NCBI GenBank assembly: GCA_949358305.1
Contig: OX442320.1
Span: 9,378,259-9,442,258 of the forward strand
Length of the DNA stretch: 64,000 bases
Direction: 5' to 3'
Source: Strigamia acuminata
Lineage: Eukaryota; Arthropoda; Chilopoda; Geophilomorpha; Linotaeniidae
Position 1 is the stretch's first letter. Each line of letters begins with the position of its first letter. The notes under the pieces were generated by a model. That model was not told the origin of the DNA and made no database searches. It saw only the letters and a program-made list of their open reading frames with translations. The translations under genes and the position numbers were made by a program. Positions 1-64,000 of the stretch are shown here, one piece after another.

Positions 1-3000
1 ATCTATAAAATTCCTTCTGTCCACTACGACATTGGCAGAAGCAGTTCTTATTCAACAAAAACTACCGACAGACGACCGCCATTACCAAGTCCTTCAGTAC
101 CAAGAAGGCAACAGTATACGAAACCAGAGATTGCATCACCACGCTCACTAAGTGCCGATGGAGTTCATTCTAAGTATTACGTTGGCCAAATCCAAAGGAC
201 AAGTGGTTCCGAAGGCCAAAGACTAAAGAGATCATTTCTTTCAACGTCGCGAAGCCAGGATTCTTTGTCTGTACCGTCTGTGGAGATTCCGTTGTCGAAA
301 TATTTGGAAGAACGCTCGAAAACGTCGAGTAAAGTCCAATTTTTGGACATTCCTGTACTAGTGCGGTCCCGAAGTGCAGAAACGTTGTCTGAGTACGACG
401 AAGATGAATTGACTTACAAGGCTAGTCTGTATCGTCCGAAGCCGAAACAAATAGAAACCGCAACGTTAAGAATTCGGTCAAGAAGCCCGCTGGAAAGACC
501 ATTTTCAGAGACCAATTTATCTTACATGGTACCTATTCGTCGTAAACAACAGTTACCCGAAGTCGATTTTACTCTTCAAAGACGAAAGAAGGCTTATGAG
601 GAAGATTTTACCGAACTCGAGATAAAACGACCTGTTCGGAGCCGCGATAGAGATACTTCCGATGTATTACCTTTATCGTATCAACCCCAAATGTACAAAA
701 CAACATCGCAGGAGCATTTAGTGTTGCCTCAACGAAGAAGACCACCGCCAGCCACTGTTGTTCGCCAGAAAATTGATGAACCAAAGCGCAAACAATTGGA
801 GGAACCCGCGAGATGTCGAAGTTACGACACTTTGAGTCGTTTGGATGACAATTTGGACACTTCCGATGTTTTTCCGTTATCGTATCGTCCGCGAACACAC
901 AAAACTGACAGCAAGAGAAGCGAAAGCCCAATAAAAAGTCGCGAGATTAAAGAGGAGAAAATGAGAGTGGAGATACAAAGACGACCAAAACGACCTGAAC
1001 CTTCACATCTGACGTTTCCAAGTCCACCGTTGACAAGATCTCGCAGTTCCGAAGGCTTACCGCGAAAAAGTGTCGACATTTCCGACGTTTTTCCGTTATC
1101 GTATCGTCCCCAAATACACAAAACCGACAGCAAGAGAAGCGAAAGCCCAATAAAAAGTCGCGAGATGCAGCAAAGTGCAAAAGAAGACAGAATTAGAGTT
1201 GAGATAACAACACGACCAAAACGACCTGAACCTTCACATCTGACGCTTCCAAGTCCATCGTTGACAAGATCTCGCAGTTCCGAAGGCTTAACGCGACAAA
1301 GTGTCGACACTTCCGACGTATTTCCATTATCATATCGTCCGCAAATGCACAAAACCGACAGCAAGAGAAGCGAAAGCCCAATAAAGAGTCGCGAGATTAA
1401 AGAGGAGAAAATGAGAGTTGAAATACCAAGACGACCAAAACGACCTGAACCTTCAAGTTCCGCCGCACCGTTGTCAAGATCTCGCAGTTCCGACGTCTTA
1501 CCTCGAAGAAATGTCGACACTTCCGACGTGTTTCCATTATCGTACCAGGCACACGCGTACAAGTCGACAATTAAGCCAGATATCTTAACTCCAGAGAGGA
1601 TGATATTCCAAGAAGTAGTTCGGCCTAAAATTGAAACGAGTCGACCCCCGAAATTACCTGATACGAAAATCCGATCGTACGAACGATTTGAGGTTCCCAC
1701 ATCGCGCTCACGAAGTTTGGACGTGAAAACAGAAGCGTCGCAGCTGTTTCCGTTGTCGTACCGACCGTCTTTGCATCGTCCGAAGATCCAAAGCGAAATT
1801 AGCACGACCAAAGTTCAGATCACCGAGGAATTGCGAACTGAAACCAGAGTAGAACAACGTGCAAAAGCGTTGGAAAAGGCAAAACCGGAGGTAAAACGAA
1901 CGACTCGTTTAATATCTTCGGATTTACCTCGTCGGGCGTTTCGTTTTGACGGTGACAAAGACACGTCGGACGTGTTTCCGCTTTTGTATCAACCGCAAAT
2001 TTATCGGCTGAGGACTCGGAGCGACGCCTCGACTAAACTCGACACGAGACCGCGTCGGCGATCGATCGATGTCGAGCCAATTCTTCCGTCGAGTGGACCT
2101 GCTCTTAGAGCCGGACGAGCCAAACTCGAAGAAAGGGAAAAATCATCGATTGAAATGAGAAAACGTCAAGTAACTACACTTCCCACTCCTCTTTCACGTT
2201 CCCAAAGCCACGACGTGTTGAATTTGGATCCAAATTTGTCGAGATATCGTCGTAAAAGAGGCGAAAGTCCGACAACAAAAGCAAGACTGCTTCCGTCGCA
2301 CGAAGACGTGGATGTGGAAACGAGAGTCGAAAAACGTGCGACATATTTATCCAAAACATTGACCAAACCTAAACCGACGCACGTTTCGTTTCCCCTTAAG
2401 AAATCAAGCAGTTTCGACGCAAGAAAATCATCGTTGGACACGTCGAGCGTCTTTCCCCTCGCCTACAAACCTCAAACGCGTCGTCCACCAGTCGCAGCGG
2501 AAGAATTCGACATTGATAGACCGACGTATCGCGGCAGAAGTCCGACAAAACGAGGAACGGGCGCAAAACGTCTCGAGGTTCAACCGATCCCACTCAGACG
2601 TTCGCCGAGCTACGATTTCTCCAAACACGACGCGTCCGACGTCTTGCCGCTGGATTACAGTCCGCTTAACTACAGACCTATTCCTAGAGTTAGAAGCATC
2701 GATGTTCTGCACGGATCCGAAGAGACCGATGTCGTTACGTTGCCACGTCCCAGAGCTTCGACCGTGGACGCGGAGTTCGCTTACACGCGTTCACGTTATC
2801 CGGAACCGAGTGCGGAGTTTAGATTGCGGCGGCGGAGTCCGAGTGCGGAGGATCGGGGCGTGTGGTGGTCGAGTCCGGTCGATTATTCGCGTCTTTACGA
2901 AGAAGAGAGCGTGGAAATGGAGCTGCGAAAAGCAGTTGTCGTGCCGAAGCGATTGTCTAGAGTTCGAGATGCGATGGAAAAGTATTTCCGGTCTCGTAGT

Positions 3001-3840
3001 TTGCCGACGGAATCGTCGGAGAAGGTCGTGGTCGACGAAGTGGACTCGCACAACATTTTCCCGTTGTCGTACATGGCGAGGATTTATCGCGCGAAACGTT
3101 TATTACGGCGGGACAAACCGGATTTACCGCTGCCGTCGGTACAGAACGTCAAATCGGACGCGTCGGAAGCGATTCAGAGACGCAAACAACACGAAGAAGC
3201 GCAGGCGAAGTCGACAGTCCGACGACGTCCACCGAAATGCGAATTTGAAGCGAAAAAATCCGTCCGCGACGCGCCGAGTCCGGAATTTCGTTTACCGCCA
3301 TCCGGGTCTTCCCTCCGACGAGTCGCGAGCGAAATTCACGTGCCGAGACATCTCGGTTCGACGACGGACACGACACGGAGTCGTATGAAGGACACGAGTC
3401 CGTCTTCGCATCATCTTCGACCCGACGCAAGTTTACAACGTTCCAGAAGTTCGGACACGGTTTATTCCCCCACGACACGATCTCTGACCACCACGTCGGC
3501 CTATTGGTCGACCGACAGGATAAGCCGCGACGATTCCACCGCGCTTTCGTTTCAACGACCCCTCGTTCGCGGTCGGATGGACGACAGTTTGTACGGCTTG
3601 AGCGAATTGTCGCTGGATCGACGGATGAGCTTCAACGACGCCGTCGAGAACGTTCGGAGTCTGCAGAGACTGACCACGATGTCCGATATCGAGGATCTGC
3701 CGGAATTCGAGGTCTACGACAGTCTGAGGACGGATAAATCGGACTCGGAGATATCGAGGAAAATATTCGGGAGGAGTTTTCGAGGCGTCTCGTCGATTCT
3801 CGCGATCCCGAGAAGAGTGAGCGAGCGGTTCCGGCTCGGT
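1..3840 (+). other. Disordered N-terminal region of the MLCK gene with ~73-residue repeats
   Basis: About 1,280 codons of one exon rich in Arg, Ser, Pro and Lys, with no recognisable fold. A motif close to DTSDVFPLSYRPQ recurs about ten times, starting near residues 218, 286, 359, 436, 506, 579, 654, 813, 877 and 1015, counted from the window edge. Spacing is 64-77 residues, or about twice that where a copy has decayed. Between copies lie SRSRSSE/D-L blocks and KRPEP segments. The three copies at nt 856-1520 are also nearly identical as DNA, which points to recent tandem duplication. I know no named domain with this motif. A role as a disordered binding spacer is inference. Confidence 0.75.
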
Positions 3841-6800
3841 GGCGGTCGGGAATGTCGGCCGACGTTTGTCACCCGGCTGAAGAACGTGACGACCAATGTC
3901 GGCGTCGGAGTGAAGTTAATGTGCAGCGTGATCGGGCAGCCGACACCGAGAATCCGCTGGTTGAAAGATGGCGTCGAAGTCGGTCATCGGTCGGGAGTTT
4001 ATGATCTTGTAAGTAGGCCTATTTTGGTGTTTCAGTCTTTTCTTTCGCTCAATACACGAACAACATGCAAAAACAATCGCTAACAATCATCTTCTGCTTT
4101 TCCTGCTCTTTCTTTCATTCGGAGTCCTCGTTTTGAATTTTTGTGTGTGTTTATTTGTTTGTATTTGAATGGGATTGAATTGAATTTGCAGAATGAAAAT
4201 GGAGTTTGCACTCTTCAGTTGACGAAGCCTAAATTGCAGGATAGTGGTGAATATAAGTGTGTTGCAAGTAATATGCACGGGGAAGATGCAACGTCTGCAA
4301 GATTGGTCGTTAAGCCGGGTAAATAAAATGGGAAAAATAAAAATTGAGTGTTTTTATATTTTAATTTTAATCGAAGATGATAAAAAGTCGCCGGTTTTGA
4401 GTAAATCGTCGACAATCATCGTTGGATTCGAGGGCGAAAATGTTACATTGACGTGCACCATGATTGGGAGACCATTACCTGTTGTCACGTGGTAAGTTTC
4501 ATTATTATTATTTATTGTTTACACTTCGAAGTTTGAAAATTGAGTTATTTTTATTTTCGTGAGTGAAAATTCTTGGCGTAACGAAAAAAAGTGTAAATTT
4601 GTGTCTTGGCTCGGACGCAAAAACATAAAAATTTATTATGTGCTTTCAAGGTTCAAAGATGGCGTGCCCATAGGAAGACGTGCTGCCGCTCGTGCGGTAG
4701 CCACTGTGAATCTCAAAGGGACTTGTCAACTGGTCATTCACGGGGCCACGATGGAGGATAATGGTCAATACACTTGCGTGGCTGAGAACGCCCTCGGTCA
4801 AGATGAAGTAACGACAACGGTCGATATTAAAAGTTAGTACAAATTGTATATAATTTTTTAATTAAATACTCCTTATTAAATAACAATTTTCTTCAATCGC
4901 AAATGTAAATCGCAATTAATTAATTGTGTTTTTTAACGACAAAGTGTGACCCGATTTTGAACATCTAGATTTTCCGTGTCCAAAAAGGGCGAACCACGAG
5001 AGCTGCCAACTAGGTTTTAAAATAACTTTAACTCGCTCGAGTGTGCTCTTAGATTACTTAGACATTTGCTGAATGCGACATTTCTCTTCGCACCATTCCC
5101 AACCTAGTGCCAATGACATTGAAGCTGAATTTCCGCAACCAAAATAAATTGCCAAATTTTTATTTTTATTTTTATTTTTTTTTAAATCAGGAAAAAATTC
5201 AAAGTCAAACATAGCTGATTACCTGCCACCGAAAAACTACGGATCCGTGAAAGAAAGTCCGATTTTTCTGACACATCTGATGGACAAAATCATCCTGCTG
5301 GGAAGCACAGTGGTCTTGCATTGCGAAGTGACGGCCAACCCTAAACCAGACGTTGCTTGGTTGCACAACGGATCCGAACTGCATCAAAGCGAACACATCA
5401 GAATTTCGATTCTCGGATGTCTGCAAACACTCACCATTTGCGACGTGTCGTATTCCGACCTCGGCATTTACTCCTGCAGAGCGTCCAACACTTTTGGAGT
5501 CGCGCATTCGACGTCGTGTCTCACTTTCGGCTTGAAAGATGAAGACGTCGAGTTCGGTGTTGGCGCCATGTTCATCGCTAAACCAACCGCCGCTGTCAGC
5601 ATCGAGAAAAGCGGAGATTTGGTGCTGTCGGTCGAAGTCGAAGGCGAACCCAAACCGAAAGGTAACGAAATAAGTAACATCATTTATTTGTTATTCATAC
5701 AATTAATATTTTGCTTCATAATTTTGTGTTAGTTACTTGGTTGAAGAGTGCGCGCGACATCTCGACGTCGGTTCGGGCGTTCAAGGACGTGCAGGGAAGC
5801 ACGCACAAATTGGTCATTCGGAATGCAATGCTCGCGGATGCCGGGGAGTACACGGTGGAAACCAGCAATGCTTTTGGCAGGGATAGTGCGAGGTTCATGG
5901 TGGACGTGACACCTGGAGCCAAATCGTGGGTTTAAATCGATCAAAGTGTTGTTTTTTGTTTGTGTTCATTTTAATTTTGTAAATTTAGGGATGACAGAAT
6001 TTATGATTATAGAAAAACTGTTGATATTTTATCGCAACTTCAGTATTACAGGCAAACTGCGAAGTCCACAAAAGGTTGGGAGTAATTGAATTTAAATGGA
6101 AATAAAAATCGAATAATTTTGTTTTATTGCAGAATTACCCGGGCCAATAGCTGGCGAGCCACAAATAATCGAAATCGGCCGCAATTGGGTGACACTTTTG
6201 TGGCCGCGTCCGAATTACGACGGCGGAAGTTCGTTATTAGCGTACAGAATCGAAGCTAGAGAAATCATGAATGGTTTGTGGGAGGAAGTTGGACTTTCTC
6301 CCATCACTATTTGCGATGTGTACAATTTAAAAGCCGACTGGTAACCAAACACGAAGAAAAATCAAGAAAAATTAAATTAATTTTAATTTTTTTTTTTTTC
6401 CGAAAAGCGAGTACGAATTCCGAGTGTCGGCGCGAAATAAACTCGGATGGGGCGAACCCATTTGCACGAGCACGCCGATCAAAATCATGCGGAGGCCACA
6501 CCTGCCTCACTTTGAAAGGCTGTTACCTTCGAACGTCAAGTCACACGTCGGATCCGAAGTGATTTTGAGTTGCACCGTATGTATTTTCGCGGTAATTTAT
6601 GAATTACACGGGCGTTGTCGACGTTGTTTGCATTTTTCAAGATCACGGGATACCCGGATCCGGAAATCAGATGGTTTAAAGACGACTGTAACGTGGCTTT
6701 GTTGCCCGACTCGAGACACGGGTTCACGTACGACGGGTTCACGGCGTCGTTGATCATCAGAGACGTCCATTTTGACGACAGCGGAGAATACATTTGCGAA

Positions 6801-9800
6801 GCGAGCAACTTGGGAGGACGATTGACCACGTTCACTCGTCTGTTGGTTGTGGAGACAAAGGGTAAAGGGGGTCCCAAAAGGGTTTATCTGTTTTAAAGGG
6901 ACAGGTAAAAGTATATATTCATTTTTTTGTGTTTTGTTTTGTTTTGTTTTGTTGTGCCGTGTCGCTTTATTACGAAATTGAAGAGTTAATTTCATCGTGT
7001 TGGGTCTGTAATTAAGTTGTCAAAGCGAGATTTCGATGAGATTAGAAATGTATAAAGTATTTATAACGCGATGCAGTTAAACTCTTCACGGTTTTCTATC
7101 GCTTCAGTTGCCGCGTGGTGAAAAACGGAGAAAAAAATGTGTTTTTGTGTTTTTTTGTAGTTTGGTTTGGCTTTTTGGAGTTTGTTTTCATCACCCGGCG
7201 GGTTTTAATTGCTTTGTTTTATCGCTATAAGTAGAAGATGTAGAGGAAGTTGCGGGGAAGTATTACGGGAATAGCTCGCAAACGATTTACATCGATCAAC
7301 CCGCATCCATGAAACCAGAATTCGCGATGAAGTTGAAGGATAGGAGGGTAAAGAGTGGGAATTTGATTCGATTTAGCTGTCAAGCTACTGGAATTCCTCA
7401 ACCGACGATCGCCTGGTACATAAACGATCTGCTCGTCACCTCGACAGGTAAAAAAAATACCATAATTGTAATTTATTTTATTTATAAATTTTTATTTGGT
7501 TTAGATAATTGCATCGTGTTTAAAGATGGGGATTTCTACACGTTAGAAGTTCCGCGAGCGAGTCGAGACGACGCCGGAGAGTACGTAGCTGTGGCTAGAA
7601 ACGATCACGGGATTGCAACGAGTAAATGTCGACTCGAAGTTGAAGGTAGAACGAATCCAACGAATCGAAATGACATTTTTTTTATCATTAAAACTCGTTT
7701 TACAGCCGGTCAAGCGGATTTAGTGTTCGCCAAACACCTCGAGAACAAAAGTGTACGTCAGGGAAGTGCGGTCACCTTAGATGGGGTCATCTTCTGTAAT
7801 GGCACGTCAAACATGACGTGGTATGTTGATTAATTAAATTTTCAAGCGTTTGGTAATTTAATTTAATGATTTTTTAGGCACAAAGATGGCCAGGCTGTGA
7901 TCGACGATCGGCGCCACAGTTTGAGACGGAATCACGACGGACGTTGCGCGCTGACCATTTCCGACGCTCGGTTGGAGGATTCGGGGATTTATGTGGTCAG
8001 TGTGAGCGGCGGAGGTGGATCGGTGGCCTCGAGTAGTGCAAGTTTGAACGTCGTGGCCGGTGAGTGGCGTTTTAAATGCTGATTACAGTTATTAAATCTT
8101 CAGTGATATTGTGATTCATCATGTGACTGCGGCTATTTTCAATCCGACTTGATTCTCTTTTATTGAGGTTGGAGTTGGACCCGTTTTAATATTAAGGTCA
8201 TTGCCTTATACGGGCATCGCGTTTCTTTAACTTGTTAATTTATTTTTTTTTATTTTTTTATTTTAATAACTAAAAGCGAAACCTTTGAACTCGATTTTGA
8301 CGTTTCGTTTTAGGAACATCTCGCAACGACGGTTTGAGGAGGTCAACTTCGAGGGATTACGAGGAACCGTTGACCTCTCGGTATTCGGTGTAAGTGAGGT
8401 TGATTTTTTTGATTTTTTTTTTTAGAAAAATAAAATAATGGGTTTTTGTTTTTTTTTAATTTATTTTTGACAAGAATATAATTGATTATTCTGCTCTACT
8501 AAATGGATCCTCGATTCGGGTGGATGGATTTTGATTTTTTTTTTGGTTGCAGACACTCTTTGGTGCCGATTTTCATGAAAAAACCGAGGTCCACCGAAGC
8601 GGTTGAGGGCGATGCTGTTGAATTACTGTGCGAAGTGACCGGGGATCCTAAACCGGAAGTGCTGTGGTTGAGAGATGGACTCGGGGTTAGTTGGTTTTCA
8701 TTTTGTTTGATCTGTTTCGGGGCTGTGAGCGAAATAAAGGCTAATAATTCTTCGGGGAGACAGCGTAATTCGTTTAATTTGTGGTCGAGGGCCTAATTGG
8801 CGTTTGGAAATGAGTGTTCGGTGCTGGGAGGAATTTTGGCGAGATAAAAGTCTAACGAAAAATTATAGAAATAAAAAAAAAAAATGAATAAAATTGTGGG
8901 CAATTTTTCTTGAAAGATTTAAGTTTTGGCTAGAGGGAATTGAATGATTTGCTACGCAGAATTCTCGAGGTTTCGGACGTGATAACCGAACAAAATAGAG
9001 GAAATTGAGTTGTTTTGCTTATGATTGATAACTTGAAAAATTGAAATATTAAAAAAATTAAAAAAAATTTTATTTATGTTTTGGTTTGGAATTTAATTAA
9101 GTTTAAATCAAATAATTTAAATTCAAGTGATGAACGTCATTATGCAAACATCCAAAGATATATTAACCCTTTTTTTATATAAAATATGAGTAAAAAATTA
9201 ATATTTCGAGACGTGCGGAGATGTTTAAGTTCTCCTCGAGTCTTTTGGCCTCGATTTCGCGTGGGATATACGTTTAACAGCTCGTAATTTACATTTTCGC
9301 AATCATAACTAGCCGAGAGATGTTAAATAACATCAATACGAGGTAGCAAACGGGTGACAGAACACGAAATTCAAAGCACTCGAAGGAGTTTTCCGTTTTA
9401 AATGTGTGCTGGGAATATATTATTTTTACTCGACAGGAAAATTGTGCGAAGTTGTCACCTAAAGCGAGTTTTAAACGCGGAATTAATTTATTGGCTCGGT
9501 TTTAATTTTAATTCCTGGTCTGAGGGAAAATGGTGTAAATTAATCGCTCTACCCTGGAATTAATGGAAAAAAATGCATGATTTAAATTAGAATTGCTCTT
9601 ATTTCGTTTTTGTTTCTTTAATATTTTATGTTTTGCTTTGAAATTACGTGGAAATCATCTTTATACATTGTGACATTTGAGATGTGCTCTAAATATTTTT
9701 TTTTGTTAATTTGAGATGCATTATTCCACCTAATTTCGAAGAGGATCTCATGAAAATTTATTAATTCGTTGTGATGTTAATAGGAGAGGAAAAAATATTT

Positions 9801-12800
9801 TTTATTTAAATTTTTTTTATTTATTAAGTGATTTTATTTAGGGGAAAAATTTTGTTGTGGTCATTTTAAAGCAAATTAAGAGTGTTTCATCGGATTCTGT
9901 GATAAGAATAAATTTAAGATAAGGAAGAAAGAGTTTTTTTTTGTTTTATTTATTCCAAGACCCACCCTGGAATTTGTATAGCTAAATTAAACGCTTGATT
10001 TATTTTATTTTAATTTTTATAATAGTAAATTCGTAATAGAATTGAAATTAAATATTTTTTATTTATTTTTTTTAACGAATTAAAAATGGTGGGTGATCTT
10101 CAATTACACGGAGAAACAATTTTAAATAAATTCAGTAGCAAGGTTTCTTGATTCAATTAATTTTTTTTTTCGTTGTTAAATTTAACTAATATCGTTAAAC
10201 CCTCTTTCCCCCTTGTATTGCTCCTTATGGTGCGTTGATTTAATAAATAAATAAATAAATTAAGCCTGCAAAGTCAATTGCGAGGTTCGGTTGAGAGCGA
10301 AATCGGTCACACCCCTCCAACTAAGTGAAAGTCACAAAATGGACCGATCCGGGCTTGTGTATGGTCATTTTACCCAAGTGGTGCTTTGCGCTCAACTCGA
10401 ACATCACAAGTTCCACTTGACTTCACATCACAGCATCCCACTAGAAAACCCATCAATACGACTTACCATTAACGCCTACGAACCCAGTAAGTAGAAAAAA
10501 AATCCAAACCAAAAAAAAAATACAATTTATAATTTATAATAACAAATAATCGAACTTAAAACCACAAATTTTTATTTATTTTAAATATTTAATGAAAAAC
10601 ATGTTTGAGTTCGCATCACTTTTCAGGTCAAACACTATTTTTCTAATTGTTACAAACGAAATAATTGTCCCATTGTTCTACCGTGAGTTACTTATGCTAT
10701 AGTAGTATATATTACACTAACAACTTCCTGTAACCTCCTTAAATATTTGTTTAAAAAAAAATTAAGGGTTTTGGAGAAATTTCTTTAAAAGGAGAAAAAT
10801 GATAGTGTTACACTTAAGCCTTTTTTTCGCAACGTGCAAAAAGGCTGGTGCCGCAATTCCTGGGCCAAGACTTAGCTAGAGGCTGCATTAAAATGCATTT
10901 ACTGTTGAAAACCATTCGGATTTCGGATGAATAGTTTGTTGTTTTTGTTTGCGCACAAAAGAAGTGGTTTTCGCAGGCGTGCGCATTGTGTTGTGGTGAC
11001 AAACGAGTGTCAGTGTCACTGTCACATCATTAATCTAATCATGCGATTACGAAATTCCACAGATTTTCGAATAAGGTTACAGCGGCGCAAATTACAGGTA
11101 TTAGAATAAAAAATAAATATATAAAAATGATAAATTGTTTTTTTTTTTTTATAAAATCGCTTCTCGATTCTCAATTACAATCAAATGAGTTCATTAAGCT
11201 GAGTGATTTTTCATCTTTCTTTTTTGTTTTCGTCGTTGATTTATCACCGCTGCCTCATTTGTCAAAATAGACGAAATGTGCATTTAATTTATGAAATCTG
11301 CATAAAACAGGTGTAAATTAATTGTAAATATGTTTGTGGATAATTAAAAACGTGCGAGCAAACAACGTTTTTGTTATTTTCGTAAATAAATCAATATTTG
11401 AGGGTTTAAAAAGACACATATGGAAGTAGGTCAATTATTGTTGTGTTTTTTGCTGTTTAAAGTGAAAGGGGAGAAGGTAAATGAGTTTGGGATGATTTAA
11501 TGTGGGTTGGGTGAGTTTTAATTTATTCCGGTCACGTTTTTGGTTAGTAAATATCTCGTTTTTTACCCCCACCTGGGTTTGCTCGATTTATTGCCCCGTG
11601 TTTAACGAATGGAAGGAATAAAAGATTACGAAATGAAAATGTTGGATTCCGATCCGATGACGGCTTGTTCTTTGACGGGTTTTGTTCTTTTGTTTGACTG
11701 CGTTGTAAGTCAGGTTAATTTGACAGGAAAAATGCGAAATGCGCAGTTGTAAAATGTTTCGTAACGGGGTGACTGAAATTGTTTTTGTTTTCGAACAAAG
11801 GCCAATGAACTGTCGTGTCTGTCAACAGTTCTTTCATGTGAAATGATTGAAAATATTTTGTTCATGAAGTATAGTTGTTGACCTGTTTTTTTTTTTAAAA
11901 TTATTTTGACGTTTTTGAGGGTTTTTTCACTTGTTTTTTATTTTTTTTTTATATTTTTTTAAATTTATGGAAGAATTTGTTATTTTTTTAAATTGCAGGA
12001 AAATATTTAGAATTTTTTGGATTTTTTTTCCTATTTTATGGAAGTTTATGAATTTGTTGACATCTTTATTTTTATTTTTTTGGGTTAAGCAAAGTTGGGT
12101 TTTACTTCGCTGCTGTTCTCATTGACGCACGCACGCATTTGTTTAGCTCCAGCATGCAACGATGAGTAAACAAGAGGCAATCGCTGTGCGTCGTTTTTCA
12201 CTACCGCCCTCGCGCGACAATTTTTAAAACTTTTTAAAATGTTAAAATAATAACAATTTTTCTTTTTTCAATTTTTCTTCTTCCCAGTTCGAATACCAGC
12301 GCAATCCCGAACGTTTTCTCCGACTCGGCGACGGCCCGTTATACCGCCTGGAAATTCCCTTCGTTTCAATCGACGACACCGGCGCTTATTACGTAATCGC
12401 TCACAATTGCCATGGAGAAGCGAAAGCCATAATATCTTTACAAGTTTCCGCCACAGGTAAAACTAACACGCATCGACCGAAAAAAAAACAAAAAAAAAAA
12501 ACGAATTTTTTTATTTAATTTTAATTTTATCTTCAGGTCAAGGCAAAGAACACTCCATGTCTTCGAGGCATCCGATGACTGTTGGGTAAATAAACTCTTT
12601 CTTTTAAAATCACTTTTTAACGACGATATAAAACGCATTAACGGTCATTTCAGGAAAGTGGCCACACGACCAAACTTCGTGCGTCCGCTGCAAAACGTGA
12701 AATGCAAAGAACAAGACTCGGTGATTTTCGAGTGCGAAGTGCACGCGTCGCCGCTACCCGAAGTCAGATGGGAACGTGAGGGTCACGTGATTCACAATTC

Positions 12801-15800
12801 GCCCGATTTCCGGCCCGAATTCGACGGTCGAGTGTGTCGCTTGAAAATCAGCGACGTTTACCTCGAAGACGCCGGCGAATTCACGTGCGTGGCTTACAAC
12901 GACGCGGGAAAAGTGTCGACCAATGCAGTTCTAGCTGTCGATGGTAATTTATTTTTAGATTTTATTCAGTTTCATTGACCTATCTTCGAGTTGGCCAATC
13001 CAAATGGGCTTTTTTGTATGCAAGGACCGTTTTCCGGTCATTGAAGCGTTGCATTAAGAATTAGCCGTTTGATATTGTTTAGGGTGTGTTTTGCCACTCG
13101 CTTTTCCAGTAGCTAAATAGCGAAGCAGATTGATTTGATCTCATTCTCCAACTTGTTAATATCTGGGCGAATCGATGCTGATTATAATTTTTTCATTAGA
13201 AATTGACATTTTGAGAGCACTGGCGACTCGAATTAAAATCGAAATAAATATTATTTTAATATTAATTTATTTATTTTTTTAAATTAAGAATCGGAAGATG
13301 AAGTGAACACACTCACCGCGGGTCATCAACACGTGAGACCAGCGAGTAAGACGAGCAAATAATTAATAATAATAAAAATATATAAAATTAAGATTTTTTA
13401 ATTGTTATAGGGAAAAGAGTGAGAATAGACACGGCGCTGAGTAAAACACGGCGCCGGTTTTTCGTTCCGCGATTTCTCACGCAACCTCACAACCGCGTGG
13501 CCGAGGAAGGAGAAACGGTTCGCTTCTCGTGCGCCGTCGTCGGTCTTCCATTTCCCATCGCCTGGTGGCAAAAAGACGCCTCTCATCTCCACACCGACGG
13601 TCGCGTCACCGTGTCTAATAAAGACGACGTTTTCGCCATCGAAATTCGCGACGTTAAACCCACCGACGCCGGTGTGTACACCGTGACGCTAGAAAACACC
13701 GCCGGACAATCGTTCTCCAGTGCGAGACTCGACGTTGTTTGTAAATCAAAACAAAATTTTAAATAAAAAAATAATTTATACTAAAAAAAAAAAATTTTTT
13801 TTTTTTAGGGCGAAAAGGTGTGAGAGCTCCGAATTTAATTTTGTCGCCGACAATTCGATCGTACTCGCCGACGCAACATCAATCGCCGTCCCGTCCATCT
13901 TCGCGGTCCGAAACGCACTCGCCGTACTACGGGCATCGGTTCGGCTCGCCTTGTTTGGACAACGAAGCGAAGGCGATGCAGCGAAGCGCACAACCTTCGG
14001 GGGAGAGAACGAGGCCACGAAAACCGGTGTTTGAGGCGTCCCGCGACGGGGTGAAAGCCGGTTTGAAACTTCAAGTCCAATCACAAAAGACGGGTGTGAA
14101 ATATCTGTTTGCTAACGTACTTAAAGGGTTGAGGAGAAATTTTTTTTATCGGGCGAATAAATTTTTATTTACAGATCGCACGAGGTCGTCGTCGGTGCCG
14201 AGTACGCCGCGAACGAGTCGCCGAGCACCGCCGAGCACGCGCCGATCGCAGTCGCCGGTCCCTTCGAAACAGACGCCGGTAAATCCGACTCGCACTTTCC
14301 GCCCGTCTTATAGATCGGCGTCGCCCTGTCCGGTGTCGTCCCGGTCGAGCACTTCGTCCACTTTGGGCTCGAAATCTTCCGGTTATTCGTCCGATTCGGT
14401 GAAGAAACCGATTGTAAAAGAGAAGAAGAAAGTGGACGTTTTTACGCGGTTGAGTCAGAGCAAGAAATCCGTTAAAGACACGCCGGAATCGAAGAAGGTA
14501 GCGCGAATAACCGCGTGCAAAACTCCAATCTTACCTCTAATTACTCGTGTGAAATTGAAAAAACCGCGTAAATCTAACTCGCTCGCATGCATCAAGAAAA
14601 CAGCGCCGCGGTTTGACAAAATTGTGCATGATGTAGTTGCGGAATTGCATGGCAAGGTAGAAATAGAAATGTGTTTGCGTGGTAAGTTCAAAAAGATTTT
14701 TCGACGAATTTTAATTTTATTTTGTTATTTCGATTCGATTAATTAAATTAAATTAATTAATTTCAGCTAGAGCACTTCCCTGCCATGTTACGTGGTTCCA
14801 CGAAGACGAGGCGATCATTAGTGGAGGAAATGTGTTCCCTTCACTTCGTAACGAACGCAGTTACCTCACGTGTCGTCTGGTGATCGACCCCGTGCAGAGG
14901 GAGTCGGCGGGCAAGTTTCGTTGTCGGGCAAGCAACAGATACGCTACGAGCGAAGCCGTTTGTTTTCTGCATGTTTTAGGTAAGGAAACACGTGCGAATT
15001 GACCCGAATTTAATTTCTTGTTAGTTTTTGCTCGAGTGATGTCATTTTTGATGACTGGGCGCGAGGTGGGGGCGTGAAAGAGGTCGTTTGAGTAATTTGT
15101 TAATTTATTTCACTCGAGCTGAAAAGAAATGTGACGCTTTTTGAAGGTTTTCACGGGTGTCGTCCTTAATTTTATCATCAATTTATGCGTGATTCAAAGT
15201 GGTGGGTTTTTAGCAACACTCAAGTGACTTTGATGTAAACATCGGTATCCTGTTGGTACAATATCTACTTTCATGTAAATATGTTTCGTTTTTCTCCTAA
15301 GTGAATTTATTTTCGATGTTTTGCGAAATTGGTGGGAAAAAAAATGGCCATTTTAGGCGCTAAAGTGCAGGATGCGACGTTTGAATGAAGTTCATTGAAG
15401 GATTCGAAAGAAAAGAGGTCGGATATCGATGGAGGAAGTGAAATGAGTAATTTTTTTTTGTATTTATAAGTTGGAATTTGTAAAAACAGGTGAATCCCAT
15501 GTGTTAAATACGATTTATGGATTCGCATATTTCTCGTTCTAAAATTAAACTTTGTGCGTTGAATAAATAGGAAGTTGGAATTCCTTCAATAATGACGCCT
15601 ATTAAATTGAATTATTTAATAATTGTTTATTTAGTAAGCAATTATTATTTGTCGTGAATGTAATTTTTAATTTTTTTTTTTTTTAGATTCTGTTTCTTGC
15701 ACCGAATTAATCAACGATGACATTGGCCATTCTCCCTCTGCACTGGACGCCATCATCGCATCACCCTCATCGACTCATTTATCCATTAGCCACGACCCCT

Positions 15801-18800
15801 GTGTGAATGCAATGATGAATGGAGATGATGCGGTCTCAGCCACTCGCGAGATTCATGAGACAAACACCGATAAGAGAGCAAAGGGTTATGCAGATCCCAC
15901 GCCCGCTTTGGAAAAAGAAAATGTGCTACAGAAAACTCCTTCTATACATGTAAGTTGGTCATTAGTCAACGATTGAAAGGTTTTCAAAGAATCGTTTTGT
16001 ATAATTTTAAATTTAAAAAAATTGTGTTTTTGAGGTTTTTTTAAATAAAATCGATAGCTTTTTAATTTTTTTTGGGAGTAAAATTTTAGGTGTTTTAATT
16101 TTTTTGGGAGTAAAATTGTAATTTTTACGTTTTTTGGGGGATAAAATAGCAATTTTTACGTTTTTGGGAGTTAAAATCGCAATTTTTACGTTTTTTTTTG
16201 GAGATAAAATTGCAATTTTTACGCTTTTTGGGGATAAAATCTCAATTTTTATGCTTTTTGGGGATAAAATCTCAATTTTTACGTTTTTTGGGGATAATAT
16301 CGCAATTTTTACGTTTTTTCTATTCTAAAATTGCAACGTTTATCTTTTTTAGACACCAAACTAGCAAATTTTACAGTTTTAGGAACAAAAATTGCAATTT
16401 CTACGTTTTTAGGTCATTAAAACTGCAATTTTTACGTTTTTTGTGAGATGATATAATGCAGTCAGAACTAGTTAGTGTTTGTTACGACACTAGAGCGCAA
16501 TGTCTGTTGTTTGTTTCGTTACTAAGTGACTACGCATTCTGTCGTCTGCTTGTAATGGTTTACACGCTTTGATTAAATCTGTTCATTTATCAAAACACGA
16601 ATGCAAGATCCAAATACATTTCACAAGTGGTAGCAGAGTACGGTTGGTTTATAGCATTTGTGGGCGAGTTTTGAGTGAAAATTAATCGATGGCGAGCGCA
16701 GACAGAAGAGTGTAAAGCGCGTGACCGTGAGTACGATCGTTTTTTCCGTTTTCTGAGTTCGATAATTGGCTCAAACCTGTTCTTTCCTTGCCGAGCGTGC
16801 CAACTGGACGTTGATAAGTCGATAAAACGACAAGATGGCGGAGGAACCGAAAGGGGCGAATGCCAACCGAATACCATTGCTGGATGAAACGAATTACGTG
16901 ATATGGAGTACGTTGATGGAGGCAGTGCTGGATTCCAAAGGTCTGTGGGAGCCGGTCATCAGGAAGGATGAACCGAATGCACAACCTGCGGCGGCGTGGC
17001 AGAAATGGAAGAGACATAATGCCACTGCACTGAGCCTCATCATGACGACGCTGTCACCTGACCAGGTGGGACTACACGTTGGTACAAAGAAAGCCAAGGT
17101 GTTATGGAACGACCTGGCATTGCACCACGGAGGAAACGTGCAGCACAGACAGGTGGACATAGGTCACGAGCTAACCAGCGCCAAAATGGGCCGGAATGAG
17201 CTGGTGGGAGAGTACATCAACAGAATCGTCGCCATAAGCAAGAGGTCAGCGGCGGCGGGGCGACCGATAGCCGAGAGTGAGGTGATGTACTATTTGGTAC
17301 ACGGACTGACCAACAAATATTCGAGCATCGCTGAGACTTTTCAAGCGCAAAGAGACATGCGACTAGTCGACTTGAGACGCACACTGGAGGTGCGAGAGCG
17401 ATGGGCGACGGATAAAGCAAAAGACGGACCCGTATTTAATGAAGAGGAAGCGTACAAGGCACGTGCGCGCGGTGGCAAACGCGACAAGATCGTTAAATGC
17501 TACGAATGTGGAAAAATGGGCCACTTTGCCAGGGATTGCCGAAGTAAACGTACGGGAGATGCTACTTCGAGCGCCAGTAACACCAAGGGAAACGGTGGAT
17601 GTTACAACTGCGGAAAGCCGGGGCACTTCGCACGCAATTGCAAGAATAAAGCGACGGGTGGACATGACGCTCAACGGGGACGCAATACGGCGAATTACGC
17701 CAAACAGGAGGAGCGAAAAGAGGAACAAGGGGAACTTTTTTACGCACGAACGGATAGGACCTACGCTTTTCATACAAAGCATTCGACCAATTCGCTGGGG
17801 CCACAGGAATGGTTGTTGGACTCTGGCGCGACTGTTCACATGACATCGCATCGGGAATTTCTGACAAACTTCGAGCACGAGGAAGGAGTAGTGCACCTTG
17901 CCGAGGACCAAGTGTCGAGCAAGTCGACAGGAAAGGGCATGGTCACACTTTGGAGTAAATTGCCGACGGGGAACGTGAAGTTGGAAATGGGGAATGTTGT
18001 ACATGTTCCAAAGTTGCGGGAAAATTTGGTTTCTGTATACGAATTAGCGCAACGAGGATTCAAAGTGATTTTTGATGACACACGGGCAATTGTGACGAAC
18101 AAGCAAAACATGATTCTGGCCACGGCACAGAAAAGAGACCGGATGTACGTTTTGGATGCGATAACGTGCGTGCACAGCGAGGAAGTCGACGCATATGTTG
18201 TCAAAGAAGCACCGACGTCTCACAATCAAACCAATGACGAGCCAAAAAGACTAGAAAGAGTTTTATGGCACAGACGTTTGGGACACGCAAGCAACCAAAA
18301 GCTTGAGCAGGTACGAGACGGAAAACTCGTTTTGGGGGTGAATTTTGGGCCAGAAAAATTACCGCCATGCAGGGCATGCGTTGAGGGGCGGCAACCCAGA
18401 AAGGCGTTTAAGCGCATAACGGGACCGACAACAAAACGCCCTTTGGAGCTATGGCACGTAGATTTATGTGGGCCATTAGCATGGGGATATGATGGCAGTT
18501 ATTACGCTTTGGTGATTGTCGATGATTTCACCAAATACGTGTATTTTTCTGCAATTCGGGAGAAAAGTGATGCTTTTGAAGAGATTGAAAAGCACAGAGC
18601 TAGAGAGGAAAGGTCGACAGGACTAAAATTGCAAAGAATAAGGACGGATAATGGCGGAGAATTCGTCAATGAACGATCGAAAGAGATTTATCTTAAATGT
18701 GGAATTAAGCACGAGAAGACAGTGCCATTCTCACCGAAGAGCAACGGAGTCGTCGAAAGATATAATCGGACCATTGTTGAAAAGACAAGAACAATGCTCA

Positions 18801-21800
18801 AGTGGTCACTTTTACCAGACGGTTTTTGGCCGGAAGCGATGGCGACAGCCGTGTATATAATCAACCGAATTCCGACTTCTGCCAATCCGAAGACGACGCC
18901 ATATGAGGCGAGATATAACAGGAAGCCATCCGGGATGCACTTACGCGTTTTTGGATGTGCAGCGTACAGGCACATACCCAAACATATGCGAAAGAAATTG
19001 GACCCAGTCTCCAAACCGGGTATTATGGTTGGTTACTCCATGTGTCGGCGGGCTTACCGAATTTTTGACGAAAATGAAAACCGAATAATCGAAACTCGAG
19101 ACGTGTATTTTATTGAAGATGCTAGGACCGCCCAAATACAGAAAGAATCGAAAAAACTGATAACTGAAGACAGCGCGGACAATCTAGTCGTTTTTCCGAT
19201 TTTAAGTGGGGGGAAGAATGATAATGAGGATCATGAGCAATCAAGTGATGATGACGACAACGAGGAACAAGAAGAGGAAACCGAAGTGTGGGAAACCGCC
19301 GATGAGGACGAGGACTCACCTGATGAGATTGAAAACGCGCACGAAGACGCGCACGACGAAATTGACGATGAAACTGAGAGTGATGCTGAAGATGAAGATG
19401 AACCGGAAGTTGCGGAAGCGCCGAGGCAACCAGTTGTGGTGCCACCCGCACCGCCGGTCGTTCTACGCGAGCGTGGACCGGGCAGGCCTACCAGACAGGA
19501 AGCGGCCGTGAAGGAACAGCAACGCATCGAAGGGAACGAGCGACGTGAACAGGAGTTGCAACACCGAGGAGTCAGGAGATCGGAGAGAATAAGACGACGA
19601 GATGCAGCGTATATATCGCGCAGATCGGAGAGGGGAAGACGTTGGAATGCGACATGTGTGGCGCGCATGAAACGGAAGGCGCGACTAATCACTCCAACTT
19701 CCTACCAAGAGGCAATCTCATGTCCAGATGCCAAGATGTGGCGAGCAGCGATGGATAAGGAAATGCAGTCCATGCGCATGCATCGAGTATGGCATTTAGA
19801 GAAACCGACTGAAGACAAGAAGCCGATTAAATGCAAGTGGATTTATAAAATCAAGCTGAATTTAGATGGGAGTGTGAGCAAATACAAGGCTCGTTTAGTC
19901 GCTGTGGGTTATTCGCAGAAACCGGGCGAAGATTACGATCGGACATTTGCTCCAGTCATGAAACTAGAGTCTCTACGCCTGTTATTGGCAATAGCAGCCA
20001 AAAAACGACTACGGCTCAGACAGTACGACGTTGAAACCGCCTATTTATATGGACTCCTGGATAAAGTAATCCATATGACTCAACCTGAGGGATATGAAGA
20101 AGAGGGAGCCGAGGATTATGTATGCGTGCTGGATAAGAGTCTCTACGGACTTAAGCAATCCGGACGATGTTGGAATAAGGAACTGGACGAGAAACTCAAG
20201 AAGATGGGACTAGTACAGCTCAAGGGAGATCCGTGCATATACATGTGGATCAAGGACAAACAGTATTTTGCATTGGGCGTCTTTGTGGATGACATTATCG
20301 CAATAGGATCGACGGATCAATTAATAGAGGCTAAAATGGCACAGCTCAGCAAATACTTCAAACTAGACGACATGGGTGAGCCAAATCACATCCTGGGCAT
20401 GCGGATAACGATTGGCAAACATGGCATTAGACTCACACAAGAGGAGTATGCCAACAAGATACTTAAGCGGCATGAGATGACTGGCTGCAAAGGAAAGAAA
20501 TCTCCTATGGCAACTGACCAGGATTTGGACAACCATAGCAAATCACCGCCGGTAGACCCGAAGCAGTACCAGGAGATGCTCGGGAGTGTAATGTACCTGA
20601 TGTTAGGCACAAGGCCAGACCTGGCCTACGCTGTCAGCAAGCTGGGCACTTACAGCAGCAATCCCAAAGAGATGCACCTGACGGCATTGAGAAGAGTACT
20701 AAAGTACATCAATGGAACCACCCATTACGGATTATTCTACGACAGAGTCAGGAAGCCTTTAGAATTATTCACCGACGCTAGCTGGAGCGTGGGAAAAGAC
20801 GCTAAGTCACACAGTGGGTACTTGACCCTGTATGGGGGATCAATCATCAGCTGGAAAGCGAAAAAACAAAGATTGGTGACGATGTCGAGTTGCGAAGCCG
20901 AAGTGGTGGCACTTAGCGAGGGCGTACGGGAATTGAAGTGGCTGCGGGGTCTGATAGCCGAATTACAGATGGAGACAACTCAGTACGGTCTCGACGTGTT
21001 CTGTGATAACAGATCGACCATTCTCATTTCCGAGGAGACCGGACAGCATGATCGGACCAAGCATATATTGAGGAAATATATGTTTGCGAGGGACGAAGTG
21101 GAGCTGAACAACATAAAGTTGAACTTCGTGCCAAGTGAGCAAATGCTCGCAGACCCGCTTACCAAGCCTCTCTCGGGAAACAAGATCGATGACTTTGTCA
21201 ACCTGCTGAACATGAGAAAGAAAGCTTGAAAGAAGAAGAGAATTTTGCAATTTTGTGACACGATAATGTTTATTACCAATTGTGAAATTAGTTCTGACGG
21301 ATTATAAAGGGGGATTTGTGAGATGATATAATGCAGTCAGAACTAGTTAGTGTTTGTTACGACACTAGAGCGCAGTGTCTGTTGTTTGTTTCGTTACTAA
21401 GTGACTACGCATTCTGTCGTCTGCTTGTAATGGTTTACACGCTTTGATTAAATCTGTTCATTTATCAAAACACGAATGCAAGATCCAAATACATTTCACA
21501 TTTTTTACGACTTAAACGTCAATTTTTTAATTTTTTTCAAATAAAAATGCAATTTTAACATTAAAAATTTTTAATCAATTAATTTTTTTGTAGAATAAAA
21601 TTTCAGTTATCAATTTTCTTTTTTAAAGATAAAAATGTTGTAAAACAGTGTTCGATCCAGTAACCTAGAGAAATGGAATTTGAAATTGTGCGAGCTCTGT
21701 TGTTTTTTCTAATCTTGAAAAGTAAGTCGATTGAGATTACTTTGTGAGAAGAAAAGGATAAAATGATTTTGATTTGTGATAAGCGAGCAAACACTCTGAT

Positions 21801-24800
21801 TGGCCGACGAAACAGCCAGCTGGGCATATTGACGCTGGTATGTTAGCGCAAGGCGCAAGAATGTTTCAAAGGGGAGCGAGAGTTCGTGGAGGGAGGAACA
21901 AGTTTCGGACACTTGCTCAACGTTTTCCCGCATTTTTGCATTTCATTTCTCGTTGCTGGTGAAAAAGGTACTGGAAAAAAATCCACTTTTTAATCTTTTT
22001 ATTACTTTTTTATTAATTTTGTTTTCTATGTCGGATCATTAGGTTAATTTTCTCTTAATTTTTATTCACGAAATCGTGAAGGAGGATGTTTAGGAAATGA
22101 GCTAAAACTAGGACAAAGGTTAAAAAATATATATTTAACGTTACGAAACGAATGCTTTCATTAAACTTTTCATTTTATAATAAATGGATGGTGCTAACAC
22201 CTGTGCAGGTGTTGTTTAAAGGCCACCAATGCCAAAAAACGCGCCTAAAATTGCTTTAATTATTTTTTTTTTACAAATTTTTAATAATTAAATAAAAGGT
22301 AAAATAAATAAAATATTTTATTCCAGTTTTTTCTGATTTTTAATTTTTATTTTATTACAAAATTTGATTTACACATGATGCAAATTAAATTATATCATCG
22401 CCACTTGTGTGCATTTTTATAGGTAGTTTATTCGAAAGATCATCATCATCTACCCGAGTTCCCACTCGCAAAATCTTGTTCGTGTAATGAGATCCCATTT
22501 CTCGCATATTCAAGTATGTAAATTTAAAAAAAAAAAATATTAATTAATCAAAAAAAAAATTAAATTCAAAAAAATTAAACAGACGAACGTCGCAGATCAT
22601 CTTTAAAAGAGTCTCCAGCGCACATAATCAAAGGTCCCGAAGATATCACTGTTCTTAGAGGTGGAAAAGTTGTGCTCAGAGTTCATTTCGTCGGCCATCC
22701 TCCACCGACGGTTACTTGGACTAAAAGTGTAATGCAATTAAGAATTTTTTTTAAAAAAAAACGATATCTTATCTGGTTTTATCTCAGGGCCGCAAATTAG
22801 TGCAATCAGAACGTGTCAGCATCGAAATGGAAGAAAACACGTCAATTGTTCGTCTCAGAGACGTCGATTCGGACGACAGTGGCAAATACGAAGTTGCAGT
22901 CGAAAATGAGCATTTCAAAGACACGCATTTTTCTTCGGTGGCGGTCGAAGGTGAATAGGAATTTTTTTTCCTTTTGTTTTCTTAAGGTTTATTGCGTGTG
23001 AATATTTTCAAACTATTTCGAGCTTTAATTTATTCTTTTGACTAATTTTTATGCGGTTTCAGGTGCACCGGAACCTCCAGCCGATTGCCCAAATGTGGCT
23101 CAAGTGACGTCATCTTCCGTGACGCTTTTGTGGTACGGCGCTGCTTACGACGGTGGTTCGATAATTACGGGTTATGTGGTCGAATTGCGATTGGCGAGAG
23201 AAAGTCAGTGGCAAATTGCGACTTCAAACACGTTGAGCACAACGTATAAAGTGAAGAATTTGGTTCCCGGCTCCGAATACGTTTTTCGCATCAGAGCACA
23301 AAATGTTCACGGAATCAGTCCGCCGAGTAAGGAGTCCGAAACCGTTTACATACCGAATGAAAATGAGCCTACCGGTAATTTCTGGAACTAGATTTTGCTA
23401 ATTTTATTTTTAATTAATTAATTTTGGTTTGTTTGAAGAATTTAAAAACGGAATACACATTCAACACAGATGCGTCACGATGGATGACAGCGGAACTGGT
23501 TTTTCATCGCGCTATCAACGTCTGGAAGAAATTGGGAGGTAAAAAATATAACTATAACTATAAATAATTAATTTTCAATGTTTTAATTGATGTATATTCA
23601 CGATAGAGGGCGGTTTGGTCAAGTTTACAAGGTAATCGAAAAGGAAAGTCAACTGGTTTGCGCTGCAAAGATCATCAAGTGCATCAAGTCGACCGACAAA
23701 CAAAAAGTTGACGATGAAATCAAAATCATGAACAAATTGGATCACCCGAAACTGATCAAACTGATCGCCGCTTTCAAAAACACGAGGGATATCACGATGA
23801 TAGTGGAATAGTAAGCTGAGATAAAATGATTTGTATTTTTTTTATTGACGATTTTGTTTTGTAGTATTTCGGGCGGGGAATTATTCGTGCGCGTTACCGC
23901 GGAAGATTTCGTTTTGACCGAGAAAGATTCGATTCTGTTTATGAGGCAGATCTGCGAAGGAGTTCGTTACATGCACGAGAAAAACGTGATGCATTTGGAC
24001 TTGAAGCCGGAGAATATTCTTTGTTTATCCTCGCACAGCCACCAGATCAAACTGATCGATTTCGGATTGGCCAGAATGTTCGATCCAAAAAATCCACTCA
24101 AAGTTATGTTTGGAACACCGGAATTCGTCGCCCCTGAAATCATCAATTACGACCCCATCACTCCCGCCACCGACATGTGGAGCGTCGGGGTCATCTGCTA
24201 CATCTTGTAAATATTGAAATATTAAGTGGATTTCGTTTTGTTTATTCCGTTTTTCCATTCAGATTGTCCGGATTATCGCCTTTCATGGGCGAAGATGATT
24301 CGGAGACGTTTAATAACATCACGAGGGCAGAGTTTGACTTTGATGACGACGCATTTACTGATATTTCAAAACAAGCAAAGAATTTCGTTACGAAATTATT
24401 GGTTAAGAAAATCGAGTAGGTCGAATTTTGTTTGACAAATAAATAAATTAATTAATAAATATTTGTTTTTTGTGTAGAAAACGAATGGCGGCTCAGGAAT
24501 GTCTTCGCGACCAGTGGTTGGCGCAACAAGAGCGGACCATGAGTACCTTGCAGTTGTCGACGAGTAATTTGAAATCATTTTTATCCCGAAGAAAGTGGCA
24601 GGTGTGTACAAACTACAAAACCAAACGTGTATTTTGAAATTTGATTTAATTTTTCCATTTCAAGAAAACCGGGAACGCCATTCTGGCTTTACAACGATTA
24701 AAGTCGAAAGGAAGATCGGCAAGTTGTACCGAAATGGCCATCAGTTCCTCTCCTAATAACAAATCTCTTTTGGATTCATCTATTAGCGAAGAAGAAACTG

Positions 24801-25445
24801 TCGTCGCTCCACCCCAACCGAGTACAAAAAGTAAAAGGAAAATATTAAAATAAAATTATTTTCGTAACTCATAAAATCGCAATTCCATTTGCAGGCGTGA
24901 ACGGCCAATCGGCAAAGATTTACACGAGCAAAACCACGTGCGAACTGATGACCGGAGAAAAGACGGGCACGAAACAAACACGGGGATCAAATAATAACGT
25001 GAATGATGCGTTATCTCCTTTACCCAGCACTTCCCAAGCCGACAAGAAGGTTTTCAACACCTTCGGCGTAAAACTGCGACGTAGCATTCGATCGTCTTCA
25101 GTCCCCGTTTTACCCATCGGTAAATTCAGCAAGGAAGCCCGAACACCCAGCACCGGGGAAGCGATCATAGCGCGCGATTTACCCGAAAAGTTGGTCGTAA
25201 AAGCCGGAAGTATGGCCATGTTCGAGGTGGAAGTGGAGAGCAAGTTGAAGGTGCAAGTGTCGTGGTTTAAAGACGATCAACAGATTTTCGGGGACCGAAG
25301 ACGAATATTTTCGACGAGTGGAAACCGCATTTATTCTCTGCGCATTTTGAACGCAAATTGCGACGATGCGGGCACGTACAAATGTCTGATGAAGAGCGGC
25401 GAGGGCGTGTTGAAGAGCGAAGGAAATTTGTCGATTGTAAAATGA
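1..25445 (+). CDS. Strn-Mlck: Stretchin/titin-type myosin light chain kinase (5' end outside window)
   Basis: Ca2+/calmodulin-dependent kinase of the MLCK/titin family, expected to phosphorylate myosin regulatory light chain and to sit in the contractile apparatus. Exons read from GT-AG sites and phases: <1-4008, 4192-4318, 4377-4491, 4651-4832, 5191-5661, 5733-5925, 5989-6074, 6133-6340, 6408-6576, 6642-6861, 7235-7447, 7505-7645, 7706-7820, 7878-8059, 8314-8389, 8553-8685, 12288-12456, 12537-12585, 12654-12943, 13289-13345, 13411-13740, 13809-14093, 14175-14681, 14767-14979, 15687-15949, 22423-22513, 22583-22728, 22788-22950, 23063-23374, 23439-23538, 23607-23810, 23865-24206, 24263-24415, 24478-24601, 24665-24830, 24895-25445. 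The sum is 11,154 nt, or 3,717 codons plus TGA, with every junction in phase. Frame 1 is open from base 1, so the start codon lies upstream. Kinase, calmodulin-binding segment and last Ig appear in the order typical of MLCK. Exact orthology to Drosophila Strn-Mlck is inferred from architecture. The least certain junctions are 14093/14175 and the 22423-22513 exon. Confidence 0.88.
3850..8059 (+). other. Ig1-Ig4, Fn3-1, Ig5-Ig7 of the MLCK gene
   Basis: Protein domains read across spliced exons 1-14. I-set Ig domains are recognised by the conserved Cys, the Trp of strand C (for example IRWLKDG, VTWFKDG, VAWLHNG, IRWFKDD, MTWHKDG) and the D-x-G-x-Y-x-C/V motif of strand F (DSGEYKCVASN, DNGQYTCVAEN, DLGIYSCRASN, DAGEYTVETSN, DSGEYICEASN, DAGEYVAVARN, DSGIYVVSVSG). 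Fn3-1 spans 6133-6490 with WPRPNYDGGSSLLAY and YEFRVSARNKLGWGEP. In Ig4, Ig6 and Ig7 the strand-F Cys is replaced by Val or Ala, as happens in muscle Ig domains. Most domains are split by a short intron next to the strand-C Trp. These modules normally act as protein-binding spacers in the sarcomere. Confidence 0.85.
8314..15949 (+). other. Ig8-Ig11 and Ser/Arg-rich linkers of the MLCK gene
   Basis: Exons 15-25. Ig8 is split by the 3.6-kb intron (8553-8685 and 12288-12456, DTGAYYVIAHN). Ig9 lies in 12654-12943 (DAGEFTCVAYN). Ig10 lies in 13411-13740 (DAGVYTVTLEN). Exons 13809-14093 and 14175-14600 encode a linker rich in Ser, Pro, Thr and Arg (RSSSVPSTPRTSRR and similar), probably disordered. 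Ig11 is split at 14681/14767 (SAGKFRCRASN). Exon 15687-15949 is acidic and Ser/Thr-rich without a recognisable fold. Three short exons (8314-8389, 12537-12585, 13289-13345) lie between domains and are good candidates for alternative splicing; that is inference. Confidence 0.8.
8686..12287 (+). other. Large intron (3.6 kb) inside Ig8, no gene seen
   Basis: Bounded by a GTTAGT donor at 8686 and a TTCCCAG acceptor ending at 12287, both in phase 0. The content is AT-rich with poly-T and poly-A tracts and a short (AAAT)n microsatellite near 10242-10260. No ORF with coding character, transposon end or RNA gene was recognised. A 67-codon ORF at 10291-10494 contains GHFTQVV, which resembles a CAP-domain motif, but has no other support. 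Confidence 0.7.
16075..16441 (+). repeat. ~30-bp AT-rich minisatellite, copia target
   Basis: About eight or more degenerate copies of a ~30-bp unit close to GGGGATAAAATCGCAATTTT followed by TACGTTTTTT. The last copy is interrupted at a T run by the copia 5' LTR. Similar sequence resumes after the 3' LTR (TTTTTTACG at 21501), so the element landed inside this array. Confidence 0.7.
16442..16625 (+). repeat. Copia 5' LTR
   Basis: 184 bp, begins TGTGAGATGATATAATGCAG and ends TTTCACA. It matches 21317-21500 at all but one position (16500). It should hold the element promoter; I see no clear TATA box beyond the AT-rich GATATAATG near its start. Confidence 0.93.
16628..16638 (+). promoter_or_regulatory. 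Primer binding site, initiator Met tRNA
   Basis: TGGTAGCAGAG lies two bases after the 5' LTR. It is complementary to the 3' end of animal initiator methionine tRNA, which ends CUCUGCUACCA. This is the usual primer for copia minus-strand DNA synthesis. Confidence 0.8.
16835..21229 (+). CDS. Copia gag-pol polyprotein
   Basis: A single 1,464-codon ORF in the order gag, protease, integrase, RT, RNase H, which defines Ty1/copia. Visible motifs: two zinc knuckles, CYECGKMGHFARDC (~222) and CYNCGKPGHFARNC (~256); protease DSGA (~329); integrase zinc-binding His/Cys region from WHRRLGH (~478) to CRACVEG; integrase catalytic Asp in WHVDLCGP (~543), Asp in RTDNGGEF (~605) and Glu in NGVVERYNR (~641); an acidic linker (~800-880); RT active site FVDDI (~1150); RNase H TDASWS (~1314) and SSCEAEVVALSE. 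No stop or frameshift was seen. The ATG is the first in frame after the leader. The single frame means Gag and Pol would be separated by processing rather than by a frameshift. Confidence 0.95.
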   Translation: MAEEPKGANANRIPLLDETNYVIWSTLMEAVLDSKGLWEPVIRKDEPNAQPAAAWQKWKRHNATALSLIMTTLSPDQVGLHVGTKKAKVLWNDLALHHGGNVQHRQVDIGHELTSAKMGRNELVGEYINRIVAISKRSAAAGRPIAESEVMYYLVHGLTNKYSSIAETFQAQRDMRLVDLRRTLEVRERWATDKAKDGPVFNEEEAYKARARGGKRDKIVKCYECGKMGHFARDCRSKRTGDATSSASNTKGNGGCYNCGKPGHFARNCKNKATGGHDAQRGRNTANYAKQEERKEEQGELFYARTDRTYAFHTKHSTNSLGPQEWLLDSGATVHMTSHREFLTNFEHEEGVVHLAEDQVSSKSTGKGMVTLWSKLPTGNVKLEMGNVVHVPKLRENLVSVYELAQRGFKVIFDDTRAIVTNKQNMILATAQKRDRMYVLDAITCVHSEEVDAYVVKEAPTSHNQTNDEPKRLERVLWHRRLGHASNQKLEQVRDGKLVLGVNFGPEKLPPCRACVEGRQPRKAFKRITGPTTKRPLELWHVDLCGPLAWGYDGSYYALVIVDDFTKYVYFSAIREKSDAFEEIEKHRAREERSTGLKLQRIRTDNGGEFVNERSKEIYLKCGIKHEKTVPFSPKSNGVVERYNRTIVEKTRTMLKWSLLPDGFWPEAMATAVYIINRIPTSANPKTTPYEARYNRKPSGMHLRVFGCAAYRHIPKHMRKKLDPVSKPGIMVGYSMCRRAYRIFDENENRIIETRDVYFIEDARTAQIQKESKKLITEDSADNLVVFPILSGGKNDNEDHEQSSDDDDNEEQEEETEVWETADEDEDSPDEIENAHEDAHDEIDDETESDAEDEDEPEVAEAPRQPVVVPPAPPVVLRERGPGRPTRQEAAVKEQQRIEGNERREQELQHRGVRRSERIRRRDAAYISRRSERGRRWNATCVARMKRKARLITPTSYQEAISCPDAKMWRAAMDKEMQSMRMHRVWHLEKPTEDKKPIKCKWIYKIKLNLDGSVSKYKARLVAVGYSQKPGEDYDRTFAPVMKLESLRLLLAIAAKKRLRLRQYDVETAYLYGLLDKVIHMTQPEGYEEEGAEDYVCVLDKSLYGLKQSGRCWNKELDEKLKKMGLVQLKGDPCIYMWIKDKQYFALGVFVDDIIAIGSTDQLIEAKMAQLSKYFKLDDMGEPNHILGMRITIGKHGIRLTQEEYANKILKRHEMTGCKGKKSPMATDQDLDNHSKSPPVDPKQYQEMLGSVMYLMLGTRPDLAYAVSKLGTYSSNPKEMHLTALRRVLKYINGTTHYGLFYDRVRKPLELFTDASWSVGKDAKSHSGYLTLYGGSIISWKAKKQRLVTMSSCEAEVVALSEGVRELKWLRGLIAELQMETTQYGLDVFCDNRSTILISEETGQHDRTKHILRKYMFARDEVELNNIKLNFVPSEQMLADPLTKPLSGNKIDDFVNLLNMRKKA
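21306..21314 (+). promoter_or_regulatory. Copia polypurine tract
   Basis: AAAGGGGGA lies two bases before the 3' LTR, where the plus-strand primer of LTR elements is expected. Confidence 0.75.
21317..21500 (+). repeat. Copia 3' LTR
   Basis: 184 bp, the same as the 5' LTR except G at 21375. It is followed by a T run that continues the split minisatellite. Confidence 0.93.
22423..23374 (+). other. Ig12 and Fn3-2 of the MLCK gene, before the kinase
   Basis: Exon 22423-22513 is a short linker. Exons 22583-22728 and 22788-22950 encode an I-set Ig (VTWTKSGRKL, DDSGKYEVAVEN). Exon 23063-23374 is a whole Fn3 domain (PEPPADCPNV, LLWYGAAYDGG, YVFRIRAQNVHG). An Ig-Fn3-kinase order is the classic arrangement of smooth-muscle-type MLCK. 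Confidence 0.9.
23439..24562 (+). other. MLCK protein kinase domain
   Basis: Spans exons 30-34, about residues 3195-3470 counted from the window edge. All catalytic elements are present: Gly-rich loop GRGRFGQV, ATP-binding Lys in AAKIIK, alpha-C Glu in DDEIKIM, catalytic loop HLDLKPEN with the Leu-Asp variant typical of MLCK/titin/twitchin kinases, DFGLA, the activation segment MFGTPEFVAPE, and DMWSVGVICYIL of the C lobe. The kinase is therefore predicted to be active, not a pseudokinase. Confidence 0.95.
24575..24720 (+). other. Autoinhibitory / calmodulin-binding segment
   Basis: The exon 34/35 junction encodes RRKWQKTGNAILALQRLKS, matching the calmodulin-binding pattern of smooth-muscle MLCK (basic residues, a Trp anchor, the KTGNA core). 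A Ser-rich tail follows. It places the protein in the Ca2+/calmodulin-activated MLCK branch rather than with twitchin or UNC-89. Confidence 0.9.
25160..25445 (+). other. C-terminal telokin-like Ig domain
   Basis: About 90 residues ending in the stop codon: VSWFKDDQQI, then DDAGTYKCLMKSGEG. This position matches the C-terminal Ig of smooth-muscle MLCK, which in vertebrates is also made separately as telokin and binds myosin. The part of the same exon before it (24895-25150) is a Ser/Thr-rich linker. Confidence 0.88.
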
Positions 25446-25800
25446 ATGTTTCGAATTTATTTTCAAAATCTTTTTGTTTTGTTTTGTTTTTTCCTTCATT
25501 TTTTGACGAGTTAAGACTGAGCGAATTATTTGGATTTCGTAGTGCCAATATTTTTGTTCTGAATCTCATTTTTTTGTGTCTATTTTGTGTATAGTAATTT
25601 ATGTATTTGATTTGTCGAAATCCCGAGTTGCATTCATGACATTATCATTGATCGGGTTGATATGTTTGTGGTTGGGTTTTTTCCTTTTGTTTAGAATTGG
25701 ATACCGTGTTAGGTGTCGCTGTGAATGTAGTGTTTAAAAATTCGAAACGATTAAAATTGAATATATTTCGTTTTATTATTATTCCTTTCAACTTTCTCTG
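25446..25800 (+). terminator. Probable 3' UTR and poly(A) region of the MLCK gene
   Basis: AT- and T-rich sequence directly after the TGA. An ATTAAA hexamer near 25751 is a plausible cleavage signal, followed by T-rich sequence. No other structure was seen. Confidence 0.4.
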
Positions 25801-25905
25801 AATTTTGATTTGTGTTCATTCTTTTCCATGTCTTATTTACGATGGATTTTGCCCGGTGTTAAAATATCCCGTTTGCAAAGTACAGTTCAAAATATTGTCT
25901 TTGAT

Positions 25906-26699
25906 CGGTGGCGCCACTCAACGGGTAAAAAAGAAGACATTTTTTGTCTTTTTACAGCTTTTGTGTGTATTTTAAATCGACAGTTCCGGTTTTATATGCG
26001 AACGATAAATCGAGGACTTACTACGATAATACGTTTATTAAACTCCTGGATGTCGCATCTCGAAGGAGGTCTTTTTCAACTGCACACCGGTAGTCGTCCA
26101 TGGGCTATAAAACGAATCACTTTCAAGAAAATGCACTTTCAGCGGTGGCGCCACTCAACGGGTAAAAAAGAAGACATTTTTCGTCTTTATACAAACTACG
26201 AAATGTAGATTCAACAGGATTTGCGTGAGTTTAATAAATTGAATACGTTTTGTTTAGAGACAGTTTAGGCTTCGATGCAGACGATAAATCGATAACTTAT
26301 TACAGTAATACGTTTATTAAACCATTGGATGTCTCCTATCAAAGTCCACGGAAAACAAAAAATGTCTTCCTTTTTACCCGTTGAGTGGCGCCACCGTCAA
26401 AGTGCACTTTTTTTGAACAACGAATCTTGGAAAAAAAAGTGCACTTAGACGGTGGCGCCACTCAACGGGAAAAAAGAAAGACATTTTTTGTTTTTATTCA
26501 AACCACGAAATATGAAGCTTCAACAGTTTTCGCACGTGGGTAGGTATGTTTTTTTAATCGACAGATCGGGCAAAAATAAAAAAGTGCTCACATGTGAAGT
26601 CTGTTGAACCTGTATTGTATCTCGCAGTTGGTTTGTAGAAAAGCAAAAGAGTCTTCTTTTTTACCCGTTGAGTGGCGCCACCGCTGAAAGTGAGTTTTT
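25906..26699. repeat. Dispersed repeat family with GGTGGCGCCACTCAACGGG core
   Basis: Five copies within 800 bp: + at 25906-25955, + at 26143-26190, - at 26351-26414, + at 26431-26494, - at 26641-26699. Each joins GTGGCGCCAC (a 10-bp palindrome) to CAACGGGTAAAAAAGAAGAC or its variant. The surrounding sequence is also duplicated: ACGATAAATCG...TACGTTTATTAAAC occurs at 26002 and 26281. The arrangement suggests a small non-coding mobile or amplified unit. I do not recognise the family. Confidence 0.7.
26351..26494. repeat. Long hairpin (64-bp arms, 16-bp loop)
   Basis: Arms 26351-26414 and 26431-26494 are nearly perfect inverse complements, with a 16-base loop starting GAACAACGAATC. Each arm carries one copy of the GGCGCCAC repeat family. 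Transcription from either strand would give a long stem-loop. Confidence 0.8.
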
Positions 26700-27364
26700 G
26701 AGTTTTATTTGTCGTGGCGTCAGCAACCGCACCGGGAGTAGGACAACTTTCAACTTTGAGGTTTTTCGGAGTTGGCACCGTAACGGCGACTAGAGTTTAG
26801 TTAAATACTTAATGTTTTGGCAGCGGCAAACTAACTGTAAGTAGTAAATTCGATTTTTATTGTTTCACTTAGGTTTCCTTTGTTTGAAAACGACAACGGC
26901 GGCCATGTTGCATTTGTTTGTCGTGTGCGGAAAATGAGCGAAACGATTTAATTTTAGTGGCTTTAACTACAAGCTGAAGAGCTACGTAATTTATTCCTTT
27001 ATTTCTTGCCATTTTGTTAAGGAAATTTAAAGAAATGTATTAAATTAAGTTTTTCGAACTTATGTTTATAAATTTATGCACGCTGGTTATTGCATATTTT
27101 TACATTTCTTTTACGAATTTTATTTGCTATTTTATTTATTGATATTTTTTCTCTTATCCAGGAGTATTATACTCGAGTTGTCACTCGGATTGAGCAATTT
27201 GAAGACACACAAGACTACTGGCTGAAACTTTATATTTATTTATTCATAATTAATTTTTTATTTTATGTATTCCTAATTTATTTTATTTTGTGTATTCATA
27301 ATTTATTTATATTTTGTGTATTCATAATTTATTTATATTTTGTGTATTCATAATTTATTGTATC

Positions 27365-27567
27365 TATTTTATTTCCTTTCCTTCTCCTTTCTTTCATTTC
27401 CTTTCCTTCTCCTTTCTTTCATTTCCTTTCCTTCTCCTTTCTTTCATTTCCTTTCCTTCTCCTTTCTTTCATTTCCTTTCCTTCTCCTTTCTTTCATTTC
27501 CTTTCCTTCTCCTTTCTTTCATTTCATTTCCTTCTCCTTTCTTTCATTTCATTTCCTTCTCCTTTCA
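27365..27567 (+). repeat. 25-bp polypyrimidine minisatellite
   Basis: About eight copies of a 25-bp unit made only of C and T apart from one A (ATTTCCTTTCCTTCTCCTTT + CTTTC). The ORFs it opens are low-complexity and not genes. Confidence 0.9.
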
Positions 27568-27750
27568 ATATCCCCCACGTGAATCGCTGCTCCTTTCTAT
27601 ATATTTTCGCTAAGTCTTTTTTAAGAAATTGGCGATGGAGGTAGTGCATTGTAGATAATTGATTTGTAAGAAATAAAAAATGCTATTCAAAAGAAACTTT
27701 ATTCAATGAATTTTATACAGTTTACAAAATGAATGGACTTAGAATAAATT

Positions 27751-27917
27751 TACAAAATGAATGAATGGAGGGAGGAAAGAGAAAAGTATTTGCAATAAAT
27801 ACAAAATGAACATTTTAAAACAAAATAAATTTCGCGAGGACTCTGCTTGTTGCCATGCTTGAATTCGTCGTCGTAGGCCTGTATCGGTATGCCAACTCCG
27901 GTTTTGAGGTGCATTTC
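27751..27917 (-). other. Possible 3'-terminal exon on the minus strand
   Basis: On -, TTTTTATTTTAG is a good acceptor ending just above 27917, and an AATAAA poly(A) signal lies at 27698-27703. Two reading frames are open through part of the exon, so coding status is unclear. It could be the 3' end of the minus-strand transcript proposed at 28472-29874. Confidence 0.25.
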
Positions 27918-27994
27918 TAAAATAAAAATGAGAAGCAAAATTAAAGCCAACATGTTAACAGAAGCAAAAATGGCGGGCGGGGATAAAGAAACAG

Positions 27995-28250
27995 AAGCAG
28001 AAAAGAAAAGGAAAGAAAAAGCATTAATGGCGTACGAGAGGAGGAAAGAAAAAGCATTAATGGCGTGCGTACGAGAGGAGAGGAAAGAAAAAGCATTAAT
28101 GGCGTGCGTACGAGAGGAGAGGAAAGGAAAGCATTAATGGCGTACGAGAGGAAAGGAAAGCATTAATGGCGTACGAGAGGAAAGGAAAGCATTAATGGCG
28201 TACGAGAGGAAAGGAAAGCATTAATGGCGTACGAGAGGAAAGAAAAGACT
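27995..28250 (+). repeat. ~29-bp purine-rich minisatellite
   Basis: Repeats of AAAGCATTAATGGCGTACGA followed by GAGGAAAGG. The first copies are longer (GAAAGAAAAAGC... and a GCGTGCGTACG variant), the last four are regular. The 82-codon ORF over it is a repeat artefact. Confidence 0.85.
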
Positions 28251-28436
28251 GCGTCAATCCATGAAAAATATCTTAATAGCACAAGTAGAACTCACTCAAT
28301 TTAACAAACAAACTAAGACGAAAAAAGCAACAGATAAAATAAATGCAGAAAATTTAAAATTGAAAATTAACTAATAGAAAAATGTAAAATATTTAAGAAA
28401 CCACTTACTCCGTGATGTGACCACCTCCAGTGTAGA

Positions 28437-28862
28437 ATGTCGACTGGTGCTGACAAAATCCCTGCCGGAAATCAGGTGTCCGAAAACGAGGCGTCTAATT
28501 TGCATGAAAATGACACAGAGATGATGTCACTCATCACGTTACATGCACCTAGTGGCGACTTCACGGAACTATCACTCGTTGCTACGGACGTGAGCGGGCC
28601 GCCGACAAGTTCCACCTGGAAAAAGAGAATTTCAAAGGTAAATTTATATCAATTAGTATACAAATTTAATGCTGGCAACTTCTCATTATTACTTTACTTT
28701 AGAGACTCGTGCTTTAAGACAACTATATAAGTATGGTAAGTATGATACATTTTTAATGCGGGCTATGCTTTATATTAAAACTACTTTTTTTCTTTTCTTT
28801 AGAATACTACCGACAAACGGCGAAGTAAAAAGCAACTAAAACCACAGGTTACTGAATATTGA
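28437..28862 (+). CDS. Small two-exon ORF, hypothetical
   Basis: Proposed exons 28437-28637 and 28803-28862, 86 codons plus TGA. The ATG lies 6 bases after a CACCTCCAG acceptor, so an upstream non-coding exon is possible. The donor is AAG|GTAAAT and the acceptor TTCTTTTCTTTAG. The product is acidic at first (MSTGADKIPAGNQVSENEAS) and basic at the end (DKRRSKKQLKPQ). No family was recognised. A separate exon-like stretch at 28703-28735 with a strong GTAAGT donor would give an early stop if included. It overlaps the antisense candidate at 28472-29874, so probably at most one is protein-coding. Confidence 0.35.
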
Positions 28863-29874
28863 ATTTTACAAATAAAAATAAAAATATGTTTATCTTTAAA
28901 ATTAGAAAATAAAAATAAAATTATAATTATAAAGCATTAATGTTCAATTTTTTTGAAAAAACTATAACCAAAAAAAGCTTTTTCTCAGGTTTAAGCTGAA
29001 AAAGGACAGCTATCACTCATGACCCGGAAAACCCAGTTTAGCCATAGTGCCTTTCTATTTGAAGGTCCAGGACCTAGGGGCCCAATCCTAGGCCCTGGGA
29101 AATAATATTACCTGCAGTCTTCTTGCTGTCTTCTCTCTACTGATGTCCTTCAATGATAATGGCTGGCTGATTCTGAAAATAAAAAAAAGGAAAAAAAATA
29201 TTCAATTTAACCAACAATACAAAAGAAATGCACTAATAAAAAATATTAACAAATGACTAGCATAACTACAATACACTGTATAACATTTCATATGTAGTAA
29301 AATTTTGAGAAAAAAAAAACAATTATCGAACAAAGTAAAATAAAATACAATTATAAAAATAATTAATAAAAGAAAATGTCAAGTCGTGGCAATGGTGAAA
29401 TGGCCGTGCTGATAACTTCAAAGCGTTAAACACCAGCACGTAAAATGGCGAACTAACAAAAATGAAAAATATCAACTCCATGATTAACTAATAAAGCAAA
29501 AACTAAAAGAAATTAAACTTACCGTGTGTATGCGAGCAGCTTTCTTGTACAGTAGGAAAAGTTGGCGTTGGCGTTGACAACGGCAAACAAAGAAAAAATA
29601 TGTAGCAGGCCTAAATAAACAAATGCAACGGCAAACAAAGAAAAAAATATGTAGGCCTAAATAAACGAATGCAACAGTAAATTAAAAAAAATATGTAGGC
29701 CTAAATAAAGGAATGCAACGGCAAATTAAAAAAAAAATGGAGGCCTAAATAAAGGAGTGCAACGGCAAATTTAAAAAAAATGGAGGCCTAAATAAACGAA
29801 ATCAAATACACGATAAAAGAAAATGTCGCTTACCTAAGAACCGTAATCCGCTTCCATCCGGTAGTAGTCCTCAT
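28472..29874 (-). CDS. Small four-exon ORF on minus strand, hypothetical
   Basis: Proposed CDS complement(28472-28615, 29112-29172, 29523-29543, 29834-29874), 88 codons plus TGA. Donors are TTAG|GTAAGC, ACG|GTAAGT, CAG|GTAATA. The acceptor before 29172 follows a T-rich tract (TTTTATTTTCAG), and that before 28615 is CTCTTTTTCCAG. All phases agree. The 21-nt second exon is the weakest part. The product begins MRTTTGWKRITVLRKLLAYT and matches nothing I know. The last exon continues to a donor at 28404 (GGA|GTAAGT) and could be spliced to 27751-27917, which would put the stop upstream of a junction. A non-coding spliced RNA is an equal alternative. Confidence 0.35.
29578..29810 (+). repeat. 43-48-bp minisatellite
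   Basis: Five degenerate tandem copies of a unit reading CAACGGCAAACAAAGAAAAA then TATGTAGGCCTAAATAAACG and two or three more bases. It lies in an intron of the minus-strand candidate. Confidence 0.8.
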
Positions 29875-29959
29875 TTAAAATTCGTGAATACTTAATGAGG
29901 GTTCAAGCAAGCTTTCGTCAAACTAAAACCGTCGGTATTTTCTGTTTTATCGTTGAAAC

Positions 29960-32800
29960 TGCTAAAATATCGATGAATAGCTAATGAGCAATTTCAGGCG
30001 ATTTTCTCATCTCCGGCCATTTTTCAGACGTCACTTACGGGAAATATTGCCATCGCCATCTGCCGTCAATAAGATAAAACGAAGAACGTAAACCACCTTG
30101 TCATTAAACTGCTACCAATATAGAAAAATTTAAGTAATTTAAATATTAAATAAAAACATTTTATATCTCTGAAAAGTTCAAATGAAAACATACAATTCAG
30201 AAAGTCGGGTTTTCTCACCGGATTTAGAAGTCTGCAGTCCGATGCGAGCCCGATGCAACCATTTGCTAACGTCTGCACGATTCCGCGACAGAATTCAGTG
30301 ACATCTCTTGTCGGTGATTGTAAACCAATACAAAAAAAATAAATTAACACGGAGAGCAAAAACCCTCTAAAAACACCGATAAATCTTTGGCAACTGAAAA
30401 TAAAAACAAAATAAATACAAACATCCAACTTCAAGACTGTCGTTTGCCGCCTCCAAAGGTGAATTAAACAAGTGTACTGCAGTTGAAATCAATCCAAAAA
30501 TAACTAAATTGCTGTTGTTATTATTCCAAATTTCTACCATTTTGGAAGTTCTTAGGTACTAATCTTTCCTGCGTATAATACTGTCTACAATTGGCTAAAT
30601 CCTTCCACAAAATCTGATTAGTTTCAAACGCGTGGTTAACCTTCCCATAGCCAAGCCTAGTTTCCACCATTGCTAGCTAAGGTCGGTCAAATCGGCCTTC
30701 TTTTAAAATGCTTCTGCGCATGTGCAGAATCACATTTTTCCTGGTGCAATCGCATTTTTCCTGGTAAAAGCAGATGTTTTAGGACTAATTTTAATACGCC
30801 ACCTAGTGCAAACAGATGGCAAAGCAGTGTACGGCGCTCCCATTAAGGGTGTTTTATGCTATAAATATTAAATTATCTTAATAATAATTGAAAAGCTATT
30901 TGTATTTAGACATTATAAAATAAGAAAAAAAAGTTTTTGAGGAATACAAGTTAACCTCATTAATTAATTATCAGAAAAAAAAGAATTACAGTGATTTTTC
31001 CACTTCTGTAATTTTTTTGACCTACCATGGCTATGGGAAGGTTAACAACATTTTTAACTCCAACTTTTACCTCCATTCTCCCATTTTAAATCCAACTTTT
31101 ACCTTCAACTTTTAATTCCAACTATTACCTCCAAATTTAAACTCAAACTTTTACCTCCATTCTCTCATTTTTACCTCCAAATTGGCTAAGTGGGAAAGCA
31201 CCAACAAACTGGCTGGGGAAGAAAGAGCAAATTGAACCACAAAGAATGGGACGTTTTGACGGGAAATAACCAAATTATGTGGCGGAAATGGCCAAGTTGA
31301 GTAGAAAAGAACGGTCAATATTGACGGAAAAGAAAATCAAATTAGGTGGCTAAATTTGGCAGGAAAAATCGCTAAAATGGTTCGCCAAATTCAGCTGGAA
31401 AAAAGTTATTGTTATAAAATTACGTAGAAATGCAAAGGATCTGTTTGCCGTTAGTAATGCGTCATCGTTGTCACCTGTCCTTCTCTTCAAACGATGAACG
31501 ATAGCCGTTCGGTATGATTCACTTTTTAGCTCGCATTCTGGCAATCATATCCTCCACATAATTCTCTACAATAAAATAAGAATTCTTAATAAAATCACAA
31601 ATAAATATTGAAAATTTGTAATTCTTAACACTAATAAAGGATGTTAGATACTAGAAATAAAAATTATTATGCACTGGAAAAAAAATTATTTATGTACTGG
31701 AAAAAAAAAATAATTAAACAGTAAAAAATTAAATATTTAGACACTAGAAAAATAAATGTTGGGTGGAAATCGGATAAACGAAAATACGCTCAAATTGGAC
31801 GGGAAAGTACCGTCAATTTGAAAGGGCAAGGACTGCCAAATTGGACGGGAAAGAATTGCCAAATTGGCTGGGAGAGAAAAAGCAATTGGGCAAAAAGAAG
31901 AACAAATTTTGACGGGAAATAATGCTAAAATAATGTAAGTAAACAACAATAAACACATTAACAAAAGCAATTGCGAGCATGGTATCGAAATTTTGTTGCT
32001 TTATTTTTATTATGTGCAGAATGCGGTGCACAGTTTGAATCATCGAGCCAAGTAAAGAATATTTTTTTGTTATTTTTTGGTCCATTTTTCCTGATTTAAA
32101 ATTCGAATTTAGAGCTCGTTTTTAATCTTTTTATTCTGCCGATAGAGGGCAACATTGTGAAATCACTATTTCCAGCAAATCAAAACGGAATAATTCATCA
32201 AAATCCCAAGCAACACAAAATTTAAAATCTAAAATTAAAATAAAATAAATAAAATAATTATAGAATGTATAACTTCAACAACTGAACTAGAAACAAAACT
32301 CCTTCAATTTATATCTTTAATGAAAAAAAATTACACTTTGTTAAAAGACAAAAAATTAATTATTGAGCCAAATTTTGATCGAATTTATCATCATTTTTGC
32401 TTTGTCATAAACATAAAATATCAGTTCGAGTCAGCCACATGATTATTACGTCGTCCTGTGCTGAATTTTCATTGGTTGGAAAGCCGAGTAGTAAAACCAC
32501 AGAACAGAAACCGCTTTTAACCCGTAGCATACTGTAGATTCGACCCAAACATACCGTGGCAAGTTCTGGAAAATGTTTACTCGTGCAATGCGACCGAAAT
32601 TTGCTACAACGACGCAAACCCCGGCATAATGCTTATATTGCTGGACCTTAATAAATATATGTTCATTCTGTTCGTCTCAGCGAGCTGATTCCGAATATGT
32701 ATGGTAGGAGGGCCAAAAGTGTGCGGAAATGCCTGAAAAACGAGTTTAAAAGTTAGGACTTAGGTCTGCGCCTAGACTCCAAACTTCGAATTGAAATTGT
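29960..32800. other. AT-rich intergenic stretch, no gene supported
   Basis: There is a possible minus-strand exon around 30220-30345 with a CCG|GTGAGA donor (the ORF at 30066-30434 passes through it), which may be a 5' exon of the transcript proposed at 28472-29874. Loose repeats of CCAACTTTTACCTCC (31060-31170) and of CAAATTGGACGGGAAAGAAT (31200-31380, 31790-31930) are visible. Nothing else was recognised. Confidence 0.5.
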
Positions 32801-35571
32801 GCAACAACCACTCACAGGATATGCCCCAAACTTTTTTTACGAATTCCTTGACTCCTCCTTAACCCACTCACACCTTCAGATAGTTGAGTTACACACTCCC
32901 AAACATTTCAACTTTTTCCGAACATTTCAACTTTTTCCGAACATTTCAACTTTTTCCGAACATTTCAACTTTTTCCGAAATCGCACCCGACTTGAAACAC
33001 CCATAAAAAGAGAACCATACACAGGAAACTTCCCAGCCTTTTTTTGGCACTTCCTTGACTCACCCCTAAGACACTCACCAAGTTACAGCACCTCGCACCT
33101 TCTGATACTTGAGTTATACACTCCCAAACACTGCAACTTTTTCCAAAATCGCAACCCGACTTCAAACACCCATAAAAAGAGAACCATACACAGGAAACTT
33201 TCCAAACTTTTTTTGGCACTTCCTTGACTCACCCCTAAGACACTCACCAAGTTACAGCACCTCGCACCTTCTGAAACTTGAGTTATACACTCCCAAACAC
33301 TGCAACTTTTTCCAAAATCGCAACCCGACTTCAAACACCCATAAAAAGAGAACCATACACAGGAAACTTCCCAAACTTTTTTTGGCACTTCCTTGACTCA
33401 CCCCTAAGACACTCACCAAGTTACAGCACCTCGCACCTTCTGAAACTTGAGTTACACACTCCCGAACACTGCAACTTTTTCCGAACATTTCAACTTTTTC
33501 CGAACATTTCAACTTTTTCCGAACATTTCAACTTTTTCCAAAATCGCAACTTGACTTCAAACACCCATAAAAAGAGAACCATACACAGGAAACTTCCCAA
33601 ACTTTTTTTGGCACTTCCTTGACTCACCCCTAAGACACTCACCAAGTTACAGCACCTCGCACCTTCTGAAACTTGAGTTACACACTCCCAAACACTGCAA
33701 CTTTTTCCGAACATTTCAACTTTTTCCGAAATCGCAACTTGACTTCAAACACCCATAAAAAGAGAACCATACACAGGAAACTTCCCAAACTTTTTTTGGC
33801 ACTTCCTTGACTCACCCCTAAGACACTCACCAAGTTACAGCACCTCGCACCTTCTGAAACTTGAGTTACACACTCCCGAACACTGCAACTTTTTCCGAAC
33901 ATTTCAACTTTTTCCGAACATTTCAACTTTTTCCGAACATTTCAACTTTTTCCAAAATCGCAACTTGACTTCAAACACCCATAAAAAGAGAACCATACAC
34001 AGGAAACTTCCCAAACCTTTTTTGGCACTTCCTTGACTCACCCCTAAGACACTCACCAAGTTACAGCACCTCGCACCTTCTGAAACTTGAGTTACACACT
34101 CCCAAACACTGCAACTTTTTCCGAACATTTCAACTTTTTCCGAAATCGCAACCCAACTTCAAACACCCATAAAAAGAGAACCATACACAGGAAACTTCCC
34201 AAACTTTTTTTGGCACTTCCTTGACTCACCCCTAAGACACTCACCAAGTTACAGCACCTCGCACCTTCTGAAACTTGAGTTACACACTCCCAAACACTGC
34301 AACTTTTTCCGAACATTTCAACTTTTTCCGAACATTTCAACTTTTTCCAAAATCGCAACTTGACTTCAAACACCCATAAAAAGAGAACCATACACAGGAA
34401 ACTTCCCAAACTTTTTTTGGCACTTCCTTGACTCACCCCTAAGACACTCACCAAGTTTCAGCACCTCGCACCTTCTGAAACTTGAGTTACACACTCCCAC
34501 ACACTGCAACTTTTTCCAAAATCGCAACTTGACTTCAAACACCCATAAAAAGAGAACCATACACAGGAAACTTCCCAAACTTTTTTTGGCACTTCCTTGA
34601 CCCCTAAGACACTCACCAAGTTTCAGCACCTCGCACCTTCTGAAACTTGAGTTACACACTCCCACACACTGCAACTTTTTCCAAAATCGCAACTTGACTT
34701 CAAACACCCATAAAAAGAGAACCATACACAGGAAACTTCCCAAACTTTTTTTGGCACTTCCTTGACTCACCCCTAAGACACTCACCAAGTTACAGCACCT
34801 CGCACCTTCTGATACTTGAGTTACACACTCCCAAACACTGCAACTTTTTCCAAAATCGCAACCCGACTTAAAACACCCATAAAAAGAGAACCATACACAG
34901 GAAACTTCCCAAACTTTTTTTGGCACTTCCTTGACTCACCCCTAAGACACTCACCAAGTTACAGCACCTCGCACCTTCTGATACTTGAGTTACACACTCC
35001 CAAACACTGCAACTTTTTCCAAAATCGCAACCCGACTTAAAACACCCATAAAAAGAGAACCATACACAGGAAACTTCCCAAACTTTTTTTGGCACTTCCT
35101 TGACTCACCCCTAAGACACCCACCAAGTTTCAGCACTTCGCACCTTCTGATACTGGAGTAACACACTCCCAAACCCTGCAACTTTTTCCGAACATTTCAA
35201 CTTTTTCCGAACATTTCAACTTTTTCCGAACATTTCAACTTTTTCCGAAATCGCACCCGACTTGAAACACCCATAAAAAGAGAACCATACACAGGAAACT
35301 TCCCAAACTTTTTTTGGCACTTCCTTGACTCACCCCTAAGACACTCACCAAGTTTCAGCACCTCGCACCTTCTGAAACTTGAGTTACACACTCCCAAACA
35401 CTGCAACTTTTTCCAAAATCGCAACTTGACTTCAAACACCCATAAAAAGAGAACCATACACAGGAAACTTCCCAAACTTTTTTTGGCACTTCCTTGACTC
35501 ACCCCTAAGACACTCACCAAGTTTCAGCACCTCGCACCTTCTGAAACTTGAGTTACACACTCCCAAACACT

Positions 35572-35731
35572 AGGTGCATTCAATAAGTCTAAAACGTATG
35601 CAAAACTCGTTTCGTGTTTGCACGTGACGTCATTCCCATTGAATAACATGCTATTCAATGGGAATGGGAATGACGTCACGTGCAAACACGAAACGAGTTT
35701 TGCATACGTTTTAGACTTATTGAATGCACCT
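35572..35731. mobile_element. 160-bp foldback MITE in the satellite
   Basis: Starts AGGTGCATTCAATAAGTC and ends with its inverse complement. The arms pair almost end to end (about 75 bp), apart from an extra 6 bp (repeat of CATTCC) in one arm and a short centre around ACATGC. It is flanked by ACT (35569-35571 and 35732-35734). Removing the element and one ACT restores the intact satellite sequence AACACTGCAAC. It has no coding capacity. Each arm carries CACGTGACGTCA, an overlapping E-box and CRE. Confidence 0.92.
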
Positions 35732-36898
35732 ACTGCAACTTTTTCCAAAATCGCAACTTGACTTCAAACACCCATAAAAAGAGAACCATACACAGGAAAC
35801 TTCCCAAACCTTTTTTGGCACTTCCTTGACTCACCCCTAAGACACTCACCAAGTTTCAGCACCTCGCACCTTCTGATACTGGAGTAACACACTCCCAAAC
35901 CCTGCAACTTTTTCCGAACATTTCAACTTTTTCCGAACATTTCAACTTTTTCCGAACATTTCAACTTTTTCCGAACATTTCAACTTTTTCCGAAATCGCA
36001 CCCGACTTGAAACACCCATAAAAAGAGAACCATACACAGGAAACTTCCCAAACTTTTTTTGGCACTTCCTTGACTCACCCCTAAGACACTCACCAAGTTA
36101 CAGCACCTCGCACCTTCTGAAACTTGAGTTACACACTCCCAAACACTGCAACTTTTTCCGAACATTTCAACTTTTTCCGAAATCGCAAGCCGACTTCAAA
36201 CACCCATAAAAAGAGAACCATACACAGGAAACTTCCCAAACATTTTTTGGCACTTCCTTGACTCACCCCTAAGACACTCACCAAGTTTCAGCACCTCGCA
36301 CCTTCTGAAACTTGAGTTACACACTCCCAAACACTGCAACTTTTTCCAAAATCGCAACTTGACTTCAAACACCCATAAAAAGAGAACCATACACAGGAAA
36401 CTTTCCAAACTTTTTTTTCCACTTCCTTGACTCACCCCTAAGACACTCACCAAGTTTCAGCACCTCGCACCTTCTGAAACTTGAGTTACACACTCCCAAA
36501 CACTGCAACTTTTTCCAAAATCGCAACTTGACTTCAAACACCCATAAAAAGAGAACCATACACAGGAAACTTCCCAAACTTTTTTTGGCACTTCCTTGAC
36601 TCACCCCTAAGACACCCACCAAGTTTCAGCACCTCGCACCTTCTGATACTGGAGTAACACACTCCCAAACCCTGCAACTTTTTCCGAACATTTCAACTTT
36701 TTCCGAACATTTCAACTTTTTCCGAACATTTCAACTTTTTCCGAAATCACACCCGACTTGAAACACCCATAAAAAGAGAACCATACACAGGAAACTTCCC
36801 AAACTTTTTTTGGCACTTCCTTGACTCACCCCTAAGACACTCACCAAGTTACAGCACCTCGCACATTCTGAAACTTGAGTTACACACTCCCAAACACT

Positions 36899-37485
36899 AG
36901 GCGCATTCGAAAAGTCATTTGCACTAAACGACCAGTGCAACTGGTAGTGTAAATGTCAAATTAAACGACCCAATTTTCGAGTTGAAAAATAAATTTCTGT
37001 GTAAATTTCAGTGTAAATTAAAGTGTAAATAAACTAGCCCAAATGCGGCCGTTCATCGGCCGCATTCAATCGCACAAATGCGGCCGAATACGATCATACG
37101 AATGCGGCCGAATACGATCATACGAATGCGGCCGAATACGATCATACAAATGCGGCCGAATACCGGCCGCATTTGATCGCACAAAGGCAGCCGATTATCG
37201 GCCGCATTCAATCGCACAAATGCGGCCACATACCGGCCGCATTCAATCGCACAAACGTACCTAAATCGTTCCAACCGATCTAAGTAAATCCAAGATGGCT
37301 GCCAGCAAGACCCGATTTGAACGAGAAAACTCGTTGAACGGAGATTTTAAACGGAAACGTGGCGTGCAGGCCGTTTCCGTTTAACCAGTTTACACGACAT
37401 TTACACGAATTAATTCGTGTAAATGTCGTCTGAAAACGAGTGTAAACACATTTACACTCGTTTTAATGACTTTTCGAATGCGCCT
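36899..37485. mobile_element. 587-bp TIR element in the satellite
   Basis: Terminal inverted repeats of about 21 bp starting AGGCGCATTCGAAAAGTC, flanked by ACT (36896-36898, 37486-37488) at the same satellite site as the 160-bp element. The interior holds about ten GCGGCCG blocks, three in a direct repeat of ATGCGGCCGAATACGATCAT. Inner inverted segments based on GTGTAAATGTC lie nearer the right end. No transposase was seen, so it is non-autonomous. Confidence 0.9.
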
Positions 37486-38170
37486 ACTGCAACTTTTTCC
37501 GAACATTTCAACTTTTTCCGAAATCGCAACCCAACTTCAAACACCCATAAAAAGAGAACCATACACAGGAAACTTCCCAAACTTTTTTTTGCACTTTCTT
37601 GACTCACCCCTAAGACACTCACCAAGTTACAGCACCTCGCACCTTCTGAAACTTGAGTTACACACTCCCAAACACTGCAACTTTTTCCGAACATTTCAAC
37701 TTTTTCCGAACATTTCAACTTTTTCCAAAATCGCAACTTGACTTCAAACACCCATAAAACGAGAACCATACACAGGAAACTTCCCAAACTTTTTTTGGCA
37801 CTTCCTTGACTCACCCCTAAGACACTCACCAAGTTACAGCACCTCGCACCTTCTGATACTTGAGTTATACACTCCCAAACACTGCAACTTTTTTCAAAAT
37901 CGCAACCCGACTTCAAACACCCATAAAAAGAGAACCATACACAGGAAACTTCCCAAACTTTTTTTGGCACTTCCTTGACTCACCCCTAAGACACTCACCA
38001 AGTTACAGCACCTCGCACCTTCTGAAACTTGAGTTACACACTCCCAAACACTGCAACTTTTTCCGAACATTTCAACTTTTTCCGAAATCGCAACTTGACT
38101 TCAAACACCCATAAAAAGAGAACCATACACAGGAAACTTCCCAAACTTTTTTTGGCACTTCCTTGACTTC

Positions 38171-38287
38171 CTAACTTTATTTCAGAGAAATACAAATGGC
38201 CGAAGCCCAAAGGGTTAAAGGGACAACATGATTGATTGGGCAAAGGGGGGGTGGGGTGGTGGCGCCACCTCAAGGCGAAGCCTAACA
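38171..38287 (-). repeat. Gypsy 3' LTR
   Basis: 117 bp, reads TGTTAGGCTTCGCC... on -. It differs from the other LTR by one base (GATTGATTGGG here, GATTGGTTGGG there, + strand). The pol stop codon lies in its first bases. It contains the palindrome GGTGGCGCCACC. Confidence 0.9.
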
Positions 38288-41200
38288 CGCACCCCCTATC
38301 GGTTGTGACAGTCCCACGTCACTGAATCCCTTATCATACAGTTTTAGCTGTGCCCCGTGGGTCTTCCAGGAGCGGCCGGAATCGTCCGAAATGATAAAGA
38401 TTTCGTCTCCAAGTCGCTCTAGGACGCTGTAAGGGCCCAAATAGAGATCGTCGAATTTTCGTTGTCTTGTTCCCTTGGAGAACAAGACCTTGTCGCCAAC
38501 ATGGATCCCGGACGGGGTGCGATGCGCGTCGAAACGTCGTTTCTGGGCAGAAGTCGCAATCTCTGAATTCTTGGAGGCTGTGTTCTGGTTCGACCAGAGT
38601 GTCTTCAACCCGTCGAATGGGTCGTCATGATCCGTCGTCACGAGGTCTTCTTTGAAATCGGGGGTGAAGCTGTGCACGAGCTCGAACGGAGAGACGCCGG
38701 TGGACGACTGTACGGTATTATTAATCGCCCAGACGGCGCCGGGGACGTTGTCGGCCCATCTCGCGAAAGCGTTGTCGTTTTTCCTCAGTTTCTGCGTGAG
38801 TGTCTGGATTGTTCGTTCGACGAGCCCGTGATGGTAAGGGGGGCTCGTCTCGAGTTCTATGCCCTCCTCGAGTGCGAAGTTGGTGAATTCGGCCGAAGTA
38901 AACGAGGTTCCGGCATCGGTGATTATCTTGCGCGGTGGGCCGAAACGGTTTAAGATTTCGGAGCGTAATTTCGCAATCGTCGTGGCTGATTTCGTATTCC
39001 TGACGGGGCAGCCGACCACGAATCTCGAGAACAAATCTGTGGAGACAAGGATATAAAGCATGCCTCCGCTGCATGGGTAGGGGCCGGCGTGGTCGATCGC
39101 GATCGTGTGGAATGGGCGGGGCGGTCTTGGTCGTGGGGCAAGCAGTCCGAGGGGTTTTGCGGTGCGGTGGTTCTGGCGTTGGCAGTCCGAGCAATTTCTA
39201 ATAAATCCCTTGATATCATTGAACATTCCCTTCCACCAGTGTCGTCTCCGGATGCGGGAGTAGGTTTTCTGGGCATCCGCGTGTCCGCATCCGTCGTGGG
39301 TGGACTTAATGAGCTGTCTGGTCATGGATTTCGGGATAACTGCCTGCGAAAACGTCTTTCCTTCTCGGGTTTCGGTGTGGACGAGGAGACCGTTCGAGAT
39401 CTCGAAATCGATTGGCAGATGTGCCGTCTTCCGCTTGCAGTATTCATCGGACAGCTGTTCCTTCGCGAGTTCCCCTCCTTTCGCCAGGATCGTGGCCAAA
39501 ATTCGGGTGGTGTCGTTCTCGATTGCTCTGGAGAGGGCGTCGGGGATCTCGTTCTCTTTACCCTTCTTGTGTTTCATCACGAAGTTAAATTCCTGTAGCT
39601 CTAGAATCCAGCGAGCATATTTTCGGTTCAGGTCGGTTTTGGCGAGCAGATGGGCTACGGCCCAATTGTCGGTGAAGAGGGTGAATTTTTCTGCTCCCAA
39701 CAGGTAAAATTGGAATTTTTCGGTGATTGCCCAGTGCACGGCGAGGCATTCGAGTTCGTTTGAGTGGGCGGTGGCGTAGGAAGTTGGGATTCCTCTCGAG
39801 GCAAACGCGATGGTCACCCACTCGCCGTTCTGCTTCTGTTGGAGCGTTGCTCCGAGCCCGTCGTAACTTGCATCAACGCTGACACATGTTTCTGCGCCTT
39901 TCTGGAAATGCGCCAGCCAGTCGCACGACTTTAACTCGTCGCGGACTGTGTCCACGGCTGTCTGGTGGGCCTCCGTCCATTCGAATCGTGTATCTTTTTT
40001 CGTGAGGGCGTGCAGAATTTTCGCCTTCGCAGCAAAACCGTTGATGAAACGTCGGTGGTATCCGGCAAATCCGAGAAAGGAGCGAACGTCCTTAGCGTTT
40101 CGAAATCGCTGGAAACGATCGATCGCCTGTAGTCGGGTGGGGTCTGGCTTCTTTCCGGATCTTGAAATGATGTAGCCAAGAAAGCTCACTTCTTTACGGA
40201 GCAATTGGCATTTTGCGAGCTTGATGTGAAGTCCCTTCTCGATCAGCGTTGTAAGGAATTGCTCCCAAATATCGAGCAGCTCGGGGATAGTCTTTTTTGC
40301 CTGTCCCACGTCGTCGACGTATGCGGTGGTGCGGTCGGTCCGCTTGCAGAGACGGTCCATTATCTCTTGCATCTTAAATGGCGATATCTTCAGGCCCATT
40401 GGCATACGGGTGAGTTCCATCAGTCCGTCTGGTGTCAGGAAGGCGATCTTGTGGCAGTCGCCGTTTTTCAGCTTCACGTTGTAAAATGCCATAGCGATAT
40501 CTGCGATGTTGAAATAAACCGGGTCTTCTTCGAGCAGGAATTCTATCGTTTCGTCGATGGTCGGCATTCGGTACATCGAAACGTCGACGATGTCGTTCAG
40601 TTGGCGAAGGTCTAGGACGGGGCATAGCGTCGTCTTGTGTTCGCCCTGCTTTACAAACCAGAGCGGGAAGTTGTAACAGGAGGTTGATGGGCGGCAGATC
40701 CCCAGTTTTAGCCATAGAGCGATAGTCTCGTTGCAGGCGGCGGTGTCGGCTTGGGTGAAACGGCGTGGCTTGACCTTGATCGGAATCTCGTGTCTGAGCT
40801 GGATTTCGCACTCCTCGTCGACGCACGTTCCCAGTTCCTCTTCGTTGCTGAATGCTGCGCGTTTGCTCGTCAGAATCTTCTTCAGTCGATCCCGCTCTTC
40901 GTTGGTCGTATCTTCGTCGACTTTTTCTAAAATTTGAGACATTTCGGAGTTAAACTTTTCGTCTAGTGGTGGCCCCGGGATGGTCCTATCCGTGTCGGCA
41001 ATCGTCGTCAGCACCATCACGTTCGTCAATGGTACTTCGTTCGGTATCTCCTTAAAAAACGTGACGTCGCCGTTCCCGGTGATCATCCACCCGAGTCCGG
41101 CTTGTTTCCTCCAATCCATGCCGATGATGAGGGGAAAAGGGGAATTCTGGACCACGGCCACGTCGCTTATCGTTGTCCGCATACCGCCGATACGCAGGTT

Positions 41201-42292
41201 TAAATCGACGTAACCCAAAACCTGCTTGTCCCCATTGGCGGTCTTGAAGAACTCCTTTTCTAAATTCGGGCGAATCTCGACATTTTCGGCGATATAAATC
41301 TGGTCGACAGTAGAACAGTTCGCGCCGCAGTCGATCAGCGCTTCAGACTGGCCTCCGAGCTCGGCAGAGTGGCAGTCGACCACGGCCAGATTTGCCTCCG
41401 GTCTCTTCGTCTTTACTAGGCACACGACGGACTTTGTCGGTGTTTTCGATGTCTTCGTATTTTTGACAGACTCTTCGTTCTGTACGGGCAACTTGGTTAA
41501 CTTCGGGCAGTCGAAAGAGCAGTGTCCTGTTTCATTACACTTCCAACACTGGATGGTCGCGAGGTCCATCCCCTTCTTGTACGACGTGCCTTCGCGGTTA
41601 AATCTTCGTGGGCTGTCCGTCGTCGTCTGAGTTCGTGCGTCGGGCGGCTTCGTGTCAGGCGTTTTTGGGGCGGGTGCGGGCGTCGTGTCCTCGTCGTCTC
41701 GGTCTACCTCGCGTCCCTTTCTAATCAAGGCCATGTACGATTTAAACGATTTGAGCCGGAAGTTCGTTCGGACGTTTTTATCGCGCATTCCCTCGATCGT
41801 GACGTTGATAGTGTCCTCGACTGAGAACGCGAAATTCTTTTTCGTGCTCTCGATGAGTGCGATCTTCGCGGGAAAATACTCAGAAAGTGGTTCGGATGCG
41901 GTCTGTACTCTGGCGGCGATACGCTTCCTCCAACGGTCGTAAGTGTCCACGTCTTTGAAGTAGTCCTTGATTGACGCTTCCCAGTCGTCCCAGTGGTCGA
42001 TAAACTTCCCAAAAATGTCGTACCAGTGGATGGCTGCGTCCTTCAAGTTTATCGTTTGCAATGGTGATTTTCGCATCGTTCGTCCACTTCCCCATTCTTG
42101 CTGCGCGGTTAATTCGGTCAATAAAAATGTCAATGTTCTCGTCCTTCGCCCCTTTGAAGTTCGGGATTCCTTTCGCCGTGTCGGCCTCGTGGCGTACGCT
42201 GATGTGGCCAGGGCGCACCGGCGCTGGTGTCGGCGGCATGGTGGTATTTTCGTTCGTGCTGTCGTGGAAAATGTCGTCATCGCCGTCTCCAT
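38282..42292 (-). CDS. Gypsy gag(C-terminal)-pol polyprotein
   Basis: A 1,336-codon open frame. The gag capsid starts to look authentic from about 42058 downward (AAIHWYDIFGKFIDHWDDWE); residues translated above that point are an out-of-frame shadow of the upstream gag segment. Then come a zinc knuckle CWKCNETGHCSFDC (~41510-41555), a protease with DCGA in place of the usual DTGA/DSGA, RT with YVDD (40310-40321), RNase H (SVDASYDGLGA, FTDNWAVAHLL), and integrase with a zinc-binding His/Cys region and catalytic residues in AIDHAGP, ITDAGTSF and HHGLVERT. The frame runs without a stop into the 3' LTR. Confidence 0.9.
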   Translation of the reverse strand: METAMTTFSTTARTKIPPCRRHQRRCALATSAYATRPTRRKESRTSKGRRTRTLTFLLTELTAQQEWGSGRTMRKSPLQTINLKDAAIHWYDIFGKFIDHWDDWEASIKDYFKDVDTYDRWRKRIAARVQTASEPLSEYFPAKIALIESTKKNFAFSVEDTINVTIEGMRDKNVRTNFRLKSFKSYMALIRKGREVDRDDEDTTPAPAPKTPDTKPPDARTQTTTDSPRRFNREGTSYKKGMDLATIQCWKCNETGHCSFDCPKLTKLPVQNEESVKNTKTSKTPTKSVVCLVKTKRPEANLAVVDCHSAELGGQSEALIDCGANCSTVDQIYIAENVEIRPNLEKEFFKTANGDKQVLGYVDLNLRIGGMRTTISDVAVVQNSPFPLIIGMDWRKQAGLGWMITGNGDVTFFKEIPNEVPLTNVMVLTTIADTDRTIPGPPLDEKFNSEMSQILEKVDEDTTNEERDRLKKILTSKRAAFSNEEELGTCVDEECEIQLRHEIPIKVKPRRFTQADTAACNETIALWLKLGICRPSTSCYNFPLWFVKQGEHKTTLCPVLDLRQLNDIVDVSMYRMPTIDETIEFLLEEDPVYFNIADIAMAFYNVKLKNGDCHKIAFLTPDGLMELTRMPMGLKISPFKMQEIMDRLCKRTDRTTAYVDDVGQAKKTIPELLDIWEQFLTTLIEKGLHIKLAKCQLLRKEVSFLGYIISRSGKKPDPTRLQAIDRFQRFRNAKDVRSFLGFAGYHRRFINGFAAKAKILHALTKKDTRFEWTEAHQTAVDTVRDELKSCDWLAHFQKGAETCVSVDASYDGLGATLQQKQNGEWVTIAFASRGIPTSYATAHSNELECLAVHWAITEKFQFYLLGAEKFTLFTDNWAVAHLLAKTDLNRKYARWILELQEFNFVMKHKKGKENEIPDALSRAIENDTTRILATILAKGGELAKEQLSDEYCKRKTAHLPIDFEISNGLLVHTETREGKTFSQAVIPKSMTRQLIKSTHDGCGHADAQKTYSRIRRRHWWKGMFNDIKGFIRNCSDCQRQNHRTAKPLGLLAPRPRPPRPFHTIAIDHAGPYPCSGGMLYILVSTDLFSRFVVGCPVRNTKSATTIAKLRSEILNRFGPPRKIITDAGTSFTSAEFTNFALEEGIELETSPPYHHGLVERTIQTLTQKLRKNDNAFARWADNVPGAVWAINNTVQSSTGVSPFELVHSFTPDFKEDLVTTDHDDPFDGLKTLWSNQNTASKNSEIATSAQKRRFDAHRTPSGIHVGDKVLFSKGTRQRKFDDLYLGPYSVLERLGDEIFIISDDSGRSWKTHGAQLKLYDKGFSDVGLSQPIGGAC
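38288..38300 (-). promoter_or_regulatory. Gypsy polypurine tract (candidate)
   Basis: On -, ATAGGGGGTGCG directly precedes the 3' LTR. It is short and overlaps the last pol codons, so the call is tentative. Confidence 0.4.
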
Positions 42293-42431
42293 CGTCGTCC
42301 CCGTCGTCGTCCTCGTCGTCGTTGTCTTCGGGGACGATCGCGAGGTTGCTGGTCAGTAGGGTTGTAATCAGGTCGTTTTTCTTGTTGTAGTGGGCAGCGT
42401 CGATGTTTCGTTTGGCCAATTCGGCTTTCAT
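42050..42431 (-). pseudogene. Gypsy gag N-terminal segment, shifted relative to pol
   Basis: On -, an ATG at 42431 opens a frame (MKAELAKRNIDAAHYNKKND, then an Asp-rich tract) that continues as plausible gag up to about 42050. There the capsid continues in the other frame. The change falls inside the capsid domain, not at a gag/pol boundary, so a mutation or base error is more likely than programmed frameshifting. Confidence 0.7.
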
Positions 42432-42559
42432 GGCGTCATAGTCAGCAGTTTCAAGACTTGCCTGCTTGTAGACGTGAGAACTTGTCGCATGTTCTCCATC
42501 TTCGTTTTTCTGGTCGTTATATAGTTATATTCTCGTCAAATTTCGTCGTGTAAACGTTT

Positions 42560-42790
42560 TTCCGTCTTCGGTCGTGATTGGCTGAACACGTGGGCGATCA
42601 CGGTTGCGGGTCGGATTCGGTCAGAATCGTCGTGTGGGCGTTCTCCCGTCCTCAGTCGTGGTTGGCTGACCACGTGGGCGATCGAGGTTGCGGGTCGGAA
42701 TCGGTCGGGATCGTCGAGTGGAGTTTTTCCTTCCTCAGTCATGGTTGGCGGACCACGTTGGCAATCGAGGTTTGCTGGTCTTCGGAACGG
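42560..42790 (-). repeat. ~85-bp direct repeats in the gypsy leader
   Basis: Three tandem copies about 84-85 bp apart (starting near 42569, 42654 and 42738, + strand), each with GTCGTGGTTGGCTGACCACG or a variant. They lie in the untranslated leader between the 5' LTR and gag. Confidence 0.85.
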
Positions 42791-42905
42791 TCAAGTCGTC
42801 TGGTCGAGTGAAATTTCGGTCCACTTGGTTCAAAATGTCGACTGCGCCATGTAAATGTGTTCGGAAGTAGGAAATGGTCCACGCGTGTTGGTCGAGTTTG
42901 TCTAA

Positions 42906-43022
42906 CTAACTTTATTTCAGAGAAATACAAATGGCCGAAGCCCAAAGGGTTAAAGGGACAACATGATTGGTTGGGCAAAGGGGGGGTGGGGTGGTGGCGC
43001 CACCTCAAGGCGAAGCCTAACA
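42906..43022 (-). repeat. Gypsy 5' LTR
   Basis: 117 bp and nearly identical to 38171-38287. No convincing tRNA primer site was found just inside it. Confidence 0.9.
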
Positions 43023-46000
43023 CACCCCTAAGACACTCACCAAGTTACAGCACCTCGCACCTTCTGAAACTTGAGTTACACACTCCCAAACACTGCAACT
43101 TTTTCCGAACATTTCAACTTTTTCCGAACATTTCAACTTTTTCCAAAATCGCAACTTGACTTCAAACACCCATAAAAAGAGAACCATACACAGGAAACTT
43201 CCCAAACTTTTTTTGGCACTTCCTTGACTCACCCCTAAGACACTCACCAAGTTACAGCACCTCGCACCTTCTGAAACTTGAGTTACACACTCCCAAACAC
43301 TGCAACTTTTTCCGAACATTTCAACTTTTTCCGAAATCGCAACCCAACTTCAAACACCCATAAAAAGAGAACCATACACAGGAAACTTCCCAAACTTTTT
43401 TTGGCACTTCCTTGACTCACCCCTAAGACACTCACCAAGTTTCAGCACCTCGCACCTTCTGAAACTTGAGTTACACACTCCCACACACTGCAACTTTTTC
43501 CAAAATCGCAACTTGACTTCAAACACCCATAAAAAGAGAACCATACACAGGAAACTTCCCAAACTTTTTTTGGCACTTCCTTGACTCACCCCTAAGACAC
43601 TCACCAAGTTTCAGCACCTCGCACCTTCTGAAACTTGAGTTACACACTCCCACACACTGCAACTTTTTCCGAACATTTCAACTTTTTCCGAAATCGCAAC
43701 CCAACTTCAAACACCCATAAAAAGAGAACCATACACAGGAAACTTCCCAAACTTTTTTTGGCACTTCCTTGACTCACCCCTAAGACACTCACCAAGTTAC
43801 AGCACCTCGCACCTTCTGAAACTTGAGTTACACACTCCCAAACACTGCAACTTTTTCCGAACATTTCAACTTTTTCCGAACATTTCAACTTTTTCCAAAA
43901 TCGCAACTTGACTTCAAACACCCATAAAAAGAGAACCATACACAGGAAACTTCCCAAACCTTTTTTGGCACTTCCTTGACTCACCCCTAAGACACTCACC
44001 AAGTTTCAGCACCTCGCACCTTCTGAAACTTGAGTTACACACTCCCACACACTGCAACTTTTTCCAAAATCGCAACTTGACTTCAAACACCCATAAAAAG
44101 AGAACCATACACAGGAAACTTCCCAAACTTTTTTTGGCACTTCCTTGACTCACCCCTAAGACACTCACCAAGTTTCAGCACCTCGCACCTTCTGAAACTT
44201 GAGTTACACACTCCCACACACTGCAACTTTTTCCAAAATCGCAACTTGACTTCAAACACCCATAAAAAGAGAACCATACACAGGAAACTTCCCAAACTTT
44301 TTTTGGCACTTCCTTGACTCACCCCTAAGACACTCACCAAGTTACAGCACCTCGCACCTTCTGAAACTTGAGTTACACACTCCCAAACACTGCAACTTTT
44401 TCCGAACATTTCAACTTTTTCCGAACATTTCAACTTTTTCCAAAATCGCAACTTGACTTCAAACACCCATAAAAAGAGAACCATACACAGGAAACTTCCC
44501 AAACTTTTTTTGGCACTTCCTTGACTCACCCCTAAGACACTCACCAAGTTTCAGCACCTCGCACCTTCTGAAACTTGAGTTACACACTCCCACACACTGC
44601 AACTTTTTCCAAAATCGCAACTTGACTTCAAACACCCATAAAAAGAGAACCATACACAGGAAACTTCCCAAACTTTTTTTGGCACTTCCTTGACTCACCC
44701 CTAAGACACTCACCAAGTTACAGCACCTCGCACCTTCTGAAACTTGAGTTACACACTCCCAAACACTGCAACTTTTTCCGAACATTTCAACTTTTTCCGA
44801 ACATTTCAACTTTTTCCAAAATCGCAACTTGACTTCAAACACCCATAAAAAGAGAACCATACACAGGAAACTTCCCAAACTTTTTTTGGCACTTCCTTGA
44901 CTCACCCCTAAGACACTCACCAAGTTTCAGCACCTCGCACCTTCTGAAACTTGAGTTACACACTCCCACACACTGCAACTTTTTCCAAAATCGCAACTTG
45001 ACTTCAAACACCCATAAAAAGAGAACCATACACAGGAAACTTCCCAAACTTTTTTTGGCACTTCCTTGACTCACCCCTAAGACACTCACCAAGTTACAGC
45101 ACCTCGCACCTTCTGAAACTTGAGTTACACACTCCCAAACACTGCAACTTTTTCCGAACATTTCAACTTTTTCCGAACATTTCAACTTTTTCCAAAATCG
45201 CAACTTGACTTCAAACACCCATAAAAAGAGAACCATACACAGGAAACTTCCCAAACTTTTTTTGGCACTTCCTTGACTCACCCCTAAGACACTCACCAAG
45301 TTTCAGCACCTCGCACCTTCTGAAACTTGAGTTACACACTCCCACACACTGCAACTTTTTCCAAAATCGCAACTTGACTTCAAACACCCATAAAAAGAGA
45401 ACCATACACAGGAAACTTCCCAAACTTTTTTTGGCACTTCCTTGACTCACCCCTAAGACACTCACCAAGTTTCAGCACCTCGCACCTTCTGAAACTTGAG
45501 TTACACACTCCCACACACTGCAACTTTTTCCGAACATTTCAACTTTTTCCGAAATCGCAACCCAACTTCAAACACCCATAAAAAGAGAACCATACACAGG
45601 AAACTTCCCAAACTTTTTTTGGCACTTCCTTGACTCACCCCTAAGACACTCACCAAGTTACAGCACCTCGCACCTTCTGAAACTTGAGTTACACACTCCC
45701 AAACACTGCAACTTTTTCCGAACATTTCAACTTTTTCCGAACATTTCAACTTTTTCCAAAATCGCAACTTGACTTCAAACACCCATAAAAAGAGAACCAT
45801 ACACAGGAAACTTCCCAAACTTTTTTTGGCACTTCCTTGACTCACCCCTAAGACACTCACCAAGTTTCAGCACCTCGCACCTTCTGAAACTTGAGTTACA
45901 CACTCCCACACACTGCAACTTTTTCCAAAATCGCAACTTGACTTCAAACACCCATAAAAAGAGAACCATACACAGGAAACTTCCCAAACTTTTTTTGGCA

Positions 46001-49000
46001 CTTCCTTGACTCACCCCTAAGACACTCACCAAGTTTCAGCACCTCGCACCTTCTGAAACTTGAGTTACACACTCCCACACACTGCAACTTTTTCCGAACA
46101 TTTCAACTTTTTCCGAAATCGCAACCCAACTTCAAACACCCATAAAAAGAGAACCATACACAGGAAACTTCCCAAACTTTTTTTGGCACTTCCTTGACTC
46201 ACCCCTAAGACACTCACCAAGTTACAGCACCTCGCACCTTCTGAAACTTGAGTTACACACTCCCAAACACTGCAACTTTTTCCGAACATTTCAACTTTTT
46301 CAGAACATTTCAACTTTTTCCAAAATCGCAACTTGACTTCAAACACCCATAAAAAGAGAACCATACACAGGAAACTTCCCAAACATTTTTTGGCACTTCC
46401 TTGACTCACCCCTAAGACACTCACCAAGTTTCAGCACCTCGCACCTTCTGAAACTTGAGTTACACACTCCCAAATACTGCAACTTTTTCCAAAATCGCAA
46501 CTTGACTTCAAACACCCATAAAAAGAGAACCATACACAGGAAACTTCCCAAACATTTTTTGGCACTTCCTTGACTCACCCCTAAGACACTCACCAAGTTT
46601 CAGCACCTCGCACCTTCTGAAACTTGAGTTACACACTCCCACACACTGCAACTTTTTCCAAAATCGCAACTTGACTTCAAACACCCATAAAAAGAGAACC
46701 ATACACAGGAAACTTCCCAAACTTATTTTGGCACTTCCTTGACTCACCCCTAAGACACTCACCAAGTTACAGCACCTCGCACCTTCTGAAACTTGAGTTA
46801 CACACTCCCAAACACTGCAACTTTTTCCGAACATTTCAACTTTTTCCGAACATTTCAACTTTTTCCAAAATCGCAACTTGACTTCAAACACCCATAAAAA
46901 GAGAACCATACACAGGAAACTTCCCAAACTTTTTTTGGCACTTCCTTGACTCACCCCTAAGACACTCACCAAGTTTCAGCACCTCGCACCTTCTGAAACT
47001 TGAGTTACACACTCCCACACACTGCAACTTTTTCCAAAATCGCAACTTGACTTCAAACACCCATAAAAAGAGAACCATACACAGGAAACTTCCCAAACAT
47101 TTTTTGGCACTTCCTTGACTCACCCCTAAGACACTCACCAAGTTTCAGCACCTCGCACCTTCTGAAACTTGAGTTACACACTCCCAAATACTGCAACTTT
47201 TTCCAAAATCGCAACTTGACTTCAAACACCCATAAAAAGAGAACCATACACAGGAAACTTCCCAAACATTTTTTGGCACTTCCTTGACTCACCCCTAAGA
47301 CACTCACCAAGTTTCAGCACCTCGCACCTTCTGAAACTTGAGTTACACACTCCCACACACTGCAACTTTTTCCAAAATCGCAACTTGACTTCAAACACCC
47401 ATAAAAAGAGAACCATACACAGGAAACTTCCCAAACTTTTTTTGGCACTTCCTTGACTCACCCCTAAGACACTCACCAAGTTTCAGCACCTCGCACCTTC
47501 TGAAACTTGAGTTACACACTCCCAAATACTGCAACTTTTTCCAAAATCGCAACTTGACTTCAAACACCCATAAAAAGAGAACCATACACAGGAAACTTCC
47601 CAAACTTTTTTTGGCACTTCCTTGACTCACCCCTAAGACACTCACCAAGTTTCAGCACCTCGCACCTTCTGAAACTTGAGTTACACACTCCCACACACTG
47701 CAACTTTTTCCAAAATCGCAACTTGACTTCAAACACCCATAAAAAGAGAACCATACACAGGAAACTTCCCAAACTTTTTTTGGCACTTCCTTGACTCACC
47801 CCTAAGACACTCACCAAGTTTCAGCACCTCGCACCTTCTGAAACTTGAGTTACACACTCCCACACACTGCAACTTTTTCCAAAATCGCAACTTGACTTCA
47901 AACACCCATAAAAAGAGAACCATACACAGGAAACTTCCCAAACATTTTTTGGCACTTCCTTGACTCACCCCTAAGACACTCACCAAGTTTCAGCACCTCG
48001 CACCTTCTGAAACTTGAGTTACACACTCCCAAATACTGCAACTTTTTCCAAAATCGCAACTTGACTTCAAACACCCATAAAAAGAGAACCATACACAGGA
48101 AACTTCCCAAACATTTTTTGGCACTTCCTTGACTCACCCCTAAGACACTCACCAAGTTTCAGCACCTCGCACCTTCTGAAACTTGAGTTACACACTCCCA
48201 AATACTGCAACTTTTTCCAAAATCGCAACTTGACTTCAAACACCCATAAAAAGAGAACCATACACAGGAAACTTCCCAAACTTTTTTTGGCACTTCCTTG
48301 ACTCACCCCTAAGACACTCACCAAGTTTCAGCACCTCGCACCTTCTGAAACTTGAGTTACACACTCCCACACACTGCAACTTTTTCCAAAATCGCAACTT
48401 GACTTCAAACACCCATAAAAAGAGAACCATACACAGGAAACTTCCCAAACTTTTTTTGGCACTTCCTTGACTCACCCCTAAGACACTCACCAAGTTACAG
48501 CACCTCGCACCTTCTGAAACTTGAGTTACACACTCCCAAACACTGCAACTTTTTCCGAACATTTCAACTTTTTCCGAACATTTCAACTTTTTCCAAAATC
48601 GCAACTTGACTTCAAACACCCATAAAAAGAGAACCATACACAGGAAACTTCCCAAACTTTTTTTGGCACTTCCTTGACTCACCCCTAAGACACTCACCAA
48701 GTTTCAGCACCTCGCACCTTCTGAAACTTGAGTTACACACTCCCACACACTGCAACTTTTTCCAAAATCGCAACTTGACTTCAAACACCCATAAAAAGAG
48801 AACCATACACAGGAAACTTCCCAAACTTTTTTTGGCACTTCCTTGACTCACCCCTAAGACACTCACCAAGTTTCAGCACCTCGCACCTTCTGAAACTTGA
48901 GTTACACACTCCCACACACTGCAACTTTTTCCAAAATCGCAACTTGACTTCAAACACCCATAAAAAGAGAACCATACACAGGAAACTTCCCAAACATTTT

Positions 49001-50047
49001 TTGGCACTTCCTTGACTCACCCCTAAAACACTCACCAAGTTTCAGCACCTCGCACCTTCTGAAACTTGAGTTACACACTCCCAAATACTGCAACTTTTTC
49101 CAAAATCGCAACTTGACTTCAAACACCCATAAAAAGAGAACCATACACAGGAAACTTCCCAAACTTTTTTTGGCACTTCCTTGACTCACCCCTAAGACAC
49201 TCACCAAGTTACAGCACCTCGCACCTTCTGAAACTTGAGTTACACACTCCCAAACACTGCAACTTTTTCCAAAATCGCAACTTGACTTCAAACACCCATA
49301 AAAAGAGAACCATACACAGGAAACTTCCCAAACTTTTTTTGGCACTTCCTTGACTCACCCCTAAGACACTCACCAAGTTTCAGCACCTCGCACCTTCTGA
49401 TACTGGAGTAACACACTCCCAAACCCTGCAACTTTTTCCGAACATTTCAACTTTTTCCGAACATTTCAACTTTTTCCGAACATTTCAACTTTTTCCGAAC
49501 ATTTCAACTTTTTCCGAACATTTCAACTTTTTCCGAACATTTCAACTTTTTCCGAAATCGCACCCGACTTGAAACACCCATAAAAAGAGAACCATACACA
49601 GGAAACTTCCCAAACTTTTTTTGGCACTTCCTTGACTCACCCCTAAGACACTCACCAAGTTACAGCACCTCGCACCTTCTGATACTTGAGTTACACACTC
49701 CCAAACACTGCAACTTTTTCCAAAATCGCAACCCGACTTAAAACACCCATAAAAAGAGAACCATACACAGGAAACTTCCCAAACTTTTTTTGGCACTTCC
49801 TTGACTCACCCCTAAGACACTCACCAAGTTACAGCACCTCGCACCTTCTGAAACTTGAGTTACACACTCCCAAACACTGCAACTTTTTCCAAAATCGCAA
49901 CTTGACTTCAAACACCCATAAAAAGAGAACCATACACAGGAAACTTCCCAAACTTTTTTTGGCACTTCCTTGACTCACCCCTAAGACACTCACCAAGTTT
50001 CAGCACCTCGCACCTTCTGATACTGGAGTAACACACTCCCAAACCCT

Positions 50048-50193
50048 GCAACTTTTTCCGAACATTTCAACTTTTTCCGAACATTTCAACTTTTTCCGAA
50101 CATTTCAACTTTTTCCGAACATTTCAACTTTTTCCGAACATTTCAACTTTTTCCGAACATTTCAACTTTTTCCGAACATTTCAACTTTTTCCG
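50048..50193 (+). repeat. Expanded run of the 19-bp satellite sub-repeat
   Basis: Seven to eight uninterrupted copies of CAACTTTTTCCGAACATTT inside one satellite unit; similar long runs lie at 49430-49550, 50350-50510, 50670-50810, 54810-54930, 55090-55210, 57290-57430 and 57590-57730. Long runs occur in type B units (ACCCTGCAAC before, GCACCCGACTTG after). Type A units carry none to three. Confidence 0.9.
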
Positions 50194-51138
50194 AAATCGC
50201 ACCCGACTTGAAACACCCATAAAAAGAGAACCATACACAGGAAACTTCCCAAACTTTTTTTGGCACTTCCTTGACTCACCCCTAAGACACTCACCAAGTT
50301 TCAGCACCTCGCACCTTCTGATACTGGAGTAACACACTCCCAAACCCTGCAACTTTTTCCGAACATTTCAACTTTTTCCGAACATTTCAACTTTTTCCGA
50401 ACATTTCAACTTTTTCCGAACATTTCAACTTTTTCCGAACATTTCAACTTTTTCCGAACATTTCAACTTTTTCCGAACATTTCAACTTTTTCCGAACATT
50501 TCAACTTTTTCCGAAATCGCACCCGACTTGAAACACCCATAAAAAGAGAACCATACACAGGAAACTTCCCAAACTTTTTTTGGCACTTCCTTGACTCACC
50601 CCTAAGACACTCACCAAGTTTCAGCACCTCGCACCTTCTGATACTGGAGTAACACACTCCCAAACCCTGCAACTTTTTCCGAACATTTCAACTTTTTCCG
50701 AACATTTCAACTTTTTCCGAACATTTCAACTTTTTCCGAACATTTCAACTTTTTCCGAACATTTCAACTTTTTCCGAACATTTCAACTTTTTCCGAACAT
50801 TTCAACTTTTTCCGAAATCGCACCCGACTTGAAACACCCATAAAAAGAGAACCATACACAGGAAACTTCCCAAACTTTTTTTGGCACTTCCTTGACTCAC
50901 CCCTAAGACACTCACCAAGTTACAGCACCTCGCACCTTCTGATACTTGAGTTACACACTCCCAAACACTGCAACTTTTTCCAAAATCGCAACCCGACTTA
51001 AAACACCCATAAAAAGAGAACCATACACAGGAAACTTCCCAAACTTTTTTTGGCACTTCCTTGACTCACCCCTAAGACACTCACCAAGTTTCAGCACCTC
51101 GCACCTTCTGAAACTTGAGTTACACACTCCCAAACACT

Positions 51139-52000
51139 AGCTGCATTCAAAAATTAAAATACTTGTGTTTTAACAATTGTAGTTTACGTGTATTTTAAGT
51201 TTAAATTTTGAGTGTGAGAATTTTAACTCTATTTTATAAAATTGACAACATTTGAAAGCTTTAACATACATGTTTGATCACCTGATATGTAATAAATTCA
51301 CAAAACGTAGCATATAATACTCTCCAAGTGATTAGAAAGTAGTATGCATTGTTGGAATGTTATTATTTTTACTAAGATTTAAAATTTTTATGCCTTGCTA
51401 GTAGAAGAGAGGAAGAAATTTTAAAAGAGTATGACCAACTGCCACCAGAGGTCATTGACAGCATCAATTCAAAGATGGAGTGATTGGACAAGAAAGAAGA
51501 AATAATTAATAAGGCATCTAAGTAATATTTATATCAATCTTAGTTAGAAAAATACCAAAATTTATGGTTTGAATAAGAATAATGAAAAATTAAAAAAACA
51601 ATGTAAAAACATGTTCACATGTGAGATAATTATTTTCATGAAAATTCTTCAGAAATTGAAATTCAAAATTTTTGTATTTATGTTTTAAGAGTGTGTAGCA
51701 CAAAAATTTAAAATACAACAGGAAGTGATGTGATAAGTTGTGAAGTGATGTCATATAACTACAGATAACATTTTAATTTGTGAGTGCTTGAATTTTAACT
51801 GAATTTTGCTTCAATTTTCATAAAACTTTGTATAGAAATGTAATGCATTACTAAACTTAAAATTGAAGTAAAATAGAGTTTTGTGAAATTGTATTTTAGT
51901 TTGTATTTTAACCAATTTTAGTTTTATAGACAGGAAATGATGTCATTTTTGTTTTAAAATGGAACTAAAACACAAAATGTTTTAATTTTTGAATGCAGCT
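51139..52000. mobile_element. 862-bp TIR element in the satellite, copy 1
   Basis: Ends AGCTGCATTCAAAAATTAAA and its inverse complement, flanked by ACT (51136-51138, 52001-52003), again at AACACT|GCAAC. The interior is AT-rich and contains one exon-like coding remnant (51402-51521). I saw no difference from the copy at 58058-58919. No complete transposase is present. Confidence 0.92.
51402..51521 (+). pseudogene. Exon-like coding remnant inside the 862-bp element
   Basis: Bounded by a GCTAG acceptor and an AA|GTAATA donor. One frame reads EEEILKEYDQLPPEVIDSIN, then a TGA, then DKKEEIINKASK. The charged, helix-like composition in an otherwise AT-rich element suggests a captured or leftover exon, possibly of the parent transposon. 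No family was identified. Confidence 0.4.
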
Positions 52001-55000
52001 ACTGCAACTTTTTCCGAACATTTCAACTTTTTCCGAACATTTCAACTTTTTCCAAAATCGCAACTTGACTTCAAACACCCATAAAAAGAGAACCATACAC
52101 AGGAAACTTCCCAAACTTCTTTTGGCACTTCCTTGACTCACCCCTAAGACACTCACCAAGTTACAGCACCTCGCACCTTCTGAAACTTGAGTTACACACT
52201 CCCAAACACTGCAACTTTTTCCAAAATCGTAACTTGACTTCAAACACCCATAAAAAGAGAACCATACACAGGAAACTTCCCAAACTTTTTTTGGCACTTC
52301 CTTGACTCACCCCTAAGACACTCACCAAGTTACAGCACCTCGCACCTTCTGAAACTTGAGTTACACACTCCCAAACACTGCAACTTTTTCCAAAATCGCA
52401 ACTTGACTTCAAACACCCATAAAAAGAGAACCATACACAGGAAACTTCCCAAACTTTTTTTGGCACTTCCTTGACTCACCCCTAAGACACTCACCAAGTT
52501 ACAGCACCTCGCACCTTCTGAAACTTGAGTTACACACTCCCAAACACTGCAACTTTTTCCAAAATCGCAACTTGACTTCAAACACCCATAAAAAGAGAAC
52601 CATACACAGGAAACTTCCCAAACTTTTTTTGGCACTTCCTTGACTCACCCCTAAGACACTCACCAAGTTACAGCACCTCGCACCTTCTGAAACTTGAGTT
52701 ACACACTCCCAAACACTGCAACTTTTTCCGAACATTTCAACTTTTTCCGAAATCGCAAGCCGACTTCAAACACCCATAAAAAGAGAACCATACACAGGAA
52801 ACTTCCCAAACTTTTTTTGGCACTTCCTTGACTCACCCCTAAAACACTCACCAAGTTACAGCACCTCGCACCTTCTGAAACTTGAGTTACACACTCCCAA
52901 ACACTGCAACTTTTTCCAAAATCGCAACTTGACTTCAAACACCCATAAAAAGAGAACCATACACAGGAAACTTCCCAAACTTTTTTTGGCACTTCCTTGA
53001 CTCACCCCTAAGACACTCACCAAGTTTCAGCACCTCGCACCTTCTGATACTGGAGTAACACACTCCCAAACCCTGCAACTTTTTCCGAACATTTCAACTT
53101 TTTCCGAACATTTCAACTTTTTCCGAACATTTCAACTTTTTCCGAACATTTCAACTTTTTCCGAACATTTCAACTTTTTCCGAAATCGCACCCGACTTGA
53201 AACACCCATAAAAAGAGAACCATACACAGGAAACTTCCCAAACTTTTTTTGGCACTTCCTTGACTCACCCCTAAGACACTCACCAAGTTACAGCACCTCG
53301 CACCTTCTGAAACTTGAGTTACACACTCCCAAACACTGCAACTTTTTCCAAAATCGCAACTTGACTTCAAACACCCATAAAAAGAGAACCATACACAGGA
53401 AACTTCCCAAACTTTTTTTGGCACTTCCTTGACTCACCCCTAAGACACTCACCAAGTTACAGCACCTCGCACCTTCTGAAACTTGAGTTACACACTCCCA
53501 AACACTGCAACTTTTTCCAAAATCGCAATTTGACTTCAAACACCCATAAAAAGAGAACCATACACAGGAAACTTCCCAAACTTTTTTTGGCACTTCCTTG
53601 ACTCACCCCTAAGACACTCACCAAGTTACAGCACCTCGCACCTTCTGAAACTTGAGTTACACACTCCCAAACACTGCAACTTTTTCCGAACATTTCAACT
53701 TTTTCCGAAATCGCAAGCCGACTTCAAACACCCATAAAAAGAGAACCATACACAGGAAACTTCCCAAACTTTTTTTGGCACTTCCTTGACTCACCCCTAA
53801 AACACTCACCAAGTTACAGCACCTCGCACCTTCTGAAACTTGAGTTACACACTCCCAAACACTGCAACTTTTTCCAAAATCGCAACTTGACTTCAAACAC
53901 TCATAAAAAGAGAACCATACACAGGAAACTTCCCAAACTTTTTTTGGCACTTCCTTGACTCACCCCTAAGACACTCACCAAGTTTCAGCACCTCGCACCT
54001 TCTGATACTGGAGTAACACACTCCCAAACCCTGCAACTTTTTCCGAACATTTCAACTTTTTCCGAACATTTCAACTTTTTCCGAACATTTCAACTTTTTC
54101 CGAACATTTCAACTTTTTCCGAACATTTCAACTTTTTCCGAAATCGCACCCGACTTGAAACACCCATAAAAAGAGAACCATACACAGGAAACTTCCCAAA
54201 CTTTTTTTGGCACTTCCTTGACTCACCCCTAAGACACTCACCAAGTTACAGCACCTCGCACCTTCTGAAACTTGAGTTACACACTCCCAAACACTGCAAC
54301 TTTTTCCAAAATCGCAACTTGACTTCAAACACCCATAAAAAGAGAACCATACACAGGAAACTTCCCAAACTTTTTTTGGCACTTCCTTGACTCACCCCTA
54401 AGACACTCACCAAGTTACAGCACCTCGCACCTTCTGAAACTTGAGTTACACACTCCCAAACACTGCAACTTTTTCCAAAATCGCAACTTGACTTCAAACA
54501 CCCATAAAAAGAGAACCATACGTACACAGGAAACTTCCCAAACTTTTTTTGGCACTTCCTTGACTCACCCCTAAGACACTCACCAAGTTACAGCACCTCG
54601 CACCTTCTGAAACTTGAGTTACACACTCCCAAACACTGCAACTTTTTCCAAAATCGCAACTTGACTTCAAACACCCATAAAAAGAGAACCATACACAGGA
54701 AACTTCCCAAACTTTTTTTGGCACTTCCTTGACTCACCCCTAAGACACTCACCAAGTTTCAGCACCTCGCACCTTCTGATACTGGAGTAACAAACTCCCA
54801 AACCCTGCAACTTTTTCCGAACATTTCAACTTTTTCCGAACATTTCAACTTTTTCCGAACATTTCAACTTTTTCCGAACATTTCAACTTTTTCCGAACAT
54901 TTCAACTTTTTCCGAACATTTCAACTTTTTCCGAAATCGCACCCGACTTGAAACACCCATAAAAAGAGAACCATACACAGGAAACTTCCCAAACTTTTTT

Positions 55001-58000
55001 TGGCACTTCCTTGACTCACCCCTAAGACACTCACCAAGTTACAGCACCTCGCACCTTCTGAAACTGGAGTAACACACTCCCAAACCCTGCAACTTTTTCC
55101 GAACATTTCAACTTTTTCCGAACATTTCAACTTTTTCCGAACATTTCAACTTTTTCCGAACATTTCAACTTTTTCCGAACATTTCAACTTTTTCCGAACA
55201 TTTCAACTTTTTCCGAAATCGCACCCGACTTGAAACACCCATAAAAAGAGAACCATACACAGGAAACTTCCCAAACTTTTTTTGGCACTTCCTTGACTCA
55301 CCCCTAAGACACTCACCAAGTTACAGCACCTCGCACCTTCTGATACTGGAGTAACACACTCCCAAACCCTGCAACTTTTTCCGAACATTTCAACTTTTTC
55401 CGAACATTTCAACTTTTTCCGAACATTTCAACTTTTTCCGAACATTTCAACTTTTTCCGAACATTTCAACTTTTTCCGAACATTTCAACTTTTTCCGAAA
55501 TCGCACCCGACTTGAAACACCCATAAAAAGAGAACCATACACAGGAAACTCCCCAAACTTTTTTTGGCACTTCCTTGACTCACCCCTAAGACACTCACCA
55601 AGTTACAGCACCTCGCACCTTCTGAAACTTAAGTTACACACTCCCAAACACTGCAACTTTTTCCAAAATCGCAACTTGACTTCAAACACCCATAAAAAGA
55701 GAACCATACACAGGAAACTTCCCAAACTTTTTTTGGCACTTCCTTGACTCACCCCTAAGACACTCACCAAGTTTCAGCACCTCGCACCTTCTGATACTGG
55801 AGTAACACACTCCCAAACCCTGCAACTTTTTCCGAACATTTCAACTTTTTCCGAACATTTCAACTTTTTCCGAACATTTCAACTTTTTCCGAACATTTCA
55901 ACTTTTTCCGAAATCGCACCCGACTTGAAACACCCATAAAAAGAAAACCATACACAGGAAACTTCCCAAACTTTTTTTGGCACTTCCTTGACTCACCCCT
56001 AAGACACTCACCAAGTTACAGCACCTCGCACCTTCTGAAACTTAAGTTACACACTCCCAAACACTGCAACTTTTTCCAAAATCGCAACTTGACTTCAAAC
56101 ACCCATAAAAAGAGAACCATACACAGGAAACTTCCCAAACTTTTTTTGGCACTTCCTTGACTCACCCCTAAGACACTCACCAAGTTACAGCACCTCGCAC
56201 CTTCTGAAACTTGAGTTACACACTCCCAAACACTGCAACTTTTTCCGAACATTTCAACTTTTTCCGAAATCGCAAGCCGACTTCAAACACCCATAAAAAG
56301 AGAACCATACACAGGAAACTTCCCAAACTTTTTTTGGCACTTCCTTGACTCACCCCTAAGACACTCACCAAGTTACAGCACCTCGCACCTTCTGAAACTT
56401 GAGTTACACACTCCCAAACACTGCAACTTTTTCCAAAATCGCAACTTGACTTCAAACACCCATAAAAAGAGAACCATACACAGGAAACTTCCCAAACTTT
56501 TTTTGGCACTTCCTTGACTCACCCCTAAGACACTCACCAAGTTTCAGCACCTCGCACCTTCTGAAACTTGAGTTACACACTCCCAAACACTGCAACATTT
56601 TCCAAAATCGCAACTTGACTTCAAACACCCATAAAAAGAGAACCATACACAGGAAACTTCCCAAACTTTTTTTGGCACTTCCTTGACTCACCCCTAAGAC
56701 ACTCACCAAGTTACAGCACCTCGCACCTTCTGAAACTTGAGTTACACACTCCCAAACACTGCAACTTTTTCCAAAATCGCAACTTGACTTCAAACACCCA
56801 TAAAAAGAGAACCATACACAGGAAACTTCCCAAACTTTTTTTGGCACTTCCTTGACTCACCCCTAAGACACTCACCAAGTTACAGCACCTCGCACCTTCT
56901 GAAACTTGAGTTACACACTCCCAAACACTGCAACTTTTTCCGAACATTTCAACTTTTTCCGAAATCGCAAGCCGACTTCAAACACCCATAAAAAGAGAAC
57001 CATACACAGGAAACTTCCCAAACTTTTTTTGGCACTTCCTTGACTCACCCCTAAGACACTCACCAAGTTACAGCACCTCGCACCTTCTGAAACTTGAGTT
57101 ACACACTCCCAAACACTGCAACTTTTTCCAAAATCGCAACTTGACTTCAAACACCCATAAAAAGAGAACCATACACAGGAAACTTCCCAAACTTTTTTTG
57201 GCACTTCCTTGACTCACCCCTAAGACACTCACCAAGTTTCAGCACCTCGCACCTTCTGATACTGGAGTAACACACTCCCAAACCCTGCAACTTTTTCCGA
57301 ACATTTCAACTTTTTCCGAACATTTCAACTTTTTCCGAACATTTCAACTTTTTCCGAACATTTCAACTTTTTCCGAACATTTCAACTTTTTCCGAACATT
57401 TCAACTTTTTCCGAACATTTCAACTTTTTCCGAAATCGCACCCGACTTGAAACACCCATAAAAAGAGAACCATACACAGGAAACTTCCCAAACTTTTTTT
57501 GGCACTTCCTTGACTCACCCCTAAGACACTCACCAAGTTTCAGCACCTCGCACCTTCTGATACTGGAGTAACACACTCCCAAACCCTGCAACTTTTTCCG
57601 AACATTTCAACTTTTTCCGAACATTTCAACTTTTTCCGAACATTTCAACTTTTTCCGAACATTTCAACTTTTTCCGAACATTTCAACTTTTTCCGAACAT
57701 TTCAACTTTTTCCGAACATTTCAACTTTTTCCGAAATCGCACCCGACTTGAAACACCCATAAAAAGAGAACCATACACAGGAAACTTCCCAAACTTTTTT
57801 TGGCACTTCCTTGACTCACCCCTAAGACACTCACCAAGTTACAGCACCTCGCACCTTCTGATACTTGAGTTACACACTCCCAAACACTGCAACTTTTTCC
57901 AAAATCGCAACCCGACTTAAAACACCCATAAAAAGAGAACCATACACAGGAAACTTCCCAAACTTTTTTTGGCACTTCCTTGACTCACCCCTAAGACACT

Positions 58001-58057
58001 CACCAAGTTTCAGCACCTCGCACCTTCTGAAACTTGAGTTACACACTCCCAAACACT

Positions 58058-58919
58058 AGCTGCATTCAAAAATTAAAATACTTGTGTTTTAACAATTGTA
58101 GTTTACGTGTATTTTAAGTTTAAATTTTGAGTGTGAGAATTTTAACTCTATTTTATAAAATTGACAACATTTGAAAGCTTTAACATACATGTTTGATCAC
58201 CTGATATGTAATAAATTCACAAAACGTAGCATATAATACTCTCCAAGTGATTAGAAAGTAGTATGCATTGTTGGAATGTTATTATTTTTACTAAGATTTA
58301 AAATTTTTATGCCTTGCTAGTAGAAGAGAGGAAGAAATTTTAAAAGAGTATGACCAACTGCCACCAGAGGTCATTGACAGCATCAATTCAAAGATGGAGT
58401 GATTGGACAAGAAAGAAGAAATAATTAATAAGGCATCTAAGTAATATTTATATCAATCTTAGTTAGAAAAATACCAAAATTTATGGTTTGAATAAGAATA
58501 ATGAAAAATTAAAAAAACAATGTAAAAACATGTTCACATGTGAGATAATTATTTTCATGAAAATTCTTCAGAAATTGAAATTCAAAATTTTTGTATTTAT
58601 GTTTTAAGAGTGTGTAGCACAAAAATTTAAAATACAACAGGAAGTGATGTGATAAGTTGTGAAGTGATGTCATATAACTACAGATAACATTTTAATTTGT
58701 GAGTGCTTGAATTTTAACTGAATTTTGCTTCAATTTTCATAAAACTTTGTATAGAAATGTAATGCATTACTAAACTTAAAATTGAAGTAAAATAGAGTTT
58801 TGTGAAATTGTATTTTAGTTTGTATTTTAACCAATTTTAGTTTTATAGACAGGAAATGATGTCATTTTTGTTTTAAAATGGAACTAAAACACAAAATGTT
58901 TTAATTTTTGAATGCAGCT
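58058..58919. mobile_element. 862-bp TIR element in the satellite, copy 2
   Basis: Same length, ends and ACT flanks (58055-58057, 58920-58922) as copy 1. It lies exactly 6,919 bp downstream, and the satellite units to its left (from about 50463/57382) keep the same offset. The second copy thus arose by duplication of a block of the array, not by a second transposition. To the right the copies diverge at once by one 19-bp sub-repeat. Confidence 0.92.
58321..58440 (+). pseudogene. Exon-like coding remnant, duplicate copy
   Basis: Same sequence and TGA interruption as 51402-51521, in the duplicated 862-bp element. Confidence 0.4.
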
Positions 58920-60592
58920 ACTGCAACTTTTTCCGAACATTTCAACTTTTTCCGAACATTTCAACTTTTTCCGAACATTTCAACTTTTTCCAAAATCGCA
59001 ACTTGACTTCAAACACCCATAAAAAGAGAACCATACACAGGAAACTTCCCAAACTTTTTTTGGCACTTCCTTGACTCACCCCTAAGACACTCACCAAGTT
59101 TCAGCACCTCGCACCTTCTGAAACTTGAGTTACACACTCCCAAACACTGCAACTTTTTCCAAAATCGCAACTTGACTTCAAACACCCATAAAAAGAGAAC
59201 CATACACAGGAAACTTCCCAAACTTTTTTTGGCACTTCCTTGACTCACCCCTAAGACACTCACCAAGTTTCAGCACCTCGCACCTTCTGATACTGGAGTA
59301 ACACACTCCCAAACCCTGCAACTTTTTCCGAACATTTCAACTTTTTCCGAACATTTCAACTTTTTCTGAAATCGCACCCGACTTGAAACACCCATAAAAA
59401 GAGAACCATACACAGGAAACTTCCCAAACTTTTTTTGGCACTTCCTTGACTCACCCCTAAGACACTCACCAAGTTTCAGCACCTCGCACCTTCTGATACT
59501 GGAGTAACACACTCCCAAACCCTGCAACTTTTTCCGAACATTTCAACTTTTTCCGAACATTTCAACTTTTTCCGAAATCGCAACCCAACTTCAAACACCC
59601 ATAAAAAGAGAACCATACACAGGAAACTTCCCAAACTTTTTTTCCCACTTCCTTGACTCACCCCTAAGACACTCACCAAGTTTCAGCACCTCGCACCTTC
59701 TGAAACTTGAGTTACACACTCCCAAACACTGCAACTTTTTCCAAAATCGCAACTTGACTTCAAACACCCATAAAAAGAGAACCATACACAGGAAACTTCC
59801 CAAACTTTTTTTGGCACTTCCTTGACTCACCCCTAAGACACTCACCAAGTTTCAGCACCTCGCACCTTCTGATACTGGAGTAACACACTCCCAAACCCTG
59901 CAACTTTTTCCGAACATTTCAACTTTTTCCGAACATTTCAACTTTTTCCGAAATCGCAAGCCGACTTCAAACACCCATAAAAAGAGAACCATACACAGGA
60001 AACTTCCCAAACTTTTTTTGGCACTTCCTTGACTCACCCCTAAGACACTCACCAAGTTTCAGCACCTCGCACCTTCTGATACTTGAGTTACACACTCCCA
60101 AACACTGCAACTTTTTCCAAAATCGCAACCCGACTTCAAACACCCATAAAAAGAGAACCATACACAGGAAACTTCCCAAACTTTTTTTCCCACTTCCTTG
60201 ACTCACCCCTAAGACACTCACCAAGTTTCAGCACCTCGCACCTTCTGAAACTTGAGTTACACACTCCCAAACACTGCAACTTTTTCCAAAATCGCAACTT
60301 GACTTCAAACACCCATAAAAAGAGAACCATACACAGGAAACTTCCCAAACTTTTTTTGGCACTTCCTTGACTCACCCCTAAGACACTCACCAAGTTTCAG
60401 CACCTCGCACCTTCTGATACTTGAGTAACACACTCCCAAACCCTGCAACTTTTTCCGAACATTTCAACTTTCCTCGAACATTTCAACTTTTTCCGAAATC
60501 GCACCCGACTTCAAACACCCATAAATAGAGAACCGCGCACAGGAAACCTCTCAAACTTTTTTTGGCACTTCCTTGACTCATCTTACTTACAG

Positions 60593-60758
60593 TTTGAACG
60601 AAGTCATCGTGGGTGTGTGCATCGCGTATTTCCGGTCAGATTGGGAATTTTGTAGCGAAAATAAAATTTGTTGCTGTCTCTGTCTGAAACGGGTGAAGAA
60701 CGACGACTTGGAGGAATTCACGATCCCAGCTCTCAGATTTAGGGAAATAAAAATTTAA
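60593..60758 (+). CDS. Possible 3'-terminal coding exon at the satellite edge
   Basis: TCTTACTTACAG is a good acceptor directly after the last satellite unit. The frame with one leading base is open for 54 codons (LNEVIVGVCIAYFRSDWEFC, then a Cys cluster ICCCLC, ending FREIKI) to a TAA at 60756, with AATAAA a few bases before it. The Cys-rich, partly hydrophobic sequence could be a membrane-protein tail, but I recognise no family. If real, the gene either spans the whole satellite array in an intron or has been cut off by it. It lies tail-to-tail with the RAB3GAP1-like exons, 80 bp apart. Confidence 0.35.
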
Positions 60759-60838
60759 AAAAAATTTAAAAAAAATGTCCATCGAATCGATTAATTGATT
60801 AATTGATTGATTTTTACTTTTTCATTATTATTCTTTGA

Positions 60839-61646
60839 TTACACATCACTATGGAAAGTTGTGTCCTGCGAAAATGCGCCCATTAACCTCGTTTCGTCCG
60901 ACTTATAAACGCATAACAAGCGCTGAGGTGTCGGCATCACGTACGGCGCTGGACACGAAACCGTCTCGCGTAAAATAAATTCACGCGCCTTCGATTTGGG
61001 AATTCGCTAAAGGCTGGATAAATTTTCGATTTCGTGGAACCATCGTCGGAATTCTCTTTGTCAGACGAATCAACTAAATAAATAACAATCAATAAAAATT
61101 AGCAAAAAATCAATAAAATTGAGAGATTCAATTCGACCTTTTGTGCCTGCGTTAACAATTTGACCACAGCTTGTCCCACGAGTCTCCAGCTCGCAACAAT
61201 TCATCCTGGATCCTTTCCGGAGAAAACAACTTCGTCCTCAACGATGTAATTCGCGCGGTGGTCACTTCTAGCCCAAAAATAAGCCTCGCGATGTCTTTGT
61301 AGCGCTTCACGTCCACTTTGGGCGCCTTTGGAAATCCTCTGCGCAATCACTAGCACCGAATCGGCGTCGTTGTAGCCCACCGCCATCGACAACGCCACGT
61401 GCAGAATCACCGGCATCAAATGAATGACCAGCTGGCCGACCGTCAACCACGCGAAACAGTGAAGAAAGAACTTTCTCGGCCTCCCCGAGTTTCTGCCTGC
61501 GCGAAGGCACCGCGTTGGCTGCTTCCCAACCGTCGGTCCAAATGTTGCCGGGCATCATCATGCGCGTGCTCAGATGACCCCTCTTGCCCTCCTGGCCAGT
61601 ATACCATCGAACAAAGTCCTCCAAACAGCAGACGGGATTGGCTGCC
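60839..61646 (-). pseudogene. RAB3GAP1: RAB3GAP1-like C-terminal exons with frame breaks
   Basis: Rab3 GTPase-activating protein catalytic subunit, which acts on Rab3 and Rab18 in membrane traffic. Two exons on -: 61646-61157 (acceptor TTGTTTTGCAG, donor AATT|GTTAAC) and 61073-60839 (acceptor TTATTTATTTAG, stop TAA at 60839-60841). Recognised from AANPVCCLEDFVRWY, STRMMMPGNIWTDGWEAA, the AEKVL segment, HLMPVILHVAL, and a C-terminus of REFILRETVSCPAPY followed by RLMGAFSQDTTF. Conserved sequence continues in a different frame after three places: about 61442-61470, 61314-61339 and 60989-61008. No stop breaks the conserved parts otherwise. It may be a young pseudogene or a real gene with base-call errors. 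Upstream exons are not seen within the window. Confidence 0.7.
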
Positions 61647-61935
61647 CTGCAAAACAATCGTCCGTTTAATCGCTTTCAATTCGTTTTCGCGTTCCTGAGA
61701 TTACTTTGAACTGCTTATTTATTAATTTAATAAATTACCTTTTTCCTTGGAATTTAATTTAAAATATTCGGAAGTATTCACTATTCAGTATTCAGTATAT
61801 TCAGTATCACAAGAAATCCTTTCTCAATGAGATATTTTTACGTTGTAAAATTAAAATAACTTTGAAAAAATCCTGAGGCTATTTCCACCGATTTTTTGCA
61901 AAATTATCTCAGAAATCGGTGAAAATAAACGCAGA

Positions 61936-62040
61936 AATTTTGACCATTTTGATCATTTTGACCATTTTGATCATTTTGACCATTTTGATCATTTTGACCA
62001 TTTTGATCATTTTGACCATTTTGAAAATTTTGACCATTCT
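61936..62040 (+). repeat. 18-bp simple repeat
   Basis: Copies of TTTTGACCATTTTGATCA-type sequence, with alternating GACC and GATC. The ORF across it is an artefact. Confidence 0.85.
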
Positions 62041-62084
62041 GACCAAAAAGACCAAAAAGATCAAAAAGACCAGGAATCATTCAG

Positions 62085-62215
62085 GAGTCGTCCAGAGGTC
62101 GTCTATAGGGGTCGTCCAAAGGTCGTCTAGGAGTCGTCCAGGGGTCGTCCAGGGGTCATCCAGGGGTCGTCCAGGAGTCGTCCAGGGGTCGTCTGAAAGT
62201 CGTCCAGGGGTTGGC
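62085..62215 (+). repeat. ~11-bp simple repeat
   Basis: About a dozen copies of GGGGTCGTCCA/GGAGTCGTCCA in tandem. It follows closely on the 18-bp array. Confidence 0.85.
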
Positions 62216-63060
62216 ACTGAAGTTGTTTGATCGGTTTTGTTGCCTCCACTCCAACATGGCTGTCTTGATCATGGAGAATTTTTCCGTCAAAATCCTCAAT
62301 GCCTTTTCTGGATTCAATGTTTGTTGGATGACTGATTTTCAATGCTAGGTAAGCACATTTTTAAACTATCCTCTCCTAAGTATTTGTTAGTATTTTTAAG
62401 CAGCGCAATTTTTACCCGGCGAGCCCGCCTTGCCATTTTGAACGCAACAACAAGTCGTTGTTGCACGCTCATTTCTTTCCATTTTTCCTTCCTTTGTTAA
62501 ATATTAGTCTTAATTCTAGTCATATGTTTAATAGTAATTTCTAGTCCTAATTTATCTTAGTTATTCTGAAATCATTGTAAAATTAAATCAAATAAAGTTA
62601 TTGTGTGTTTTTCCTATTTCAAACTTGTATTTATTCCCTGACGTAATTACAGGTCAAACAGAGTTTAAGGCCCACAGAGGCATCTCGATTGCAAATATTT
62701 GACAAAAGTAAGTATTTTATTAAATAATTCCCGGAATCGCAACACATGTTTCAGCATGGTCAATAACGCTTTGTAGATTTGGTCCTCAGAAAAAGTTATC
62801 TAAAATATCAATTTTAATTTAAAATAAATAAATAAACCGTGGTGAAGTTTCTCACCACGAACACAAGACGAGAACGAGACGAGAACGTCTCAATAACGTT
62901 GTATTACAAACAGCCAATAGGAGCTGAGCATTGTAGAACATAACCAGTTGAATTTATAATAAAGAAGACTTGGACTGATGGTCAAAGTCAGCTAACTCGT
63001 TATGTCACGTTACGTCACGAACTAGAACTAGTCCCAATTTCAAAACAAATTTTTTTTCCC
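62216..63060. other. Non-coding stretch, no gene supported
   Basis: A 42-residue open stretch on - (62216-62342) and two AATAAA-containing segments (near 62590 and 62960, +) are the only notable points. The part next to 63060 may include the remains of an LTR of the decayed copia element, but I found no matching second copy. Confidence 0.4.
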
Positions 63061-63064
63061 TTTG

Positions 63065-64000
63065 TAAATATGCCTGCACTTCTCGAACGAAGTGGTAACG
63101 AACGTCGATGTGTTTTGTTCTCGAGTGGTGTACGGGATTTGAAGTTATTCGTTGAGCTCCTTGAGCTGCAAAAATCAATCCTTTTGATACGAATCCTTTT
63201 GCTTTACGTTTGTTAATGGATCCGTCCTAATTTCGTTTTGTCTTGGCGAGCGATGGACGTCCGGGCCTACTTTTGAACTGTTGAGGGGCGTCGATCTGGT
63301 TTGGAGCAACTTCCGGTTTGTTTTCGGTATATTCAACTTCATTTTCGGCTTCGGCGTCGTTGATTTGGTCTGAACTTTTGTTTTCCGTAATTTCTTCGGC
63401 TTGTTTTGTCTCAAAAGTGTATAACTCTTTATCGTTTTCGTCTTCTTTTTCGTGCGCCGCTGGTTTTCTCTTCACGGGCGACGGTTTCATCTTTTGATTC
63501 TTCCTTCACCAAATACAATTCCTCGACTGATGACTTCTCGGATTTTTCGATTAGTTGCTTCTTGTAGAAAAAACAATCCGGTTTTTCGTGTCCAAGTCGT
63601 CCACAGAAATCGCACTTCTTGTTGCTCTTGTTCGATTTCCAATTTTTCTTGTTTTGGTCCTTCAATTTTTCCTTCAATTTTTCCTTCGATTTATCGTTTT
63701 TCACAAACGTTGCGTCTTGAGTGGCTTCCGTTTTTGGCGTAGAAAATGCGGCGGCGGCTTCCCTGCCGTGCAGGCGTCTTGCAGTTTTCTGGCGAGTGCT
63801 GGCATCGTAGATAACGCACGAATTGCGCTCCCATCTTCGTTTTTGAGAAACTTGTGTCACACTTCTCTGCATAGCAGAGATTCGTCCAATTCGTTTTCGT
63901 CGTTTACATTAGATTCTTCCGACTTCTCGTACAACTTTGCGTTAAATTCGCCCTGCGTCTTGTTATTCTCATTACGTTTGGTGTACGTCCGCGTATGGTT
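63065..64000 (-). pseudogene. Decayed, internally deleted copia element
   Basis: On -, going down from 64000: a gag-like charged segment; a zinc knuckle CDFCGRLGHEKPDC (63573-63616); a Glu/Asn-rich stretch like the integrase-RT linker ending RPGRPSLAKTKR (63227-63490); and the last part of copia RNase H (NPVHHSRTKHIDVRYHFVRE, 63065-63180). Protease, integrase core and RT are missing, and several frames are used. The RNase H end differs clearly from the 16.4-kb element, so this is another copia family. It continues beyond the window. Confidence 0.75.

Follow-up and report, generated by a model that had tools for sequence, protein, structure and literature searches.

Four terminal-inverted-repeat (TIR) elements interrupt a satellite array of Strigamia acuminata at one and the same base. 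We assign them, with a probability of about 0.9, to the Pangu group (Repbase Harbinger2) in the PHIS (PIF/Harbinger-like) superfamily, as non-autonomous cut-and-paste transposons that converge on the CASTG of the satellite without recognising the satellite as such. The genome also contains full-length relatives that have these termini and a DDE_Tnp_4 transposase. The palindromic target is YASTR, with CASTG the best form, and yields a 3-bp AST duplication.

Results

The window, the whole 64,000-nucleotide stretch analysed, contains an array of a 169-bp satellite that has CAACTTTTTCCGAACATTT sub-repeats of 19 bp (32902..60497, unstranded; Tandem Repeats Finder). The array is the insertion target and is broken by the four TIR elements and one Ty3-type retrotransposon. 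All four elements lie on the plus strand. The first is a 160-bp non-autonomous element (a MITE; 35572..35731) with ends AGGTGCATTCAATAAGTC, framed by ACT at 35569-35571 and 35732-35734; it is a nearly complete inverted repeat (140 of 160 positions self-complementary). The second, a 587-bp non-autonomous element (36899..37485), has ends AGGCGCATTCGAAAAGTC and ACT at 36896-36898 and 37486-37488. The third, of 862 bp and also non-autonomous (51139..52000), has ends AGCTGCATTCAAAAATTAAAA and ACT at 51136-51138 and 52001-52003. An identical second copy of it (58058..58919; ACT at 58055-58057 and 58920-58922) came with a duplication of the array. All four are bordered by CCCAAACACT on the left and ACTGCAAC on the right, and each interrupts the satellite at AACACT|GCAAC with duplication of ACT. 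An earlier note had described four insertions with related ends and an ACT duplication at one satellite position; the analysis confirms this. Its count of three independent events also stands, since both 862-bp copies lie inside one duplication (1685 bp exact; 97.4% over 2254 aligned positions). The end motif AGNYGCATTC occurs nine times in the window against a shuffle mean of 0.64; eight occurrences are the element ends and the other is at 25626.

Deletion of each element with one ACT leaves a 30+30 bp junction that matches exactly elsewhere in the window (19, 20, 20 and 20 times). With 60+60 bp the junction of the 160-bp element has 6 matches and those of the other three have 0. The claim that such deletion restores the monomer exactly is thus borne out at the site but not over whole neighbouring monomers. 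Copying of the 862-bp insertion along with its surrounding monomers might suggest that the elements came first and that the satellite was built around them. That order of events is scarcely credible, given the 75 ACACTGCAAC sites that stand empty in the window, the ACT duplication at every insertion and the kin of these elements in non-satellite DNA (L026, 93%, and L010, 88%, for the 160-bp element; L005, 95.4% over 865 positions, for the 862-bp element).

Four full-length elements with the same termini (L069; L070, AGGCGC; L083, AGCTGC; L081, AGGTGC) were found with PF13359 (DDE_Tnp_4), at E 1.5e-27 for the 380-aa frame of L083 and E 2.2e-16 for one exon of L070. Their exact TIRs start with AG and measure 15 bp in L069, L070 and L081 and 29 bp in L083; the 3-bp duplications of L069, L070 and L083 are identical. 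Full-length elements measure 3455, 3598, 3637 and 4370 bp and have a second gene on the opposite strand, with weak Myb/SANT likeness when scanned in pieces. They are, as judged from their predicted genes, candidates for the autonomous relative that the earlier note had sought. A domain search found no THAP in the L083 frame, a search of the transposase frame against solved structures gave no match at E 0.1, and Pfam had no family for a 44-aa reading over the L096/L097 junction. Likeness between the 587-bp element and L069 extends over 130 bp (94%) at one end and 125 bp (90%) at the other; the likeness of the 160-bp and 862-bp elements to the full-length copies examined is limited to the termini.

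Of the 118 DDE_Tnp_4 matches, thirty (L039-L068) were excised together with some 1.5 kb of flanking DNA on either side. No locus among them has an AGNYGCATT[CA] end pair (there is one stray match, in L052), and a TIR/duplication finder returned one candidate, L064 (AAT, 27-bp TIR), and nothing in the other 29. One of them, L068, is a member of the L083 family, the ends of which fell outside the flanks. The ends of L079 are a variant, AGGTGCGTTC; for L080 a search for the right end found nothing. The nearest proteins found are DDE Tnp4 predictions of Strigamia maritima, T1J7F6 (51% to L083) and T1IK39 (40% to L083, 68% to L081), a likeness that covers protein sequence and not element ends. A search with the first long ORF of the window gave no match. 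In a transposase tree that left out named Pangu and IS5 references and drew long-branch warnings, a label test for a single origin of the AGSYGCATTC ends was negative (4 changes, equally low in 500 of 500 shuffles), because the unlabelled L079, L064 and the two Strigamia proteins nest inside.

Placement in Pangu rests on the published features of the group: duplication, TIR, transposase type, ORFs and length. The part of PMC4482050 that defines Pangu gives ANT duplications, TIRs starting with AG or GG, two ORFs and about 3.5 kb, and the relevant part of PMC12730594 equates the group with Harbinger2. Duplications here are likewise ANT, identical over 3 bp in 29 of 47 end pairs; TIRs of 15-29 bp starting with AG lie within the 11-40 bp, usually AG or GG, of the group; and a PIF/Harbinger-type DDE transposase (PF13359) accompanies a predicted second gene in elements of 3455-4370 bp (3.4-4.4 kb). 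The target differs from that description in being narrower than ANT, namely AST in some families and AWT in others, within YANTR. The elements fit as further members of this already known group, and the PIF/Harbinger-like candidacy raised in the earlier note gains from the DDE_Tnp_4 relatives and these Pangu features. Myriapods are absent among the 15 Pangu host genomes named in the part of PMC4482050 concerned.

Other groups were compared too. PIF/Harbinger proper duplicates TWA, and NuwaI and NuwaII duplicate CWG or TNA; the duplications here are ANT, which fits neither. ISL2EU has AT duplications, a THAP transposase and a YqaJ second protein; the observations here are 3-bp duplications, no THAP in the L083 frame and a second gene scanned as pieces. 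TIRs of CACTA elements start with CACTA; those here start with AG, and the flank read inward is CACT at one end and CAGT at the other where the duplication is intact. Academ elements have a transposase of their own kind, and the one linked to the ends here is DDE_Tnp_4.

In the 237.5-Mb genome, 283 AACACT|AGNYGCATTC ends were counted, only 4 of them with a satellite flank; longer element ends number 474. Besides ACT, the genome copies have AGT as their duplication and, more rarely, ATT or AAT. On contig C1, 89 distinct flanks comprise 70 ANT, 62 AST and 41 CAST; across three sets of distinct flanks ANT makes up 70/89, 59/76 and 39/48. Two transposase clades differ at the middle base of the target (AST versus AWT).

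The satellite monomer holds one recurrent CASTG (CACTG), roughly once per monomer, so that independent insertions would meet at one base without satellite recognition. Under the preference model measured on C1, away from the array of the window, ACACTGCA carries 68% of the weight on the satellite when ANT rows are used and 38% when all rows are. The chance of three insertions out of three is then p = 0.32 or 0.056 respectively, which makes the coincidence unremarkable; the second value is the less favourable to this reading. Three separate insertions at a single base of a 169-bp unit could also reflect a transposase that prefers this satellite in particular, and all four satellite-flanked ends do sit in the array of the window despite 120 genomic occurrences of a satellite 28-mer (listed arrays are on C6, C8 and C9). 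We consider such a preference very unlikely, as hundreds of copies lie elsewhere in the genome and the CASTG bias from C1 already predicts the site. The elements are neither confined to the satellite nor enriched there beyond its CASTG sites, as judged from the 4/283 AACACT-flanked ends and the preference model. The strong target choice suggested in the earlier note survives as a choice of the palindrome CASTG; choice of the satellite is not supported, given the many genome copies at varied targets with AGT, ATT or AAT duplications.

Discussion

A 5-bp target preference can account for the three insertions at a single base of the satellite, so that satellites with the motif would be passive landing pads. 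A transposase of the L069/L070/L083 kind would bind the AGSYGCATTC ends and may have inserted all three elements, after which duplication of the array would have copied the 862-bp insertion.

The duplications themselves suggest how insertion might proceed. In 13 of 47 end pairs they differ at the middle base alone, which makes 13 of the 15 mismatches at a single position central (binomial p = 3.1e-5 for an expectation of one third, related copies counted separately). This central bias argues against ordinary point mutation after insertion, which we regard as unlikely, even though many copies have diverged (family members are 83-95% identical) and an outer base is involved in 5 of 18 non-identical pairs. 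Pairs from the 474-end set are identical in 16 of 21 cases, with 2 central mismatches; carrying of an overhang would thus not be equally visible across families.

Four mismatched copies were compared with their empty sites. Each has an uninterrupted one, with one flank base kept and the other foreign. The contiguity of these sites excludes chimeras by recombination between copies in those four cases, although middle bases are near independent in another scored group of pairs (4/8 equal, 3.5 expected). If one inverted end had converted the other, complementary changes would be expected, as seen in three of the four; such conversion fails to explain L082, where the change (AAT versus ACT) is not complementary. 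Chimeras and conversion together seem to us an improbable source of the mismatches.

We propose instead, and from this genomic support think it more likely than not, that the cuts of the transposase across ANT are staggered by 3 nt, that the excised element retains its donor ANT overhang, that this pairs with the ANT gap at the new target, and that a middle-base mismatch is tolerated, so that one flank can show the donor base and the other that of the target. The tested mismatched copies would fit an excised element with a donor 3-nt overhang, as for rice mPing. We lean slightly towards the fuller view that gap filling alone does not make the duplication, the annealed donor overhang leaving a one-base record of the previous site, with the two clades dividing targets into strong (C/G) and weak (A/T). 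Because the clades split by middle base, an insertion across the two classes, as in L082 (foreign ACT at an AAT target), would reveal the base borne by the element.

In mPing/Pong of rice, as described in parts of PMC4561436 and PMC11254759, staggered cuts inside the duplication leave three-nucleotide overhangs, and the donor TTA travels with the excised element. That system shares a duplication of 3 bp in which the middle base is free; it differs in using TWA rather than ANT, and in resting on experiments where the present case draws on a genome pattern.

The piggyBac transposase belongs to a different family and targets TTAA, where an overhang pairs with the gap in the target. The present elements would work alike if they do carry an overhang; no membership is implied.

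Natural insertions, through their middle-base mismatches, may provide evidence for overhang carrying, for which the case has hitherto come from experiments on rice mPing; counts in any genome could then put the mechanism to the test. If true, each Pangu-lineage insertion can hold a record of where it sat before. The two full-length Pangu-like clades that differ in the middle base of the target are a natural start for mapping target choice.

Insertion site in the satellite

The 169-bp satellite array (about 32.9-60.5 kb of the window) is interrupted at AACACT|GCAAC by all four elements, of 160 bp (35572-35731), 587 bp (36899-37485) and 862 bp (51139-52000 and 58058-58919), each flanked by ACT on both sides, as an earlier note had correctly observed. 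Deletion of an element plus one ACT gives 30+30 bp junctions that are each found 19-20 times elsewhere in the window, which holds 75 empty ACACTGCAAC sites. The two 862-bp copies are identical and lie within a duplicated block, therefore three independent events remain, bearing out the count first proposed. A Ty3-type retrotransposon also interrupts the satellite (insertion at about 38168-43085); its 1356-aa open frame (38282-42352, minus strand) has RT, RNase H and integrase domains. A Copia-type retrotransposon (16826-21229, plus strand), with a single open frame of 1467 aa, sits between exons that by eye resemble those of a muscle gene of the obscurin/unc-89 type (Ig, Fn3 and kinase).

The earlier note had suggested a transposase that chooses this satellite. 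The genome search (237.5-Mb assembly containing the window) found many copies in other DNA: AACACT followed by AGNYGCATTC matched 283 times (reversed control, 1), and the longer ends AGSYGCATTCVAAAARTC, AGGTGCRTTCAATNT and AGCTGCATTCAAAAATWAAA 474, 537 and 446 times (controls 0, 4 and 0). Complete copies in other DNA have varied duplications (ACT, AGT, ATT or AAT); one, L018, reads AAGCACT|element|ACTGTTGC and its empty relative, L017, reads AAGCACTGTTGC. The satellite flank CACACTCCCAAACACT occurs on just four matches, every one in the window; by comparison, the genome has 120 exact matches to the empty satellite 28-mer (on contigs C3, C6, C8 and C9 among the 100 matches listed).

Target preference was derived from 100 listed places of AGSYGCATTCVAAAARTC ends, all on contig C1 and found with a pattern that barred C at position -8; removal of 11 second ends or same flanks left 89. 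Among these, 70 are ANT, 62 AST and 41 CAST, and 65 of the 70 ANT flanks are YANT. The motif is a palindrome with CASTG as its best form. CACTG in ACACTGCA is the array's recurrent CASTG (79 of 86 matches in a stretch that still contained the retrotransposon). A position-weight model of the C1 flanks, with positions taken as independent and the retrotransposon excised at approximate borders, places 68% (ANT rows) or 38% (all rows) of the satellite weight on this site, which makes up 1.6% of bases; the probability of three insertions out of three there is 0.32 or 0.056, respectively. Under this model, satellite-specific recognition would not be needed for three insertions at one site. Choice of the satellite itself is unsupported.

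Full-length relatives and classification

The autonomous-type relative sought in the earlier note appears to be present. Of 118 genome matches to DDE_Tnp_4, two are within elements bearing these ends: L069 (1009-4606, 3598 bp, AGT/AGT flanks) and L070 (1312-4948, 3637 bp, ACT/ACT flanks). In each, one strand encodes a transposase split into several exons (motifs GFIDGSH, GDPAY and VEHVFG; an L070 exon matches PF13359, E 2.2e-16) and the opposite strand a second gene, weakly Myb/SANT-like, whose best scores (GeBP-like domain, E 0.0012; Myb_DNA-bind_4, 0.019) are both under the curated cut-off. The L070 protein as query gave 24 ranked matches. Among the next relatives in that ranking, L083 (1363-4817; AGCTGC ends, 29-bp exact TIR, AGT/AGT flanks) has an open frame of 380 aa that matches PF13359 (E 1.5e-27), and a near copy, L082, with AAT/ACT flanks. 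L081 (471-4840; AGGTGC ends, AAT/ATT flanks) has one stop in frame, L080 has one end of this kind and L079 has variant ends AGGTGCGTTC. The 587-bp element matches the two L069 ends (94% over 130 bp, 90% over 125 bp); the 160-bp and 862-bp elements have just their termini in common with the full-length copies compared, their relatives being L026 (93%) and L005 (95.4%).

Among the matches listed, at least 12 AGCTGC ends with the same flank occur at 5.6-8.3 kb spacing in C1:7842640-7918417, which looks like tandem repetition of a large unit with an element inside. Some AGCTGC ends (for example C1:4002478, C1:20107119 and C1:20670465) are separated from the AST-like triplet by one or two additional bases, as in ACT-T-AGCTGC, possibly an imprecise junction.

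Pangu transposons, according to excerpts of PMC4482050, have ANT duplications, TIRs of 11-40 bp starting with AG or GG, mostly two ORFs and a length of about 3.5 kb; Repbase Harbinger2 is equated with Pangu in an excerpt of PMC12730594. The elements here match Pangu in duplication, TIR, ORF and length features; their duplications are not those of PIF/Harbinger proper (TWA), NuwaI (CWG) or NuwaII (TNA). The superfamily, initially left open, is resolved as Pangu-like on these features, and the elements are further members of an already known group. In a transposase tree of 47 rows (11 near-copies or fragments omitted; named Pangu references absent), the transposases with these ends share an eight-row clade (support 97/97) with L064, L079 and two proteins of Strigamia maritima; when a single origin of the ends was formally tested on this tree, the outcome was negative as labelled. 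L064 contains a DDE_Tnp_4 element (704-3522; 27-bp TIR AAGGGGTTTCATAAATGATG..., AAT duplication), which probably represents one more ANT-type family, its ends being unrelated.

Target classes and middle-base mismatches

The ends fall into two target classes. Strong (C/G) to weak (A/T) middle bases in ANT flanks number 62:8 for AGSYGCATTCVAAAARTC and 38:1 for AGCTGCATTCAAAAAT ends, against 12:47 for AGGTGCRTTCAAT ends (either contrast, Fisher p about 1e-15, kinship among copies ignored). Among the full-length or one-ended loci, L069, L070 and L083 (strong) and L079, L080 and L081 (weak) form two tree groups, with L070 standing for L069. The flanks of L082, a close relative of L083, belong one to each class.

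Among 47 end pairs from the AGSYGCATTCVAAAARTC, AGGTGCRTTCAATNT and AGCTGCATTCAAAAATWAAA listings (adjacent opposite ends less than 1300 bp apart, or examined loci), 29 have identical duplications, 13 differ at the middle base only, 2 at an outer base only and 3 at both. Single mismatches are thus central in 13 of 15 (binomial p 3.1e-5 against one third). Split by group, mismatches confined to the middle base make up 2/21, 7/18 and 4/8. Beyond this tally, L079, L081 and L082 have central mismatches; identical duplications are seen in L004, L070 and L083 and in the three insertions of the window.

An uninterrupted empty relative was found for all four mismatched copies tested. For L079 (AAT and ATT), L053 contains two empty ATT sites, found without a joined query. 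For L096/L097 (ATT and AAT) the junction is spanned by 40 of 40 scored matches (best 40 of 235 candidates), with empty ATT in 4/4 read; for L088/L089 (ACT and AGT) by five matches of 94-96%, with ACT in 4/4; and for L082 (AAT and ACT) by 40 of 40 (best 40 of 181), with AAT in 5/5. These last three queries bore the left flank's base, a possible bias to copies with that base; one lower-ranked copy for each left the result unchanged. Since the empty relatives carry one flank's base, the four copies are simple insertions, each with one flank that comes from the target and one that is foreign. The foreign base is of the element's own class in all four, and the target is also of that class in three.

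Conversion of one inverted end by the other would need a complementary change, which is what L079, L096/L097 and L088/L089 have, but the L082 change (AAT versus ACT) is non-complementary. One target and one foreign flank fit the trace expected of a carried donor overhang: an excised element would bring the overhang with it, and one flank would then have the donor's base and the other the target's. For rice mPing, excerpts describe staggered cuts inside the duplication (PMC4561436) and, with overhangs of three nucleotides, a donor TTA that the element takes along (PMC11254759). A literature search covering few subscription journals turned up no account of Pangu elements with naturally occurring middle-base mismatches. 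The carried-base signature and the target-class split merit further study. The repeat hosting L082 has at least 40 copies on C1, C3, C5 and C6 (97-99% identity over 117 bp) and looks recently amplified.
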